Shown one piece after another: positions 1 to 64,000 of a DNA stretch of 64,000 nucleotides (position 1 is the first letter of the stretch; the number at the start of each line of letters is the position of its first letter). The stretch spans positions 2,760,001 to 2,824,000 of the forward strand of contig JAPNXP010000016.1 of assembly GCA_028753945.1 (NCBI GenBank). The letters are read 5' to 3'. The DNA is from Hexactinellida sp. DTS-2022 (Eukaryota > Porifera > Hexactinellida). The notes under the pieces are model-generated. The model did no database searches, was not told the DNA's origin, and worked only from the letters and a program-made list of their open reading frames with translations. Position numbers and translations under genes: made by a program.

Positions 1-3000
1 GTTTCAATATGTTATTGGTGTATAAAATGAATTCCGAATCCTGTCGAAGGTCCACTGTAGTATAATGTGCCACATATTGTACGCAAAATGCGTACAATAT
101 TATACTAACAAGGTTCTTGCTTAGTAGAATGTGCTATAAATTGAAAGGAAAATTGTTTCAATATGTTATTGGTGGATAAAATGAATTCCGAATCCTGTCG
201 AAGGTCCACTGTAGATTAATGTGCTACATATTGTACGCAAAAAGCGTACAATATTATATTAACAAGGTTCTTGCTTAGTAGAATGTGCAATAAATGGAAA
301 GGAAAATTGTTTCAATATGTTATTGGTGGATAAAATGAATTCCGAATCCTGTCGAAGGTCCACTGTAGTATAATGTGCCACATATTGTACGCAAAATGCG
401 TACAATATTATACTAACAAGGTTCTTGCTTAGTAGAATGTGCTATAAATTGAAAGGAAAATTGTTTCAATATGTTATTGGTGGATAAAATGAATTCCGAA
501 TCCTGTCGAAGGTCCACTGTAGTATAATGTGCCACATATTGTACGCAAAATGCGTACAATATTATACTAACAAGGTTCTTGCTTAGTAGAATGTGCTATA
601 AATTGAAAGGAAAATTGTTTCAATATGTTATTGGTGGATAAAATGAATTCCGAATCCTGTCGAAGGTTCACTGTAGTATAATGTGCTATATAGTGTACGC
701 AAAAAGCGTACAATATTATATTAACAAGGTTCTTGCTTAGTAGAATGTGCAATAAATGGAAAGGAAAATTGTTTCAATATGTTATTGGTGGATAAAATGA
801 ATTCCGAATCCTGTCGAAAGTCCACTGTAGTATAATGTGCCACATATTGTACGCAAAATGCGTACAATATTATACTAACAAGGTTCTTGCTTAGTAGAAT
901 GTGCTATAAATTGAAAGGAAAATTGTTTCAATATGTTATTGGTGGATAAAATGAATTCCGAATCCTGTCGAAGGTCCACTGTAGTATAATGTGCCACATA
1001 TTGTACGCAAAATGCGTACAATATTATACTAACAAGGTTCTTGCTTAGTAGAATGTGCTATAAATTGAAAGGAAAATTGTTTCAATATGTTATTGGTGTA
1101 TAAAATGAATTCCGAATCCTGTCGAAGGTCCACTGTAGTATAATGTGCTATATAGTGTACGCAAAAAGCGTACAATATTATATTAACAAGGTTCTTGCTT
1201 AGTAGAATGTGCAATAAATGGAAAGGAAAATTGTTTCAATATGTTATTGGTGGATAAAATGAATTCCGAATCCTGTCGAAAGTCCACTGTTGTATAATGT
1301 GCCACATATTGTACGCAAAAAGCGTACAATATTATATTAACAAGGTTCTTGCTTAGTAGAATGTGCAATAAATGGAAAGGAAAATTGTTTCAATATGTTA
1401 TTGGTGGATAAAATGAATTCCGAATCCTGTCGAAGGTTCACTGTAGTATAATGTGCTATATAGTGTACGCAAAAAGCGTACAATATTATATTAACAAGGT
1501 TCTTGCTTAGTAGAATGGGCAATAAATGGAAAGGAAAATTGTTTCAATATGTTATTGGTGGATAAAATGAATTCCGAATCCTGTCGAAGGTCCACTGTAG
1601 TATAATGTGCTATATCTTGTACGCAAAATGCGTACAATATTATACTAACAAGGTTTTTGCTTAGTAGAATGTGCTTTAAATGGAAAGGAAAATTGTTTCA
1701 ATATGTTATTGGTGGATAAAATGAATTCCGAATCCTGTCGAAGGTCCACTGTAGTATAATGTGCTATATCTTGTACGCAAAATGCGTACAATATTATACT
1801 AACAAGGTTTTTGCTTAGTAGAATGTGCTATAAATAGAAAGGAAAATGGTTTCAATATGTTATTGGTGGGTAAAATGAATTCCGAATCCTGTCGAAGGTC
1901 CACTGTAGATTAATGTGCTACATATTGTACGCAAAATGCGTACAATATTATACTAACAAGGTTCTTGCTTAGTAGAATGTGCTATAAATAGAAAGGAAAA
2001 TGGTTTCAATATGTTATTGGTGGGTAAAATGAATTCCGAATCCTGTCGAAGGTTCACTGTAGTATAATGTGCTATATATTGTACGCAAAATGCGTACAAT
2101 ATTATACTAACAAGGTTCTTGCTTAGTAGAATGTGCTATAAATAGAAAGGAAAATGGTTTCAATATGTTATTGGTGGGTAAAATGAATTCCGAATCCTGT
2201 CGAAGGTTCACTGTAGTATAATGTGCTATATATTGTACGCAAAATGCGTACAATATTATACTAACAAGGTTTTTGCTTAGTAGAATGTGCTTTAAATGGA
2301 AAGGAAAATTGTTTCAATATGTTATTGGTGTATAAAATGAATTCCGAATCCTGTCGAAGGTTCACTGTAGATTAATGTGCTATATAGTGTACGCAAAATG
2401 CGTACAATATTATACTAACAAGGTTCTTGCTTAGTAGAATGTGCAATAAATGGAAAGGAAAATGGTTTTAATATGTTATTGGTGGGTAAAATGAATTCCG
2501 AATCCTGTCGAAGGTCCACTGTAGTATAATGTGCCACATATTGTACGCAAAAAGCGTACAATATTATATTAACAAGGTTCTTGCTTAGTAGAATGTGCAA
2601 TAAATGGAAAGGAAAATTGTTTCAATATGTTATTGGTGGATAAAATGAATTCCGAATCCTGTCGAAGGTCCACTGTAGATTAATGTGCTACATATTGTAC
2701 GCAAAAAGCGTACAATATTATATTAACAAGGTTCTTGCTTAGTAGAATGTGCAATAAATGGAAAGGAAAATTGTTTCAATATGTTATTGGTGGATAAAAT
2801 GAATTCCGAATCCTGTCGAAGGTCCACTGTAGTATAATGTGCCACATATTGTACGCAAAATGCGTACAATATTATACTAACAAGGTTCTTGCTTAGTAGA
2901 ATGTGCTATAAATTGAAAGGAAAATTGTTTCAATATGTTATTGGTGGATAAAATGAATTCCGAATCCTGTCGAAGGTTCACTGTAGTATAATGTGCTATA

Positions 3001-5640
3001 TAGTGTACGCAAAAAGCGTACAATATTATATTAACAAGGTTCTTGCTTAGTAGAATGTGCAATAAATGGAAAGGAAAATTGTTTCAATATGTTATTGGTG
3101 GATAAAATGAATTCCGAATCCTGTCGAAAGTCCACTGTAGTATAATGTGCCACATATTGTACGCAAAAAGCGTACAATATTATATTAACAAGGTTCTTGC
3201 TTAGTAGAATGTGCAATAAATGGAAAGGAAAATTGTTTCAATATGTTATTGGTGGATAAAATGAATTCCGAATCCTGTCGAAGGTTCACTGTAGTATAAT
3301 GTGCTATATAGTGTACGCAAAAAGCGTACAATATTATATTAACAAGGTTCTTGCTTAGTAGAATGTGCAATAAATGGAAAGGAAAATTGTTTCAATATGT
3401 TATTGGTGGATAAAATGAATTCCGAATCCTGTCGAAAGTCCACTGTAGTATAATGTGCCACATATTGTACGCAAAAAGCGTACAATATTATATTAACAAG
3501 GTTCTTGCTTAGTAGAATGTGCAATAAATGGAAAGGAAAATTGTTTCAATATGTTATTGGTGGATAAAATGAATTCCGAATCCTGTCGAAGGTTCACTGT
3601 AGTATAATGTGCTATATAGTGTACGCAAAAAGCGTACAATATTATACTAACAAGGTTCTTGCTTAGTAGAATGGGCAATAAATGGAAAGGAAAATTGTTT
3701 CAATATGTTATTGGTGGATAAAATGAATTCCGCATCCTGTCGAAGGTCCACTGTAGTATAATGTGCTATATATTGTACGCAAAATGCGTACAATATTATA
3801 CTAACAAGGTTCTTGCTTAGTAGAATGTGCTATAAATGGAAAGGAAAATTGTTTCAATATGTTATTGGTGGATAAAATGAATTCCGAATCCTGTCGAAGG
3901 TCCACTGTAGTATAATGTGCTATATATTGTACGCAAAATGCGTACAATATTATACTAACAAGGTTCTTGCTTAGTAGAATGTGCTATAAATGGAAAGGAA
4001 AATTGTTTCAATATGTTATTGGTGGATAAAATGAATTCCGAATCCTGTCGAAGGTCCACTGTAGATTAATGTGCTACATATTGTACGCAAAATGCGTACA
4101 ATATTATATTAACAAGGTTCTTGCTTAGTAGAATGTGCTATAAATGGAAAGGAAAATTGTTTCAATATGTTATTGGTGGATAAAATGAATTCCGAATCCT
4201 GTCGAAGGTTCACTGTAGTATAATGTGCTATATAGTGTACGCAAAAAGCGTACAATATTATATTAACAAGGTTCTTGCTTAGTAGAATGTGCAATAAATG
4301 GAAACGAAAATTGTTTCAATATGTTATTGGTGGATAAAATGAATTCCGAATCCTGTCGAAGGTCCACTGTAGTATAATGTGCTATATATTGTACGCAAAA
4401 TGCGTACAATATTATACTAACAAGGTTCTTGCTTAGTAGAATGTGCTATAAATGGAAAGGAAAATTGTTTCAATATGTTATTGGTGGATAAAATGAATTC
4501 CGAATCCTGTCGAAGGTCCACTGTAGATTAATGTGCTACATATTGTACGCAAAATGCGTACAATATTATATTAACAAGGTTCTTGCTTAGTAGAATGTGC
4601 TATAAATGGAAAGGAAAATTGTTTCAATATGTTATTGGTGTATAAAATGAATTCCGAATCCTGTCGAAGGTCCACTGTAGATTAATGTGCTACATATTGT
4701 ACGCAAAATGCGTACAATATTATACTAACAAGGTTCTTGCTTAGTAGAATGTGCTATAAATAGAAAGAAAAATGGTTTCAATATGTTATTGGTGGGTAAA
4801 ATGAATTCCGAATCCTGTCGAAGGTCCACTGTAGTATAATGTGCTACATATTGTACGCAAAATGCGTACAATATTATACTAACAAGGTTCTTGCTTAGTG
4901 GAATGTGCTCTAAATAGAAAGGAAAATTGTTTCAATATGTTATTGGTGGATAAAATGAATTCCGAATCCTGTCGAAGGTCCACTGTAGTATAATGTGCTA
5001 TATATTGTACGCAAAATGCGTACAATATTTTACTAACAAGGTTTTTGCTTAGTAGAATGTGCTTTAAATGGAAAGGAAAATTGTTTCGATATGTTATTGG
5101 TGTATAAAATGAATTCCGAATCCTGTCGAATGTCCACTGTAGTATAATGTGCTACATATTGTACGCAAAATGCGTACAATATTATACTAACACAAGGTAC
5201 TTGTTTAGTAGAATGTGCTATAAATGGAATGGAAAATTGTTTCAATATGTTATTGGTGGATAAAATGAATTCCGAATCCTGTCGAAGGTCCACTGTAGTA
5301 TAATGTGCTACATATTGTACGCAAAATGCGTACAATATTATACTAACAAGGTTCTTGCTTAGTAGAATGTGCTATAAATTGAAAGGAAAATTGTTTCAAT
5401 ATGTTATTGGTGGATAAAATGAATTCCGAATCCTTTCGAAGGTCCACTGTAGATTAATGTGCTACATATTGTACGCAAAATGCGTACAATATTATACTAA
5501 CAAGGTTCTTGCTTAGTAGAATGTGCTATAAATGGAATGGAAAATTGTTTCAATATGTTATTGGTGGATAAAATGAATTCCGAATCCTGTTGAAGATCCA
5601 CTGTAGTATAATGTGCTATATATTGTAAGCAAAATGCCTC
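1..5640. repeat. 154-bp satellite array (about 36 copies)
   Basis: Head-to-tail repeat with a 154-bp period filling the left end of the window and continuing off it. Each unit has a GAATTC site, a CACTGTAG block and a perfect hairpin in many copies (TTGTACGCA, loop AAA, TGCGTACAA); other copies have the shorter stem TGTACGC, loop AAAAA, GCGTACA. Neighbouring copies differ by a few per cent. Between about 2.88 and 3.68 kb two variants alternate, giving a 308-bp dimer. The array decays after about 5.0 kb, with indels, and stops at about 5640 next to a 30-bp fragment of a dispersed CAGT element. It lies just before an acceptor site, so it probably occupies an intron of the RB1CC1-like gene. Short reading frames within the units recur only because the units are copies. 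Confidence 0.97.
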
Positions 5641-5644
5641 TATT

Positions 5645-5682
5645 TTATATACCCGTGTTCCTACTAACGAGATTCTACTGTA
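5645..5682. repeat. Terminal fragment of CAGT-type element (family P1)
   Basis: The stretch around CTACTAACGAGATTCTACTG matches the right terminus of the dispersed P1 elements seen at 10.2, 35.8 and 58.7 kb. It abuts the last satellite unit, at the place where satellite similarity ends. Confidence 0.7.
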
Positions 5683-5687
5683 TTTAG

Positions 5688-6382
5688 GCGACAAGTTAAA
5701 GTCTCAAATTAAGAAATTAGAAGCGAGGGCCACCTCAGCTGAAGAGCTATTATCACAGAAATCCGATTTAATTCGCGATCAGGAGCAAATCGAGGTTTTC
5801 TATTCTTGCATGAAACTACTGCAAACCGTGTGTCCAAATGCAGTGCCTCAACTTAATGCAGCGAACTTGGATCTGGAATTCAGTGGTTTGTCATTGAAAG
5901 ACCAAATTTCTCCGGTGCAGAAATTGCAGGAAAGTTTAAGAGATTTGTCACATTTGGATTTAAACAAACTGAAAGAAGAACTTGAGAAAAAATTTGAAAA
6001 TAGAGCTGTGGCAAACTCAAACGCGTTAATTTCAGTTTCGAATTTCAAAAAAGGTGATTACGCATTGTTTTTGCCAACCAAACACCAACCTGGTTACCAT
6101 TCTATGCCTCAGGCATTCACAACACTCCAAGACACAATCTACTTAGACCGGTCTTGCTATAAGTCATTCGGTCTCAGCGAAAACGAGCCCTTAAAAACAT
6201 GGTTAATCGGTCGTTGTACTTCAAGTTTGTTTTTAGAAGCAGTTGGTACAAATTGTTTTTATCCAGCTGGTAAAGTTAAGCAGAGTTTCTACTTAGTTAC
6301 GGCAGAGGGCACTGAGTATGTATCGACTGAACCTAGAAGGAGAACTTCAAGTAGAAACATAGTTACACCTGTGAAGAATTAG
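5688..6382 (+). CDS. RB1CC1/ATG11-like protein, C-terminal exon (partial gene)
   Basis: Terminal exon of a gene that begins left of the window. The acceptor TATTTAG at 5681-5687 opens directly into an open frame, so the first in-frame ATG (5810) is not the true start. The encoded 230 or so residues begin with a charged helical, coiled-coil-like segment rich in K, E and L. They end in a domain starting FKKGDYALF and continuing through TIYLDRSCY, TWLIGR and SFYLVTAEGTEY. The order matches the claw domain at the C terminus of RB1CC1/FIP200 and Atg11 (FxxGDxxL, YFL, WxLG, FYxVxA). In the family this domain binds autophagy receptors such as p62 and lies in the ULK1/Atg1 initiation scaffold. The assignment rests on motif order, not a search. 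The tail after the domain is basic (RRRTSSR). Its 3' end is convergent with the countin-like gene. Confidence 0.62.
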
Positions 6383-6642
6383 AATGTTTTTATTTACAAC
6401 AACTTTTATATTTATTTATTTAATTTCTATTCAAAGTATCTGCTTTTATAACACAACATTTATACAAGTATTTTAGTTCAACTTTTTGCACTTTATATGT
6501 TACTATATATTACAGACAATTCTAATATAATATTCAAACTTATAGGCATTACTAAATAGTAAATACTAATATTGAATCTAAACTTTTTACACTTTATACG
6601 TACTATATATTACAGGCAATATACTAAATACAAATATTTAAT

Positions 6643-9600
6643 TTAAACTTGTATTTCGGCTTTCTTGATCTCAAAAGTCAGAGATTTCATTCCCAAAGCT
6701 TTTTCTTTCGGAAATGAGTCACAAATAGTGTCACAAACCTCTAAAATACAAACAAATATAATATAATTTGCAATAGTATTTGCTAATAGTATATAAGGCA
6801 TATGAAAGTACTATGGATACTCTATATATGGCTATCTGTATAACTGAGGTGCCTGCATTTGCCCGAATTTTGATGTTGTCATTTGTCCGAAATGTGGGAC
6901 TTTCACTTGTCCGAATCGTTTTTCAGTATATACTGTCACTTGTCCGATATGTAGGGTAAACTTGGATAATATGTACTTATTTTCCATTCCCAAGGGGGTA
7001 CGTTATATCCGAATTCTACTGTATATAAATACACTACGTATATAACTTACGGAGATCACAAATGTATTTCCCGACTTTCCAGTTATTCCCTGTCGCAATT
7101 GACCACTCAGCTTTCCAGCCTCCTACGTCTAGCGGAGACCAATAGTGGCTATCTATAATGTGACGTCATATAACATATACTCTATATAATGTGACGTCAT
7201 ATAACACACATAACTTGTTATCATCCCCGTCCGTCCCAATTTACCCTTCGTCCAGTTATATTTAATGAATTTACTTATACAGCGATCATCGGCGTTTGTT
7301 TTAAATACCTGGCTAGTTTCTACCGATGGTGTGTTTTTATAAACATAAAAAAACAATCGGTAGAAAGTAGCCAGGTTTTTAGAACAAACGCCGATGATCA
7401 GTGATACCGATGATCGCTGTATAAGTAAACTCTTTTATTATTAACAAATAAAATGAGAAAAAAAATCTGGATGATAAACAATTAATTTATTTTACCTGGC
7501 CTAATCTCAAAGGGATATACAATCGAACATGAACTTTTCTAACTACCGTCAATAAAAATGACATTGAAAAATGTAAAATGACAAAATGTAAACACATTAG
7601 TTGATCACTGGAGTGTATTTCCATTGATTTTGTCAACTCTGGTATGTATACTGTCGGTGAGAACCATTAGAACCGACCTAAATATTATTTTCTGGATTTT
7701 TCAAAATATTTCAGGGTAAACTTGGTCCACGAAAATAATAATATTATTAACAGTATACTGTGTTTGTTTGTTTGTTTGTTTGTTTGCTTTTGTTTCTTAA
7801 TAACTTACCTAGCTTTGTTTTATTCTTAGGACACTCAAATATGAAGTCCGCTAATCCGCATTCCTTGTCAACTTTTATAATAGCTTCTATGTTAATATCC
7901 TGTCCTATAAAATAGATAGGAATTTGCAAGGTTTTAATTAGGATACTATTTTAATAAGAGCTTCCTTAAATGTAGACGTTCTATAAAACCCCATACAAAA
8001 TTATCTAAAAATATAATTTATAGACCGTCTATAAATTTAGTAGACCAAAGCCCCTGCCGTCTATGGGTAACAGTATTTTGTCAAAAAACCTGGTCTAGAA
8101 ATAGACGGTCTACATATAAGTTATTAAAGGTTTACCGTATTTACTCGAATATTATATTAGCCCCTAAGGGGTTCAAAATTATAATGGCGATAAAATGCTA
8201 ATTATACTTACATCTAAGTAGGTAACTAGGAAAATTCGGGAATAAATTATCATACAACACACATAAGCACTTGAGTTGGTTAACAGATTAATAGTATTTA
8301 ATGTATTTCCTCAAATAGCAAATATGTAGTAGCTCAACTCAAATAATAATCCCCTTATAAGGGCGGTTAAACAACGATTTACGGAACTCAAAATTAATAA
8401 TCGCCTAGGCTACTATTAGAGTAAATACGGTATTTATAGTATACTATCGATAAACACTTGTTTGATATAAAAACCGGCTTCGAAAATATGAATTTTGAGT
8501 GACCTTGCAGTGAATGAAACTTCACTAGAAAAGGTATTGACTATTCCTTTATTTAATCTGTATCTGAAATAAATTAGTAAAATGTCCGCAATAAAAAAAA
8601 CCATGACACGTTCCAAAAGCACCCCGGTCAACTTCAAAACGCAAATAGAAGAAGATTCAAAACAAAAACAAACACAATTCAGATCTATAAGTAGAAAACG
8701 TCCTTACTCCGCTTACACCAAATTACACGACACAGTTAATAGCATAGACACGCCTGCATCAAATCGAGAGCTTTGGTGGCGAGCGCAACTCAAAGAAACC
8801 CCCGTTTCAACTCGGTACCATATAAAGGATTTCGTACAGGATATAGCTAATAGAAATGATACGTACCATTTCCGTGACGTAGGCAGGGAGAAGAACATTC
8901 CATCAGCCCAAACTCATGGGGGCTTGTTGCTACCCGGGGCTTACCACAAAAGCCGTTATCCGGATGATTACCTTTCTTCCAACCGTTTTTCGTATAATTT
9001 CCGAAGCGTTGAGCGCGATAAGCTTCCTAAACTAGGCCATGGCCATGCGGATAAGGAAGTTGATGTTCCTCCGAACCAATATGACGTAGTTAGCTATACA
9101 CCATCAGTTGGTAATAAAGATCCGGTATTTAAATCCATCATACAACGTGAGCCATTCAGGGGGAAAATAGGGCCAGGACCTGGTCAGTACCATAATCTAG
9201 TTAAGGGAGAACCAGGTAGTTCTAGTTATATGTTCAAGAGCAAAGTCCCGAGGTTGATACCGTCTACAACAAAAGTCCCTGGTCCTGGTAGTTATAACCC
9301 GAAAGACGTTGTTTGATTGTTTTGGTAATTCTTTGTACTCTAATTATGCTATTGTTTGATTGTACTGTGTACTCGTATACTTATTATAAAATGTTTATTA
9401 CTGAATACAATTAAACGATTTTCCATCTTCATACAAATGTTATGTACATATAAACAACACTTGATAATTCATATTAATGATAAGAATAACTACATTTTAA
9501 TTACTGTAGACCGCTTATTAAAACCACCGCTTAATTGGGTCAATATTTAACAGGATTTACAGAAAGGAATTACAGTTTGGATTTTCGGTTAATTGGGTCA

Positions 9601-11213
9601 ATATTTAACAGGATTTACAGAACAGAATTTGGATTTTCATTTTTCAGTTAATTGGGTCAAACTACCCTCGAACTCACCTAGAATTATTGGAGAATTAACT
9701 GAAGCTGAAATAACTGAACCCTCTCCGTTTCCACTCGGGCACTGTTTCGTTTTCTCGCAGAATAGTCCATAGTTCAATTCGGTGCTACAAATTGTTATAA
9801 TTAATAATAAAAACAAGATACGTACAGTACACCCTCGCTAATCCGAACTCAAAAATTTTCTGTCCAAATAATAATGTACATTGTTAATACAGTGGAGTTC
9901 GCGTAATAACAAGACGAATTTTGCAACAAATTTGTTTGTTATTAGAAGAACCTAAATAATTATCATTTGTGCTCGCTTATGGATGAAATTGCTAATAGAG
10001 CAATTGCTATTAGGCAAACATCACTAAATACCAAATATTAAATAAATAAGCAAATTAAGGTGGACATCTATTAAATAACTGTTACTATAGTAGTAGAATC
10101 TTGTTTGTACGAACACGAAATTCCGGTTAGTACGAACACTATTTCAGTCCCCTTCAATGCCTTTCAATTAAGGCGAACACATTTAGACGGTCCCCTGGTG
10201 TTCCTACTAACGAGGTTCTACTGTACACGAAAAACAACAAACTTACTTGTTGACATATTTATAGAATTCTTCAATCCCAATAACACCACACAATACTAAA
10301 CACACATCATCTACTACTTTACTATTATTCGCTAATTTCTTAATTTCCTTGCATAGCACTTCACATGTAGCAGCCGGACCCACACCTATAAACAAACTTT
10401 ATAATAAATGGCAGTTCGTATTTTATCCCGGCCCCTCTAACTTGGGTGGCTACTCATTAATAGAATACAGTAATACCGGGTATAAGAACATCGGTTATAA
10501 GAATATTCTACTGGAAAACGGTTGCCATATACTCCTATACACTTTATGCCGGTTATAAGAACATTATATGCAGTTTCTGACGATCTTCTTATAACCGGCA
10601 TCCACTGTATTAAATTCACACAGCATTAAGCGCTCCTTATATTTGAAAAAAAATTGGGTTAAGAGGATTTTCAAAGAGCATCCTTTCTAGACGGTCTATA
10701 AAGCCCATACAAATAAGCCAAAAATTTGTAGACCGTCTATAAATTCTGTAGACCAGAAGCCCTGCCGTCTATGGGTAATACTAATGTATATGTAAGAAAA
10801 CCTGGTCTAGAAATAGACGGTCTACATATAAGTTATTTCTTTTTCAAACATCATTGAATATTAATACATAATTTTAAGACAACAATATTTTAGTAATTTA
10901 GGGTAGATAAAAATATGAGGTGTACGAAATATTGGGTGCGAAATGATACTCTCGCCTACCCAGGATCTATTTCAACATAAATGAATGATTATTTATACAA
11001 GGGGACAATATTAACCTCAAAGGATCAATCTGTATGATAACTATTAACTTTATTTAATCCAATGTACTTACCAATAGCTACTTCTTTAATGATATCTGCA
11101 ATTGGTTTCGTGTCGTTCAAACATTTCATACATTTGTCCTCAATTGTGGCCCCATTCTTCCCATAAACAACAGAACAACAAACTATAATTATTATTAGGG
11201 AAACAACCTTCAT
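6643..11213 (-). CDS. Countin-like secreted protein 1, saposin-B domain (six exons)
   Basis: I read six exons: 11213-11072, 10385-10247, 9784-9678, 7904-7809, 7128-7051 and 6740-6643, all with GT-AG sites and intron phases 1,2,1,1,1, giving 219 residues. Exon 1 starts with a signal peptide (MKVVSLIIIIVCCSVVYG) and CMKC. Exon 2 supplies TCEVLCKEI and DDVCLVLCGVIG, completing the six-cysteine saposin-B pattern. Exon 3 (LFCEKTKQCPSGNG) matches the DxxPxxYCxxLxxCP segment that follows the saposin domain in countin-type proteins, first known as Dictyostelium cell-counting factor subunits. Every exon aligns with one in the paralogue at 33.7-37.5 kb, including phase. This copy is shorter in exons 5 and 6 and more diverged. 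A secreted lipid- or membrane-interacting role is the family expectation; the ligand is unknown. An STPG4-like gene lies inside intron 3 on the other strand. Confidence 0.72.
7262..7432. repeat. Long inverted repeat (MITE-like)
   Basis: The left arm, roughly ACTTATACAGCGATCATCGG through ACCTGGCTAGTTTCTACCGAT, is repeated in reverse complement at 7346-7432 with a short A/T-rich centre. It lies in an intron of the countin-like gene. No target duplication was identified. Confidence 0.8.
7970..8126. repeat. Short inverted-repeat element, family P11
   Basis: Ends TGTAGACGNTCTATAA and AGACGGTCTACATATAAG, with an internal CTGCCGTCTATGGGTAA block. The same element recurs at 10683-10829, 16956-17103 (interrupted) and 26103-26268. 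Confidence 0.8.
8134..8433. repeat. Inverted-repeat element, family P10 (TACCGTATTTACTCGAATA ends)
   Basis: Begins TACCGTATTTACTCGAATA and ends with its reverse complement GAGTAAATACGGTA. A second copy is at 20814-21064, and degenerate ends occur near 18225 and 37612-37863. It sits just upstream of the STPG4-like gene. Confidence 0.8.
8582..9316 (+). CDS. STPG4: STPG4-like SHIPPO-repeat protein
   Basis: A single open exon of 244 residues, close to the roughly 248 of human STPG4. The N-terminal half has ELWWRAQLKETPVSTRYHI followed by TYHFRDVGREK, which parallels the WWR...TP...YH...Y.F...GRKK block of STPG4. The C-terminal half carries SHIPPO (STPG) motifs GPGPGQYHN and VPGPGSYNP, with the spacing FKSKVPRLIPSTTK between them as in STPG4. 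SHIPPO proteins are generally linked to microtubules and sperm or ciliary structures, and STPG4 is testis-biased in mammals; function here is inferred. The gene is intronless and nested antisense within intron 3 of the countin-like gene, which could reflect retroposition. The start is the first ATG after an AT-rich leader. Confidence 0.85.
   Translation: MSAIKKTMTRSKSTPVNFKTQIEEDSKQKQTQFRSISRKRPYSAYTKLHDTVNSIDTPASNRELWWRAQLKETPVSTRYHIKDFVQDIANRNDTYHFRDVGREKNIPSAQTHGGLLLPGAYHKSRYPDDYLSSNRFSYNFRSVERDKLPKLGHGHADKEVDVPPNQYDVVSYTPSVGNKDPVFKSIIQREPFRGKIGPGPGQYHNLVKGEPGSSSYMFKSKVPRLIPSTTKVPGPGSYNPKDVV
9317..9677. other. Intronic spacer with decayed P2 pieces
   Basis: AT-rich sequence between STPG4 and exon 3 of the countin-like gene. 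It holds two adjacent copies of TTAATTGGGTCAATATTTAACAGGA-type sequence, the internal part of the P2 element, followed by a third partial copy. No coding signal is seen. Confidence 0.5.
9892..10223. repeat. Adjacent P4 and P1 elements in an intron
   Basis: A CAGTGGAGTTCGCGTAATAA end (family P4, like 16.79, 12.37 and 34.11 kb) is followed at about 10090 by a P1 element. The P1 element begins TAGTAGAATCTTGTTTGTAC and ends TACTAACGAGGTTCTACTG at 10223. The block lies between exons 2 and 3 of the countin-like gene. Confidence 0.7.
10468..10607. repeat. CAGT-type element, family P3
   Basis: Ends CAGTAATACCGGGTATAAG and ATAACCGGCATCCACTG, flanked by TA. It shares an internal GGAAAACGGTTGCCATATA block with copies at 35304-35483 and 40565-40721. 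Confidence 0.85.
10683..10829. repeat. P11 element
   Basis: TAGACGGTCTATAAAGCCC at one end, AGACGGTCTACATATAAG at the other, and CCTGCCGTCTATGGGTAA inside, as in the copies at 7.97 and 26.10 kb. Confidence 0.8.
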
Positions 11214-11624
11214 CTTACTGCTCCAAACCTAAATGACTTTATAGGCATATATAAAAATGTTGTATTTAATTGATATTTAATTGGCAGTAGGCAGATATCA
11301 ATTTCGTCACATGATCTATTAGTTAGGACACATATTTAATTACTGTATTGTGTAACCACCTACACAATTGCAGGCAATTAATTTACATAATCTCTAGGTA
11401 TTACGGTAACAACCAATGAGGTAGATTGGCATTCTCAAATTACCTAGTAAAAGATAGAATCTGTAGAGTTAAATAGTATTTCAAACAAACTAAATCTGGA
11501 CAAAAAAATGGCCACTAATCAGCCTACAAACGCAGCAACCAATCAAATGGCAGAGTCATATTATGTCGACACGTTAATCCATAAATTTTCAGCAAAAAAT
11601 TGTTTCTAAACTCGAAACTTGGGC
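11214..11624. other. Intergenic spacer
   Basis: AT-rich upstream region of the countin-like gene. A TATAAA-like site lies near 11237-11242. From about 11330 it holds a dispersed repeat (CACCTACACAATTGCAGG and GTAACAACCAATGAGGTAGA) that recurs at 13.05, 21.85, 26.55 and 32.55 kb. Confidence 0.5.
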
Positions 11625-11942
11625 TTACAATCCCGAGATTTGTTTTTTAATCCACTCGGTATCGCAGGTACAGTTAAATAGGATGTCGCTTATACCTAGA
11701 TAAGTGAGCTTATTTAGTTGCTGGATGATTTCAAGCGAAATATTGACCGGATCGATCTTGTCTATAGACAGATCTATCAGATTCTTCGATACGGTTATTG
11801 CGTCTAGTGGCATGGATGGATTAACGTCGGTATCAAAAGTTTGAAGGCTGTCTAGGCCGAGAAATGCATTCGGATGCACGGAACTTATCTTATTATTGTA
11901 TAATGACAAGAAATCTAGCTTTCTAAACCTTAAAATGTGCAA
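11625..11942 (-). pseudogene. LRR-EGF receptor relic (LRR and LRRCT fragment)
   Basis: About 105 residues corresponding to the last LRRs and the LRR C-terminal cap of the LRR-EGF family: SSVHPNAFLGLDSLQTF, PSMPLDAITVSKNL and FNCTCDTEWI. Nothing encoding a signal peptide, EGF repeats or membrane segment lies next to it; downstream is unrelated repeat DNA. It is therefore a truncated copy, not a gene. Confidence 0.8.
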
Positions 11943-14457
11943 GATTTGTTTATGGCTTCTTCATTAACTTGCTTACTATGCACCATCTATCTATCTATAC
12001 TGTATTAAAAGCGCAATTGTTGTTTGTTTCTTTGTTGTTTGTTTCTTTGTTTGTTCGTTTGTGTGTTTGTCCAGAATTAATTGGAAATACTACGAGGCCC
12101 AAAAAGGTAAAATTTGCATACAGGGGTAATTCTGTACTGCGACAACGATCTATTGGTTTTTGAATAGAAATATTTACATTAAAGGTGACAAAATATGTTA
12201 GCCAATTAAATTCGAGGGTTTGTTAGTAAGGTTAACCAGGCTTCATCAATTAGTATAAATAGATTGTGCATAATAGAAAGATTTTCTGAGGCTGCAATTT
12301 GATTAAAAATAAATTCATCTAACCAATCATTTGTGCAGGAATGTAATTAACAGTATTACCACGCTTGGGACCCGAAAAGCGGTTGCTAATAAAGTAATAT
12401 TGCTAATAGGGGAGTGCTAATAAAGCAACTCCACTGTAACTAATTGGATTTGTGAATTCACTCTCGACCCAATTAATTTACAGTCTCAGTTGGGCTATTG
12501 AATATTGCAATGCATACTCAACAATTGATACAGACACTAAATTCTTCTATACTAATTGAATGATAGCTGCTAATCCATAATGAGACAACCCTCTAATTCA
12601 ATTGGCCAAAGTTTTGTCACCTTTTGGTAGAGAAGATGTGAATATTTTATTAGATAATAGAACTTGTTTCTAAATACAGTATTCCCTACATCTCTGACAA
12701 ATTTCTCTTACCAGTTCCTCAATCAATTCTGAAAAAACTAAAATATTAAATCTTTATGAATTGATATACGTATATGGTTATTACATGTATTATTATTGTA
12801 GTCATATAAATATTATAATTCTTATTATATATTTTAATTGGATAATTAGACTAATTAGAATAATTAGACTCTACATCTGGTGGATTATCGTAGTTCCAAT
12901 AACACATATGTCGCTAATTTGCTGCAAGAAGCTTATTGTATCTCAAAAAACATTCTTGAGGTTCAAAGCAATTCGCTCGGTTAGTGTACGTATGTATGTG
13001 TTGTTGGAACTATGATAATCCACAGCAGTAGAGTCTAATTACTGTATTGTGTAACCACCTACACAATTGCAGGCAATTAATTTAGCATAATCTCTAGATA
13101 TTACGGTAACAACCAATGAGGTAGATTGGCATTCCTTCATTACCTAAGTAAAGATGGAGTCTGTGAAGTTAAATAGTATTTCAAACCAAACTAAATCTGG
13201 ACAATAAAATGGCACAATAAAATTATTAGAAATGTATGGGTAGACAGACGAAACACAAATAACTGATTGGATGAATGAACTTCCTCTCGACCAATTAAAT
13301 TACAGTCTCAGATAGGCATTCTATAATGCACACTTAACAATTGATAGAGACACTAAATTCTTTTATACTAATTGAATGCTAGCTGCTAATCCATAATGAG
13401 ACAACCCTCTAATTTAATAGGCTAAGGTTTTGTCACCTTTAGGGAGGGAAGATGTGAATATTTTTCTTAGATATTAGAACTTGTTTCTAGATACACTTAT
13501 TCCACATCCTCCTGCCAAATTTCAAGTCTGTAGCTCTTACCAGTTCCTCAATCAATTCCGAACAAACAAAAGTAAATCTTCGTGATTTAATATATAAAAT
13601 ATAATTACATGTGTATTTTGTTTCAGAAGATAGTTAGTTATTAAAAACAATCTGGGCAAAGGTTACTTTATGACTGATAGCATATATAACATTAGCTCAG
13701 TATTTAGTAATTTCCAAACACATAAATGGAGAGCCCGTTTATTAGGACCCTTGGGTATTCTTTGTCTAATCCCGAAATCCCGGGATTGGAAAATATGTCC
13801 GGGATTGTAAGCCCTACAAGGAACGGTTAACTAATTAACCCACCTTGCGGAGTAGAAAGGAAATTTGGAATAATAGTTTCAGTTTAGTTGTTAGGAGTGT
13901 TGTTCTAAATATATTTAAGTCGACCAATATAATTGTCAGAAGTATACAGTACAAGTTAGAGAGTAAATATAATCTTGTGGGATTTACAGGTTTTTTATTA
14001 GGAATTTCTTATATATCGGCAAACACCTTTCTACATATAAAAACTGGTTCGCAAAACGTCAGAATTTCTTGTTCCAAAAAATCAATTCATCAGTGCTTAA
14101 AATTGCATAAGAAATTGTGTTGGACGTTATAAGTAATTGTCTGTATGAAAAGAACCGAAAAAATAATATAAATTGTGTTATTAAGTTTTCCCAAAAAAAT
14201 GATAATGATAATAGCTTTAATTGATGAAAAAGGTAAACAACAGTGGGAACAATAATGAGCAAACAAATGAGTAAACAGGAATAAATGGGTTAACAAGAAT
14301 AAATGTGTAAAAAAGACTAAATGAGTAAAGATTAAATGAGCAAACTAAAGAAATGAAAGACATGAAGAAAAGAGGAAAAAACTTAGAATTATACAAACAA
14401 TCACTTACTAGGAAGCTAACTTATTACTATGGGACAGTATGAGGTATTAGAACTTAA
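11943..14457. other. Repeat-rich intergenic region
   Basis: No convincing gene. It contains a (GTTT)n-rich repeat ending GTCCAGAATTAATTGGAAA at 12000-12340 (the family repeated three times at 30.9-32.3 kb) and a P4 fragment near 12370-12440. Two copies of an ACTCTACANCTGGTGAATTAT / CACCTACACAATTGCAGG repeat lie at 12.85-13.6 kb. AT-rich sequence with repeated AAATGAGTAAA words adjoins the receptor gene. Reading frames here are short and have no recognisable content. Confidence 0.55.
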
Positions 14458-16452
14458 TTAAATGGAGGTTTCACCTAGAGGGTGGTTAGTGAAAGTCAGG
14501 TCTTTCTCTCCAGATTCCATTTTTGAGTCAGCAGCAACTGTGGAAGTTCTCTGCTTGAGCCTATCCATTTCAGCTAGGGAGAGTACTATGGGGGTGCGAG
14601 TGGTAGACTTCAGATGTTCAATTTGTCTGCCAAAATACAAAAAGACAAATACTAGTAAGACAAACATGAGGATGATGGTGACAATGAAAATGAAACAAAG
14701 GAATAGGAGAACATATAAGGCAGTTGTTTTGGTGTTCACATTCAGTTCTCCTGTCGCTACATTGAGATCCGTATCACAATGGCTGAAGTTCGAAGCAGAT
14801 ACTTTGAAACCTTCTTTGCAGGAACATTCATATGAGCCGATTGCGTTTTTACACTGGTGCGTACAGTTTCCGTTGGTGAGAAGACATTCATCGATGTCCA
14901 CACAGTCAGAGAAATTCTGCAGTTGGTACCCGGTTAGACATGAACATTCATATGAACCGATTGCGTTTCTACAGTTGTGCGAACAGTTTCCGTTGGTGAG
15001 AAGGCATTCATCGATGTCGACACAGTCAGAGAAATTCTGCTGTTGGTACCCGGTGAGACATGAACATTCATATGACCCAATTGCGTTACTACAGTTGTGC
15101 GTACAGTTTCCGTTGGTGAAAAGGCATTCATTGATGTCGCTACAAAGAGTGTCATTCGCATTATAGAATCCTTCTAGACATGAGCACTTATAGGAACCTG
15201 GCGTGTTAGTGCAGTTCCCCTGACAAATGGCACTGTCCTCACACTCATTGGTGTCGCTACATATTTCACTGACGGAGTATGATACATTCGGATAAACGCA
15301 CTCACAACCATCTACAGTATCGACTCTATTCCAGCTCTCTCCCACGCACTCAATGGATTTGTTGAAGCATTGGTAGCTACGGGCTCCACAGCTGTTGTAG
15401 AGAGTAGCATCGGTAACCTTACGACTATCATTCATACAGGTAGACAATCCAATACTTACGGTAATCCCAAAAGAGGACAGTTTGCTAATCCACTCGGTAT
15501 CGCAGGTACAGTTGAATCGTACTTTTTTAAAACTTATTTTTGTGAGATTATTTAGTTGCTGAATGATTTCAGGCAAAATATGCATTGGGTCTTTCTCGTT
15601 TACATATAGTTCACGCAGATTCTTCAATACGGTTATTGCAGCTAATGGCATTAATGGATTGCGGGTCATACTCAAATGTTGAAGGTTGTCTAAGCCGAGG
15701 AATGCATTGGGATGCACGATGCTTATCTTATTATCGAAAATTACCAACCAATCTAGCTTTTCTAAACCTTCAAATGTGCAAGATTCCAACTCTTGAATGC
15801 TATTAACGGCTAATCCCAGATTTGTAAGCTCACTTAATCCTTTAAACGACCCTGCTTTTATCCCAGTTATGTCTCCATTACTCCATTGTAAGTACTCCAG
15901 TTTATCCAGCCCTCCGAATATCTTGTGATTTATGTATCGACTCGGCACATCTTCTATTTGTGATTCCTCCACGCTGATGCTTGTAAGTTGTTTATTTTGT
16001 GCGAAGACAAGAAAGAAAACTGATCCCAGTTTTCTAGCATAGAATTCTCGCAAATTCGGGAAGTAAGCGAAAAAGTTAGCTTGTTTAATTGTTATCTGAT
16101 CGAAATACCAATAGATCGCATCCACACCGCTATTAACCGTATTCGTTTCCAGAAAAATTTCTGCCCCGGCTCCATTATATATAGTCAGTTCAGTTATGCT
16201 GTCAGGTAAACTAATGTCCAATGTTACACCCGCTCCTTGTGGGTAAACGGTAATTCTTAAATTCGTAATTCCAGCACTTAAAGACGATGCAATCTCATTA
16301 TGTATTAAAGTTTGGTTAGCTGTCTTTATCTTACAACGAAGAGAGATCCCACTTGATTCACACGTTACGGAACTATTCACCCTCGAAAATGCTACGAAAA
16401 TCAATAGGAATACAAACAAGAAGACAGATGCGTTTATGTTGAACTTATTCAT
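14458..16452 (-). CDS. LRR-EGF transmembrane receptor 1
   Basis: Intronless, 664 residues. The start is placed at ATG 16452 because MNKF-N-I is shared by the paralogues and is followed by a signal peptide (VFLFVFLLIFVAFSRVNS). The frame upstream has only a TTG and overlaps the TATA box. Order: signal peptide; a diverged N-terminal ectodomain; about four to five LRRs (roughly residues 150-310, e.g. GSFKGLSELTNLGL); LRRCT with FNCTCDTEWISKL; a Cys-rich linker (SYQCFNKSIECVG); four calcium-binding-type EGF repeats (DINECLFTNGNCTHNC); a membrane span of about 30 hydrophobic residues; and a tail of about 57 residues (SLAEMDRLKQ). Type I receptor; ligand unknown. The EGF half is nearly identical in DNA to its paralogues while the LRR half is not. 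Divergent from the copy at 18.6 kb, sharing an upstream promoter block. Confidence 0.85.
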   Translation of the reverse strand: MNKFNINASVFLFVFLLIFVAFSRVNSSVTCESSGISLRCKIKTANQTLIHNEIASSLSAGITNLRITVYPQGAGVTLDISLPDSITELTIYNGAGAEIFLETNTVNSGVDAIYWYFDQITIKQANFFAYFPNLREFYARKLGSVFFLVFAQNKQLTSISVEESQIEDVPSRYINHKIFGGLDKLEYLQWSNGDITGIKAGSFKGLSELTNLGLAVNSIQELESCTFEGLEKLDWLVIFDNKISIVHPNAFLGLDNLQHLSMTRNPLMPLAAITVLKNLRELYVNEKDPMHILPEIIQQLNNLTKISFKKVRFNCTCDTEWISKLSSFGITVSIGLSTCMNDSRKVTDATLYNSCGARSYQCFNKSIECVGESWNRVDTVDGCECVYPNVSYSVSEICSDTNECEDSAICQGNCTNTPGSYKCSCLEGFYNANDTLCSDINECLFTNGNCTHNCSNAIGSYECSCLTGYQQQNFSDCVDIDECLLTNGNCSHNCRNAIGSYECSCLTGYQLQNFSDCVDIDECLLTNGNCTHQCKNAIGSYECSCKEGFKVSASNFSHCDTDLNVATGELNVNTKTTALYVLLFLCFIFIVTIILMFVLLVFVFLYFGRQIEHLKSTTRTPIVLSLAEMDRLKQRTSTVAADSKMESGEKDLTFTNHPLGETSI

Positions 16453-16499
16453 GACTGTTGTGTTAGGAAGTTGAGTATAAATTGAATGTTGTCGCTCAA

Positions 16500-16575
16500 C
16501 AGTCAATTTATACTCAAGGATTATTATAGATTTCTACTGTTTAGTTAATTTATCCAACATAGTATACGCTAAATC
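16500..16575 (-). promoter_or_regulatory. Conserved LRR-EGF promoter block with TATA box
   Basis: On the minus strand this reads TATAAATTGACTGTTGAGCG at and below position 16512, preceded by a block near-identical to 18520-18640 in front of the next copy. The TATA-to-ATG distance is about 55 bases. Confidence 0.75.
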
Positions 16576-17095
16576 TTCCATCTAATAATTATTTAACATT
16601 TTTCCCAAAACATGTTAATGTTATTCACCTCAAAAATGGAATATGTATAAGGAGTAATTTAAACGAAGTTTACCGCTAAATTTAATTTCGCTTATGAAAG
16701 CAATTGGGATCAACATGTAGGGGATTGAGTGTGTGATCCTATATGGAATCAATTCTTAACGAATAAGGGGAAATATCGGTTAAGGAGTATAGTGGTGTTC
16801 GCCTAATAGCAATATTGCTCTATTAGCAAGTTATTTTCAGTCCCCGCGAGCATCTAATGTTAATTATGTTCCTCTAATAGCAGGCCTTCACCTGGCAAAT
16901 AATTTGAAGAGTTAATGCTTGTCATATATAATTAGCAAATTAAATATAGATCTTCCTTATATGTAGACGGTCTATAAAAGCCCATACAAACTAAGTAAAA
17001 AACTTGTAGACTATCTAATAATTCTGTGGACCAAAAGCCCCTGCCGTCTATTGGTAATAGTATTTAAGTCGAGAAAATAGTCTATTTATAGATGG
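16576..17095. other. Intergenic spacer with P4 and P11 elements
   Basis: Contains a P4-type end at about 16790 (GTGTTCGCCTAATAGCAATA) and a P11 element starting near 16956 (ATGTAGACGGTCTATAAAAG). The right arm of P11 is split by the insertion at 17104. Confidence 0.65.
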
Positions 17096-17103
17096 TCTAC
17101 ATC

Positions 17104-17684
17104 CAGGGTTGCCGTGGGAAGGGAATTTTCATTCCCATTCCCATCCCATTCCATTCCCACAGGGTTTCCGTAGGAATTCCCACGGGTTTTCCCATGGGAA
17201 TTCCCACATGTTTTCCCATGGGAATTCCCACATGTTTCCCATGGGAATTCCCACATGTTTTCCCATGGGAATTCCCACATGTTTTCCCATGGGAATTCCC
17301 ACATGTTTCCCATGGGAATTCCCACATGTTTTCCCATGGGAATTCCCACATGTTTCCCATGGGAATTCCCACATGTTTTCCCATGGGAATTCCCACATGT
17401 TTTCCCATGGGAATTCCCACATGTTTCCCATGGGAATTCCCACATGTTTTCCCATGGGAATTCCCACATGTTTCCCATGGGAATTCCCACGGGTTTTCCC
17501 ATGGGAATCCATAAGGAATTTCAAGATTCCCATATGGGAATTCCCATGGGAAAACCTGTGGGAATTCCCATGGGAAAATCTGTGGGAATTCCCATGGGAA
17601 AACCCGTGGGAATTCCCATGGGATAAATACGATTCCCATTCCCATCCCATTCCCATGGGAATTCCCATTCCCACGGCAACCCTG
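17104..17684. mobile_element. hAT-type non-autonomous element with internal minisatellite
   Basis: Terminal inverted repeats CAGGGTTGCCGTGGGAA (17104-17120) and TTCCCACGGCAACCCTG (17668-17684). A perfect 8-bp target duplication TCTACATC flanks it at 17096-17103 and 17685-17692. Inside are about 14 copies of a 23-24 bp unit built on CCCATGGGAATTCCCACATG, then a shorter stretch in the opposite orientation. It is inserted into the right arm of a P11 element. An 8-bp duplication with CAGGG ends is the hAT signature. The long open frames over the array result from its period and simple composition. Confidence 0.9.
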
Positions 17685-17699
17685 TCTACATCCATTATT

Positions 17700-18519
17700 A
17701 ATTATAAGTCGATTGTTGTTTGTTTGTTTGTTTGTCCGGATTGTATTAAAGTGATGGGGGACTAGAGTCTAGAAACCGCATTTATATATGAGATAGATAC
17801 TAACTTCCAAAAGTTATAATAGGTGAACAAGTATGCTGATTTCAAATTTCGCACTTACACATTTATAATATGAATATTTGTTGTTGTTGTTGTTGTTGTT
17901 AACACAAATAGATAAACAAATTAATGAATATTCATAATCAACCTCGAAGTTAGCTTTAAGCGATTTTTATTGGTAAACAGGTTAAAACTATGTATAGAGG
18001 TAGAAAGGAATGTACGTATATTGCATTCTCATGGTGGAAAGGCTGAGGAGTAAGGCTGCATAGCTGCCCCCCATCACTTTAATACAATCTGGACAAACAA
18101 ACAAACGCACAGTAGACCGTATATAAATAGACTATTTTTCTTGACTACTTTTCTTGATCGAAATTAGATAAATATGTTTAGTCAGAGCAGCGGTAATCTA
18201 TTTTTATTTGCTACTTTGGAAGCGATTATTCGAGTATATACGGTATTCATTGGATAATTCAATAATTTATATCTAAGAATACCCACACATTTATAGCTTA
18301 GGGTCATAAACTAACTTTTCTGAAAGTATTTTATTGTTCGAGAGAATACTTATGTACATTTACAAATTTATTCATTATTGAATGGTATTCCCAATTGCTT
18401 TTATTTGCGAAAATATATTTAGAGGAAATTTGTTTAAAACGACTCCTGATACTGTTATTCTATTGCTCCATTTTTGATGTGTATAGCATAAATACATTTG
18501 GAAAATAGTTAAATAATTA
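17700..18519. other. Intergenic region with dispersed repeat K
   Basis: Starts with GTTTGTTTGTTTGTCCGGATTG and CCGCATTTATATATGAGATA, family K, also seen at 25.85, 26.3, 27.85 and 54.8-55.2 kb, with a (TTG)n tract at 17878-17900. A reversed K end lies at 18067-18120. The rest is AT-rich and otherwise unremarkable. Confidence 0.6.
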
Positions 18520-18640
18520 GTTAATGGAAGCTTTTAGCGTGTATGTTGGATAAATTAATTAAACAGTGGAAATCTATAATATCCCTCTAGTATAAATTGA
18601 CTGTTGAGCGATAAGATTTATACTTTCCAACTCAACAGTC
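18520..18640 (+). promoter_or_regulatory. Conserved LRR-EGF promoter block with TATA box
   Basis: TATAAATTGACTGTTGAGCG at 18591-18610, about 43 bases before the ATG at 18641. The preceding 70 or so bases (TATGTTGGATAAATTAATT, ACAGTGGAAATCTATAATA) match the region upstream of receptor 1 in inverted orientation. Confidence 0.75.
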
Positions 18641-20463
18641 ATGAATAAGTTCAACATATATACATCAGTCCTGTTAGTATTCCTATTGGGTTTCTTAGCA
18701 TTTTCGAGGGTGAATAGTTCCGTTACGTGTACACCAAGTGGGGTCTCTCTTTCTTGTAGCATAAGTACCACTGACCAAACTTTAATACAGGATACGATCG
18801 CATCGTCTTTTGTAGCTATAAATACGAAATTAGAGGTTAACTTTCTATCAGCCGGAGCGGGTGCAACATTGAATATTAGTTTACCTGACAACATAATTGA
18901 GTTAAAAATGATCAACAAAGCCGGGGCTGAAGTTTTTGCGGAATCGTATACGATTAACAGCGGGGTGGAATCCATCTTTTTTATATACGATCTGATAACA
19001 ATTAAGCAAGTTAACTTTTTCGCATTCTTCCCGAACTTGCAATTATTAGATGCTTTTAAACTGGGCTGTGTTTTCTTTCCTATTTTCGCTCAAAATAAAC
19101 AACTTAAAAATGTCTATGTGCAAACCTCATATATAGAAGATGTATCGAGTCGATACATTAACCACACAATATTCGGAGGGCTGGATAAACTGCAGTACAT
19201 GATATGGAAGTATGGAGGCATAACTGGGATAAAAGCAGGATCGTTTAAAGGAGTAAGTCAGGATTGATATTAGACAGTAATAGCATTCAAGAGTTGGAAT
19301 CATGCACATTTGAAGGTTTAGAAAATCTAAATGTGTTGTCAATTTCCGCTAATGAGATAAGTTCCGTGCATCCGAATGCATTCCTCGGCTTAAACAGCCT
19401 TACATCTTTATATTTGAAGAATAATCCACCCATGCCATTTTCCGCAATAACTCCTTTGAAGAATCTGCTAAATCTGTATTTAGACGAAAGCGATTTGATG
19501 CATATTTTTCCTGAAATCATCCAACAGCTAAATAAGCTTAGTTTTCTAAGGTTAGAATATGTACAATTCAACTGTACCTGCAATATCGAGTGGATTAGCA
19601 AACTGTCCTATTTTGGTATTAAAGTATCTACTACAGGTTCTACCTGTATGAATGATAGTCGTAAAGTTACCGATGCTACTCTCTATAACAGCTGTGGAGC
19701 CCGTAGCTACCAATGCTTCAACAAATCCATTGAGTGCGTGGGAGACAGCTGGAATAGAGTCGATACTGTAGATGGTTGTGAGTGCGTTTATCCGAATGTT
19801 TCATACTCCGTCAGTGAAATATGTAGCGACATTAACGAGTGTGAGGACAGTGCCATTTGTCAGGGGAACTGCACTAACACGCCAGGTTCCTATAAGTGCT
19901 CATGTTTAGAAGGTTTCTATAATGCGAATGACACTCTTTGTAGCGACATCAATGAATGCCTTCTCACCAACGGAAACTGTACGCACAACTGTAGCAACGC
20001 AATAGGGTCATATGAATGTTCGTGTCTCCCTGGTTACGTTAAGAATGCATCAACAGAATGCTATCTCCCGGATCCCTGTAGCGTCAATAACGGTGGCTGT
20101 CAACACACCTGTTTAGATACCATATATGGTTACGCTTGTACCTGCATAGATGGTTTTAAAGTGTCGCCTTCTAACTTCAGCCATTGTGATATCGATCTTA
20201 TTGCTGGGACAGGAGAGCAGAATGTAAACTTGAAAGAATCTGCTTTATTTGTCCTCCTATTCGTATGTTTTCTGTTGCTTGTTATCATCATCTTCCTGTT
20301 CGTTCTTATAATGTTTGTATTTTTGTATTTTAGGTTACAAATACAAAAGCTGAAATCCACTCGCTCTCCCAACAAGCTCTCTCTGGCTGAAATGGATGGG
20401 AACAGGCAGAGAGAAGCTACTGTCATTGAAAATCCTAATTCTGACCCAGTTCCTGAAAACTGA
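18641..20463 (+). pseudogene. LRR-EGF transmembrane receptor 2, frameshifted
   Basis: Same architecture as the other copies but broken near 19255. The first frame (signal peptide, N-terminal ectodomain, first LRR) stops shortly after GSFKGVSQD. The second frame resumes at NSIQELESCTFEGLENL and runs through LRRs, LRRCT, three EGF repeats (the last SVNNGGCQHTC), membrane span and tail to TGA at 20463. Compared with paralogues, about 13 bases that should encode SELTNLG-type residues are missing. Everything else, including promoter and 3' region, looks intact. It may be a recent null allele, an assembly or sequencing indel, or a true pseudogene; the sequence alone cannot decide. Confidence 0.8.
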
Positions 20464-20813
20464 GGGAACAGCGAGAAATAAGGAGCGAAATTGAACTTTT
20501 CAATTAGTTATAGGTTACACTAAATAGTTTCAGTTTCCACCCCCTTTTTTAGTTAATTTCCTAAGTGTGTGTGTATTTACTCCTATTTGCTCGTATTTAC
20601 TCATCTATTCCTTCTCATTATGTTTGCTGTATTTCTTCATTCAATTAAACTATATTTCATTGGTCTATCAATATAACGAGCCATTTGCACACAAATACAT
20701 TTAACGGCGCTTTCTGGAAATTGTTTTTTATTTTAATGAATTTTTTTTCTTCCTCAAAAACAATTCATAACAAATAAATTGTACCTATGAGTGTGCGACT
20801 TATAAATTAAACA
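20464..20813. other. Conserved 3' flank of LRR-EGF genes
   Basis: Sequence from the stop codon to about 20720 (AGTTATAGGTTACACTAAAT, GTGTGTATTTACTC, ATGTTTGCTGTATTTCTTCA) is shared with the regions after the copies at 24.8 kb and, reversed, 28.6 kb. This suggests a retained 3' UTR and polyadenylation region. Confidence 0.7.
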
Positions 20814-21064
20814 TACCGTATATACTCTAATAGTAGCCCCCATTCGAATAATCCCATACCTCCAATAATAGCCCCCCTAAATTAGAAAATACAAATTACT
20901 ACCGGTACCCTGAGTAAATTTCTTTATCTAATATTATATTAGTCGCAATACGATTATCAACCGACTATACTAAATAAATTGTATCAAAAAGTCACAAAAT
21001 TTATTGGTCAGAAAATGGCCTAAAACAATAATCGCCTAGGCTACTATTCGAATAAATACGGTAC
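20814..21064. repeat. P10 inverted-repeat element
   Basis: TACCGTATATACTCTAATAG at the left and GAATAAATACGGTA at the right; same family as 8134-8433. Confidence 0.8.
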
Positions 21065-21390
21065 TTCATTTCAGTATGTAGTTATTTTGCAGCCAAGGTA
21101 GGTCAACTAACTATAAATTGTTTAATTAATTCGCCGCGAGCACTCCTCAATATTCCATTTATTATACATACATAAGATTATCCTGGCTTATTAAATTGCT
21201 TAATAATAACATGTAATATGTGTCTGCATACTAGCCAACCAAAAAAAATTTCTGGGGGCCAAAAAAAAAAAATTTTAATTAAAGGGTAATCATTCCATAA
21301 ATCCTTATTACTCCTATACTATTCCTATACTACAGTCGAAACGGCGTTTTTTCTAACAAATTCTTGCACGGAAATAAAGTAAGAAAAATC
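21065..21390. other. Intergenic spacer with P9 fragment
   Basis: AT-rich, with a (A)9-10 run near 21260-21272. From 21335 it holds one end of a P9 element (CAGTCGAAACGGCGTTTTTT) that breaks off at about 21390, where unrelated GC-rich sequence begins. Confidence 0.6.
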
Positions 21391-21394
21391 GTTG

Positions 21395-21580
21395 TGCCAT
21401 CTCCCGAATGGCAGTCCTGCAATGCCTCCCAAAGGCCGTCCTCTCGGAGCCGGGACAGTTCCAAAGGAGAGCGTCCCTCCTCGCGATCAGCTGTGCGGTC
21501 AGGGGACCGAATGCTTGGTGGATTCTCGTGGCGACATAATCGAACTGCGGTATTTGAGTGGTTCCACGTTTGTAGGCTGA
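21395..21580 (+). other. GC-rich coding-like fragment
   Basis: A patch of about 190 bases markedly richer in G and C than its surroundings, with an open frame giving LPNGSPAMPPKGRPLGAG and later LVDSRGDIIELRYLSGS. It may be a captured exon or retrocopy fragment inside the P9 element. I recognise no family and there is no start, promoter or splice context I trust. Confidence 0.35.
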
Positions 21581-21626
21581 TTAGTGGCTATTTTCTTGTT
21601 CAGATTTAATTTGTTTTGAAATACTA

Positions 21627-21811
21627 CAGTCGACTCCGCTTAATAGAGCCACCGGTTAATAGAGCTACCGGTTAATCGGGTCAAAATATCACAGGATTTA
21701 TAGGACGGAATTACATTTTGGCTTAAAATATTTTAGGCTAATAGATTTCTCCGGTTAATCGGGTCAAAGCAACCTGGTCCCGAGGTGACTATTGAGGAGC
21801 GGAGTCGACTG
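21627..21811. repeat. CAGT-type element, family P2
   Basis: Ends CAGTCGACTCCGCTTAATAG and GAGCGGAGTCGACTG, flanked by TA; internal GGTTAATCGGGTCAAA. Full copies also at 39969-40153 and 54342-54523. Confidence 0.88.
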
Positions 21812-21814
21812 TAT

Positions 21815-22930
21815 TTAGCTCCACAGACTCCATCTTTACTTAGGTAATTTGAGAATACCAATCGACCTCATTGGTTGTTATCGTAATACCAAGAGAGTTT
21901 GTTAATGTTATTGGTTGCAGTTGTTAGACTCTACAGCTGGTGAATTATCTTAGTTCCATTAACACAAATTAATACTTCCCGTTAACAAATTATAGATTAT
22001 ACCAGAGTTAGACACAGTTAATGCATTTTGTATTTATTATGACAATATGAGCATTGTAATTCCTGATTTAATTGAACCAATTAGTTCCAAAGAACTAAAT
22101 TCTCATTAATAATACGAAGGAACAATTTAACTAAATTGTTATTCAAAGTAATTGAACTGGCCTTGACTCTCGGTTAAAAATTTATTAGTTCTCGTTTTGA
22201 GTTTAATTAACGTAAGTATTTAGATATGCATTAATGATCTAGGCATTTAACAAACTGTCCAATGAGTGATGAATGTATAAATATGGGAGTTATAGATTTA
22301 CACAAAATCATCAAATATATATTGACTGATGATCAAAGATAATAATAATATCATGATTTTCAATAAACTTTCAATTACATTCGATATTATGAATATCTAC
22401 AAAAAGAAAGCAATTATCCACTTGTATTCCTATTGAGTTGCTTAGCTTTTTCGACTTTGCTATTAGAGGAATTGAACTATTTCTCATATAACCTAAAGTC
22501 ACTTGTTAATAGAGGAATTTTGAAATCAAACAACAACAAAAAGACCAAATTTGTATCCCAATTTGTAACCACTAACTTTAGATATTTTTGGTCATTATTT
22601 AATACCTCAATTGTTTATTGTTGTTATTTACTCTATAAAATGATTATGTGAACATACTTTGGCTATAATATACAATACATATTATCTATGAATAAAATAC
22701 AAATCATAAATTATCTCACAAATACAAATTATAGTAATAACCGAATAATTACACAATAATAATACGATGTAAATTCCTTCCTTATAACATAATTAATATA
22801 GGGGGGGACACATGTATACATATATATACTTATATATTAAATAGTATATTAGTGGTATCATCATAATTTCCGGTAATTGTGTTCGACCGCATCCATGGTC
22901 CAAAATTATAAAGTTACTGTGGGGCATTAT
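21815..22930. repeat. Segmental duplicate of 32535-33760 (carries LRR-EGF and countin relics)
   Basis: Collinear with the second block over about 1.1 kb: GACCTCATTGGTTGTTATCG, CAGCTGGTGAATTATC, GGGAGTTATAGATTTACACA, CCTAAAGTCACTTGTTAATA and the run ATAGGGGGGGACACA. It contains a relic promoter (TATATATTGACTGATGA, about 22318) and a 70-base LRR-EGF signal-peptide relic at about 22415-22480. Near 22845-22890 it holds a degenerate piece of the last exon of the countin-like gene found intact at 33704-33825. Not coding here. Confidence 0.75.
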
Positions 22931-22939
22931 GCCCTCTAG

Positions 22940-22960
22940 TATAAATTGACTGTTGAACAA
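22940..22960 (+). promoter_or_regulatory. TATA box of LRR-EGF receptor 3
   Basis: CCCTCTAGTATAAATTGACTGTTGA, identical in its core to the receptor 2 promoter, about 55 bases before the chosen ATG. The further-upstream block conserved between receptors 1 and 2 is absent. Confidence 0.7.
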
Positions 22961-22994
22961 AACAATTTATACTACCTTAATTAACACAGCAATC

Positions 22995-24827
22995 ATGAAT
23001 AAGTTCAACATATACGCAACTGTCTTCTTGTTTGTGTTCCTATTGAGTTTCTTACCGTTTCCGAGTGCGGGTGTTCCCATATCGTGTTCATCTAGTGGGG
23101 TCTTTGTTACGTGTAACATAAGGACAACTAACCAAACTTTAATACAGAATGAGATTGCATCGTCTTTAAATGCTGGAATTGCGAAGTTATGGATTACCGT
23201 TCTATCAGGAGGAGCGGGTCTTACATTGAACATTAGTTTACCTGACAGCATAATTGAGCTGAGAATAACCAATGTTGCCGACGGTGAATTATTTGTGGAA
23301 ACCTATACGGTTAGTAGCGATCTGCTTAAGTTGAATCTGATATCGAAACAGATAACAATAAAACAAGTTAACTTCTTCGCATTCTTCCCGAACTTGCAAC
23401 ACTTCGAGGCTAATAGCTTGCGCACTGATTTCTTTCCATTTTTCACACAAAATAAACAACTTACGATAATCTATGTGTCTAAGTCACAGATAGAAGATGT
23501 GTCGAGTCGAGTTATTAACCACACAATATTCGGAGGGCTGGATAAACTGAAGTACCTACAATGGAAATTTGGTGGCATAACTGGGGTAAAAGCAGGATCG
23601 TTTAAAGAACTAAGTGAGCTTACAAATCTGGAATTGATGGAAAATAGCATTCATGAGTTGGAATCTTGCACATTTGAGGGTTTAGGAAAAATAAATAGGA
23701 TATCACTTTCGGATAATAAATTAAGTTCCATGCATCCAAATGCTTTCATTGGCATAAATACCCTTAAACTTTTGATTTTAAGCAACAATCCATCCATGCC
23801 ATTATCCGCAATAACCGTATTGAAAAATCTAGAAAATCTTTATCTAGACAGGATCGAATCGATGCATCTTTTGCCTGAAATCATCCAGCAACTAAACAAG
23901 CTCAAATTTCTAATAATACAATATGTACAATATAATTGTACCTGCGATACCGAGTGGATTACAAAACTATCTCCCTTTGGTATTAACGTTTATACTACAA
24001 GTTCTACTTGCGTGAATGATACTCGTACAGTCGGCGATTCTTCCCTCTACAACAGCTGTGGAGCCCGTAGCTACCAATGCTTCAACAAATCCATTGAGTG
24101 TGTGGGAGAGAGCTGGAATAGAGTCGATACTGTAGATGGTTGTGAGTGCGTTTATCCGAATGTTTCATACTCCGTCAGTGAAATATGTAGCGACATCAAT
24201 GAGTGTGAGGACAGTGCCATTTGTCAGGGGAACTGCACTAACACGCCAGGTTCCTATAAGTGCTCATGTCTAGAAGGTTACTATAATGCGAATGACACTC
24301 TTTGTAGCGACATCGATGAATGCCTTCTCACCAACGGAAACTGTACGCACAACTGTAGCAACGCAATAGGGTCATATGAATGTTCGTGTCTCCCTGGTTA
24401 CGTTAAGAATGCATCAACAGAATGCTATCTCCCGGATCCCTGTAGCGTCAATAACGGTGGCTGTCACCACAACTGTACAGATACCATATATGGTCATGCT
24501 TGTACCTGCATAGATGGTTTTAAAGTGTCGCCTTCGAACTTCAGCCATTGTGATATCGATCTTATTGCTGGGACAGGAGAGCTGAATGTAAACTTGAAAG
24601 AATCTGCTATATTTGTCCTGTTATTCGTATGTTTTCTATTCCTTATCACCATTATCTCCCTATTCATTCTTATAATGTTTGTATTTTTGTATTTTAGGAT
24701 GGAAATACAAAACCTGAAATCCACTCTCTCTCCCAACAAGCTCTCTATGGCAGAAATGGATAGGAACAAGCAGAGAGAAGCTACTGTCATTGAAAATCCT
24801 AATTCTGACCCAGTTCCTGAAAACTGA
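22995..24827 (+). CDS. LRR-EGF transmembrane receptor 3
   Basis: Intronless, 610 residues, starting at the conserved MNKFNI ATG; the in-frame TTG at 22953 lies only a few bases after the TATA box and is unlikely. Signal peptide (VFLFVFLLSFLPFPSAG); diverged N-terminal ectodomain; LRRs (GSFKELSELTNLELMENSI, HPNAFIGINTLKLL); LRRCT (YNCTCDTEWITKL); Cys-rich linker; three EGF repeats, the last NNGGCHHNCTDTIYGHACTC; a membrane span rich in F, L and I; and a tail ending IENPNSDPVPEN. The EGF-to-tail half is nearly identical in DNA to receptor 2. Here the segment spanning the receptor 2 frameshift is intact, which is the main evidence that copy 2 is broken. Confidence 0.87.
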   Translation: MNKFNIYATVFLFVFLLSFLPFPSAGVPISCSSSGVFVTCNIRTTNQTLIQNEIASSLNAGIAKLWITVLSGGAGLTLNISLPDSIIELRITNVADGELFVETYTVSSDLLKLNLISKQITIKQVNFFAFFPNLQHFEANSLRTDFFPFFTQNKQLTIIYVSKSQIEDVSSRVINHTIFGGLDKLKYLQWKFGGITGVKAGSFKELSELTNLELMENSIHELESCTFEGLGKINRISLSDNKLSSMHPNAFIGINTLKLLILSNNPSMPLSAITVLKNLENLYLDRIESMHLLPEIIQQLNKLKFLIIQYVQYNCTCDTEWITKLSPFGINVYTTSSTCVNDTRTVGDSSLYNSCGARSYQCFNKSIECVGESWNRVDTVDGCECVYPNVSYSVSEICSDINECEDSAICQGNCTNTPGSYKCSCLEGYYNANDTLCSDIDECLLTNGNCTHNCSNAIGSYECSCLPGYVKNASTECYLPDPCSVNNGGCHHNCTDTIYGHACTCIDGFKVSPSNFSHCDIDLIAGTGELNVNLKESAIFVLLFVCFLFLITIISLFILIMFVFLYFRMEIQNLKSTLSPNKLSMAEMDRNKQREATVIENPNSDPVPEN

Positions 24828-25850
24828 GGGAACAGCGAGAAATAAGGAGCGAAATTGAACTTTCAATAAGTTATAGGTTTACACTAAATAGTTTCAGTTT
24901 CCACCCCCCTTTTTAGTTATTTACCTAAGTGTGTGTGTGTATTTACTCCCATTTACTCCTATTTACTAATCTATTCCTTTTCATTATGTTTGCTGTATTT
25001 CTTCATTCAATTAAACTATATCTCATTAGTGTATCAATATAATGAGCCATTTGCACACAAATAGATTTAACGGCCGCTTCGCAGACTTAACTTCCTCAAA
25101 AAATAATTCATAATAAATATATTATACCTGTGACTTCTAAATTACACATACTTCACTTCACTTCAGTATCTAGTTATTATGCAGCCAGGATAAGTCAGCT
25201 CAACTACAAACATTTTAATAATTCGCTGCGTTACACTCCTCGCTATGCCATTTATTAAGCATAAGATAACTGGCTTTTTAGATTGCGTATTAATAATACG
25301 AGCCTTTCGGTCTCGTCGCTTCGCGGCCTTTCCCTCCCCAAAACCAATAACATTAATAATGAGTTCACCTGTGGCTAGTGAATTACACACTATTAATTAA
25401 TAACGCGCCTAAATTCATTTTGGTTGTGATTTGTTACTGAAATTTGTTTGGGAAATATTGTGTTATGTAAGTTATTCTCATTACTCAATACATAGTTATT
25501 AATTATTAGTTAATTAATAGCTGAATAATTCTTAAGGGTAGCTCGTTCAGCTATATTAAAAGGTTAGCTTGTTAGCTCAAATAAATTGAGACTTGTGTTG
25601 GTAAATTATACGCAATTATTTATTTAAATAAATTGTATTGCAAAGTAATTTATTAATTCTGGATTTAATCTCTGCATAATAATAGTTCGCGGTATTATTC
25701 TCACCTTAGAATCATTATTATCCAGAGGTAAATCCAGGGTTGCAAAATATTTGAAACATTATACATCTCACTATAAACCATTTATTTTGCAGGAGCTGAA
25801 TCCTGGGTTAGTGAATTAATTAATTTAATTGATAAGCTAAATCATAGATG
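24828..25850. other. Intergenic: conserved 3' flank then GC-rich palindromic repeat
   Basis: 24828-25080 repeats the 3' flank of receptor 2. At 25160-25395 is a repeat containing CGAGCCTTTCGGTCTCGTCG and CTTCGCGGCCTTTCCCTCCC that returns inverted at 27145-27235 and in part at 31826-31872. The remainder is AT-rich with no gene. Confidence 0.6.
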
Positions 25851-26460
25851 AATAAATTACTTAATTTCGATGTTAATTATGAATATTCATTAATTTGTTT
25901 ATCTATTTGTGTTAACAACAACAACAACAAATATTCATATTATAAATGTGTAAGTGCGAAATTTGTGTTCAGCATACTTGTTTACCAATTGAAACCATTG
26001 AAAGTTAGTCTCTATCTCATATATAAATGCGGTTTCTATTCCTCCATCACTTTAAAACAATTCGGACAAATAAACAAACAACAAACGACTTATAATTAAT
26101 AAGATATATCTTATATGTAGACCGTCTATTTCTAGACCAGGTTTTTTTACATGTACATTGGTATTACCCATAAAAAGCAGGGCAAGTGGTCTACAGATTT
26201 TATAGACGGTCTATAAATTTTTGGCTTATTTGTATGGGCTTTTATAGACCGTCTACATATAAGGATGCTCAATTAATAATTAAACGGACACAACGTTTTT
26301 TGTTTGTCCGGATTGTATTAAAGTTATGGGAGAATAGAAACCGCATTTATAATTGAGATGGAAACTAACTTTCAATTGTTTCAATAGGTAAACAAGTATG
26401 CTGATTACGAATTTCGCATTTATAGATTCATATTATGAATATTTATTATCTTAGTTTATA
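25850..26460. repeat. Repeat K (two opposed copies) flanking a P11 element
   Basis: A reversed K copy (25850-26100; CAACAACAACAACAA, CATCACTTTAAAACAATTCG) and a forward K copy (26290-26460; TTTGTCCGGATTGTATTAAA) flank a P11 element at 26103-26268. Together they form a large imperfect palindrome. Confidence 0.7.
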
Positions 26461-27562
26461 AAATAGGTAATCAAATTAATGGAAAATTCGTGATGGCATT
26501 TTAATGTTCAGTTTAGTTTGTTTGAAATACAATTTAACTCCATAGAGTCTATCTGTTACTTAGCTAATTTGAGAATTCCAATCGACCTCATTGGTTGTTA
26601 TCGTAATACCTGGAGAGTTTGTCAATGTTATTGGTTGCAGTTGTTGGACTCTACAGCTGGTGAATTATCTTAGTTCCATTAACACATATTATTATTTTCC
26701 CGTTAACAAATTATAGATTATACCAGAGTTAGACACAGGTAATGCATTTTGTATTTATTATGACAATATGAGCGATAATTATGTAACTTATAATTTGTAT
26801 TCCTATTCTAGTGAACGAATTAGTTCTAATGAACTAAATTCTCTCTAATCATATGAAGGATCATTTAATTGTAAGTATACATACGTACTTAGAATTATTC
26901 TTTTCTTTGTCCAGAATTGATTGAGGAACTGGTAACAGACTTTACAGGAATATTATTGTATCTAGAAACAAATTTATATTTCTATGCAAAATTTCCACAT
27001 CTTTTCTCCAGAAGGTTAACAACATTGAATTATTCCTAGCTCTACGAGTCTGTGTGTAGTTGGACTGAGTCAGGCCTGTAGCCAGAAAGCGATACTATGT
27101 GGGCTGATAGTATATAGTAGTAGGTTGGTAACCGACTATATACTATTAAGTAATAGTGTGTAATTCACTACCACAGGTGAACTCATTATTAATGTTATTG
27201 GTTTGGGGAGGGAAAGGCCGCGAAGCGAACCGTCAAACACTATCTATATTTACATATTTGACGGAAATGGACCCCCCGATCCAATTCTGTAGGGGATCCA
27301 TTTCCGTCAAAACAATATAGTCGGTTGGTAAAGCTCAATGGACTCAGGGGCATGGCTTGCATGTCCTGACCACTTTATGACCGCTGGCCTAGTATTATGA
27401 AACACTATGTATTTTCAAAAGAGTTCAATGGACATTAATTAAGAAGACTTCATCAATTAGATAGACATTATCAGCTACATCAATTAGTATAAATAGACTG
27501 TGCATAATAGAAAGATTTTCTGAGGCTGAAATATTATTGATTGAAAATAAATTCATCTAACC
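26461..27562. other. Repeat-rich spacer with a perfect hairpin
   Basis: 26510-26720 is another copy of the ACCTCATTGGTTGTTATCG repeat. At 27258-27312 an inverted repeat pairs TTTGACGGAAATGGA with TCCATTTCCGTCAAA around a 20-odd base loop. 27145-27235 is the inverted copy of the 25.3 kb GC-rich repeat. No gene seen. Confidence 0.6.
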
Positions 27563-27674
27563 CAGGCGTGTCAAACTGGTGGCCCGAAATCCATTAAAAT
27601 ATCTGGAATATGGCCCGAGTAAGGGCTGGGGTTATGAAATTGGCCCACTATTCGAATCGAGTTTGACACACCTG
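27563..27674. mobile_element. hAT-type MITE (112 bp)
   Basis: TIRs CAGGCGTGTCAAACT and AGTTTGACACACCTG, a perfect 8-bp duplication ATCTAACC at 27555-27562 and 27675-27682, and internal GGCCCG/GGCCC motifs. The CAGGGGTGTCAAACTC-like end is a widespread hAT terminus. It is inserted within a copy of the 30.9-32.3 kb repeat. Confidence 0.92.
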
Positions 27675-27682
27675 ATCTAACC

Positions 27683-28610
27683 AATCAATTATTTGTCTAT
27701 TCTATTGCATGTTTTTCTTTTGGTATTATTTCAATGAATCAGAAGGGGGTAAGGCCGCGTGGCGGCCGTTAACTTGAGGTGCGTAGCACCAATCTGTCGC
27801 AAAGCGACCGATACCGAAGGGTTCGTATTATTAAATCTCGATTGTTGTGTGTGTGTGTTTGTCCGGATTGTATTAAAGTGATGGGGGAATAGAAATCGCA
27901 TTTATATATGAGATAGAAACTAACTTTCAAATGATATAATATGTAAATTAGTATGTTAATCACGGACCTCGCAATTAAAAATTTATAATGTGAATAATTA
28001 TTGTTGTTGTTTACAAAATAGATAACAAATTACTCAAAATCAATCAGAAAGTTAGCTTTCAACGGATATTATAGGTAAACAAATATGCTGAACACTAATT
28101 TCGCACTCATAAATATTAATATGTAAAACAAGATAATACTATGGAATGGCATAAAGGGATGTACCTAAAGTATAACGTCCCTTTCTACCATTTCCACTGT
28201 AGAAAGGGTGAGGAGTAAGGCCGAAGAGTTGGCCGTTAACTTGAGGTGCATAGCACCGATCCACAGGTGACAGGTTTAATTTATTTGTTATGAATTGTTT
28301 TAGAGAACGGTAGGTCCGAGATGCGGCCATTAAATGTATTTTGTTAGAGAGTGATCCGTAACGAAGCGACCGATATCGAAGGGCTCGCTATATTGATAAA
28401 CTAATGAAATATATTCTTTAATTTAATGAAGAAATACTGCAAACATAGGAATAGATGAGTAAATAGGAGTAAATAGGGGCAAATAGGAGTAAATACACAC
28501 ACACTTAGGAAATTAACTGAAAAACGGGGTGGAAACTGGAACTATTTAGTAAACCTATAACTTATTATTTTTGAAAAGTTCAATTTCGCTCCTTATTTCT
28601 CGCTGTTCCC
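27683..28610. other. Intergenic: repeat K and receptor 3' flank
   Basis: A K copy at 27842-28090, GC-rich palindromic pieces (GAAGCGACCGATATCGAAGG) around 27750-27830 and 28200-28390, and, from about 28400, the reversed conserved 3' flank of the LRR-EGF gene on the minus strand. Confidence 0.6.
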
Positions 28611-30560
28611 TCAGTTATCAGGAACTGGGTCAGAATTAGGATTTTCAATGACAGTAGCTTCTCTCTGCTTGTTCCTATCCATTTCTGCCATAGAGAGCTT
28701 GTTGGGAGAGCGAGTGGATTTCAGCTTTTGTATTTCCATCCTAAAATACAAAAATACAAACATTATAAGAACGAACAGAAAAATTATGGTGACAAGCAGC
28801 AGAAAACATACGAATAGGAGTACAAATAAAGCGGATTCTTTCGAGTTTACATTCAGCTCTCCTGTCCCAGCAATAAGATCGATATCACAATGGCTGAAGT
28901 TAAAAGGCGACACTTTAAAACCATCTATGCAGGTACAAGCATGACCATATATGGTATCTAAACAGGTGTGTTGACAGCCACCGTTGTTGACGCTACAGAG
29001 ATCCGGGAGAAAGCAGTCTGTTGATGCATTCTTAACGTAACCAGGGAGACACGTACATTCGTATGAACCAATTGCGTTGTTACAGTTGTGCGTACAGTTT
29101 CCGTTGGTGAGAAGGCATTCATTGATGTCGACACAGTCATAGAAATTCTGCTGTTGGTACCCGGTTAGACATGAACATTCATATGAACCGATTGCGTTAC
29201 TACAGTTGTGCGTACAGTTTCCGTTGGTGAGAAGACATTCATCGATGTCGACACAGTCAGAGAAATTATGTTGTTGGTACCCGATTAGACATGAACATTC
29301 ATATGAACCGATTGCGTTACTACAGTTGTGCGTACAGTTTCCATTGGACAGAAGGCATTCATTGATGTCGTTACATATTTCACTGACGTTATATGATTCT
29401 TCCGGATAAACGCACTCACAACCTCCTACAGTATCGACTCTATTCCAGCTCTCTCCCACGCACTCAATGGATTTGTTGAAGCATTGGTAGCTACGGGCTC
29501 CACAGCTATTGTAGAGGGAAGCATCGGTAACCTTACGACCATCATTCACACAAGTAGAACCTGTAGTATATAGGGAAATTCCAAAAGAAGGCAGTTTGCT
29601 AATCCATTTGGTATCGCAGGTACAGTTGAATTGTACGGTGTCCAAATCTAGATGAGTCAGCTTTGTTAGTTGCTGCAAGATTTCAGGCATAATTTGCGTC
29701 GAGTTAATCTTGCCAATGTACAGTGATTCCAAATTCTTCAGTTTAGTTATAGTGGATAATTGCAGGTATGGACTGTCGTACATGTTCAAAGTATAAACTT
29801 TGTTTAATCCGATGAATGCATTTGGATGCACGATACTGATCACATCACTCCCGATTTGCAATACTCCTAGGTTTTCTAAACCTTCAAATACGCAGGATTC
29901 CAACTCTTGAAAATTATTTCCGTATAATTTCAGTGTTTCGAGCTTACTTAAATCTTTAAACGACCCAGCTTTTACCGAAGTTATGCCTGAATACGTCCAT
30001 CGTATATACTCTAGGTTATACATACCTCCGAATGTTGTGTGGTTAATGACTCGACTCGGTACATCGTTTATAATTGCGCTATAAACATAGATTTTTGTAA
30101 GTTGATTATTTTGTGTGAAAATAGGAAAGAAATCGTAGCCAATTGCATCTTCTGCCCTGATATTTTGCAAGTTTGGGAAGAATGCGAAAAAATTCCTTTG
30201 CTTAATGTTTATGGTACTACCTTCCAACAGCATCATTATCACACCGCTATTCACTGTATATGTTTCTATGGAAATGGGAGCCTCCGATTTATCTAATACT
30301 TCCAAGTGAGTTATGTAGTCAGGTAAACTAATGTTCAATATTACTCCCTGCCCACCTGATAAAACATCAATTTCTAACCTCGCATATCCATCCAGTGATG
30401 ATTCGATCGTTTCTTGTATCAAAGTTGAATTTGTTGTCCTTATTTCACACAAAAGCCACACATCTTCAGGTGAACATGTTACGGAACTATTCACAATCGA
30501 AAAAGCTGAGCAACTCAATACTAGCACAAAGAGGACTGTTGAATTTGTAATATTCATCAT
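28611..30560 (-). CDS. LRR-EGF transmembrane receptor 4
   Basis: Intronless, 649 residues, starting MMNITN with a signal peptide (FVLVLSCSAFSIVNS). It has the most diverged N-terminal and LRR region of the family (GSFKDLSKLETLKLYGNN, PYLQLSTITKLKNL), then LRRCT (FNCTCDTKWISKL) and the shared Cys-rich linker. It lacks the ECEDSAICQ-type EGF. Three near-identical ECLLTNGNCTHNC EGFs and one NNGGCQHTC EGF follow, then membrane span and tail ending NSDPVPDN. The three repeated EGF units differ by only a few bases, so repeat number has changed recently by duplication or unequal exchange. A TATAAATA box lies at 30589-30596. Convergent with receptor 3. Confidence 0.87.
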   Translation of the reverse strand: MMNITNSTVLFVLVLSCSAFSIVNSSVTCSPEDVWLLCEIRTTNSTLIQETIESSLDGYARLEIDVLSGGQGVILNISLPDYITHLEVLDKSEAPISIETYTVNSGVIMMLLEGSTINIKQRNFFAFFPNLQNIRAEDAIGYDFFPIFTQNNQLTKIYVYSAIINDVPSRVINHTTFGGMYNLEYIRWTYSGITSVKAGSFKDLSKLETLKLYGNNFQELESCVFEGLENLGVLQIGSDVISIVHPNAFIGLNKVYTLNMYDSPYLQLSTITKLKNLESLYIGKINSTQIMPEILQQLTKLTHLDLDTVQFNCTCDTKWISKLPSFGISLYTTGSTCVNDGRKVTDASLYNSCGARSYQCFNKSIECVGESWNRVDTVGGCECVYPEESYNVSEICNDINECLLSNGNCTHNCSNAIGSYECSCLIGYQQHNFSDCVDIDECLLTNGNCTHNCSNAIGSYECSCLTGYQQQNFYDCVDINECLLTNGNCTHNCNNAIGSYECTCLPGYVKNASTDCFLPDLCSVNNGGCQHTCLDTIYGHACTCIDGFKVSPFNFSHCDIDLIAGTGELNVNSKESALFVLLFVCFLLLVTIIFLFVLIMFVFLYFRMEIQKLKSTRSPNKLSMAEMDRNKQREATVIENPNSDPVPDN

Positions 30561-30850
30561 TACTGTGTGTCGAAAGTAATCCTAATCGTATTTATACTCG
30601 AGGATTGAATATACAGTATATTCCGCTTAATAGAGCCAACGGATAAGATATTTCTCGGCATAATCTGGTCAAACTAACTGGATAACTCTAATAATAATTT
30701 GACCCATAATAAGAATGTTACACAATGTAATTTGTTTGGGAAATTCAAATACTCTCATTAGTAGCTCAATAAATTTCAGTTGCACAATATAGGATAGCTC
30801 GAATCCAAATAATACTAAAAGAAAAACATGCAATAGAATAGACAATTATT
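30561..30850. other. Upstream spacer with P2 fragment
   Basis: Promoter-side spacer of receptor 4. From about 30612 it has the partial P2 end CAGTATATTCCGCTTAATAG. No gene. Confidence 0.5.
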
Positions 30851-32285
30851 GATTGGTTAAATGAATTTATTTTCACTCAATCAGATTACAGCCTCAGAAA
30901 ATCTTTCTATTATGCACAGTCTATTTATACTAATTGATGAAGTCTTCTTGATGAATTGATGAAGTCTACTAACAAACCCTCGAATTTAATTGGCTAACAT
31001 ATTTTGTCACCTTCAAATGTAAATATTTCTCTTCAAAAACCAATAGATCGTGTCGCAGTACAAAATTACCCCTGTATACAAATTTTCAGCTTTCAGGCAC
31101 TCGTAGTCTTTCCAATTAATTCTGGACAAACACATAAACAAACACACAAACAGACAACAATTTCGCTTTTATTATACGAGTCCTTCGGTCTCGGTCGCTT
31201 TGCGACGGTTCGGCGCTTCACGCCTCAATTGACGACCGCTGCGCGGCCTTACTACTCCTTGAAACTAATCATTTATAATTATGCATCTCTGTGGTGTATT
31301 AAATATATTCCTCATAACTCAATAAATTTCAGTTGCACGATAAGAAAGCTCGAATCAAAATAATACTAAAAGAAAAACAGGCAATAGAATAGACAAATGA
31401 TTGATTGGTTAAAAGAATTAATTTTCAATCAATCAAATTGGAGCCTCAGAAAATATTTCTATTATGCACAATCTATTTATACTAATTGATGAAATCTGCT
31501 AATCCATACTAACAAACCCTCGAATTTAATTGGCTAACATATTTTGTCACCTTCAAATGTGAATATTTCTCTTCAAAAACCAATAGATCGTTGTCACAGT
31601 ACAAAATTACCCCTGTATACAAATTTTCAGCTTTCTGGGACTCGTAGTCTTTCCAATTAATTCTGGACAAACAAACAAACAAACACACAAACAAACACAC
31701 AACAATTCCTCTTTTTATATACGAGCCCTTCGGTCTCGGTCGCTTCGCGACGGATCACTCTCTCACAAAAGTCGCTTCGCGACTTTTGTTTGTTCGTATT
31801 AGGCACTACGCGTTACAATTATCGGCCGCTTCGCGGCCTTTCCCTCCCTAAAAGCAATCACATTAATAATGAGTTTTAATAGCTCAATAAATTTCAGTTG
31901 CACGATAAGAAAGCTCGAATCAAAATAATACTAAACGAAAAACAGGCAATTGAATAGACAAATGATTGATTGGTTAAATGAATTTATTTTCAATCAATCA
32001 AATTGCAGCCTCAGAAAATATTTCTATTATGCACAATCTATTTATACTAATTGATGAAATCTGCTAATCCATACTAACAAACCCTCGAATTTAATTGGCT
32101 AACATATTTTGTCACCTTCAAATGTGAATATTTCTCTTCAAAAACCAATAGATCGTTGTCGCAGTATAAAATTACCCCTGTATAAAAACTTTCAGCATTC
32201 TGGGACTCGTAGTCTTTCCAATTAATTCTGGACAAACAAACAAACACACACACAAACAAACACACAACAATTCCTCTTTTTATAT
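30850..32285. repeat. Three tandem copies of a ~500-bp repeat
   Basis: Copies at about 30.85-31.16, 31.36-31.70 and 31.90-32.28 kb share AGAAAAACAGGCAATAGAAT, GCCTCAGAAAATATTTCTAT, CAATAGATCGTTGTCGCAG-like and TCCAATTAATTCTGGACAAA, each ending in a (CAAA)n/(CACA)n tract. GC-rich hairpin pieces lie between them, including AAAAGTCGC-TTC-GCGACTTTT near 31768. Single copies are at 12.0-12.34, 27.48-27.70 (interrupted) and 33.96-34.09 kb. Confidence 0.8.
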
Positions 32286-33030
32286 ATAGATAGATAGATA
32301 AACAAAATTGTTTTAATAAATTATTACTCAGAAGTTGCTGTTCTTAATTTCTTAATATATTAAATTACTCAATATTGCATAATAAGGAATTCAATGAAGA
32401 CAAGCTAAAAGTATATTGCCGCAAAAAAACATATATTTCAAGTTAACTCAGTGAGACTGTAGATGCCTCTTAAAACTCCTTATTCTGGATGTTTGGGTAA
32501 CTCCTAGGTGACATACAAAATTTTGTTTTGAAATAGTATTTAACTCCACAGATTCTTTTACTTAGGTAATTTGAGAATACCAATCTACCTCATTGGTTGT
32601 TATCGTAATACCTGGAGAGTTTGGTAATGTTATTGGTTGCAGTTGATAGACTCTACAGCTGGTGAATTATCATAGTTCCAATAACACATATTCTTACTTC
32701 CAGTTAACAAGTTATAGGTTAACCAGCATAGACACAGTTAATGCATTTTGTAATTATTATGACAATATGAGTATTATAATTCCTGATTAATTGAACGAAT
32801 TAGTTCCAAAGAACTAAATTCTCATTAATAATACGAAGGAACATTGAAAGATGAATTGTTATTCAAAGTAATTGAACTGGCTTGACTCTCGGTTCAAAAT
32901 TTCTTAGTTCTCGTTTTGAGTTTTATTAATGTAAGTATTTAGAAATGCATTAATCATCTAGGCATTTAGAAAATTATCCAAATGAGTGATGAATGTATAA
33001 ATATGGGAGTTATAGATTTACACAAAATCA
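32286..33030. repeat. Left part of the 32.5-33.8 kb segmental duplicate
   Basis: (TAGA)n at 32286-32300, AT-rich sequence, then from about 32535 near-identity to 21815 onwards. No gene. Confidence 0.65.
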
Positions 33031-33039
33031 TCAAATATA

Positions 33040-33290
33040 AATTGACTATTGATCAAAGATAATATCATGATCTTCAATAAACTTTCAATTAGATTCTATT
33101 ATGAATATCTACAAAATGAAAGAAAATATCCCGTTTGTATTCCTATTGAGTTATTAAGCATTTTCGAGTGTGAACAGTTCCCTAACGAGTTCCTATAGTG
33201 GGACAGTCTTCTTTGTAACATAGCGACCGTTCTTTAATACAAGAAATGATCGCTTCGTCTTTTGTGGACTTCTTTTGTAGTTTTTTAAAG
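33040..33290 (+). pseudogene. LRR-EGF receptor relic (promoter and signal-peptide region)
   Basis: TATAAATTGACTATTGATC (33044) resembles the family promoter. From about 33130 to 33285 the sequence follows the first 50 codons of the LRR-EGF genes (TGTATTCCTATTGAGTT, GCATTTTCGAGTGTGAACAG, ATCGCTTCGTCTTTTGT). In-frame stops and small indels interrupt it, and unrelated sequence follows. A promoter-plus-N-terminus relic. Confidence 0.75.
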
Positions 33291-33703
33291 GGCAACATCA
33301 GTGCCGTATTTGGGGTATTATTCAGCTTATATACTTTGCTATTAGAGAAACTGAACTATTTCTCATATAACCTAAAGTCACTTGTTAATAGAGGAATTTT
33401 GTATTCAAACAACAACAAAATTACCAAATTTGTATCCCAATTTGTATCCACTAACTTTAGATATTTTTGGTCATTATTTACTACCTCAATTGTTTATTGT
33501 TGTTATTTATTAAATAATTATGTGAACATACTTTGGCTATAATATACAATACATATTATCTATGAATAAAATACAAATTATAAATTATCTCACAAATACA
33601 AACTATCAAAATAACCGAATAATTACACAATAATAAATCGATGTAAATTCCTTCCTTATAACATAATTAATATAGGGGGGGACACACGTATACATATATA
33701 TAC

Positions 33704-36700
33704 TTATATGTTAATTAGTATACTCTTGGTATCCTCATTACTTCCAGTAATTGTGAAGTTAGCATGCTTTTCATCGTATATCTTGTGATTCGCATGAATG
33801 CTATGACATTGTCCTTCACAGAGTACTAGTGGTATAAATACAAGGAATAATCCAGGAGCGCGAGACGCTCCTTTTGGAGCATGATTTTTGCAAAATTTGA
33901 ATTTAGGAGCGCGAAAATTTGGAATCCTCTCCTATCCGTAACATTAATTTGTGATTTAGGCGTATGACAATTGGATCAAAGGGTTAGTTAGTATGGATTA
34001 GCAGGCTTCATCAATTAGTATAAATAGACTGTGCATAATAGAAAGATTTCTGAGGCTGCAATTTAATTGATTGAAAATAATTAATTTAATCAATCAATCA
34101 TCCCCTAATAGCAACATTGCTCTATTAGCAACTTATGTTAAATTCCCAAGCGAGCTTTTAATGTTACTGTATTTCTGTTCCTCTATTAGCAACTTCGCCT
34201 ATTAGCAAGCAAAATTCATGCAAAATGCGAGTTGCTAATAAAGCAATTCCACTGTATATGAAATTAATTGTTTCTACATGGCCTATAAAGGGTTCGTATA
34301 GTTATCAACTCACAAATATCAATCGTATAATTTCCTGGTAGCCATTCTTCACAGAATTCTTCACAATCTGGGTTAGGAGTTGCATCCACTTGGATAATTT
34401 CTCTGTACTTATTTGGCATTTGTTGGAATAGCATGAATTCATTATCTAAAACCAATTATTTATAATATAGTAGGTTCTCGTTACTAGTAATACGAATAAG
34501 GCAGGGTGATCATTGTCCAATTTTTAGCCTGGACAGTCTAGTTTTTTTTACAATTATTGTGTGATGTCCAGTAATTTTCTTAATTGTCCAGGTTTTTTTT
34601 TTTGCAGTTATTTTTTATTATCATCCAATTGTCTCCAATTCGTTCTCATTAAACTAATAGTGTCCAGTTTTTTATAACCTGTGTCCAGGATTGTCCCGGA
34701 TTTTTGTCGAAATTTTGAGAAATGTCCAGATTTTGGCCCAAAATCTTCTGGTCACCCTAGGATAATAATAATATCAGTTAAGGAGTACAAATTTAATCCC
34801 CTTAGCCCAGCGATTCACAACCTTTTTCAACCATGGACCCCCTATAACAAATACAGTTGAAAGTTGAAACCAGTTTTTGTAACCAATTCTTTGCATGGAA
34901 ATAAAGTAAGAAAAATCCGATAGCTAGAATAAACCAATTGAAAATAAAACAAATTTGGAATTTCTTGCACATTTAGTATATATAGTTAGTTAGAAAAAAT
35001 CGACTAGTAAGAAAAACCCAGTCTTATAAAAAACCGTTTCGACTGTACAAAACATTATATGGACTTCCCCCCATTGACCGTAATACAAATTTTGAGATTT
35101 TTTTTGTGGACCCCCAAGGAATCAATTAAAATAGGATGGGAATCACTGCCCTAGCATATACAAATGTCTGCAAGTGACTCCAGTATTAAGAATTCCGGAT
35201 AATACTAACAAATTTCGACGGTCCCCTGGTGTTCTTAATAACGATACATGAAACATTTTAGAATTTTTTCGATTTCATATTTGTTTTTAACAGATAACAT
35301 ATACAGTAGATGTCGGATATAAGCACACCGGTTATAATAACATATCGGATATAAGCACACTATGTTGGAAAACGGTTGCCATATACCCTATATAATTTAT
35401 GTCGGTTATACTTATAAGAACATGCCGATTATAAGCACATTAAGTGCAGTTCCCGACGATGTGCTTATAACCGGCATCCACTGTATTAGTTTCATATTAT
35501 CTTTATAACGTCATTATAACATACCCAAGGGTAGTTTGTCTACTGTGTGGATTTCCAAGAATATATCTGAAGTTCCTGTTTCATTGATGACTGTATAGTC
35601 AATTTCAATGTCAAATGTTGTGCCTAAATTAGCATAATGTTAATGAATACAAAGTATGTAAAGTAGAACCTCGTTAGTAGGAATACGGTTAATACGAAAC
35701 AATTCCAGTCCCCTTCAAAGCCTTTCCAATACAAATAACATTGGTTAATACGAATTCCGGATAAGGCGAACACATTTTGATGGTCCCCTGGTGTTCGTAC
35801 TAACGAGGTTCTACTGTATCTTAATAATTGAGAATCGTAAATAATATCTATTACAATAAATCATTACATTAGACTTTGATTAATTGAGTCAAACTATCCC
35901 CAAACCAAAGTGACCCTTTAAACGGAATAGACTACATTTAAGGAAATACAAAAATGTTAATAAACGAACGCCTTATAAATATCCCTTAACTTACCTTGGG
36001 CTCCTCTAAGCGGTGAAACTTTAAGTAGATTTATTATTGCGGCTCCATTTTTACTTATGGGACACAACGTCAATTCTTGGCAGTAGTAAATTGGGTCAAT
36101 ATCAATTCTATATAAATAATGGGATAGTTAATATACAAGCTAGAATTACTAATATTCGGTTAACACATTTTAAATGTATTTTCATTCTTTGACATCAAAA
36201 AATCACTTTTACGAAGCAGGGTTTTTATATTAAGAGGTGTTGTTCGATATACAACAAGAAAGCCTAAATATAAAAGCTAGGCTAAAAATACATTTCTTAC
36301 TTTTGTATGATATTAATGAATTCCTTTATTCCAATTGCTAAGCATCCGAGAGTACACACTACGTCAACAACTTGTTCAAAGTTCTCTGATTTGTTAAAGA
36401 ATCTCTGCGCAATGTCTGCACAGCCCACTTGACAAGCTTGTGCTACCCCGAGATCTAAACAGTAGTTAGGTAGTTAGGTAGTTATGTAGTTAGGATAGTA
36501 GTTAGTTAGTTAGGTAGTTATGTAGTTAGGATAGTAGTTACTTACTTAGGTATGTAGTTAGTTAGTTAAGTAGTTAAGTAGTTAGGTAGTTAGGTAGTTA
36601 GGTAGTTAGGTAGTTAGGTAGTTAGGTAGTTAGGTAGTTAGGTAGTTAGTTAGTTAAGTAGTTAGTTAGTTAGTTAGTTAGGTAGTTAGGTAGTTAGGTA

Positions 36701-37519
36701 GTTATGTAGTTAGGATAGTAGTTACTTACTTAGGTATGTAGTTAGTTAGTTAAGTAGTTAAGTAGTTAGGTAGTTAGGTAGTTAGGTAGTTAGGTAGTTA
36801 GGTAGTTAGGTAGTTAGGTAGTTAGGTAGTTAGGTAGTTAGTTAGTTAAGTAGTTAGTTAGTTAGTTAGTTAGGTAGTTAGTTAGGATAGTAGTTACTTA
36901 CTTAGGTATGTAGTTAGTTAGTTAGGTAGTTAAGTAGTTAGGTAGTTAGGTAGTTAGGTAGTTAGGTAGTTAGGTAGTTAGGTAGTTAGGTAGTTAGGTA
37001 GTTAGTTAGTTAAGTAGTTAGTTAGTTAGTTAGTTAGGTAGTTAGTTAGGATAGTAGTTACTTACTTAGGTATGTAGTTAGTTAGTTAGGTAGTTATGTA
37101 GTTAGGATAGTAGTTAGTTAGTTAGGTAGTTAGTTAGGATAGTAGTTACTTACTTAGGTATGTAGTTAGTTAGTTAAGTAGTTAAGTAGTTAGGTAGTTA
37201 GGTAGTTAAGTAGTTAGGTAGTTAGGTAGTTAGGTTGTATAGTAGTAAGTTTGTTTATTCAATTGTTGTTTGTTGTTGTCTGTTTGTTTGTTTGTTTATT
37301 TATTATTATAAATAACTTACTCAGAAATACGTTTAACGCATAGTTAATCCCAGAATCCACAATTTCCAAACAAAATGAGCATTTATTAAACTTTCCAACA
37401 ACATTTTCCTTCATCTTAAGTTCGTAGTACTCTTTCACAAGTTTATCAATCATTGTATGCCTAGAATTCACTGCTCCCAATGAAATCAACAGTAATGCAA
37501 CAAACACAAATCCTTTCAT
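33704..37519 (-). CDS. Countin-like secreted protein 2, saposin-B domain (six exons)
   Basis: Exons 37519-37321, 36454-36301, 36107-35995, 35623-35525, 34445-34314 and 33825-33704, intron phases 1,2,1,1,1, give 272 residues. Signal peptide MKGFVFVALLLISLGAVNS; saposin-B cysteines CSFC in exon 1, then ACQVGCADI and VVCTLGCLAIG in exon 2. Exon 3 encodes IDIDPIYYCQELTLCPIS, the hallmark countin segment after the saposin domain. Exon 4 (GTTFDIEIDYTVINETGTS) and exons 5-6 (PDCEEFCEEWLPG, LLCEGQCHS) form the C-terminal region. All six exons align with the gene at 6.6-11.2 kb. Secretion is predicted. In Dictyostelium, countin is part of a secreted group-size factor; transferring that role here would be speculative. 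Intron 1 holds a large TAGG/TAGT array, and introns 3 and 4 contain MITEs. Confidence 0.82.
33830..34310. other. Intron with dispersed repeats
   Basis: Between exons 6 and 5 of the countin-like gene: a GGAGCGCGAGACGCTCC-type palindrome near 33855-33880, a copy of the 31-kb repeat (33960-34090), and a P4 element (34110-34254, ending GCAATTCCACTGTA). Confidence 0.6.
34504..34758. mobile_element. Short TIR element with CAGGGTGATCA / TGGTCACCCTAG ends
   Basis: Inverted ends CAGGGTGATCA and TGGTCACCCT, with internal T-rich TGTCCAG words in both orientations. hAT-like by its ends; no clean 8-bp duplication seen. Confidence 0.65.
34808..35153. mobile_element. hAT-like element split by a P9 element
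   Basis: CAGCGATTCACAACC at the left and GGGAATCACTG at the right resemble a common hAT terminus. GACCCCC / GTGGACCCCC motifs sit just inside. A P9 element (about 34870-35047, ending AACCGTTTCGACTGTA) is nested in the middle. The flanks CCTTAGCC and CCCTAGCA agree at six of eight bases. Confidence 0.7.
35304..35483. repeat. P3 element
   Basis: CAGTAGATGTCGGATATAAG ... TTATAACCGGCATCCACTG; near-identical to 40565-40721 apart from a small internal duplication. Confidence 0.88.
35661..35816. repeat. CAGT-type element, family P1
   Basis: AGTAGAACCTCGTTAGTAGG at the left and CGTACTAACGAGGTTCTACTG at the right, flanked by TA. Internal ATACGAATTCCGGATAAGG corresponds to part of the 154-bp satellite unit. 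Lies in intron 3 of the countin-like gene. Confidence 0.88.
36465..37245. repeat. TAGG/TAGT simple-repeat array
   Basis: About 780 bases made almost wholly of TAGTTAGG and TAGTTAGT words. A higher-order landmark (AGGATAGTAGTTACTTACTT, then GGTATGTAG) recurs about five times at roughly 110-190-base spacing. It occupies intron 1 of the countin-like gene. Confidence 0.95.
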
Positions 37520-38668
37520 TTCTATTCTAAAGAGATAACTATAAATGTAAATATATACATACAATTATCTTAAGGTGTTCCAAAAACTCTTGTCAGCTCA
37601 CTTTATTATCCAGATTTTCTATTTATGTATTTCCCCGAATAAACACCAATTACTTATTGTTTTCGTTGGGGAAATTTACCCTCAATCTTTTTTGAAAAAT
37701 CCAGAAAATAATATTTAAGTCGATCTAATGGTTCTCAGCGAAAGTACACATACCGAAATTTCCTAAATCAATGTAGTTACATTTCAGTTATTAACTAATG
37801 GGTAATAATTGTATCATATAGATGTCATTTTAATTGACCCGGCGCTTATTCGGGGAAATACGGTATACTAATAAATAAATATCTAAACAATTTCGTATCT
37901 AATGAAATTACCTTCTTAATTAATATTATATTATATAGTTATCTTATACTTAGTTATCAATTTAGGACTATTCTGTTATTTGATACACAGGAATTTGAAC
38001 TTTTGAACACGAGATAAATGGGATAGTTTGTTAATGCATCGAGTTGAGTCACTTGATATATAATACTATTTAGGGGTTGACCAAATATACATACTTTCAA
38101 ATTCTAATTAAAGCTCGACATTGCACTTTATGAAAAAAACTATATTATTGAAGTTTTTATTACAGATTTTCAAATTACAGTGCAACCTTGATTATACGAA
38201 CTTGTTTTGGCCCTTCGAATAAGTTCGATAATTTAACAAGGGATACTAATCAAAGTAAATATATTTTGACCGAAAATTCCAAAATTATAGTATATATTAT
38301 CCAAAAATTCCATAAATTTAAGAATTATGGCACCTAAGCTCTGTCATATATATTAAGTTTTTTGACTAATTTTTATTTTTTAACTCGTTTTTCGAAAACA
38401 GTTAGTATACTGTACGAAATTTGTTCGCCTTATCCGAAATTCGTATTAACAGGTGTTACTAAGTGTATTTAAAAGGTTTTACCAAGTATTTAAATGTTTT
38501 AATGGGATAGAAATAATGTATGTAGTAATTTGCTATTAACCATGTTTTAATAGTTAAATAGTAAACCAAAATTGTATTGAGTTATAACGAATCTACAATA
38601 AATATAAATTTAAATATTCCGAATCAATAAAGTATCTAACAAAAAGTAAACAACATATTTTGTAGTAA
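37520..38668. other. Intergenic with P10-like and P8 elements
   Basis: 37612-37863 is an inverted-repeat element with TATTTCCCCGAATAAACACC at one end and TTATTCGGGGAAATACGGTA at the other. About 38180-38450 holds a degenerate P8 element (CAGTGCAACCTTGATTATAC). The rest is AT-rich with no gene. Confidence 0.65.
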
Positions 38669-41233
38669 TTAATTTGTTGATCTACAAATTTCATCATAAT
38701 GATTTGATTCATCAGGAAATTTCTCCCTTTTCACTGTATAACCTTTATCATTAAATTCCTCCGGTTTAAATAATTTTGAAAAAACTTGGTCATCTGTATC
38801 GTTACCAAATAACTTGTCCGAAGAAGTTAATCCATTTTCAACTAACTTTTCCATTTCTAAATACTCATCTGATAATGCTCTGGAACGAATTCTTTCGCGA
38901 AAATTGCTCATTTCAGTTTCGTTGACATCTGAATATATTGCAATCCTATTCTCAGCTAAACTCATTGTATTAGCATGAATATTCGATTTAATTGCATTTT
39001 CAATTCGCTCTTGAGAAATATGTTTACCTTTGGAAATATAAATTATGCCACAAACTAGTAGTATTATAACCAGAACCATTAGCAGAAGTAAAATACCTAA
39101 TACACCAACTGTTACTATGAGGATGAAGTATTCTAATTCCTTTCTTTCAGTCAGGAAAGTTGTTGTTGTTGTTGTTGTTGTTTGTGTTACATCGTCACAT
39201 ACCATAGGTTGATATGGCATTTTATAATAATCTTGAATATTTTTATTATTTTCCCCAAAAATTACAATCTCAGTTATTGCAAGGTATCCGTTGGAATTTG
39301 ATTGAATAGAAATATCAATTATTTGGACAATGCTGTTGATGTCTATTGTATTTGTAGAAATTGAATAATTTTGTGGGTTTGTAAGTTCGCCATATGGATT
39401 GAATGCATTTGCAGGTAACATCACAAAATATATTCGTACTGTAGAAATGTAGAAATAGTTTGAGAGTTTAAAACGTACTTCTAAGGAACTGATTCCTTCC
39501 CAAATTGTAAACAGAGTTTGTTTCGATAGTTTTAAGCTGGTAATCTCACCTAGAAAATATTTCAACATAATTTACAGCTTGTAAATAAATAATTCACATT
39601 AGATTATCGTTAATAGGAACACCAATGGACCGTCTAAATATATTCGTTATATAAACCGGAGTCACTTGCATGCATTTGTATAGGCTAGGGGAATTAAACT
39701 TTGTACTCAATGACCGTTTTTTCCTTTATCCGTGCTCCTATTAATGAGAATTTACTGTATCTTGCACAAAGATAAAAGTTCGTTTGTTTGTTGCTAGAAA
39801 ATAGCTAACAATCTTTTTTCGAAATTAACTAAAATCTAGCTTCCAATGGGTTTAATAAGTAAACATGATTGCTGAAACAATTTTTCGCATTACAAATTCC
39901 TAATATGAATATTTATTGTTGTAATCTATTATTGAAAAAGCGATACCAAAGGCCTCGTAATACAAATACAGTCGAGTCCGCTTAATAGAAGCACCTCGGG
40001 ACCAGGTTACTTTGACCCAATTAAGCTGAGAAATCTTTAACCGAACATTTTTAAGCCAAATTGTCATTCTGTCCTATAAATCCTGTGTGAAATTTTGTCC
40101 CCATTAAGCAGAGATATCTTTAAACCGGTGACTCTATTAAGCGGAGTCGACTGTATTTACTAATATATGTTCTGCTTACCAATAACTCCATTGCTCATTG
40201 TACCTACCCCACCATAGCATTTGCCCTCCCTACATACACCCGTATAATCTCTGTTGCCATAGGTTATAGGCTCACTACTCAGGTTATACTCTATGACTGG
40301 AACAGTTGTTAGTGTACCATAATTAGTGCCTATTTGACAGCCATATATCTCGTACTGTACACAGTATTGGTATGCTCCTATTATGTTCCTTTCAATCTAC
40401 AGAATAACAGTCGTAACAGAAAGGTTTTGATGCTACAAATATTTATAACTCAAATTTACTTCGAAACAAATTTTTAATTTATTTATTCTATATCTTTACA
40501 ACTAACAAATCCCCCCATTCTATTAATAGGTTTAGAAAGATTAAAAACAGAACTAATATGTATACAGTAGATGTCGGATATAAGCACACCGGTTATAAGA
40601 ACACTATTTTGGAAAACGGTTGCCATATACCCTATATAATTTATGTCGGTTATAAGACCTTTCCGGTTATAAGCACATTAAGTGCAGTTCCCGACGATGT
40701 GCTTATAACCGGCATCCACTGTATTACATATAAAAACTTACAAATAATTCCTGAACAGTGATTGGATTAATGTTAGCTCTCAAAAGAGGAGAAAAGGAAT
40801 TCAGTCCACTGTTCCCCAACCAATTAACTTCGTATAAACTTCCGTCTACTTTGTATGTGAGTTTGTAGGAATTAGATTTGATGATATTCTCAAATTGGCA
40901 TTGAGTTGCATTTACATTTTTTATAGAAATACCTGTAATAACATAATAGGACCCTCCCGTCTTAAACTGAGCGAAATTAATTGTTATTGTATTAACACTT
41001 GAATTCAACCGCCAAAAAGAGTTGGAATTTAATTGTGTTTGTTCTGTTGTTTCTTGGCTTACAAGATTTTCTAATGCAAGGTCATTTTCTCCAGTTTCTA
41101 AAAACACTTTAGTCTTTTCGAAATCATTTCGAATGACGTCATTAATAATTTCCTGTCTACAGTCAAAGAATATATCCTGTCCATTCACAACAATAATATA
41201 AACAACAAACAAATAAAAAAGTTCCTTTATCAT
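38669..41233 (-). CDS. Kinase-less discoidin-receptor-like membrane protein A
   Basis: Exons 41233-40742, 40396-40180 and 39549-38669, intron phases 0 and 1, give 529 residues. Signal peptide MIKELFYLFVVYIIVVNG. Exon 1 and the start of exon 2 form a discoidin (F5/8 type C)-like domain: FWRLNSSVNTITINF, YVITGISI, YKLTYKVDG and closing YCVQYEIYGC. Exon 2 then has DYTGVCREGKCYGGVGTMSN, matching the YDG...GGLGQLxDG segment of the DDR1/2 DS-like domain. Exon 3 has LAITEIVIFGE, like the end of that domain (FSEI.F), a T-run stalk, one membrane span, and a tail of about 120 residues with no kinase. Tail tyrosines include EYLEM (YxxM) and C-terminal HYDEI. The ORF stops cleanly, so the kinase is absent rather than split off. 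Part of a four-gene tandem set. Confidence 0.72.
39969..40153. repeat. P2 element
   Basis: CAGTCGAGTCCGCTTAATAG ... TTAAGCGGAGTCGACTG, flanked by TA, in intron 2 of receptor A. Confidence 0.88.
40565..40721. repeat. P3 element
   Basis: CAGTAGATGTCGGATATAAG ... AACCGGCATCCACTG; in intron 1 of receptor A, 20 bases from the donor site. Confidence 0.88.
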
Positions 41234-41890
41234 TGTATTCTGTATCAGATTATTGTATTATTTCATTTTTCTTGGGATTTAGGGGAAATGATCACCAAGC
41301 CTAATTATGATGGAAATTCAATCCGATATATTGCATTAGCCAAGTTAATAAGCATAAACTTAATTAAGTTCTGGAAGGGAAAATTGTAATTTAAATCAGT
41401 GCCTGAAAATTACATTAGGAAGCGAATGAACTAGAGTTAGTTAATTTAATTCCACTATCTATTGAATAAATATACAGTAGAGCCTCGTTAGTACGAACAT
41501 TAGGGGACCATCAAAGTTCGCCTTATCAGAAATTTTTGTATTAACCAATGTCATTTAGTATCGTATAATAATACTTTTTATAGCCATATGCATCTATAAG
41601 TAGTATATATGATAGTATCTGCAAAAGAAAATGTTGTCGGCACAGCTGTGATTTTAGATTTTTTCTTATTATCTATAACCGTAGACAACTAGTTACTATA
41701 TGGTCGCATTGATACCAAATTTGATTAATTGAATGCTGTTATTAATTTAAACCTGATACTAATATTGTTATGCCCCAAAACATTATGTATAAACAATATT
41801 AACACAAATATTTATTCTAACAAATAGTTGTAGTGTATACAAATATTCAATTTACACTTAAATGCATGCTCACTTTGAAGTTTTTGGTAT
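41234..41890. other. Intergenic between receptors A and B
   Basis: AT-rich. A one-ended P1 fragment at about 41472-41563 (CAGTAGAGCCTCGTTAGTAC). No TATA box was found upstream of receptor A. The 3' part holds the presumed downstream region of receptor B. Confidence 0.5.
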
Positions 41891-44800
41891 TTATTTATGG
41901 ACAAGCACGTTATAGGATGGAAATTCTCCACTTTTCCTATTTGGAAAATCGATGGAACATTCATTAGTAATTGAAGAGTAGATATGTTTGATATCGGAGT
42001 TTTCGATTTTCCCGTTGAACACTTCCTCTGTTATAAGAGCCTTGTTAACAGCTAGTTCATTTCTAGCTGAAATGTAACCGATATTATCTACCATTGGCAT
42101 GTCAAGGGTTTCTACATTAAGTGAGGTGCCACAATTTTCAACACAAATCTTTGGTAGGCCAGTTTTCGGTATTGAAGAGTATGCAGAATTATCTTCCATC
42201 GGAATTTCAAATTCGTCAAAAACACAACTTTCATATCCTATTTCCGGCTGGGATAATGAATTAGGATTTTCAACATAGCTCGTATTTACTCCCATTGGAA
42301 TGGATAAGCTATTGAGATCCCCCATTACGTCATATTGTACGTTGGGCACAACAGCACTTGGTGAAGCGAACCCACTATCCATGTTATGGATAATTTTAGC
42401 AGTGTGTATTGGTTCAGGTGTTAGTTCCTGTTTAGGTTCCGGTTTAGGTTCCGGTTTTGGTATTTGTATTGATTCATATCTGTCATACATGTCATCAACA
42501 GCAATTCTATTCTGAACAACAGTTAGATCTAATTCGGTGTGCGCGTGTCTTTTCTTGTAACTTTTGATGTAAGTAGCCATTGTGGATGCATCGGTTTTTG
42601 TATGTTTTTCAAGGAGATTTAACTTTTTCCGGATTTTCCTGTTATTTTTCGCGAGCAATAAAATTACAATTACGCTGTTAAAAAGTAGTGTAATCATAAA
42701 TATTGAAAGTACCCCGATGATTGAAAGAAAAACCGATTGTTTTTTGCAATCAATTCCTAATTCGTGATTTGGTGGAAATGTATTTGTTTGTATTGTTGGA
42801 TTGGTATTTGTTTGTATTGTTGGATTTGTATTTGTTTGTATTATTGTGTTCTGAGGTTTCAAAGTTGTATTCTGGGGTTTTAAGGTTGTGTTTGTTTGTG
42901 ACATCATTTTAATTGGAACTGTTGTTGTTGTAATTGGATTATCAGTCAATACTGTATTATCTACAAACTTATCTCCATTATCTACTGGGTTTGTGGTTGC
43001 AATAGTTTCTCGTTGGAAATTAGCAATAACTGAGCTAGTAGGTATTTCTTCAGACATAATACTGACGTAATTATAAGCTATGGATTGTACAGAGAGATTT
43101 ACGTCATCATCTGCGTATACTGCTATCTCTGTTAAGGGTAATCTGTATTGATATTCGGGCGTTCACGGTGAATCTCAGAATTGCATAATTTACTACTAGG
43201 AATACTCTAGATGAGATAGAGATTGACTTCTATGATTTTTTTTTTCTTAATTTTCAATCAAGATGGTGTTTTTTAATAAAATAAGACGTCGACTTCCTTA
43301 TATGGGCATGACATTTTTTCAAAATTGTTGAATCTTTTTGAATTTTTGAACATATTATTATGAGACTATTTCCTCTCAGTAATAATTTTTATTTTATTTA
43401 TTTTTGCAGAAGAAACGATGCTAAAGGGCATTTTTTCAAAATAATCATAAAACGCAGTCGTGCACTAAACTATAGTTATAAAATGTTAGAAGAAAAATTT
43501 TTCAAATCTAGTTCAAGGGTCTGAGGATGTATCATGTGTTACCCCAGAGAAATTTTTTGACTTTCTGATTATTATTTTTGGTTTTATAAGCATTCTAAGG
43601 CTGCGGCCCACGAATTTTTCCGAATTTCAACATCAAAAGAAGTGATAAAATTCTACACTGCCATATATTGTTCCCAAAATTAAAAATTTCGGAATCTACA
43701 GGTCAAAATATACAGGTTCACGTCAAAAAGTTCAGGAATATGTCAAAAATTAGGAAATTAGGGGCATAAAAGAATATGAAGGGTATGCAAGTACCCGGTG
43801 ATCATATATTAATGTGGGAAATTGGACAGCAGAATAATTCTGTTATTCTTCATAAAAATGCGCCAGCTTCTTATCTATGCGTGGCATTTGTTTTCAACAC
43901 TTTTACAATAATATATCATGAGTTATGACCAATTTATGACTATGGTTTTGTCTGTTTTGTCATATTTTCACACCTCAAGGCCCTCAAATATACAATAATG
44001 TATTATATAAAACACCAATTTGGTAATACAAATATGGAAATAGCATTTGCGCACAAAATGAGACGTTACACAACACGATCCAATCATTATTCGATAAGTT
44101 ATGGACTTTTGGGCCACAGAAGGGGGCAAAAAATCTGACATTTCACACCTGTTGATATTTCAGAAACGCTTTGAGATAAAATGATCATAGGCATTAGAAA
44201 ATACTGTAAATACCTGACTTGCTATACGTTTATAATACATTTTAGGACTCTAGGTGTCACACTTTTTAACATGACCATATATGGTAATTTGATGTGCCCA
44301 ATTTTGGTGACGAAGCAAATTTTGTAACTCTTGATCTCTGGACAGCAGAGACTAGCTCTAAAATTCTAGTCACATCATGATTCTATTTCTTACTCATTGG
44401 ATAAACTTTTGGGATTATATTATAATTCGAATGATGTGTTCTGATTTCAAATGCCCAAATATGGTGGTGTCAAAGTGGCAATATGTTAAAAAGCTGACAA
44501 AAATCCAACTTCTGATCCAAATGAGATAGAGCTTAGCTCTAAATTGCTAAAAATAGTCTAATTCAATTTCAAATGACATTATCTATTTTATGCAGTTTAG
44601 GAACTCCTTTTCCTCGCACTTTCATATTCTGGACTCAGCCACTTCGACACAAATTAATTAAATGCTAATTATGAAGGTGTAAAAAAAGACCATTTGGGCA
44701 TATGGATGTAAAAAAGAGAATTTTTATTCTAGAAAGTCAAACTTTTTTTTAAAATGCTCAGTATATGTAGGCGCATGTTTTAAAAGCGGGCAGTTTTGGC

Positions 44801-47619
44801 AATATAATACAAAAAAATTGAATTAGTATACTTTTAATGAAAAATAGTGGGTTTTTTTTGACCAATTTCACAAAAATGACAATAACATAGAGTAGATTAA
44901 AGAAAAAGCATATTTCGGTTCGATTTAAAACATTGAGTATTGACTCAGGTATATTTTATAATTGACATGTTTCGCGCTAAAAACTAACATAAAAATTTTT
45001 TTTAAATATTTGGCTAGTATGGATTAGGCCTATATTGACATTGTCTAGTTCATAACTAAGGATATATACATAGTAGAACTCTAATATTTTCAGGGATATC
45101 TTAGATATATTAGTACTATCCAAAAACGCAATAAAAACATTAGGTCGTCGGGTGTCAAAATATCAGTACAGAGCACCCTTAACACCAAACTCTTGCCACT
45201 AGCGATCGATAACTGAATACTTACGTTAGAAATATCCAAACGGATTCGAATTCTTATTTCGAATAATTTATCCTGGACTTCAGTATCTTTTGGTGTTATT
45301 CCATGTTCCGGAAGTATAACTTGAGGTGTTACTATTTGTCCGTCAGAAAGTCCGAATAAAAGTATCTCATCGATCTCTGTTTCATTTGTCAGTTGTATAA
45401 ATAGGTTAAAGACACAACCTAGGTCTTTATCCGGGGGACAACTCCAACCCACTCCAGTATCCTCGAGATTAGTTATATCTAAACAAATAATTAAAATATA
45501 AAACCTTGTGTATAGCATTAGTAGAATCCAACTTGGCTACTATTGTTCAATAGAACTTTGTTAGTATTAACACAGAAAAGACGAAATTTCGGTTAATACG
45601 AACACTATTTTAGTTCCTTCAAAGCCTTTCCAATACAAATAAGGTGAACTAATTTTGACTGTCCATTGATTATTTCTATTAATTAATTAACGAAGTTCTA
45701 TTGTAGTTACCAGGGGCTATTTTTTAACAAATGTAAAAATATTAATTATCACTATTTAAATACAAATCATTTGCATAGTTTGCTAGAATTCCACTTGACT
45801 ACTACTGTAGTTGTCCAAGAAATATAACTTAACTTATTAACTAAATTATTTGACGGAAAATACTACAGTTAATTTGTTGTTAATCTAATTATTTTCTGTA
45901 AATTTCCTTGAATGCTGCTAATTTTCAATTTCAACAAAAAACTTTATCCAACAACAACCAAAATATTTGGATAATTCCAAGATTTACACTTTGTAAGCCA
46001 TAAAACCTTCACAAAACCTTAAAAATACAAATCATATTCACCTGTCTCTCCATCCATTAGTATGCCTTTCCCTCCAAAGCACATTACGCTGCTACACACT
46101 CCCGTGTATCCCCGGTCCAGTAACACTGTGTCCCTTGATGTAACTAGATTCGGTAAGCTGATATCATAGAACAGAACTGAAAGCCTAGCTATTCGTTCTC
46201 CTTTCAGTCCATATCTCATGCAGTGAGAGCCCAATGTGCTTACACCCCTCAATATCTGTAGAAATAATGCGATAGTAAATGCTTACTATGGTTAATGCAA
46301 TGTGATGGTAAATCAGGCTCGATAAATTAGGTGGAAATCTTTTTTAAGCCGCCAAATTTTTGCCTTTGGTTGCTTAACTAATCCACCAAAAATTGTGGAT
46401 TATTAGACTTCAGGTAGATTATATTTATTTGTTATTAATTGTAGTGTACTTATTACATAAGTGAATTGTTTGCTTTATAGATATAAACAACAAATTTGTG
46501 GCCAAATAAATATTTTATTATAATACAAAATAAATCACATTAGATAAATGTGAATACTATAACTTTTAAACAACCGTTATTACAGTAAGAATCTATTTTA
46601 AGAAGCATGAATTTATCAATCCAAATAGATAAGTGAATAATTAACTCACTTTATCAATTAAATTAGTTTTCTACTCCAATTAGTTTAATTACAATGCAAT
46701 TCCAATCAAATTTCCTTAGTTGTTATACGTGTATCTATTATACTCTTAGTGATAATTAAATATGCTAGGTATTCATATGGAAATGTTAGTTCCATAAGGA
46801 ACTATAGTATAATCTAACATCATTCATCTAAGCAACTACCAATATTCATTGAAATGTTATTTAATTATAAACTGATTAACCACGGAAATATAATTGATGC
46901 AAATTCAATAAAATTCCTACTAAATTCAATTTCACTAACGGATTTCGAACGAATTTGTGCCAATGAATTTCAAATTGATAATTTAAACATCTTATCATTA
47001 AATTATCTTTAATATTTTGTGCAAATTAAATGGGTTTACTTACGTATGGGCTAACTAACCCCTGCAATATATAAATCCGGTTTTTGTAAAGATGAGTTTT
47101 TATATTAAAAATGACCTTACTAGTGCCCGAAAATTGCATTAGAAAAGGTTGGACCGTTAAATAATTACGTAATTCTATAAATAAATAACTCACAATTATT
47201 CTGTCCGCTGGAAATGGTTGTATATTAACTGTAGCAGTATCCCCATTGATTGTCCAGTTTGCATTTCCTAGGTTAACAACACGTTTTTCATTTCCAATCT
47301 GATAGTATACAATGTATTCCAATGGGTTTATGTTATTCTCAGTTATACAATTCGTGGAAAATTGGTTGAATATTTGGATTTGGATCGAATTGATGAGATA
47401 ATTGAATGAAGAACTTGTCTCGAATTCAAATGAAATTCCTGGGTTTGTTAAATTTACATTCCAGTAATTAACCGAATTTATTAATGGAAATGAATTCGTT
47501 TCGGACGAAGTAATTCTTTCTCCCTGAGTAGTGATGACATTGTCAACTGCCAAAATATTTATTTCCCCATTAAATTGTGGAAAAATCGATAAAATGATAA
47601 GCAAAAGTACAAAACACAT
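41891..47619 (-). CDS. Kinase-less discoidin-receptor-like membrane protein B
   Basis: Exons 47619-47194, 46255-46042, 45478 to about 45184, and 43142-41891; phases 0, 1 and probably 2. The 3' edge of exon 3 is uncertain (GTAAGT at 45224 also fits but breaks phase), giving roughly 728 residues. Signal peptide MCFVLLLIILSIFPQFNG; exon 1 discoidin-like; exon 2 HCMRYGLKGE then GYTGVCSSVMCFGGKG; exon 3 GVGWSC, like the VGW of the DDR DS-like domain; exon 4 starts LPLTEIAVYADDD. A Thr/Asn/Pro stalk repeating TIQTNTNP precedes a membrane span (FMITLLFNSVIVILLLA) and a tail of about 250 residues, the longest of the set. Tail motifs: SYVENP (YxN), AYSSIP and HIYSSI, a PKPEP repeat, and C-terminal SYNVLVHK. 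TATAAAAG at 47663-47670. Extra intron relative to the paralogues. Confidence 0.66.
43160..45180. other. 2-kb intron without recognised content
   Basis: Intron 3 of receptor B. It is less AT-extreme in places, with recurring words (AGAGCTTAGCTCTAAATT, GACTAGCTCTAAAATTC) suggesting a decayed transposable element. I found no long frame, TIR or RNA gene. Confidence 0.4.
45548..45703. repeat. Degenerate P1 element
   Basis: ATAGAACTTTGTTAGTATTA at the left and TTAACGAAGTTCTATTG at the right, with a central TTTAGTTCCTTCAAAGCC. Intron 2 of receptor B. Confidence 0.7.
46260..47190. other. Intron 1 of receptor B
   Basis: Very AT-rich, no repeats or genes recognised. Confidence 0.5.
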
Positions 47620-48283
47620 TTTGAAATTATTATTCAGCTAGAATAATGTGATTATGTCAATGCTTTTATAGAATTAATTCAGGCTAGCTACTACTCTCAT
47701 TCAATTTCAACTTTTGTCATTTTTGGTTAATTAATTGGTTTTAATTAATCTAACACTTTCTCTAATTGAGTAAATGTACAGTAAATAGGTTAGTTAATTG
47801 GACACTATTCTCAAATCACTATGGAAGTATTATCCTCGTGAAAGTTGACCTAACTATAGATGTTACTTTGTTAGTTCCTGCGAAATATATTTTGTAAGGG
47901 GAATTAAACTGATTTCAATACTAAACCAACTGTCTATAATTCAAGGAATGTTTTGAAGAATATTTTAAGATTAATTGCTAATTTGTAAAGTTTTTTTCCG
48001 GTATTATTTATAAGAATAATTTGCTAGTATTTTTCTTGAAAGCCAGTTGTTGAAAATACAAAATACAAAATATAAATTCTAAAATTACAGCTGTGCCGAC
48101 AGCATTTCTTATGCAGGCACTATCTTTCAATAATGGGCCACTATACTATATAGTATAGTCGGCACAGTAATAATTTCAGAAATTAAATACAGATGCTTCT
48201 CAATTAGTAAACAATTAAAATTCAATAAATACGTACATAGGTAACAAATAAGCTAATTTAAAAACACAACACTTAAATAAATA
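47620..48283. other. Intergenic spacer between receptor B and Ig gene 1
   Basis: Holds the receptor B promoter (TATAAAAG at 47663-47670) and an AGCTGTGCCGAC / GTCGGCACAG inverted word pair at about 48088-48166. Otherwise AT-rich. Confidence 0.5.
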
Positions 48284-48892
48284 TTAATTCACAATAACTT
48301 TCATTGGTCCAGTTAGTTCCATTATACTACAATTGTTAGTTCCATTAAGAGCACCTAATACATACAGTCCACTGTTAGACATATTAGCATTGTGTATAGT
48401 TATACTATTCCCTGTACAACCTTCTAGCCTAACTCCGTCTTTGTACCATTGGAATGCAGTAGCATTCCTGAAGCCCGCTGTCAGTGTTAGGGTAGATCCT
48501 ATTCTGTAGGAGCCTCCTGGCGATGAGCTCACTAGGATAGGTTTGGATGTTGTTGTTGGTATTTTTATAGTTTCAGTTCCAATTACATTTCTCTTAATTT
48601 CTACCCACCTTGTCAATACTCTCTCTCGAGTTGCTAAATCTATAATTTCAAGTCTGTAGCATCCGAAATCTCCACTTTTTACTGACGAAAAGAATAAGTT
48701 ACTGTTAGTTTGCTTATTAATGGGTTTGCCATATCTATTGTACCATTGGTAACTAGGGTTATGCGAGTTTACTACAGCAGATAAGTTAACTCTGTTTCCT
48801 ACTGAGCATACTATATCGACTGGCTGTACTATTACAAGTATTCCTATACTGGTGACTGATGAACCGTTATCGGTGAAGAATAGTTGAGACAT
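48284..48892 (-). CDS. Two-domain disulfide-less Ig protein 1
   Basis: Intronless, 202 residues, ATG at 48892 with TATAAATA about 55 bases upstream. No signal peptide or membrane span. Domain 1 (about residues 20-100): VNLSAVVNSHNPSYQWYN and SVKSGDFGCYRLEI, then TRWVEIKR. Domain 2 (about 115-200): LTLTAGFRNATAFQWYKDG and SNSGLYVLGA. The core W and the DxGxY-like strand are present, but the positions of the usual B- and F-strand cysteines hold V/G and L, so the canonical disulfide is missing in both domains, as in cytosolic Ig domains such as those of MALT1 or titin. Role unknown; a cytosolic adaptor or decoy is inference. The pair of W-x-x domains is joined by a Thr-rich linker. Confidence 0.78.
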   Translation of the reverse strand: MSQLFFTDNGSSVTSIGILVIVQPVDIVCSVGNRVNLSAVVNSHNPSYQWYNRYGKPINKQTNSNLFFSSVKSGDFGCYRLEIIDLATRERVLTRWVEIKRNVIGTETIKIPTTTSKPILVSSSPGGSYRIGSTLTLTAGFRNATAFQWYKDGVRLEGCTGNSITIHNANMSNSGLYVLGALNGTNNCSIMELTGPMKVIVN

Positions 48893-50712
48893 TTTGTTGT
48901 ATTTTTAATAAAAATTAAGTTATTGACAATATTTATAATATTTTTATTTATACACGAAGTATAATACTTTGTAGGTAAATTTTAGTACATATTAAGATAA
49001 TTTAATTTGTAACATATTACATATGTTGAAACAAATCTTTTTGAAAATACTTACTAATATTGCATGATTATTTTATAATAGATTGACCCAAGTCAGTAAA
49101 TTACCCTGATGAATACAATTACCTAAATAAAATATTGTAATGTTATTACACAAAATGATGTTATATAAGCATTTTTGGAAAACAGTTGATCGAAATATTT
49201 AGTGCCAAACTGTAATTACGAACTATAAATCCTGTGAAATTTTGACCCTATTAAGCGGAGAAATCTATTAACCGATGTCTCTATTAAGCGGAGTATACGG
49301 CACATTGTTTTAAAGCAATTACTCTATTATTGAACCGGAGTTTCCTAAATAATTTTAAATTTTTGATTCCAAAGTTTCTACCCTAAATCCAGTAGATTAT
49401 CGTTAATAGAAACACGGTTAAGGCGAAATATCGGTTAAAGAGTGCACTGAAACCTCGATTATCCAAACTTCGAATAACCAAAGTATCCGAACACACCTTA
49501 CTGGTCTCAATGTTACTCCAAAAATTAGTTTAGTTTTAAACTATCCGAACTGTAGATTATCCGAACATGATTGCCTGGTCCCAACGAGTTCGGATAACCA
49601 AGGTTGCACTGATATAAAGATTGTTCTTAAACCTCGGAGTTTTAAGGCACTTGCCTTGGAAAAGTACCTTGATTTCCCATAAGACACTTTGCCGAATAAG
49701 TGTATTTTTTGCCGAATACACCATAAAATGTCGTAAAGGTGGTCTTCATCAAGGCAAATTATATGCGTGCCTAGATTTACATTGAGCTCGCACGCACGCG
49801 CTAAAATACCAAATTTGTATTACGTCTGTGAGGCATCTCTCGATTTTCGCGGCCTAGAATAGTTTTCTTTCAAAATAAAGCGCCTGAATGAAACCCTGAT
49901 CTGTCACACATTGGTTAACCCCTCCCTCCTTGGAAGCGTTATGTAACTTTTCAACTTTCAACAGCCAAAGATTTATATCAATTAGTAACTTAATACTATT
50001 CGGATACCAAAATACATATTTAACATAACGAATGCATTTTGGAACATTAACCGGATTTAGATATTCTTTATTTATATTTTTTAGTGTGTTTGGGGGTCTT
50101 TTATGGACGAGTCTCTTATTCGAAATTTTCCTATAATTGTTCCTTACAGACAATTTTTTGGATTACAAAATTACCAAAAACGTGACATAGGGAGGGCGTG
50201 ACTAATTATTTTTAAATTTTGTATTAAATCACTTTGAGCCATTAATTAAGCAAGGTAATTGTGTAGTCATAATTATATTTGAATGGCTGATAAAATGATT
50301 AATATTACATAATATATGTGGGAGTGTTAACATAATTTTACTCCAAATTGACCCCACCTAGTTAAACCTACTCTACATCTTTTAATTTTCTTATAAATAT
50401 TATTCTATACATATACCTATTAAGAAATTAATAAGCAATATTATTTAGTTGTTATCTTAGATATATCAATTAACCCACGTAATCTTAAAGTTTAACTTCC
50501 TATTACGTTAAACCCTTCTTTACATATTGGAATTTCTTGGAAATATTATACTGATGTCGATGTAGTTTTGCTGGCTCATTTTTGGAGAAAATTTTATTTC
50601 TTAAAACTACCTAAAATTATATAACTATTGAAAGTATTACGTTGACATTAATATATCCTGTGTATAAATAGTTAAGAATTTATTAGTTAGACTATAGTAG
50701 GTATAGCAAGAG
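48893..50712. other. Divergent intergenic region, Ig genes 1 and 2
   Basis: Shared upstream region of the two divergent genes, with a TATA box at each edge (48946-48953 reversed; 50663-50670). Between them are a P2 fragment (49220-49300), a P8 element (49445-49611; AAACCTCGATTATCC ... AACCAAGGTTGCACTG) and AT-rich sequence. Confidence 0.6.
50663..50670 (+). promoter_or_regulatory. TATA box of Ig gene 2
   Basis: TATAAATA, 43 bases before the ATG. The equivalent box precedes all five Ig genes at a similar distance (48946-48953, 52715-52722, 53792-53799, 56156-56163). Confidence 0.65.
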
Positions 50713-51222
50713 ATGGAGGCTGATTCTTCAATTGTAATAGAAAATTCTAAATTATTGACTTCTCGGCAGAGAATGAATCCACTCAAACAGAACTCAGATT
50801 CGAATGCAAATACAAATTTGTATTTTGATAATCAAGGAAAAAATGATGAAATTTCGTCTAATGTTGGGAACACAAAATTTTCCCATAAAATAGAACCTAT
50901 TGATAGAGCAGCTAACACGGATATAAGTAGACCAATAGAAATACACGAATACAGCGATTATACGGTGAATCAAAGGCCTATTTTAGTTAGCTCATCTAAG
51001 GGAGGATTCTTCAAACAAGGACAGACAATTAGGATTTCCCCAAACTTCAAGAACGCAGATTGCTATCAGTGGATTAAGAATGGGGTTTCCATAGCCTACT
51101 GTACAGGCCCTATCCTGGAGATATCTAGTGCCAACCTCTACCACACTGGGGACTATGCTCTCATTGCTGCCAACCAGTTTGGTATCGAGATTACTCCACC
51201 TATAAATGTTAGGATAGTTTGA
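50713..51222 (+). CDS. Single-domain disulfide-less Ig protein 2
   Basis: Intronless, 169 residues. The N-terminal 85 residues are Asn/Ser-rich and low complexity, with no signal peptide. One Ig-like domain follows: RPILVSSSKGGFFKQGQ, CYQWIKNGVSIAYCTG, YHTGDYALIAANQFGIEI. It is homologous to domain 2 of the two-domain genes; the stretch RPILVSSS-GG is almost the same in DNA. The F-strand cysteine position is Leu. Divergently paired with Ig gene 1. Function unknown. Confidence 0.75.
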   Translation: MEADSSIVIENSKLLTSRQRMNPLKQNSDSNANTNLYFDNQGKNDEISSNVGNTKFSHKIEPIDRAANTDISRPIEIHEYSDYTVNQRPILVSSSKGGFFKQGQTIRISPNFKNADCYQWIKNGVSIAYCTGPILEISSANLYHTGDYALIAANQFGIEITPPINVRIV

Positions 51223-52074
51223 TTCCAGATATTCAGTGTATTATATATTGTGTGTAGTTGTGTTGTTTGTATTAAATACTTTGTATTATATTCCCCCTCG
51301 ATAATCCGAACGGGAATTCAAAAGATAAAATGATCAAATCAATTAATAATACAATATATTCAACAATTAATATACGTACTAATAGTAGATTATTATGCTA
51401 TACTATAATAATCAGAGTTTGGATTATCGGGTTGTATATTTTCTAGCCTATATAAAGCATGCAAGTGACTCCGGTTAATGCGAATTCCGGATTATATGAG
51501 CATATTTCGACGGTCCACTGGGATTCCTATTAACGTTGATTAATATACTAATGAAATATGAAGTATTTCCTCAAATACCATACAATAGAACCTGCCTAAT
51601 CCTACCTTCTATAATCCAGAATTCAGCAGAACTGACACTTTTTCTTCGTCGGACTATGCATTAGAGCCTGCATAATCCGACAATTTGTAAATCCAAAAAT
51701 TTTCCCTATAGAACTGGTATCGAATTAGACAGGTTGTACTATAGAAGCACAATTCAAACAATTTGGCGGCTATTAATCGAGTAAATAAGGTACTTAAAAT
51801 ATCGTATTTCAGCTCGTGAATTTTATATTTCCCCCACATTGGGGCAATTATTTAACTACAGTACACCCTCACTAATCCGAATAGGAGACCCAAAAATATA
51901 TTTCTAGAATAAAAGTGGGAAAAATCTTAATATAGCTAGCTATATTAGGTTCTTGTTAAATTAATATTCAATTTAATAAGGATATAAAATATACAATATA
52001 GTTTAAGTGAAAAAATTATTAATATTATTACTAAAATCATGTTGATATTATGGAATTGATTATGAGAGTTGAAT
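51223..52074. other. Intergenic with P7, P1 and P6 elements
   Basis: A degenerate P7-like element (51290-51435), a P1-like piece (51455-51545), a P6 element (51588-51745; TAGAACCTGCCTAATCC, ACAGGTTGTACTA) and one end of P7 at 51859 (CAGTACACCCTCACTAATCC). Confidence 0.65.
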
Positions 52075-52671
52075 TTATTTGAATACCTTCACTTTAATTG
52101 GTCCAGTTAGTTCCATTATACTACAATTGTTAGTTCCATTAAGAGCACCTAATACATACAGTCCACTGTTAGACATATTAGCATTGTGTATAGTTATACT
52201 ATTCCCTGTACAACCTTCTAGCCTAACTCCATCCTTGTACCATTGGTATGCAGTAGCATTCCTGAAGCCCGCTGTCAGTGTTAGGGTAGATCCTATTCTG
52301 TAGGAGCCTCCTGGCGATGAGCTCACTAGGATAGGTTTGGATGTTGTTGTTGGTGTTTTTATAGTTTCAGTTCCAATTACATTTCTCTTAATTTCTACCC
52401 ATCTTGTTAATACTCTCTCTCGAGTTGCTAAATCTATAATTTCAAGTCTGTAGCATCCGAAATCTTCGTTTCTTACAGATCTCAAGAATAAATTACTTTT
52501 AGTTTGCATTGGGATACATTTTCCTTCGTTATTATACCATTGAAAGCTTGGGTTATAGCATTTAACTACAGTAGATAAGTTGACACTGTTTCCTAATGAA
52601 CATACTATATCGACTGGCTGTAGAATTATTTGTAGACTGTGCTCATTTGTTGTGCTGTTTGTTTGTGCCAT
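52075..52671 (-). CDS. Two-domain disulfide-less Ig protein 3
   Basis: Intronless, 198 residues, ATG at 52671 and TATAAATA at 52715-52722. Same layout as Ig protein 1: domain 1 VNLSTVVKCYNPSFQWYNN and NEDFGCYRLEI; linker KTPTTTSKPILVSSSPGG; domain 2 FRNATAYQWYKDGVRLEGC and NSGLYVLGALNG. From TRWVEIKR to the end it is almost identical in DNA to Ig gene 1, whereas domain 1 has many substitutions: the same half-conserved, half-diversified pattern seen in the LRR-EGF family. No signal peptide. Confidence 0.78.
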   Translation of the reverse strand: MAQTNSTTNEHSLQIILQPVDIVCSLGNSVNLSTVVKCYNPSFQWYNNEGKCIPMQTKSNLFLRSVRNEDFGCYRLEIIDLATRERVLTRWVEIKRNVIGTETIKTPTTTSKPILVSSSPGGSYRIGSTLTLTAGFRNATAYQWYKDGVRLEGCTGNSITIHNANMSNSGLYVLGALNGTNNCSIMELTGPIKVKVFK

Positions 52672-53832
52672 GATATATTAATAGTTTTGGTTTATGATTT
52701 TACGTGTATTGTATTATTTATAGTTCCATTTGGATTGCAACTGAATTCGATATCATCCTTTGCAAACACTTTAATTAATATTGCACCTCATTGTTAAATA
52801 TAATTTTTGTAGAAATTTTGTATTACTGTTAAATTGAGGAATATATTTTAGGCAACTTAAATTTTATTTTATTTTTGGAATTTTCGACCAATTAAAGTAG
52901 AAAATATATATGTGTAAGCAAATTATGCTTTATACAAGCCAAATTGAAAGCTATGCTATTAATAGAATTAGAATATTCCGAGTCATTTAGTGTAATCTGA
53001 ACCAGAGTGCAAGTTTAAAAAATTTCATGCCACTGCAAGCTCATTCGAACACGAATGATTACCTATCTAAATTAAGCGACAATTAATCATCGATTAATCT
53101 ATAAGGAAACATATAGATAGAGTTCAGCTCAAGAATCTTCATTGTTTCTACTCAAATACGAGCTATCTATTCCTGAATAGATAGGGAAAAGTGGACATTT
53201 TATGTTTGGACAAGTTTGGTTCGGATTATCGAGGTCTCATTTTATAGAGGCCAGTAGAAAATGTATTACTTCACTAATTGGAAGGGAAATCTTTTGAATC
53301 GAAACACCTGTGTTCGGTTTAGCGAGAGTAAACTGTAAAAATTTTATTAATAAGTTTGCATATTTAGATTTAAAGTATGTTTGTTAATATTACTGTAGAT
53401 CTAAACATACTTAACTTGTAATCCAATTGTGACTTAATTATTTTCCTGTAGAATTTCTAAGGAATAATTACATTAATTTATACAGTAGAAAGTAATTAAA
53501 AGTTGAAATTAACATAACTACGTATGCAGTAATGTAATGTAAGGTAATTTTATCTGGTAAAACGTACTTTAATGTCAGATAGGCAATCTTATGATTTATT
53601 GAGATTCTTACCCAATTTGATACAAAGCAATTTTAATTATTTAAAATTAGTAATTAAGTTAATATTTAATAATAGTCCGTAAATTTAATTTTATTATTTT
53701 CTAACCAAATAATATTGAGACACAATCTCCAAAATTTAGGTAATTTTCCTTAAATATTTATTCATAATTAGTAAACCTTCCATTTTACTAGTATAAATAG
53801 ATCAGAATTAAGAACAACAAAACTACATCCAA
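52672..53832. other. Divergent intergenic region, Ig genes 3 and 4
   Basis: TATA boxes at both edges (52715-52722 reversed; 53792-53799). AT-rich between, with no convincing repeat; a TTTGGACAAGTTTGGTTCGG piece at about 53200-53330 may be a decayed P8-type element. Confidence 0.5.
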
Positions 53833-54264
53833 ATGAATTCACCAGACGAAGAAAACATAGAAGCAGATGCACTTCATTGGCATGACGAAGCAATTACCGT
53901 TGGTTCAAATTCCAATGACACACAAACGCAACCAGGAAAGGTCACAACTCAACCCATTTACCCGAGTCACCAGAGTCACAATGAAGTCGGAAATTCCTCA
54001 CAAAACATGAATGAAAGGCCTATTTTAATCAGCTCATCTAAGGGAGGATTCTTCAAACAAGGACAGACAATTACAATTTCCCCAACCTTCAAGAACGCAG
54101 ATTGCTATCAGTGGATTAAGAATGGGGTTTCCATAGCCTACTGTACAGGCCCTATCCTGGAGATATCTAGTGCTAACCTCTACCACACTGGGGACTATGC
54201 TCTCATTGCTGCCAACCAGTTTGGTATCGAGATCACTCCACCTATAAATGTTAGGATAGTTTGA
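53833..54264 (+). CDS. Single-domain disulfide-less Ig protein 4
   Basis: Intronless, 143 residues. The N-terminal 60 residues are acidic then Gln/Ser/Asn-rich and unlike those of Ig protein 2. The Ig domain from RPILISSSKGGFFKQGQ onward is almost identical to it in protein and DNA. No signal peptide or membrane segment. Divergent partner of Ig gene 3. Confidence 0.76.
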   Translation: MNSPDEENIEADALHWHDEAITVGSNSNDTQTQPGKVTTQPIYPSHQSHNEVGNSSQNMNERPILISSSKGGFFKQGQTITISPTFKNADCYQWIKNGVSIAYCTGPILEISSANLYHTGDYALIAANQFGIEITPPINVRIV

Positions 54265-54341
54265 TATTAAGCACATACTTAATACTATATATTTTGTGTA
54301 TTTTTGTATCCCTAAATGAATGATTACTCACTCTTCTTATA

Positions 54342-54523
54342 CAGTCAACTCCGCTTAATAGAGCCACCAATAATAGATTTCTCTGCTTAATGGGGTCAAA
54401 TTTCGCAGGATTTCTAGGACAGTATTACATTTTGGCTTAAAATATTTCGGTTGATAGATTTCTCCGCTTAATCGGGTCAAAGCAACCTGATCCCGAGGTA
54501 ACTCTATTAAGCGGAGTTGATTG
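54342..54523. repeat. P2 element
   Basis: CAGTCAACTCCGCTTAATAG ... TTAAGCGGAGTTGATTG, flanked by TA. Confidence 0.88.
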
Positions 54524-55495
54524 TACCATTTATATTATACTTTACAGGACACCATTTAATAGTAAGACTTACTTATGGTATATATCAGCCAAACTTTTTA
54601 ATATAAAACATGCTTCGTAAAGGTGACTTGTCAATGTTAAAACTACCTTTCAGTGCCTTAAATGTTGACCGATATATTGATGACAATTCATAATGTTATA
54701 CTTACAAGAGCTAACGTGAGTTTGATTCCGATTTTAAAACTTGAATATGTACATAAGATTTTTGTCCTGAAATGTGTTGAAGTATAAGTATGTACGAGCC
54801 CTTCGGTCTCGGTCGCTTTACGGCCTTACTCATCACCATTTCTGCCATGGAAAATGGTAGAAAGGGACGTTATATACATCCCTTAAGTTATAAGATTTCC
54901 ATAGTTTTAACTTGTTTTTCATATACTAAATTTATAAATTCGAAATTCGTTTTCAGCATACTTGTTTACCTATAATACTCGTTGAAAGCTAACTTCTAGG
55001 TTGATTTGAAATTTCATCAACTTGTTTACCTTTTTTTGTAGACAACAACAATAAATATTTAAATTAGAAATTTATAAATATGAAATTCAAAATTAGCATA
55101 CTTGTTTACCTATTGTATCATTTGAAAGTTAGTTTCTATCTCATATAAAAATGCGGTTTATATTCCCCCATCACTTTAATACAATCCGGACAAACAAACA
55201 AACAAACACACACACACAACAATCGAGATTTAATAATTTTCCCAAAGATTAAAACCTTGCTAATATTATGTACACCAGGGGACCGTTAAAATGTTACTCC
55301 TTATTCGGAATTCGTATCAATCGGTGTCATTTGTATTGTAAAGGCTTTGAAGGAGACTGAAATAGTGTTCATAATAACCCTGTTCGTACTAACGAGGTTA
55401 TATTGCATATATTTTAATTTTTATTGGCAGGCAATACATGATGCTTACAAATAGATACAAAACATTTCTAAATATTTATCAAACAGTTATTACAT
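54524..55495. other. Intergenic with repeat K and P1 element
   Basis: A reversed K copy at 54790-55225 (CGAGCCCTTCGGTCTCGGTC, CATCACTTTAATACAATCCG, then (CAAA)n and (CA)n), and a P1 element at about 55251-55404 (CGTACTAACGAGGTTATATTG). No gene. Confidence 0.65.
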
Positions 55496-56116
55496 TCAAT
55501 TTACAGTTACTTTAATCTCCTCACTCATTTCCATTATTCCACTCAATGGGTAGTTAGTAGCAGCCATTGCATACAGTCCACTGTTAGACAAATTAGCATT
55601 GGTAATCACTAGCGTATTCCCTGTGCAACCTTCTAGCCTAACTCCATCTTTGTACCATTGGTATGCAGTAGCATTCCTGAAGCCCGCTGTCAGTGTTAGG
55701 GTAGATCCTATTCTGTAGGAGCCTCCTGGCGATGAGCTCACTAGGATAGGTTTGGATGTTGTTGTTGTTGTTTTTATAGTTTCAGTTCCAATTATACTTC
55801 TCTTAATTTCTACCCATCTTGTTAATACTCTTTGTCGAGATGCTAAATCTATAATTTCAAGTCTGTAAAATCCGAAATCTTTCATTTGTACAGATTTGAA
55901 GAATAAATTACTGTTTACCTTATTTGGGATTGGTTCACCTAGCTGATTATACCATTGATAGCCTATATTTGAGGCATTAACGGTTGCCACTATATTAATA
56001 CTAGATCCAATCTGACAAGAAATGTCAGTAGGTTCAGTCGATATTTTGAGTTCTTTGCTTAACGTCTCTGCTGGAATAGCATCATTACAATTCGCATCTA
56101 TATACAATGTATTCAT
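55496..56116 (-). CDS. Two-domain disulfide-less Ig protein 5
   Basis: Intronless, 206 residues, ATG at 56116 and TATAAATA at 56156-56163. Domain 1 (INIVATVNASNIGYQWYNQ, MKDFGFYRLEI) is the most diverged of the three. The linker and most of domain 2 (RWVEIKR, FRNATAYQWYKDG) match the others, with a different C-terminal strand (ATNYPLSGIMEMSEEI). The usual disulfide cysteines are absent. No single-domain partner is visible upstream within 1.1 kb, so this third duplication unit may have lost it. Confidence 0.78.
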   Translation of the reverse strand: MNTLYIDANCNDAIPAETLSKELKISTEPTDISCQIGSSINIVATVNASNIGYQWYNQLGEPIPNKVNSNLFFKSVQMKDFGFYRLEIIDLASRQRVLTRWVEIKRSIIGTETIKTTTTTSKPILVSSSPGGSYRIGSTLTLTAGFRNATAYQWYKDGVRLEGCTGNTLVITNANLSNSGLYAMAATNYPLSGIMEMSEEIKVTVN

Positions 56117-57236
56117 ATTTGGTTCTTAATATTGTTATTATTGTATTATTACACATATTTATAGGTTTTGAAAATCTGGAACAAATTTTATTCTGGGATA
56201 AAATTTTATAGTTTCTAAAATTACCTACATTTGTTCATGAACTTTGAGATCTAGTAACAATAAAACAAACACAATTATAACTAATTAATTCAGTTATGTC
56301 TACTAATTTGATTCATATACTAAATTGAAAGTTCAATATTACTGAGTATAATATTATACTGTAGATTTTGGACCATTTCATGGCTCAACGGCATTATCAT
56401 AAAACTGAAATTTACCTTACTCAGATAAATTTCTGGCTCATAAACTTATGACTTTGAAGTATTTAAAAGCTACATTTATGAAAGAATAATACTGTGTGTT
56501 CTAAAATTAGTTTGGTAAATAATGCTGAAAAACTTTAATAATGAATAATATAACAAAAATTGGCATATTTATTTGCAAAGTGAATTATACAAAGTTTTCC
56601 TATAATATTTGGCTCAAATATACAAAAACTGACACATACCTGCCAACCTATTTGAGATATATCCCTGTACGAGGCTCCTATTTCCCCCTGTACATTGGCC
56701 AAAATCCCTGTACACCCCAAAAAATCTTTCTTGTGAAGGTGAAAACATTAGTTTATATAGACTGTACAGGGAATCACTGTATGCTCGAATAGGAACAGAG
56801 TATTTACACAAAACAAAATGCTATATTTAGATGATGTAGACATGTTTAGGTATTATTAATAGACTCACAATCAATAATTTTTCCCTAGCTAAAAATCCCT
56901 GTACAAATTTAAAATCCCTGTACGGTCCAGCCAAAATGGTCAAAATCCCTGTACTGTACAGGGAATCCTTGTACGGTTGGCAGGTATGTGACTCGTTGAG
57001 TACTTTACTAACTCATATTTTATTAATTTTATTCAATGTTACAAACAATTTACTTAATTAGATTAACAAAATATAAGTAACCAGAAAACTGGCCATACAC
57101 AAAACAAACCATACAAAGTTTAACAAACAAACTAACAAAACAAACTAACAAAACAAAATAACAAAAAAACAAAATAGCAAGATATCAAACAACCAACCAA
57201 ACAAATAACAAATAAACAAACACAATACATTTATGT
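56117..57236. other. Intergenic between Ig gene 5 and receptor C
   Basis: Holds the TIR element at 56633-56990 and an A/C-rich (ACAAA)n-like stretch at 57090-57230, next to the 3' end of receptor C. Confidence 0.6.
56633..56990. mobile_element. TIR element with CACATACCTGCCAACC ends
   Basis: Perfect 16-bp inverted ends CACATACCTGCCAACC and GGTTGGCAGGTATGTG. The interior is built of repeated AAAATCCCTGTAC words in both orientations. No clean target duplication was found. Confidence 0.85.
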
Positions 57237-60072
57237 TTAGCTATGATCTAAATTACTGTATTGGGAAAATGACTCCTTTTTATTCCCATTATCTCTCTTG
57301 GAATATAAAAATTCGTTTGTTGACCCTTCATTCAACTCATCTTGATTAATCAACAATTGATTATTACCTGTTTTAAAGGATTTGTAAGCTGTATTAGTAA
57401 AAGTTTTAGATTCGTTTGTTGTTGTTGTTGTTGTTGATTCAAAAATTTGTGAATCTTGTACATCTTCTGTGATTGAATTTATTTTTCCATATAAACCGAT
57501 ATTTTCTGTGAATTTTATTTGAGATTCTTTCCGATTTGGCTCTATTAATGGTTTGCTGTCACCAATTTCGCAGTAAAATCCCGATTGTAAAAATCTACTG
57601 TCACTTCTTTCGGGGGCTAAAGGTAATTTCATTTGTTCCCATTTTGAAATAACTTTTGTATTAGTTAAACTCAAAATTATTTTCTTCTGTTCCAAATATT
57701 TTCTGATGAAAATTATTGTCAAAATTACCAAAGAAATTGAAATTAAAATCGCTATTATTGATACAGAAATAATTGCTGTTTCTTGACTTACATTAATATC
57801 TGTCAATTTAGACACACATGTAGATTTAAAATTAACTCTTTTCAGATATTTATCGTATATATCTACGCTATAAATATCAACAGATTCACCTGATTCAACA
57901 CAAATATCGAACTCAAATACTCTACTTTTTGGCGAATTTATATTTTGAAACGATTCTTTATAAAGTTGGTAATCTTCATAAAAACCTAATATACTTGTTT
58001 CGCCCGTGTGACATATTTGCTTAGATGCAAATCTGACCTTAAGGAATGTTTTATATTTTTTAATTAGGCCGTTAATTTTGAGCATACCTACTCTAACTTT
58101 ATAATCAAAAATAATTCTGATTTTTATAAAACACTCTTTGCCTTCATTGCAATTCCATTTCAATCGATTTTTTGGATCCTCCATTTCTTGTAAGCTGGAA
58201 TCTAAAATGTGTAAATAATCACAAACAACTCTATTTACTGCAACCATTCAAATATATTAATATTTTAAATATTTTCAGCTGTATTAAATCTTGATCTTAT
58301 CTGCCAACATCTTTTAATATAAAACCTGGCATTGCAATGGTGAATTTTGATGCAAAAAATTGCTTTGTCAATGCATAAAAATGCATTAGAAAACTTGTTG
58401 GTCGATATAATTCCTAATTTATATTACCAGTTCTTTAATGAATGAAAACTTTTAATATATACAAGTAAAGTTTTAATATATATGTACTAAGGATAATGAT
58501 AAATCCGATTTATAATAGAATCTCGTTAGTACGAATACCAAGGGACCGTCATAATGCGTTTGTCTTATCCGGAATTCGTATTAACCAATATCATTTGCAT
58601 TGAAAAGGCATTGAAGGGGACTGAAATAGTGTTCATATTAACCGTGTTCGTACTAACGAGGTTATACTGTATTATTATTAAACAGAAAATACAAACAAAA
58701 ACTTACTTTCTGATTTATCAACAAGATATGAAATTCCTCCTGAACATATATTATATGCTTTATCACATACCAATCCACTAAGTTGGTAGTCAGGTAAATC
58801 TAGTTCAGAAGCGATGGTTATTTCATATCCGATAATTTGAGCTTCAGAAAGTATAGTTCCAATTAAATCGAATCTAATGCAAGTTGATGTCCCATTCGTT
58901 ATGTTCTGTAATTGAATCTGAAAGAAATACAAATATTAATACAGTAGAACCCAGTGTATTATACAGCCATTTGTAAATACGCTCCTAATCCTGGTCTGAT
59001 GCAATTTTCATGCGCCTAAATTACAAATTAATGTTACGGTATAGGAGAGAATTCCAAATTTTCGCGCTCCTAATTAAAATTTCCAAAATCATGCTCCAAA
59101 AGGAGCGTTTCGCGCTTTTGGATAAATCCTTGGTAGAACCTGCATAATCCGACCCTCTATAATCCGGAATTCAGCAGAACCGAGTCAACCGACATTTTTC
59201 CTTATCCCAACGGGTGTCGGATTAGACAGGTTCTACTGTACAATGAATACCAGTTTAAATTATAATAGCATGATTGGCCCTTCAAAAGTTACGTAACGCT
59301 TTCAAGGGGTCAACTAATATGTGACAGACAATCTTTTTTCTATTATAATGAACTCCCGTTATAACTAAATAACTGCTTATAACGAAATGGATATTTTGCC
59401 CAAGAGCACTAAATGCATTAATTATTATCCGCTTATAACGAATATCCGGATATAACGAAGGGATTTACAGGTCCCAAGCACTTCGTTATAACGAGAGTTT
59501 ACTGTACAAACATTTTAAAAATCGTGACATAGGGAAATGTATAATTTTCCTGGAATTTACGTTACGTAACTTTTGAACGGCCCTTTGAATGCAATTACCT
59601 TAATTATTGGAGAAGTGAATGGGTTTATTGGAATTTTTACTCTCAAATCTTCATTACCCAAATTGTATCCCATATTTGGTAGATCGAAACCAACTGAATA
59701 ACCACGCGTAAAATAGTATATACGGAACCAATTAGTGTTAATATATGTTAGATTATAACAGGAACTAATTCCAGTGTTAGTGGCAGTTTGTATCTCAATA
59801 CTGTCAACTTCGAAATGGTAAATAGACATTCCTGTGTTGTTAGGAGCGGTGATAGTAACAGAGTTATTTTGACTGTTTAAAATCCAAGCATTTTTAGTGT
59901 TTATCGTTGGCAACGCATTTGGGTATATGGCATGGTTATTTTCCAACTGTTTTTTCGCCCATTCTGTGTATTGATCAGCTGTTTTGTTAAGTAGATAAGA
60001 TTTTAATTCGCAATTTCCACAATTGACAAATACAATTGATTGTATGCATAATAGCAATAGTATTAATTTCAT
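57237..60072 (-). CDS. Kinase-less discoidin-receptor-like membrane protein C
   Basis: Exons 60072-59599, 58917-58707 and 58201-57237, phases 0 and 1, give 549 residues. Signal peptide MKLILLLLCIQSIVFVNC; exon 1 discoidin-like (AWILNSQNNSVTITA); exon 2 opens CIRFDLIGT and continues LSGLVCDKAYNICSGG, the same two-cysteine variant of the YDG/GGLG block. Exon 3 has LKWNCNEGKECFIKIRIIF, VFEFDICVESGESVDIYSV, a membrane span (IISVSIIAILISISLVILTI) and a tail of about 155 residues with a T-run, FYCEIG, GLYGKI, AYKSF and the C-terminal SQYSNLDHS. No kinase. Same exon structure as A and D; the discoidin part is the most diverged. Confidence 0.7.
58515..58669. repeat. P1 element
   Basis: ATAGAATCTCGTTAGTACGA ... 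CGTACTAACGAGGTTATACTG, with CTTATCCGGAATTCGTATTA inside, the stretch most like the satellite unit. Intron 2 of receptor C, ending 38 bases before the donor of exon 2. Confidence 0.85.
58930..59590. repeat. Intron 1 of receptor C: P6 and P5 elements
   Basis: A GGAGCG/CGCTCC inverted-repeat element at about 59000-59125 (also near 33855), P6 at 59132-59238 (TAGAACCTGCATAATCC ... ACAGGTTCTACTG) and P5 at 59345-59504 (ACTCCCGTTATAAC ... TTCGTTATAACGAGAGTTTACTG). Confidence 0.75.
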
Positions 60073-60469
60073 GTTTAGATTAATTTCTTACTTCTACATT
60101 AATATACAAACTATTGTATTCAAAAGTGATTAATAACTAATTTAGTGCTTAGTTGTAAGTGTAATATTTTAGTCATTATGTGGTTTATTTATATTTATTG
60201 TGCAATAATTTTATAAATCTTACAGATAATCTTTTAGTTTCAGTTCCATTATGTAACTTTATTACATGTCTAATATCTGACCACAATTAATTGATAAATT
60301 TCCATAAATTTAATGTACTTTTAATCAAAAAAACAAGCAGAAACAAAAACTTTGGGGAATAAACACTTACAGAGGGTTTACTATAAAATTAAGAAAATAA
60401 ACAACAACAACAACACATCCTATTTAGAGCAACTAGATCCATTCAAACACCTCTGAAATGTAAACAACA
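60073..60469. other. Intergenic between receptors C and D
   Basis: AT-rich with an (AAC)n tract at 60404-60415. No TATA box was clearly seen for receptor C. Confidence 0.5.
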
Positions 60470-63400
60470 TCAATGATGATTAAGTTTATCATAAGCAACA
60501 AAGTCCTCATCCGATTCTTTTGGCAACTTAGTGTTCTCATAATTAATTTCTTCAGTTTTAGGAACTGTTGTTGTTGTTGGTGTTATTGGTGTTGTTGTTG
60601 ATGTTGATTTCATTTGCTCGCTGGACACATAATGCGGGTTTTCACTTATGACAACTTCAGAATCCCTCCTTTCCAGATTTTCAAATCGTTTCATCTCTTT
60701 TTTCTTAGCAAAACTTCTACTTTGGTAAAGAGAATTTTCCTCCATAAATGTTTCACATTTTTCTAAATCATACGGAGTTTCCCTACTGTTTGGCTTACTT
60801 CTTCTATCCAAAGATCTGCTTTTAACTTGTGCCTCAAGTGCAGAAGTTAAACTGGGCGATAATGCCCTTTCTGTAACCGGAACCTCAGGTCTAATTTCAG
60901 TTCCATTTATACTGAATTGCGATGCAGGTTTTAATTCTGCAGCACTTTCTTGTGATCTAATATCGGTATAAACGTGCTGTGTTTTCTCTTCTCTTTTGTT
61001 GTTGTTATTGTTTTCCAAATTATTCCCTTTTCGATTTAACAATCCGAAATAATTCTTGCCTCTCACAAACCAAACAATGAAAGGAGTTATTAGGCCCATT
61101 AGAAAAAGGAAAATTCCAACAGCTATTACAGTAAATACCACATTTTGCGGTGACAATCCTACTGGGATACTAACTAGGTTACAAGGAATGTCGATAATTT
61201 GCTTAGTTCCATATGTCCAATAAGTTATTACTATTTCTTCAATTTTAAATGAACTTGTCGAGTTCAAACTGAATTCGATATAATCCAACACTTTATTAAT
61301 ACTCAACACAAATGTGCCATTAACCATAGGTTGACGTTTATATTTGGAATCAGTGATGATGGAATCTGTTGCTATTATGTAGAGGGAAATATAGCTAATC
61401 CCGACTTGTTGGTAGAAACTTAAACTTAGGCGAACACCTTCATTCCATTCCAGAGATGAATCTATAGAAATATTATAAATAATATAGTCAGGTTCTTTTA
61501 TTTTGAACATTCAAGGGACCAAAAATTGTGTTCATAATAGAGAGACTTCATAATAAGCGAACTCAACCTAATAAAAACCCTATGTAAGTTGTTAAATTGG
61601 GACCGTAGGGCTTGTTCATAATAAAAAAATCTTCATATTAAACAGACGAAATCTTGTTCATAATAAGCAGACCTGACTGTACTACGATTATTAGAGAAAA
61701 ACTACCCTTCGGATCAAGTGACCCAATTAAGCGAATTTACTAAACAGTACACCCTAGCTAATCCTAACAGAGGTGTTCCGATTCAAAAAATTCTGTTCCG
61801 ATTAGTAAATTCGTTCGGATTAGTGAATTAATATATGTTCTATAGGCCCCTATTAAATGAGATCCCAATAATCCGAACCTTGGCCAAACCTTTCCAAACT
61901 TAAAATATAGATGTACTCGTTTGAGACTTATTTTTGTATAATTCCATTGTAATAATATACAAATATTTAAGAATTTTTCCCGCTTTATATGAAAAATATT
62001 ATTGGATTTTTGGAACCACCGGTTAATAGATTTCACTGCTTAATCGGGTTAAAATTTCACAGGATTTATAGGACGGAATTACATTTTGGCTTAAAATATT
62101 TTCGGTTAATAGATTTCTCCGCTTAATCGGGTCAAAGTAACCTGGTCCCGAGGTGGCTCTATTAAGCGGAGTCGACTGTATGTATAACAAGGATTATTTA
62201 TTAACAACTTACCGTAGTTTGAGTCAGTTAGCACGCCTAATCCCCCTGAGCAAGTGCTACCATAACACTCTCCAGTATAATAGCTATCCTCTTTATTAGC
62301 TACAGTATAATCGTATGATATGAGAGGTGCACAGTTAGTAGGTTCTTCTGTGCAGCCGTATAGCTGGTACTGTATGCAGTATATAGTGGGGTCTTGTGAA
62401 GGGGATACTCGCCTTATCTGTTAATAGTAATATACAGTTCAAACCGGTATTTTCTAACCATTTTTTTCAGATAAAAATAGTAAGAAAAAACCGATAGTTA
62501 GAAAAAACCGATGAAAAATACAGTACAGTTGGAATTTCTTACAAAAAAGATTGCATCATTAATAGTTAGAATAAAACGATAAGTTAGAATAACCCGAGTT
62601 AGAATAAACCGGTTTCGACTGTATTATAAACTCCCGTTATAACTAGTAATTAATGCATGTTTACAAAATGTTTAAAATAAGGTATAATGTGTATAATGAA
62701 CTCCCGTTATAACGAAATAACTGCTTATAACGAAATGTAGATTTTCCCCAGAGCACTAAATGCATTAATTATTATCCGCTTATAACGAATATCCTGATAT
62801 AACGAAGGGATTTACAGGTCCCAAGCACTTCATTATAACGAGAGTTTACTGTATTATAAATCAAATTCATTTATGTCATTCTTGTAACTATAATAGATTT
62901 CGTTAGTAGGAACACCAGGCGACAGTCTTAATATGTTCGTATTATCCGGAATTCATATTAACCGGAGTCACTTGCATGCATTTGTATAGCTAGGGAATTA
63001 ACCTTGTACTCCTTAATCGATATTTCGCCTTATCCGTGTTCCTATTAACAGAGTCTACTGTATGTATATATATATTTGTTGTTGTTTACTAACCTGAACT
63101 TTAGTTGCATATATTGCAGTGAATGATACTTTAACGAATGTTTTGTTTATGACACTTCTCCTAGGAATGTTGACACGTTTGTCGTTGATGATGAGTTCAT
63201 ATTCCACTAGGTCTATTTGAGATTCTATGTAGTTGCATGGGGACTTTCTATCTGTATTAACTCTGATTGCTAAACCGGTCAAATAATGTGGTTCCGTTAA
63301 TTCCAGCTCTACAACTCTCAGGCCTCCCTTTAGCATAAAGTAGTCGTCAGATCTTAAGATGGGAATTGGTGTCAGGTCGGTAGGTGTTACAAACTGGAAC

Positions 63401-63507
63401 TTATTTAGGGTGCCATTAGTGATTAGTGGGGAATTACAGTCCTTAACATTAACTCCGATAACTGATATTATCTGTAGGGAAAGCAATAGGAATATTACTG
63501 GTATCAT
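60470..63507 (-). CDS. Kinase-less discoidin-receptor-like membrane protein D
   Basis: Exons 63507-63094, 62417-62213 and 61494-60470, phases 0 and 1, give 547 residues. Signal peptide MIPVIFLLLSLQIISVIG, TATAAAAG at 63546-63553. Exon 1 is a discoidin-like domain (MLKGGLRVVELELTEPHYL, LTGLAIRV); exon 2 closes it with YCIQYQLYGC and carries YYTGECYGSTCSGGLGVLTD, the closest match to the DDR YDG...GGLGQLTDG block. Exon 3 holds the rest of the DS-like domain (EEIVITYW), a membrane span (VVFTVIAVGIFLFLMGLI) and a basic tail of about 195 residues: HVYTDI, PYDLEK, PHYVSS, INYENTKL (YxN) and C-terminal VAYDKLNHH, which fits the ITIM consensus. The exon 3 acceptor has a weak pyrimidine tract but is fixed by phase. 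No kinase. Confidence 0.74.
61510..62200. repeat. Intron 2 of receptor D: stacked MITEs
   Basis: A one-ended element near 61520-61680 (TTCATAATAAGCGAACTC), a P7 element at about 61745-61880 (CAGTACACCCTAGCTAATCC), and a P2 element lacking its left end, about 62018-62178 (ATTAAGCGGAGTCGACTG). Confidence 0.7.
62435..63060. repeat. Intron 1 of receptor D: P9, P5 and P1 elements end to end
   Basis: P9 at 62435-62621 (CAGTTCAAACCGGTATTTTC ... AACCGGTTTCGACTG), P5 at about 62632-62851 with a partly duplicated left end, and P1 at 62892-63060 (TTTCGTTAGTAGGAACACC ... CAGAGTCTACTG). Confidence 0.8.
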
Positions 63508-63675
63508 CTTTGTAAGAATATACTGTTTATTCTATTAAAACTCTCTTTTATAGATTGCAATGAAAAAGCTGAGTCATTTCTTTGTTATAGCTATTCTATT
63601 GTATTAACTAAATGGAACTGATACTGAAAGTTAATTGTGGTTTGTTCTTTGTTAAAAGTGCACACAGATTAATCA

Positions 63676-64000
63676 TCAGAATATATATTTACACATAAAT
63701 GAATGTTTAACTATTTCTTTCAGTTTCAGTCTCAGACTACTGTCCTCTTTCAGAATGCCACTCAACAGCTCTATGGCCTGACGGGACAATTTCTCCGGGA
63801 TCTTTAACTCGGCTCGTATCTGCTTAACCAGGTTCCTAGCACTGTTCCCATCGAAGGGGAGACATCCACAGAGCAGGGCGAATAGGATAATGCCGCTGCT
63901 CCACACATCAGCTGCTCTCCCGTCATAAGGGACGCCCTTTAGGATCTCGGGACACGCGTAGGCAAAGGAGCCACACGAAGTGCTAAGCATTATGTCTCTC
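63676..64000 (-). CDS. TSSK-like Ser/Thr protein kinase, C-terminal exon (partial)
   Basis: The 3' end of a kinase gene running off the right edge; the frame is open to position 64000, so the ATG at 63990 is internal. It covers the end of the activation segment and the C-lobe: TSCGSFAYACPE, VPYDGRAADVWSSGIILFAL, CGCLPF, and helices to SLRLKLKEIVKHSF. The CGS-AYA-PE spacing and YDGRxxDVWSxG are typical of CAMK-group kinases, most like the testis-specific serine kinases. The APE motif reads CPE, a mild departure. It ends about 170 bases after the C-lobe-closing helix, so there is almost no C-terminal extension. Which TSSK, if any, cannot be told from this fragment. Confidence 0.78.
   Translation of the reverse strand, partial: RDIMLSTSCGSFAYACPEILKGVPYDGRAADVWSSGIILFALLCGCLPFDGNSARNLVKQIRAELKIPEKLSRQAIELLSGILKEDSSLRLKLKEIVKHSFMCKYIF

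Follow-up and report, generated by a model that had tools for sequence, protein, structure and literature searches.

Discoidin domain receptors (DDRs) are usually described as collagen-sensing receptor kinases. In other receptor tyrosine kinase (RTK) families, paralogs without a kinase, or without a fully active one, act beside kinase-bearing paralogs, as FGFRL1 and ErbB3 do. The collagen pocket of the DDRs includes W52, T56, D69, R105, E113, and the Cys73-Cys177 pair, according to PMC2807035. As reported in PMC5489314, DDR1 trans-phosphorylates kinase-inactive receiver DDR1 dimers at Tyr513. We analyzed a 64,000-nucleotide stretch of a hexactinellid sponge genome (the window; 33% GC) in which four genes, A to D, very probably form part of a gene-encoded family of kinase-less receptors derived from DDRs, as judged from their sequences. 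Our main reading, to which we assign a probability of roughly 55%, is that these are kinase-less DDR co-receptors that would be phosphorylated in trans and dock SH2 proteins.

The bounds of the four minus-strand genes proposed by an earlier, sequence-only reading match our spliced models (Table 1). All introns of A to D are GT-AG, with phase 0 at intron 1 and phase 1 at intron 2 in 4/4 genes; the proposed common layout holds for these phases and fails for exon number, since B has four exons, the last with an uncertain acceptor. Poly-A hexamers lie 3′ of all four stops, the nearest 74 to 203 nt downstream, which is weak evidence in AT-rich DNA and was obtained without a control. About 400 bases separate D from C and about 660 separate B from A, and the neighbors of the four genes include Ig-like and LRR-EGF genes. 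In a BLASTP comparison with a four-sequence database, A matched B at 2.7e-13 and D at 2.2e-7, whereas B-D (0.001) and C-D (0.04) were weaker; gene C is tied to the family through B (1.1e-7; 2.8e-5 with B as the query) and A (8.8e-5). Exon 1 is 18 to 31% identical to that of A. The predicted discoidin end, C-x-x-[YF]-x-[IL], was found in all four proteins (CVQYEI, CMRYGL, CIRFDL, and CIQYQL), and so was a membrane span, visible as a strong hydropathy peak past residue 250 (hydropathy only). Two further features were borne out in part: A, B, and D match the block pattern YTGxC...C[FYS]GGxG exactly and C has LSGLVC...CSGGIS in its place, and the N-terminal hydrophobic stretch expected of a signal peptide exceeds the threshold (mean of >1.9 in 19 residues) in C and D and falls below it in A and B. 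The tails are 127 to 254 residues long.

Table 1. Positions of the window genes, their second exons, and the kinase-bearing relatives on contig C14
Feature	Coordinates	Strand	Description
Gene A	41233-40742, 40396-40180, 39549-38669	minus	spliced model, 3 exons, 529 aa
Gene B	47619-47194, 46255-46042, 45478-45225, 43126-41891	minus	spliced model, 4 exons, 709 aa
Gene C	60072-59599, 58917-58707, 58201-57237	minus	spliced model, 3 exons, 549 aa
Gene D	63507-63094, 62417-62213, 61494-60470	minus	spliced model, 3 exons, 547 aa
Gene A exon 2	40180..40396	minus	last DS strand (CVQYEIYGC) and two-cysteine block; YTGVCREGKCYGGVG
Gene B exon 2	46042..46255	minus	same two-cysteine block
Gene C exon 2	58707..58917	minus	deviant block
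Gene D exon 2	62213..62417	minus	same two-cysteine block
g2, kinase-bearing DDR	C14:106164-110551		same ectodomain and DDR-type tyrosine kinase
g4, kinase-bearing DDR	C14:96015-100751		same ectodomain and DDR-type tyrosine kinase

Searches of the sponge's own 112-Mb genome placed the family on contigs C8, C14, C15, and C1, with at least 13 ectodomain genes: 2 with a kinase, 9 without, and 2 ambiguous. Both the extent of the family beyond the window and the coexistence of true DDRs had been missed by the sequence-only reading. The exons of g2 and g4 end in phases 0, 1, 0, 0, 0, and 2, the first two intron phases being those of A to D. In Pfam, PK_Tyr_Ser-Thr matches the two kinases at 1.9e-72 and 2.9e-71, and DDR1-2_DS-like matches the two genes at 3.4e-5 and 8.9e-4, each below the curated cutoff. 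Among the best 60 of 830 PDB matches to the g4 kinase, a single EGFR entry with two matched stretches ranks first (1.4e-72), followed by DDR2 and DDR1 (2.2e-70 to 2.1e-65) and then TrkB (4.8e-55). A kinase at C1:756412 was rejected as a DDR because its ORF shows, by eye, Ig-like and Frizzled-type features. Probing the genome with silicatein gave 21 cathepsin-like places, of which the top two carry a Cys at the active site.

Comparisons at the level of Pfam, PDB, and profile-profile matches, together with the kinase-bearing DDRs of the same genome, support the proposal that A to D have DDR-type ectodomains. In hhalign, seven kinase-less ectodomains (alignment A5) matched human DDR1/2 over 298 columns and both domains (P of 1.6e-6, probability of 90%), the target being two rows with the DS-like part of the DDR2 row entered by hand; the best of 30 column-shuffled controls reached an E of 0.084. 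An 11-member family profile found DDR1 (4ag4) in the PDB at 1.8e-9, and a profile of the seven kinase-less C8/C15 genes found it at 0.0026 in the expected register, behind two Cas12f chains (0.0013 and 0.0023). The suggested parallel to the DS-like block is likewise upheld, with exon 2 of gene A in register with YDG...GGLGQLADG of DDR1 in 4ag4. With a profile of g1 to g4 and c1 (the C1 member), 7/7 C8/C15 ectodomains outranked all 350 shuffles. The same profile of C14/C1 ectodomains scored A at 1.7e-10, D at 2.2e-4, B at 6.3e-4, and gene C, matched directly, at an E of 0.03 (best shuffle, 0.31). Pfam gave no discoidin or relevant match on the A to D proteins (only Ly49 at 0.016 and GCS at 0.041); F5_F8_type_C hit eight places in the genome at an E of up to 0.1, all of them outside the family loci, so this model does not detect the family; and PF21114 matched only 5/11 members at an E of up to 10, its genomic match at an E of 0.26 being c1. 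The discoidin domain of A to D is a degenerate one, and by sequence the DS and DS-like parts are homologous to those of DDR1/2.

Searches of the window and of the adjoining 40 kb on its right gave no tyrosine-kinase match, in agreement with the proposed non-kinase tails, and a genome-wide kinase list placed none of its entries inside the window (134/209 candidates scored, E of up to 0.001). Two kinase-like minus-strand ORFs at 63679-63999 and 65444-66166 appear by eye to be parts of a single Ser/Thr kinase gene, located upstream of D. The cytoplasmic tyrosine kinase domain that marks a DDR is present in g2 and g4 and missing from the window genes. Each of A to D has its own stop codon, and the four appear to be separate genes, unlike the splicing or truncation products of a kinase gene. 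Another contig holds kinase-bearing relatives with the same ectodomain, which makes loss of the kinase the most likely history and a better fit than its never having been present, even though support for the deep nodes of the tree is weak. Of 11 inner branches, 3 are strongly supported and 5 are drawn open, with the C8+C15 side at 85/87, and long branches are flagged by the program. Because g1 closely copies g2, it was omitted from alignments A3 to A5 but kept in the tree and in the profile of g1 to g4 and c1. Gene g5 has an extra, unmodeled intron within the discoidin part and therefore contributes to neither the alignments nor the tree; the motif counts include its tail.

The DS-like block with two cysteines occurs in 7/7 C8/C15 genes and 0/8 others, so the suggestion that this variant is lineage specific holds within this genome; the two residues might be joined by a disulfide within the DS-like loop. 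In 12 aligned genes, with an unsure loop alignment, W52 is kept in 0, T56 in 3, D69 in 1, Cys73 in 0, R105 in 1, and E113 in 2, whereas Cys177 is kept in 11/12. Since g2 and g4, which have a kinase, also lack the pocket residues, this loss does not distinguish the kinase-less genes.

The cytoplasmic tails carry the feature expected of a docking receptor, an enrichment in candidate SH2-docking-type tyrosine motifs. Among seven tail patterns tried, of which Y[small]x[IVL] was picked after looking, Yxx[ILVM] occurs 14 times in the four window tails (5.8 expected) and 43 times in all 11 non-kinase tails (17.5 expected; g1 and g3 as counted include residues beyond a donor-like site), with 0/2000 shuffles as high in either set. 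The strict ITIM [VILS]xYxx[VIL] is not significantly enriched in the window tails (3 versus 1.45, P of 0.16) or the 11 tails (7 versus 4.0, P of 0.11); NPxY is weakly enriched (2 versus 0.44, P of 0.07), and YxN and PxxP are not enriched in the tails. The c1 tail has no Yxx[ILVM]. Both g2 and g4 have related motifs (YATI, YAPL, and YSQL) in their juxtamembrane regions, where Yxx[ILVM] is not significantly enriched (6 versus 3.6, P of 0.13). By analogy with kinase-inactive receiver DDR1 in engineered cells, the kinase-less DDRs could be docking co-receptors: the DS domain would bind an extracellular (matrix) ligand, the receptors would cluster with kinase-bearing DDRs or encounter cytoplasmic tyrosine kinases, and tail tyrosines phosphorylated in trans would recruit SH2 proteins. 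We give this docking mechanism, taken as a part of the main reading, even odds.

YxxPhi sites can also be used for endocytosis, and the motif enrichment is therefore compatible with a decoy or dominant-negative role, in which the kinase-less proteins would bind the ligand used by the true DDRs and reduce signaling and the tails would serve only trafficking. Such a role would suit the excess of kinase-less genes (9 versus 2) among those found, the C14 ectodomains of g1 and g3, which closely copy those of their kinase-bearing neighbors, and the human kinase-deficient isoforms DDR1d and DDR1e (PMC4789497). We nevertheless judge it unlikely: the tails of the window genes are long and show Yxx[ILVM] enrichment, and the window ectodomains are only 14 to 21% identical to that of g4, so a common ligand is an assumption.

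The tandem clusters, the high divergence (18 to 31% identity with A in exon 1), the loss of most human collagen-pocket residues, and the Ig-like and LRR-EGF neighbors would also fit an expanded, fast-diverging set of adhesion or recognition receptors acting in cell-cell or allogeneic recognition, apart from DDR signaling; the pocket residues are absent from kinase-bearing g2 and g4 as well, however, and we hold this reading to be quite improbable. That the ectodomain exons are cassettes spliced onto a distant kinase, giving full receptor kinases, is hinted at on C14, where g1 and g3 are located upstream of the g2/g4 kinase exons and retain a donor-like site near the point at which splicing to these exons occurs in g2 and g4. 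In the window genes, by contrast, no strong donor pattern occurs within the final 90 bases of the reading frames (in B, one follows the stop by 17 bases), searches of the window and the 40 kb on its right turned up no tyrosine-kinase exon, and the D-C and B-A gaps are short; cassette splicing is thus very improbable.

On C14, copies with and without a kinase alternate (g1, g2, g3, g4, and g5). Exons 1 to 3 of g1 and g2 are 89 to 94% identical, and g3 and g4 are 97.5% identical in exon 2 and 75 to 78% in exons 1 and 3; gene conversion has perhaps kept these exons near identical. Such an arrangement could let a single ligand elicit paired outputs or let the ectodomain cassettes draw on a common downstream kinase through splicing. 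Tentatively, the kinase-less DDRs might be a co-receptor class of their own, comprising a two-cysteine C8/C15 clade and repeated kinase losses on C14 and C1, with paired outputs or a shared kinase possible. Literature searches on DDR evolution and kinase-less forms turned up kinase-deficient isoforms, reviews, and unrelated work. With most of the DDR ectodomain genes found lacking a kinase beside two that have one, the ectodomain appears usable apart from the kinase, and this also suggests that it may serve ligands besides the GVMGFO collagen motif. The genome also offers a natural test of the trans-phosphorylation of kinase-inactive receiver dimers by DDR1 (PMC5489314).

Compared with DDR1 and DDR2, A to D are alike in the order and register of DS and DS-like domains, the membrane span, and cytoplasmic tyrosines; they differ in having no kinase and in having mostly lost the human collagen-pocket residues, and the family has an extra Cys in the L4 region, to which the C8/C15 genes add the DS-like Cys pair. 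DDR1d and DDR1e similarly combine a DDR ectodomain and a membrane span with no working kinase, but they arise from a single kinase gene by splicing or truncation (PMC4789497), whereas A to D are separate genes with tails of their own. Within the same genome, g2 and g4 share the ectodomain and the phase-0 and phase-1 introns with A to D, and they differ in having four additional exons that carry a DDR-type tyrosine kinase and in lacking the two-cysteine block. FGFRL1 and ErbB3, the RTK paralogs to which A to D may be likened, belong to different RTK families.

Gene models were rebuilt from the minus strand for A, B, C, and D, four window genes predicted to encode a discoidin (DS) plus DS-like ectodomain, a membrane span, and a kinase-less tail. 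In 4/4 genes, the first two introns have GT-AG boundaries; their phases, 0 and 1 respectively, are those that the sequence-only reading had claimed. Gene B could be modelled only with four exons, the acceptor of the last one being a matter of choice (splicing after CAGAG preserves the frame; splicing between CAG and AG disrupts it). The four ectodomains are mutually homologous, most strongly A and B (2.7e-13) and most weakly C and D (only 0.04). An exon-2 block, YTGxC...C[FYS]GGxG, had been reported in all four genes; it is indeed common to A to D, with gene C carrying a deviant version. Pfam discoidin models matched 0/4 window proteins, and motif resemblance alone is therefore weak.

The genome (112,398,167 bases, 18 contigs) was searched with the ectodomains of A and B and, later, of the member on contig C1, and the same exon pair was recovered on C14, C15, and C1 and on C8, the contig of the window, directly right of the window. 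Reading of the matched loci yielded at least 13 genes with this ectodomain; the search scored best candidates only, and the family counts are lower bounds. Intron 1 is in phase 0 and intron 2 in phase 1 in 12/12 fully modelled family genes.

Family members and other features of the loci read
Feature	Location	Strand	Observation
Gene A	window 38669-41233	minus	C8 member
Gene B	window 41891-47619	minus	C8 member
Gene C	window 57237-60072	minus	C8 member
Gene D	window 60470-63507	minus	C8 member
L018g, L019g	C8, outside window		C8 members
C15 gene	C15		one member
C1 gene	C1		one member
g1-g5	C14		five members
Patchy near-identity between gene copies	C14:96015-112874
Direct duplication	C8 75229-79927 and 81621-86260 (window numbering)		~4.7 kb, 97% identity, inverted piece adjoining; copies essentially exon 3 of L019g plus a neighbouring gene
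Five small frames between B and C	window 48284-56125	alternating	common Ig-like stretch; one plus-strand frame run against Pfam, zero matches
Match for this Ig-like stretch	window 55496-56125		Pfam Ig_3, 9e-10
Long open frames	window 14458-30581	both	leucine-rich repeats and EGF domains (Pfam on one), apparent membrane span
Minisatellite	window 17061-17765		several frames open, repeated MWEFPWEN / HVFPWEFP
Kinase-like frames	window 63679-63999; C8 right flank 65444-66166 (window numbering)	minus	upstream of gene D, head to tail; by eye one Ser/Thr kinase gene
Small, apparently single-span proteins	L018 6282-6836, 7382-7903, 8594-9118	minus	adjoin L018g; tyrosine motifs such as TIYSEI; no meaningful Pfam match (one run)
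Tyrosine-kinase match clusters	C10:1378860-1415807; C16:5493098-5512085; C9:1349660-1355946		mostly long open frames (134 of 209 candidates scored); in the single C10 frame read, EGF repeats precede the membrane span
Short-period satellite between g3 and g4	L011 4900-7300		several frames open, QYDIIS repeats

In two of the C14 genes, g2 (931 aa) and g4 (1002 aa), four additional exons lead into a complete tyrosine kinase (Pfam PK_Tyr_Ser-Thr, 1.9e-72 and 2.9e-71, respectively). They match Pfam DDR1-2_DS-like at 8.9e-4 (19.5 bits) and 3.4e-5 (24.1 bits), both below the curated 27. Among the best 60 of 830 PDB matches of the g4 kinase, a single EGFR entry, matched in two stretches, ranks first and is followed by DDR2 and DDR1. 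Both g2 and g4 are taken as true DDRs.

A profile built from g1 to g4 and the C1 gene scored the window genes at 1.7e-10 (A), 2.2e-4 (D), 6.3e-4 (B), and 0.03 (C) and three other C8/C15 genes at 1e-17, 5.7e-13, and 1.7e-4; all seven outranked 350/350 shuffled control sequences, the best of which reached 0.31. Against PDB, an 11-member family profile found the DDR1 ectodomain (4ag4, 1.8e-9; 8pe9, 9e-4). When the profile came from the seven C8/C15 genes alone, DDR1 fell to 0.0026 with two Cas12f chains slightly ahead, so sequence-to-profile search alone is not decisive; PF21114 matched 5/11 members (E up to 10). Profile-profile comparison gives clearer support for the DDR link: with a DDR-side profile of two sequences, the DS-like part of the DDR2 row being provisional, the seven C8/C15 genes matched DDR1/2 at P 1.6e-6 (probability 90%, 15% identity, 298 columns) and g2, g3, g4, and C1 at P 8e-10. 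The 30 column-shuffled DDR profiles reached best E values of 0.084 and 0.059. The DDR-type ectodomain proposed from sequence alone is thus borne out by the kinase-bearing g2 and g4 and by the profile-profile match.

Both YTGxC...C cysteines are invariant in 7/7 C8/C15 ectodomains and, among the sequences compared, absent from g1 to g5, C1, human DDR1, and presumably human DDR2 (0/8); within this genome, the guess that the two-cysteine variant is lineage specific holds. The discoidin L4 region has an additional Cys in 12/12 aligned genes (shifted one column in g1 and g2), human partner Cys73 is missing in 12/12, and Cys177 is retained in 11/12, perhaps indicating a moved disulfide. The collagen-pocket residues of human DDR named in PMC2807035 are retained, with the loop alignment unsure, in 0/12 (W52), 3/12 (T56), 1/12 (D69), 1/12 (R105), and 2/12 (E113) aligned genes, and kinase-bearing g2 and g4 retain 0/5. 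Since these residues are mostly not retained and the loop alignment is unsure, collagen binding is not claimed.

Kinases are present in g2 and g4. No tyrosine-kinase exon was found in the flanks read for A to D, L018g, L019g, the C15 and C1 genes, and g5, each of which ends in its own stop, in agreement with the kinase-less status originally assigned to the window genes. Donor-like sites are retained in g1 and g3 near the position where g2 and g4 splice onward, and g1 and g3 may be truncated copies or sharers of a downstream kinase. In the ectodomain tree, g1 groups with g2 (100/100) and g3 with g4 (94/96), and a branch with support 85/87 separates the C8 and C15 genes from the other sequences. 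Kinase presence takes at least three changes on this tree, human DDR1/2 included. A DDR-kinase ancestor is suggested by the DDR orthologues reported in sponges and ctenophores (PMC6485061), and, if the ancestor was such a kinase, repeated kinase loss is the simplest reading. On C14, exon 2 of g3 and g4 is 97.5% identical and exons 1 and 3 are 75-78% identical; between g2 and g4, exon 6 is 96.7% identical and the other six exons are 72-79% identical (gaps excluded). Such uneven identity could reflect gene conversion between copies with and without the kinase.

The window tails are 127-254 residues long. Seven patterns were tried against shuffles of the same tails: Yxx[ILVM] occurs 14 times versus 5.8 expected in the four window tails and 43 times versus 17.5 in all 11 non-kinase tails, NPxY is weakly enriched (p 0.07 over all 11 tails and 0.04 for those of C8/C15), and the strict ITIM form, YxN, and PxxP are not enriched. 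The g2/g4 juxtamembrane regions, where YATI, YAPL, and YSQL are present, hold 6 Yxx[ILVM] versus 3.6 expected (p 0.13). YxxPhi also serves as a sorting signal, and the kinase-less receptors are therefore possible decoys or endocytic receptors. Tyr513 of DDR1 is juxtamembrane. In human cells, active DDR1 acts in trans on cysteine-linked dimers of kinase-inactive DDR1, phosphorylating Tyr513; the reaction requires transmembrane contacts and kinase activity in the donor, not in the receiver (PMC5489314). Given this trans-phosphorylation of kinase-inactive receivers and the Yxx[ILVM] enrichment, the best-supported mechanism, by analogy, is that the kinase-less receptors would bind ligand and serve as kinase-free docking partners. 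Separate tandem kinase-less DDR genes did not appear among the openly licensed papers listed for DDR evolution and kinase-less forms; kinase-deficient DDR1 isoforms are already known (PMC4789497).
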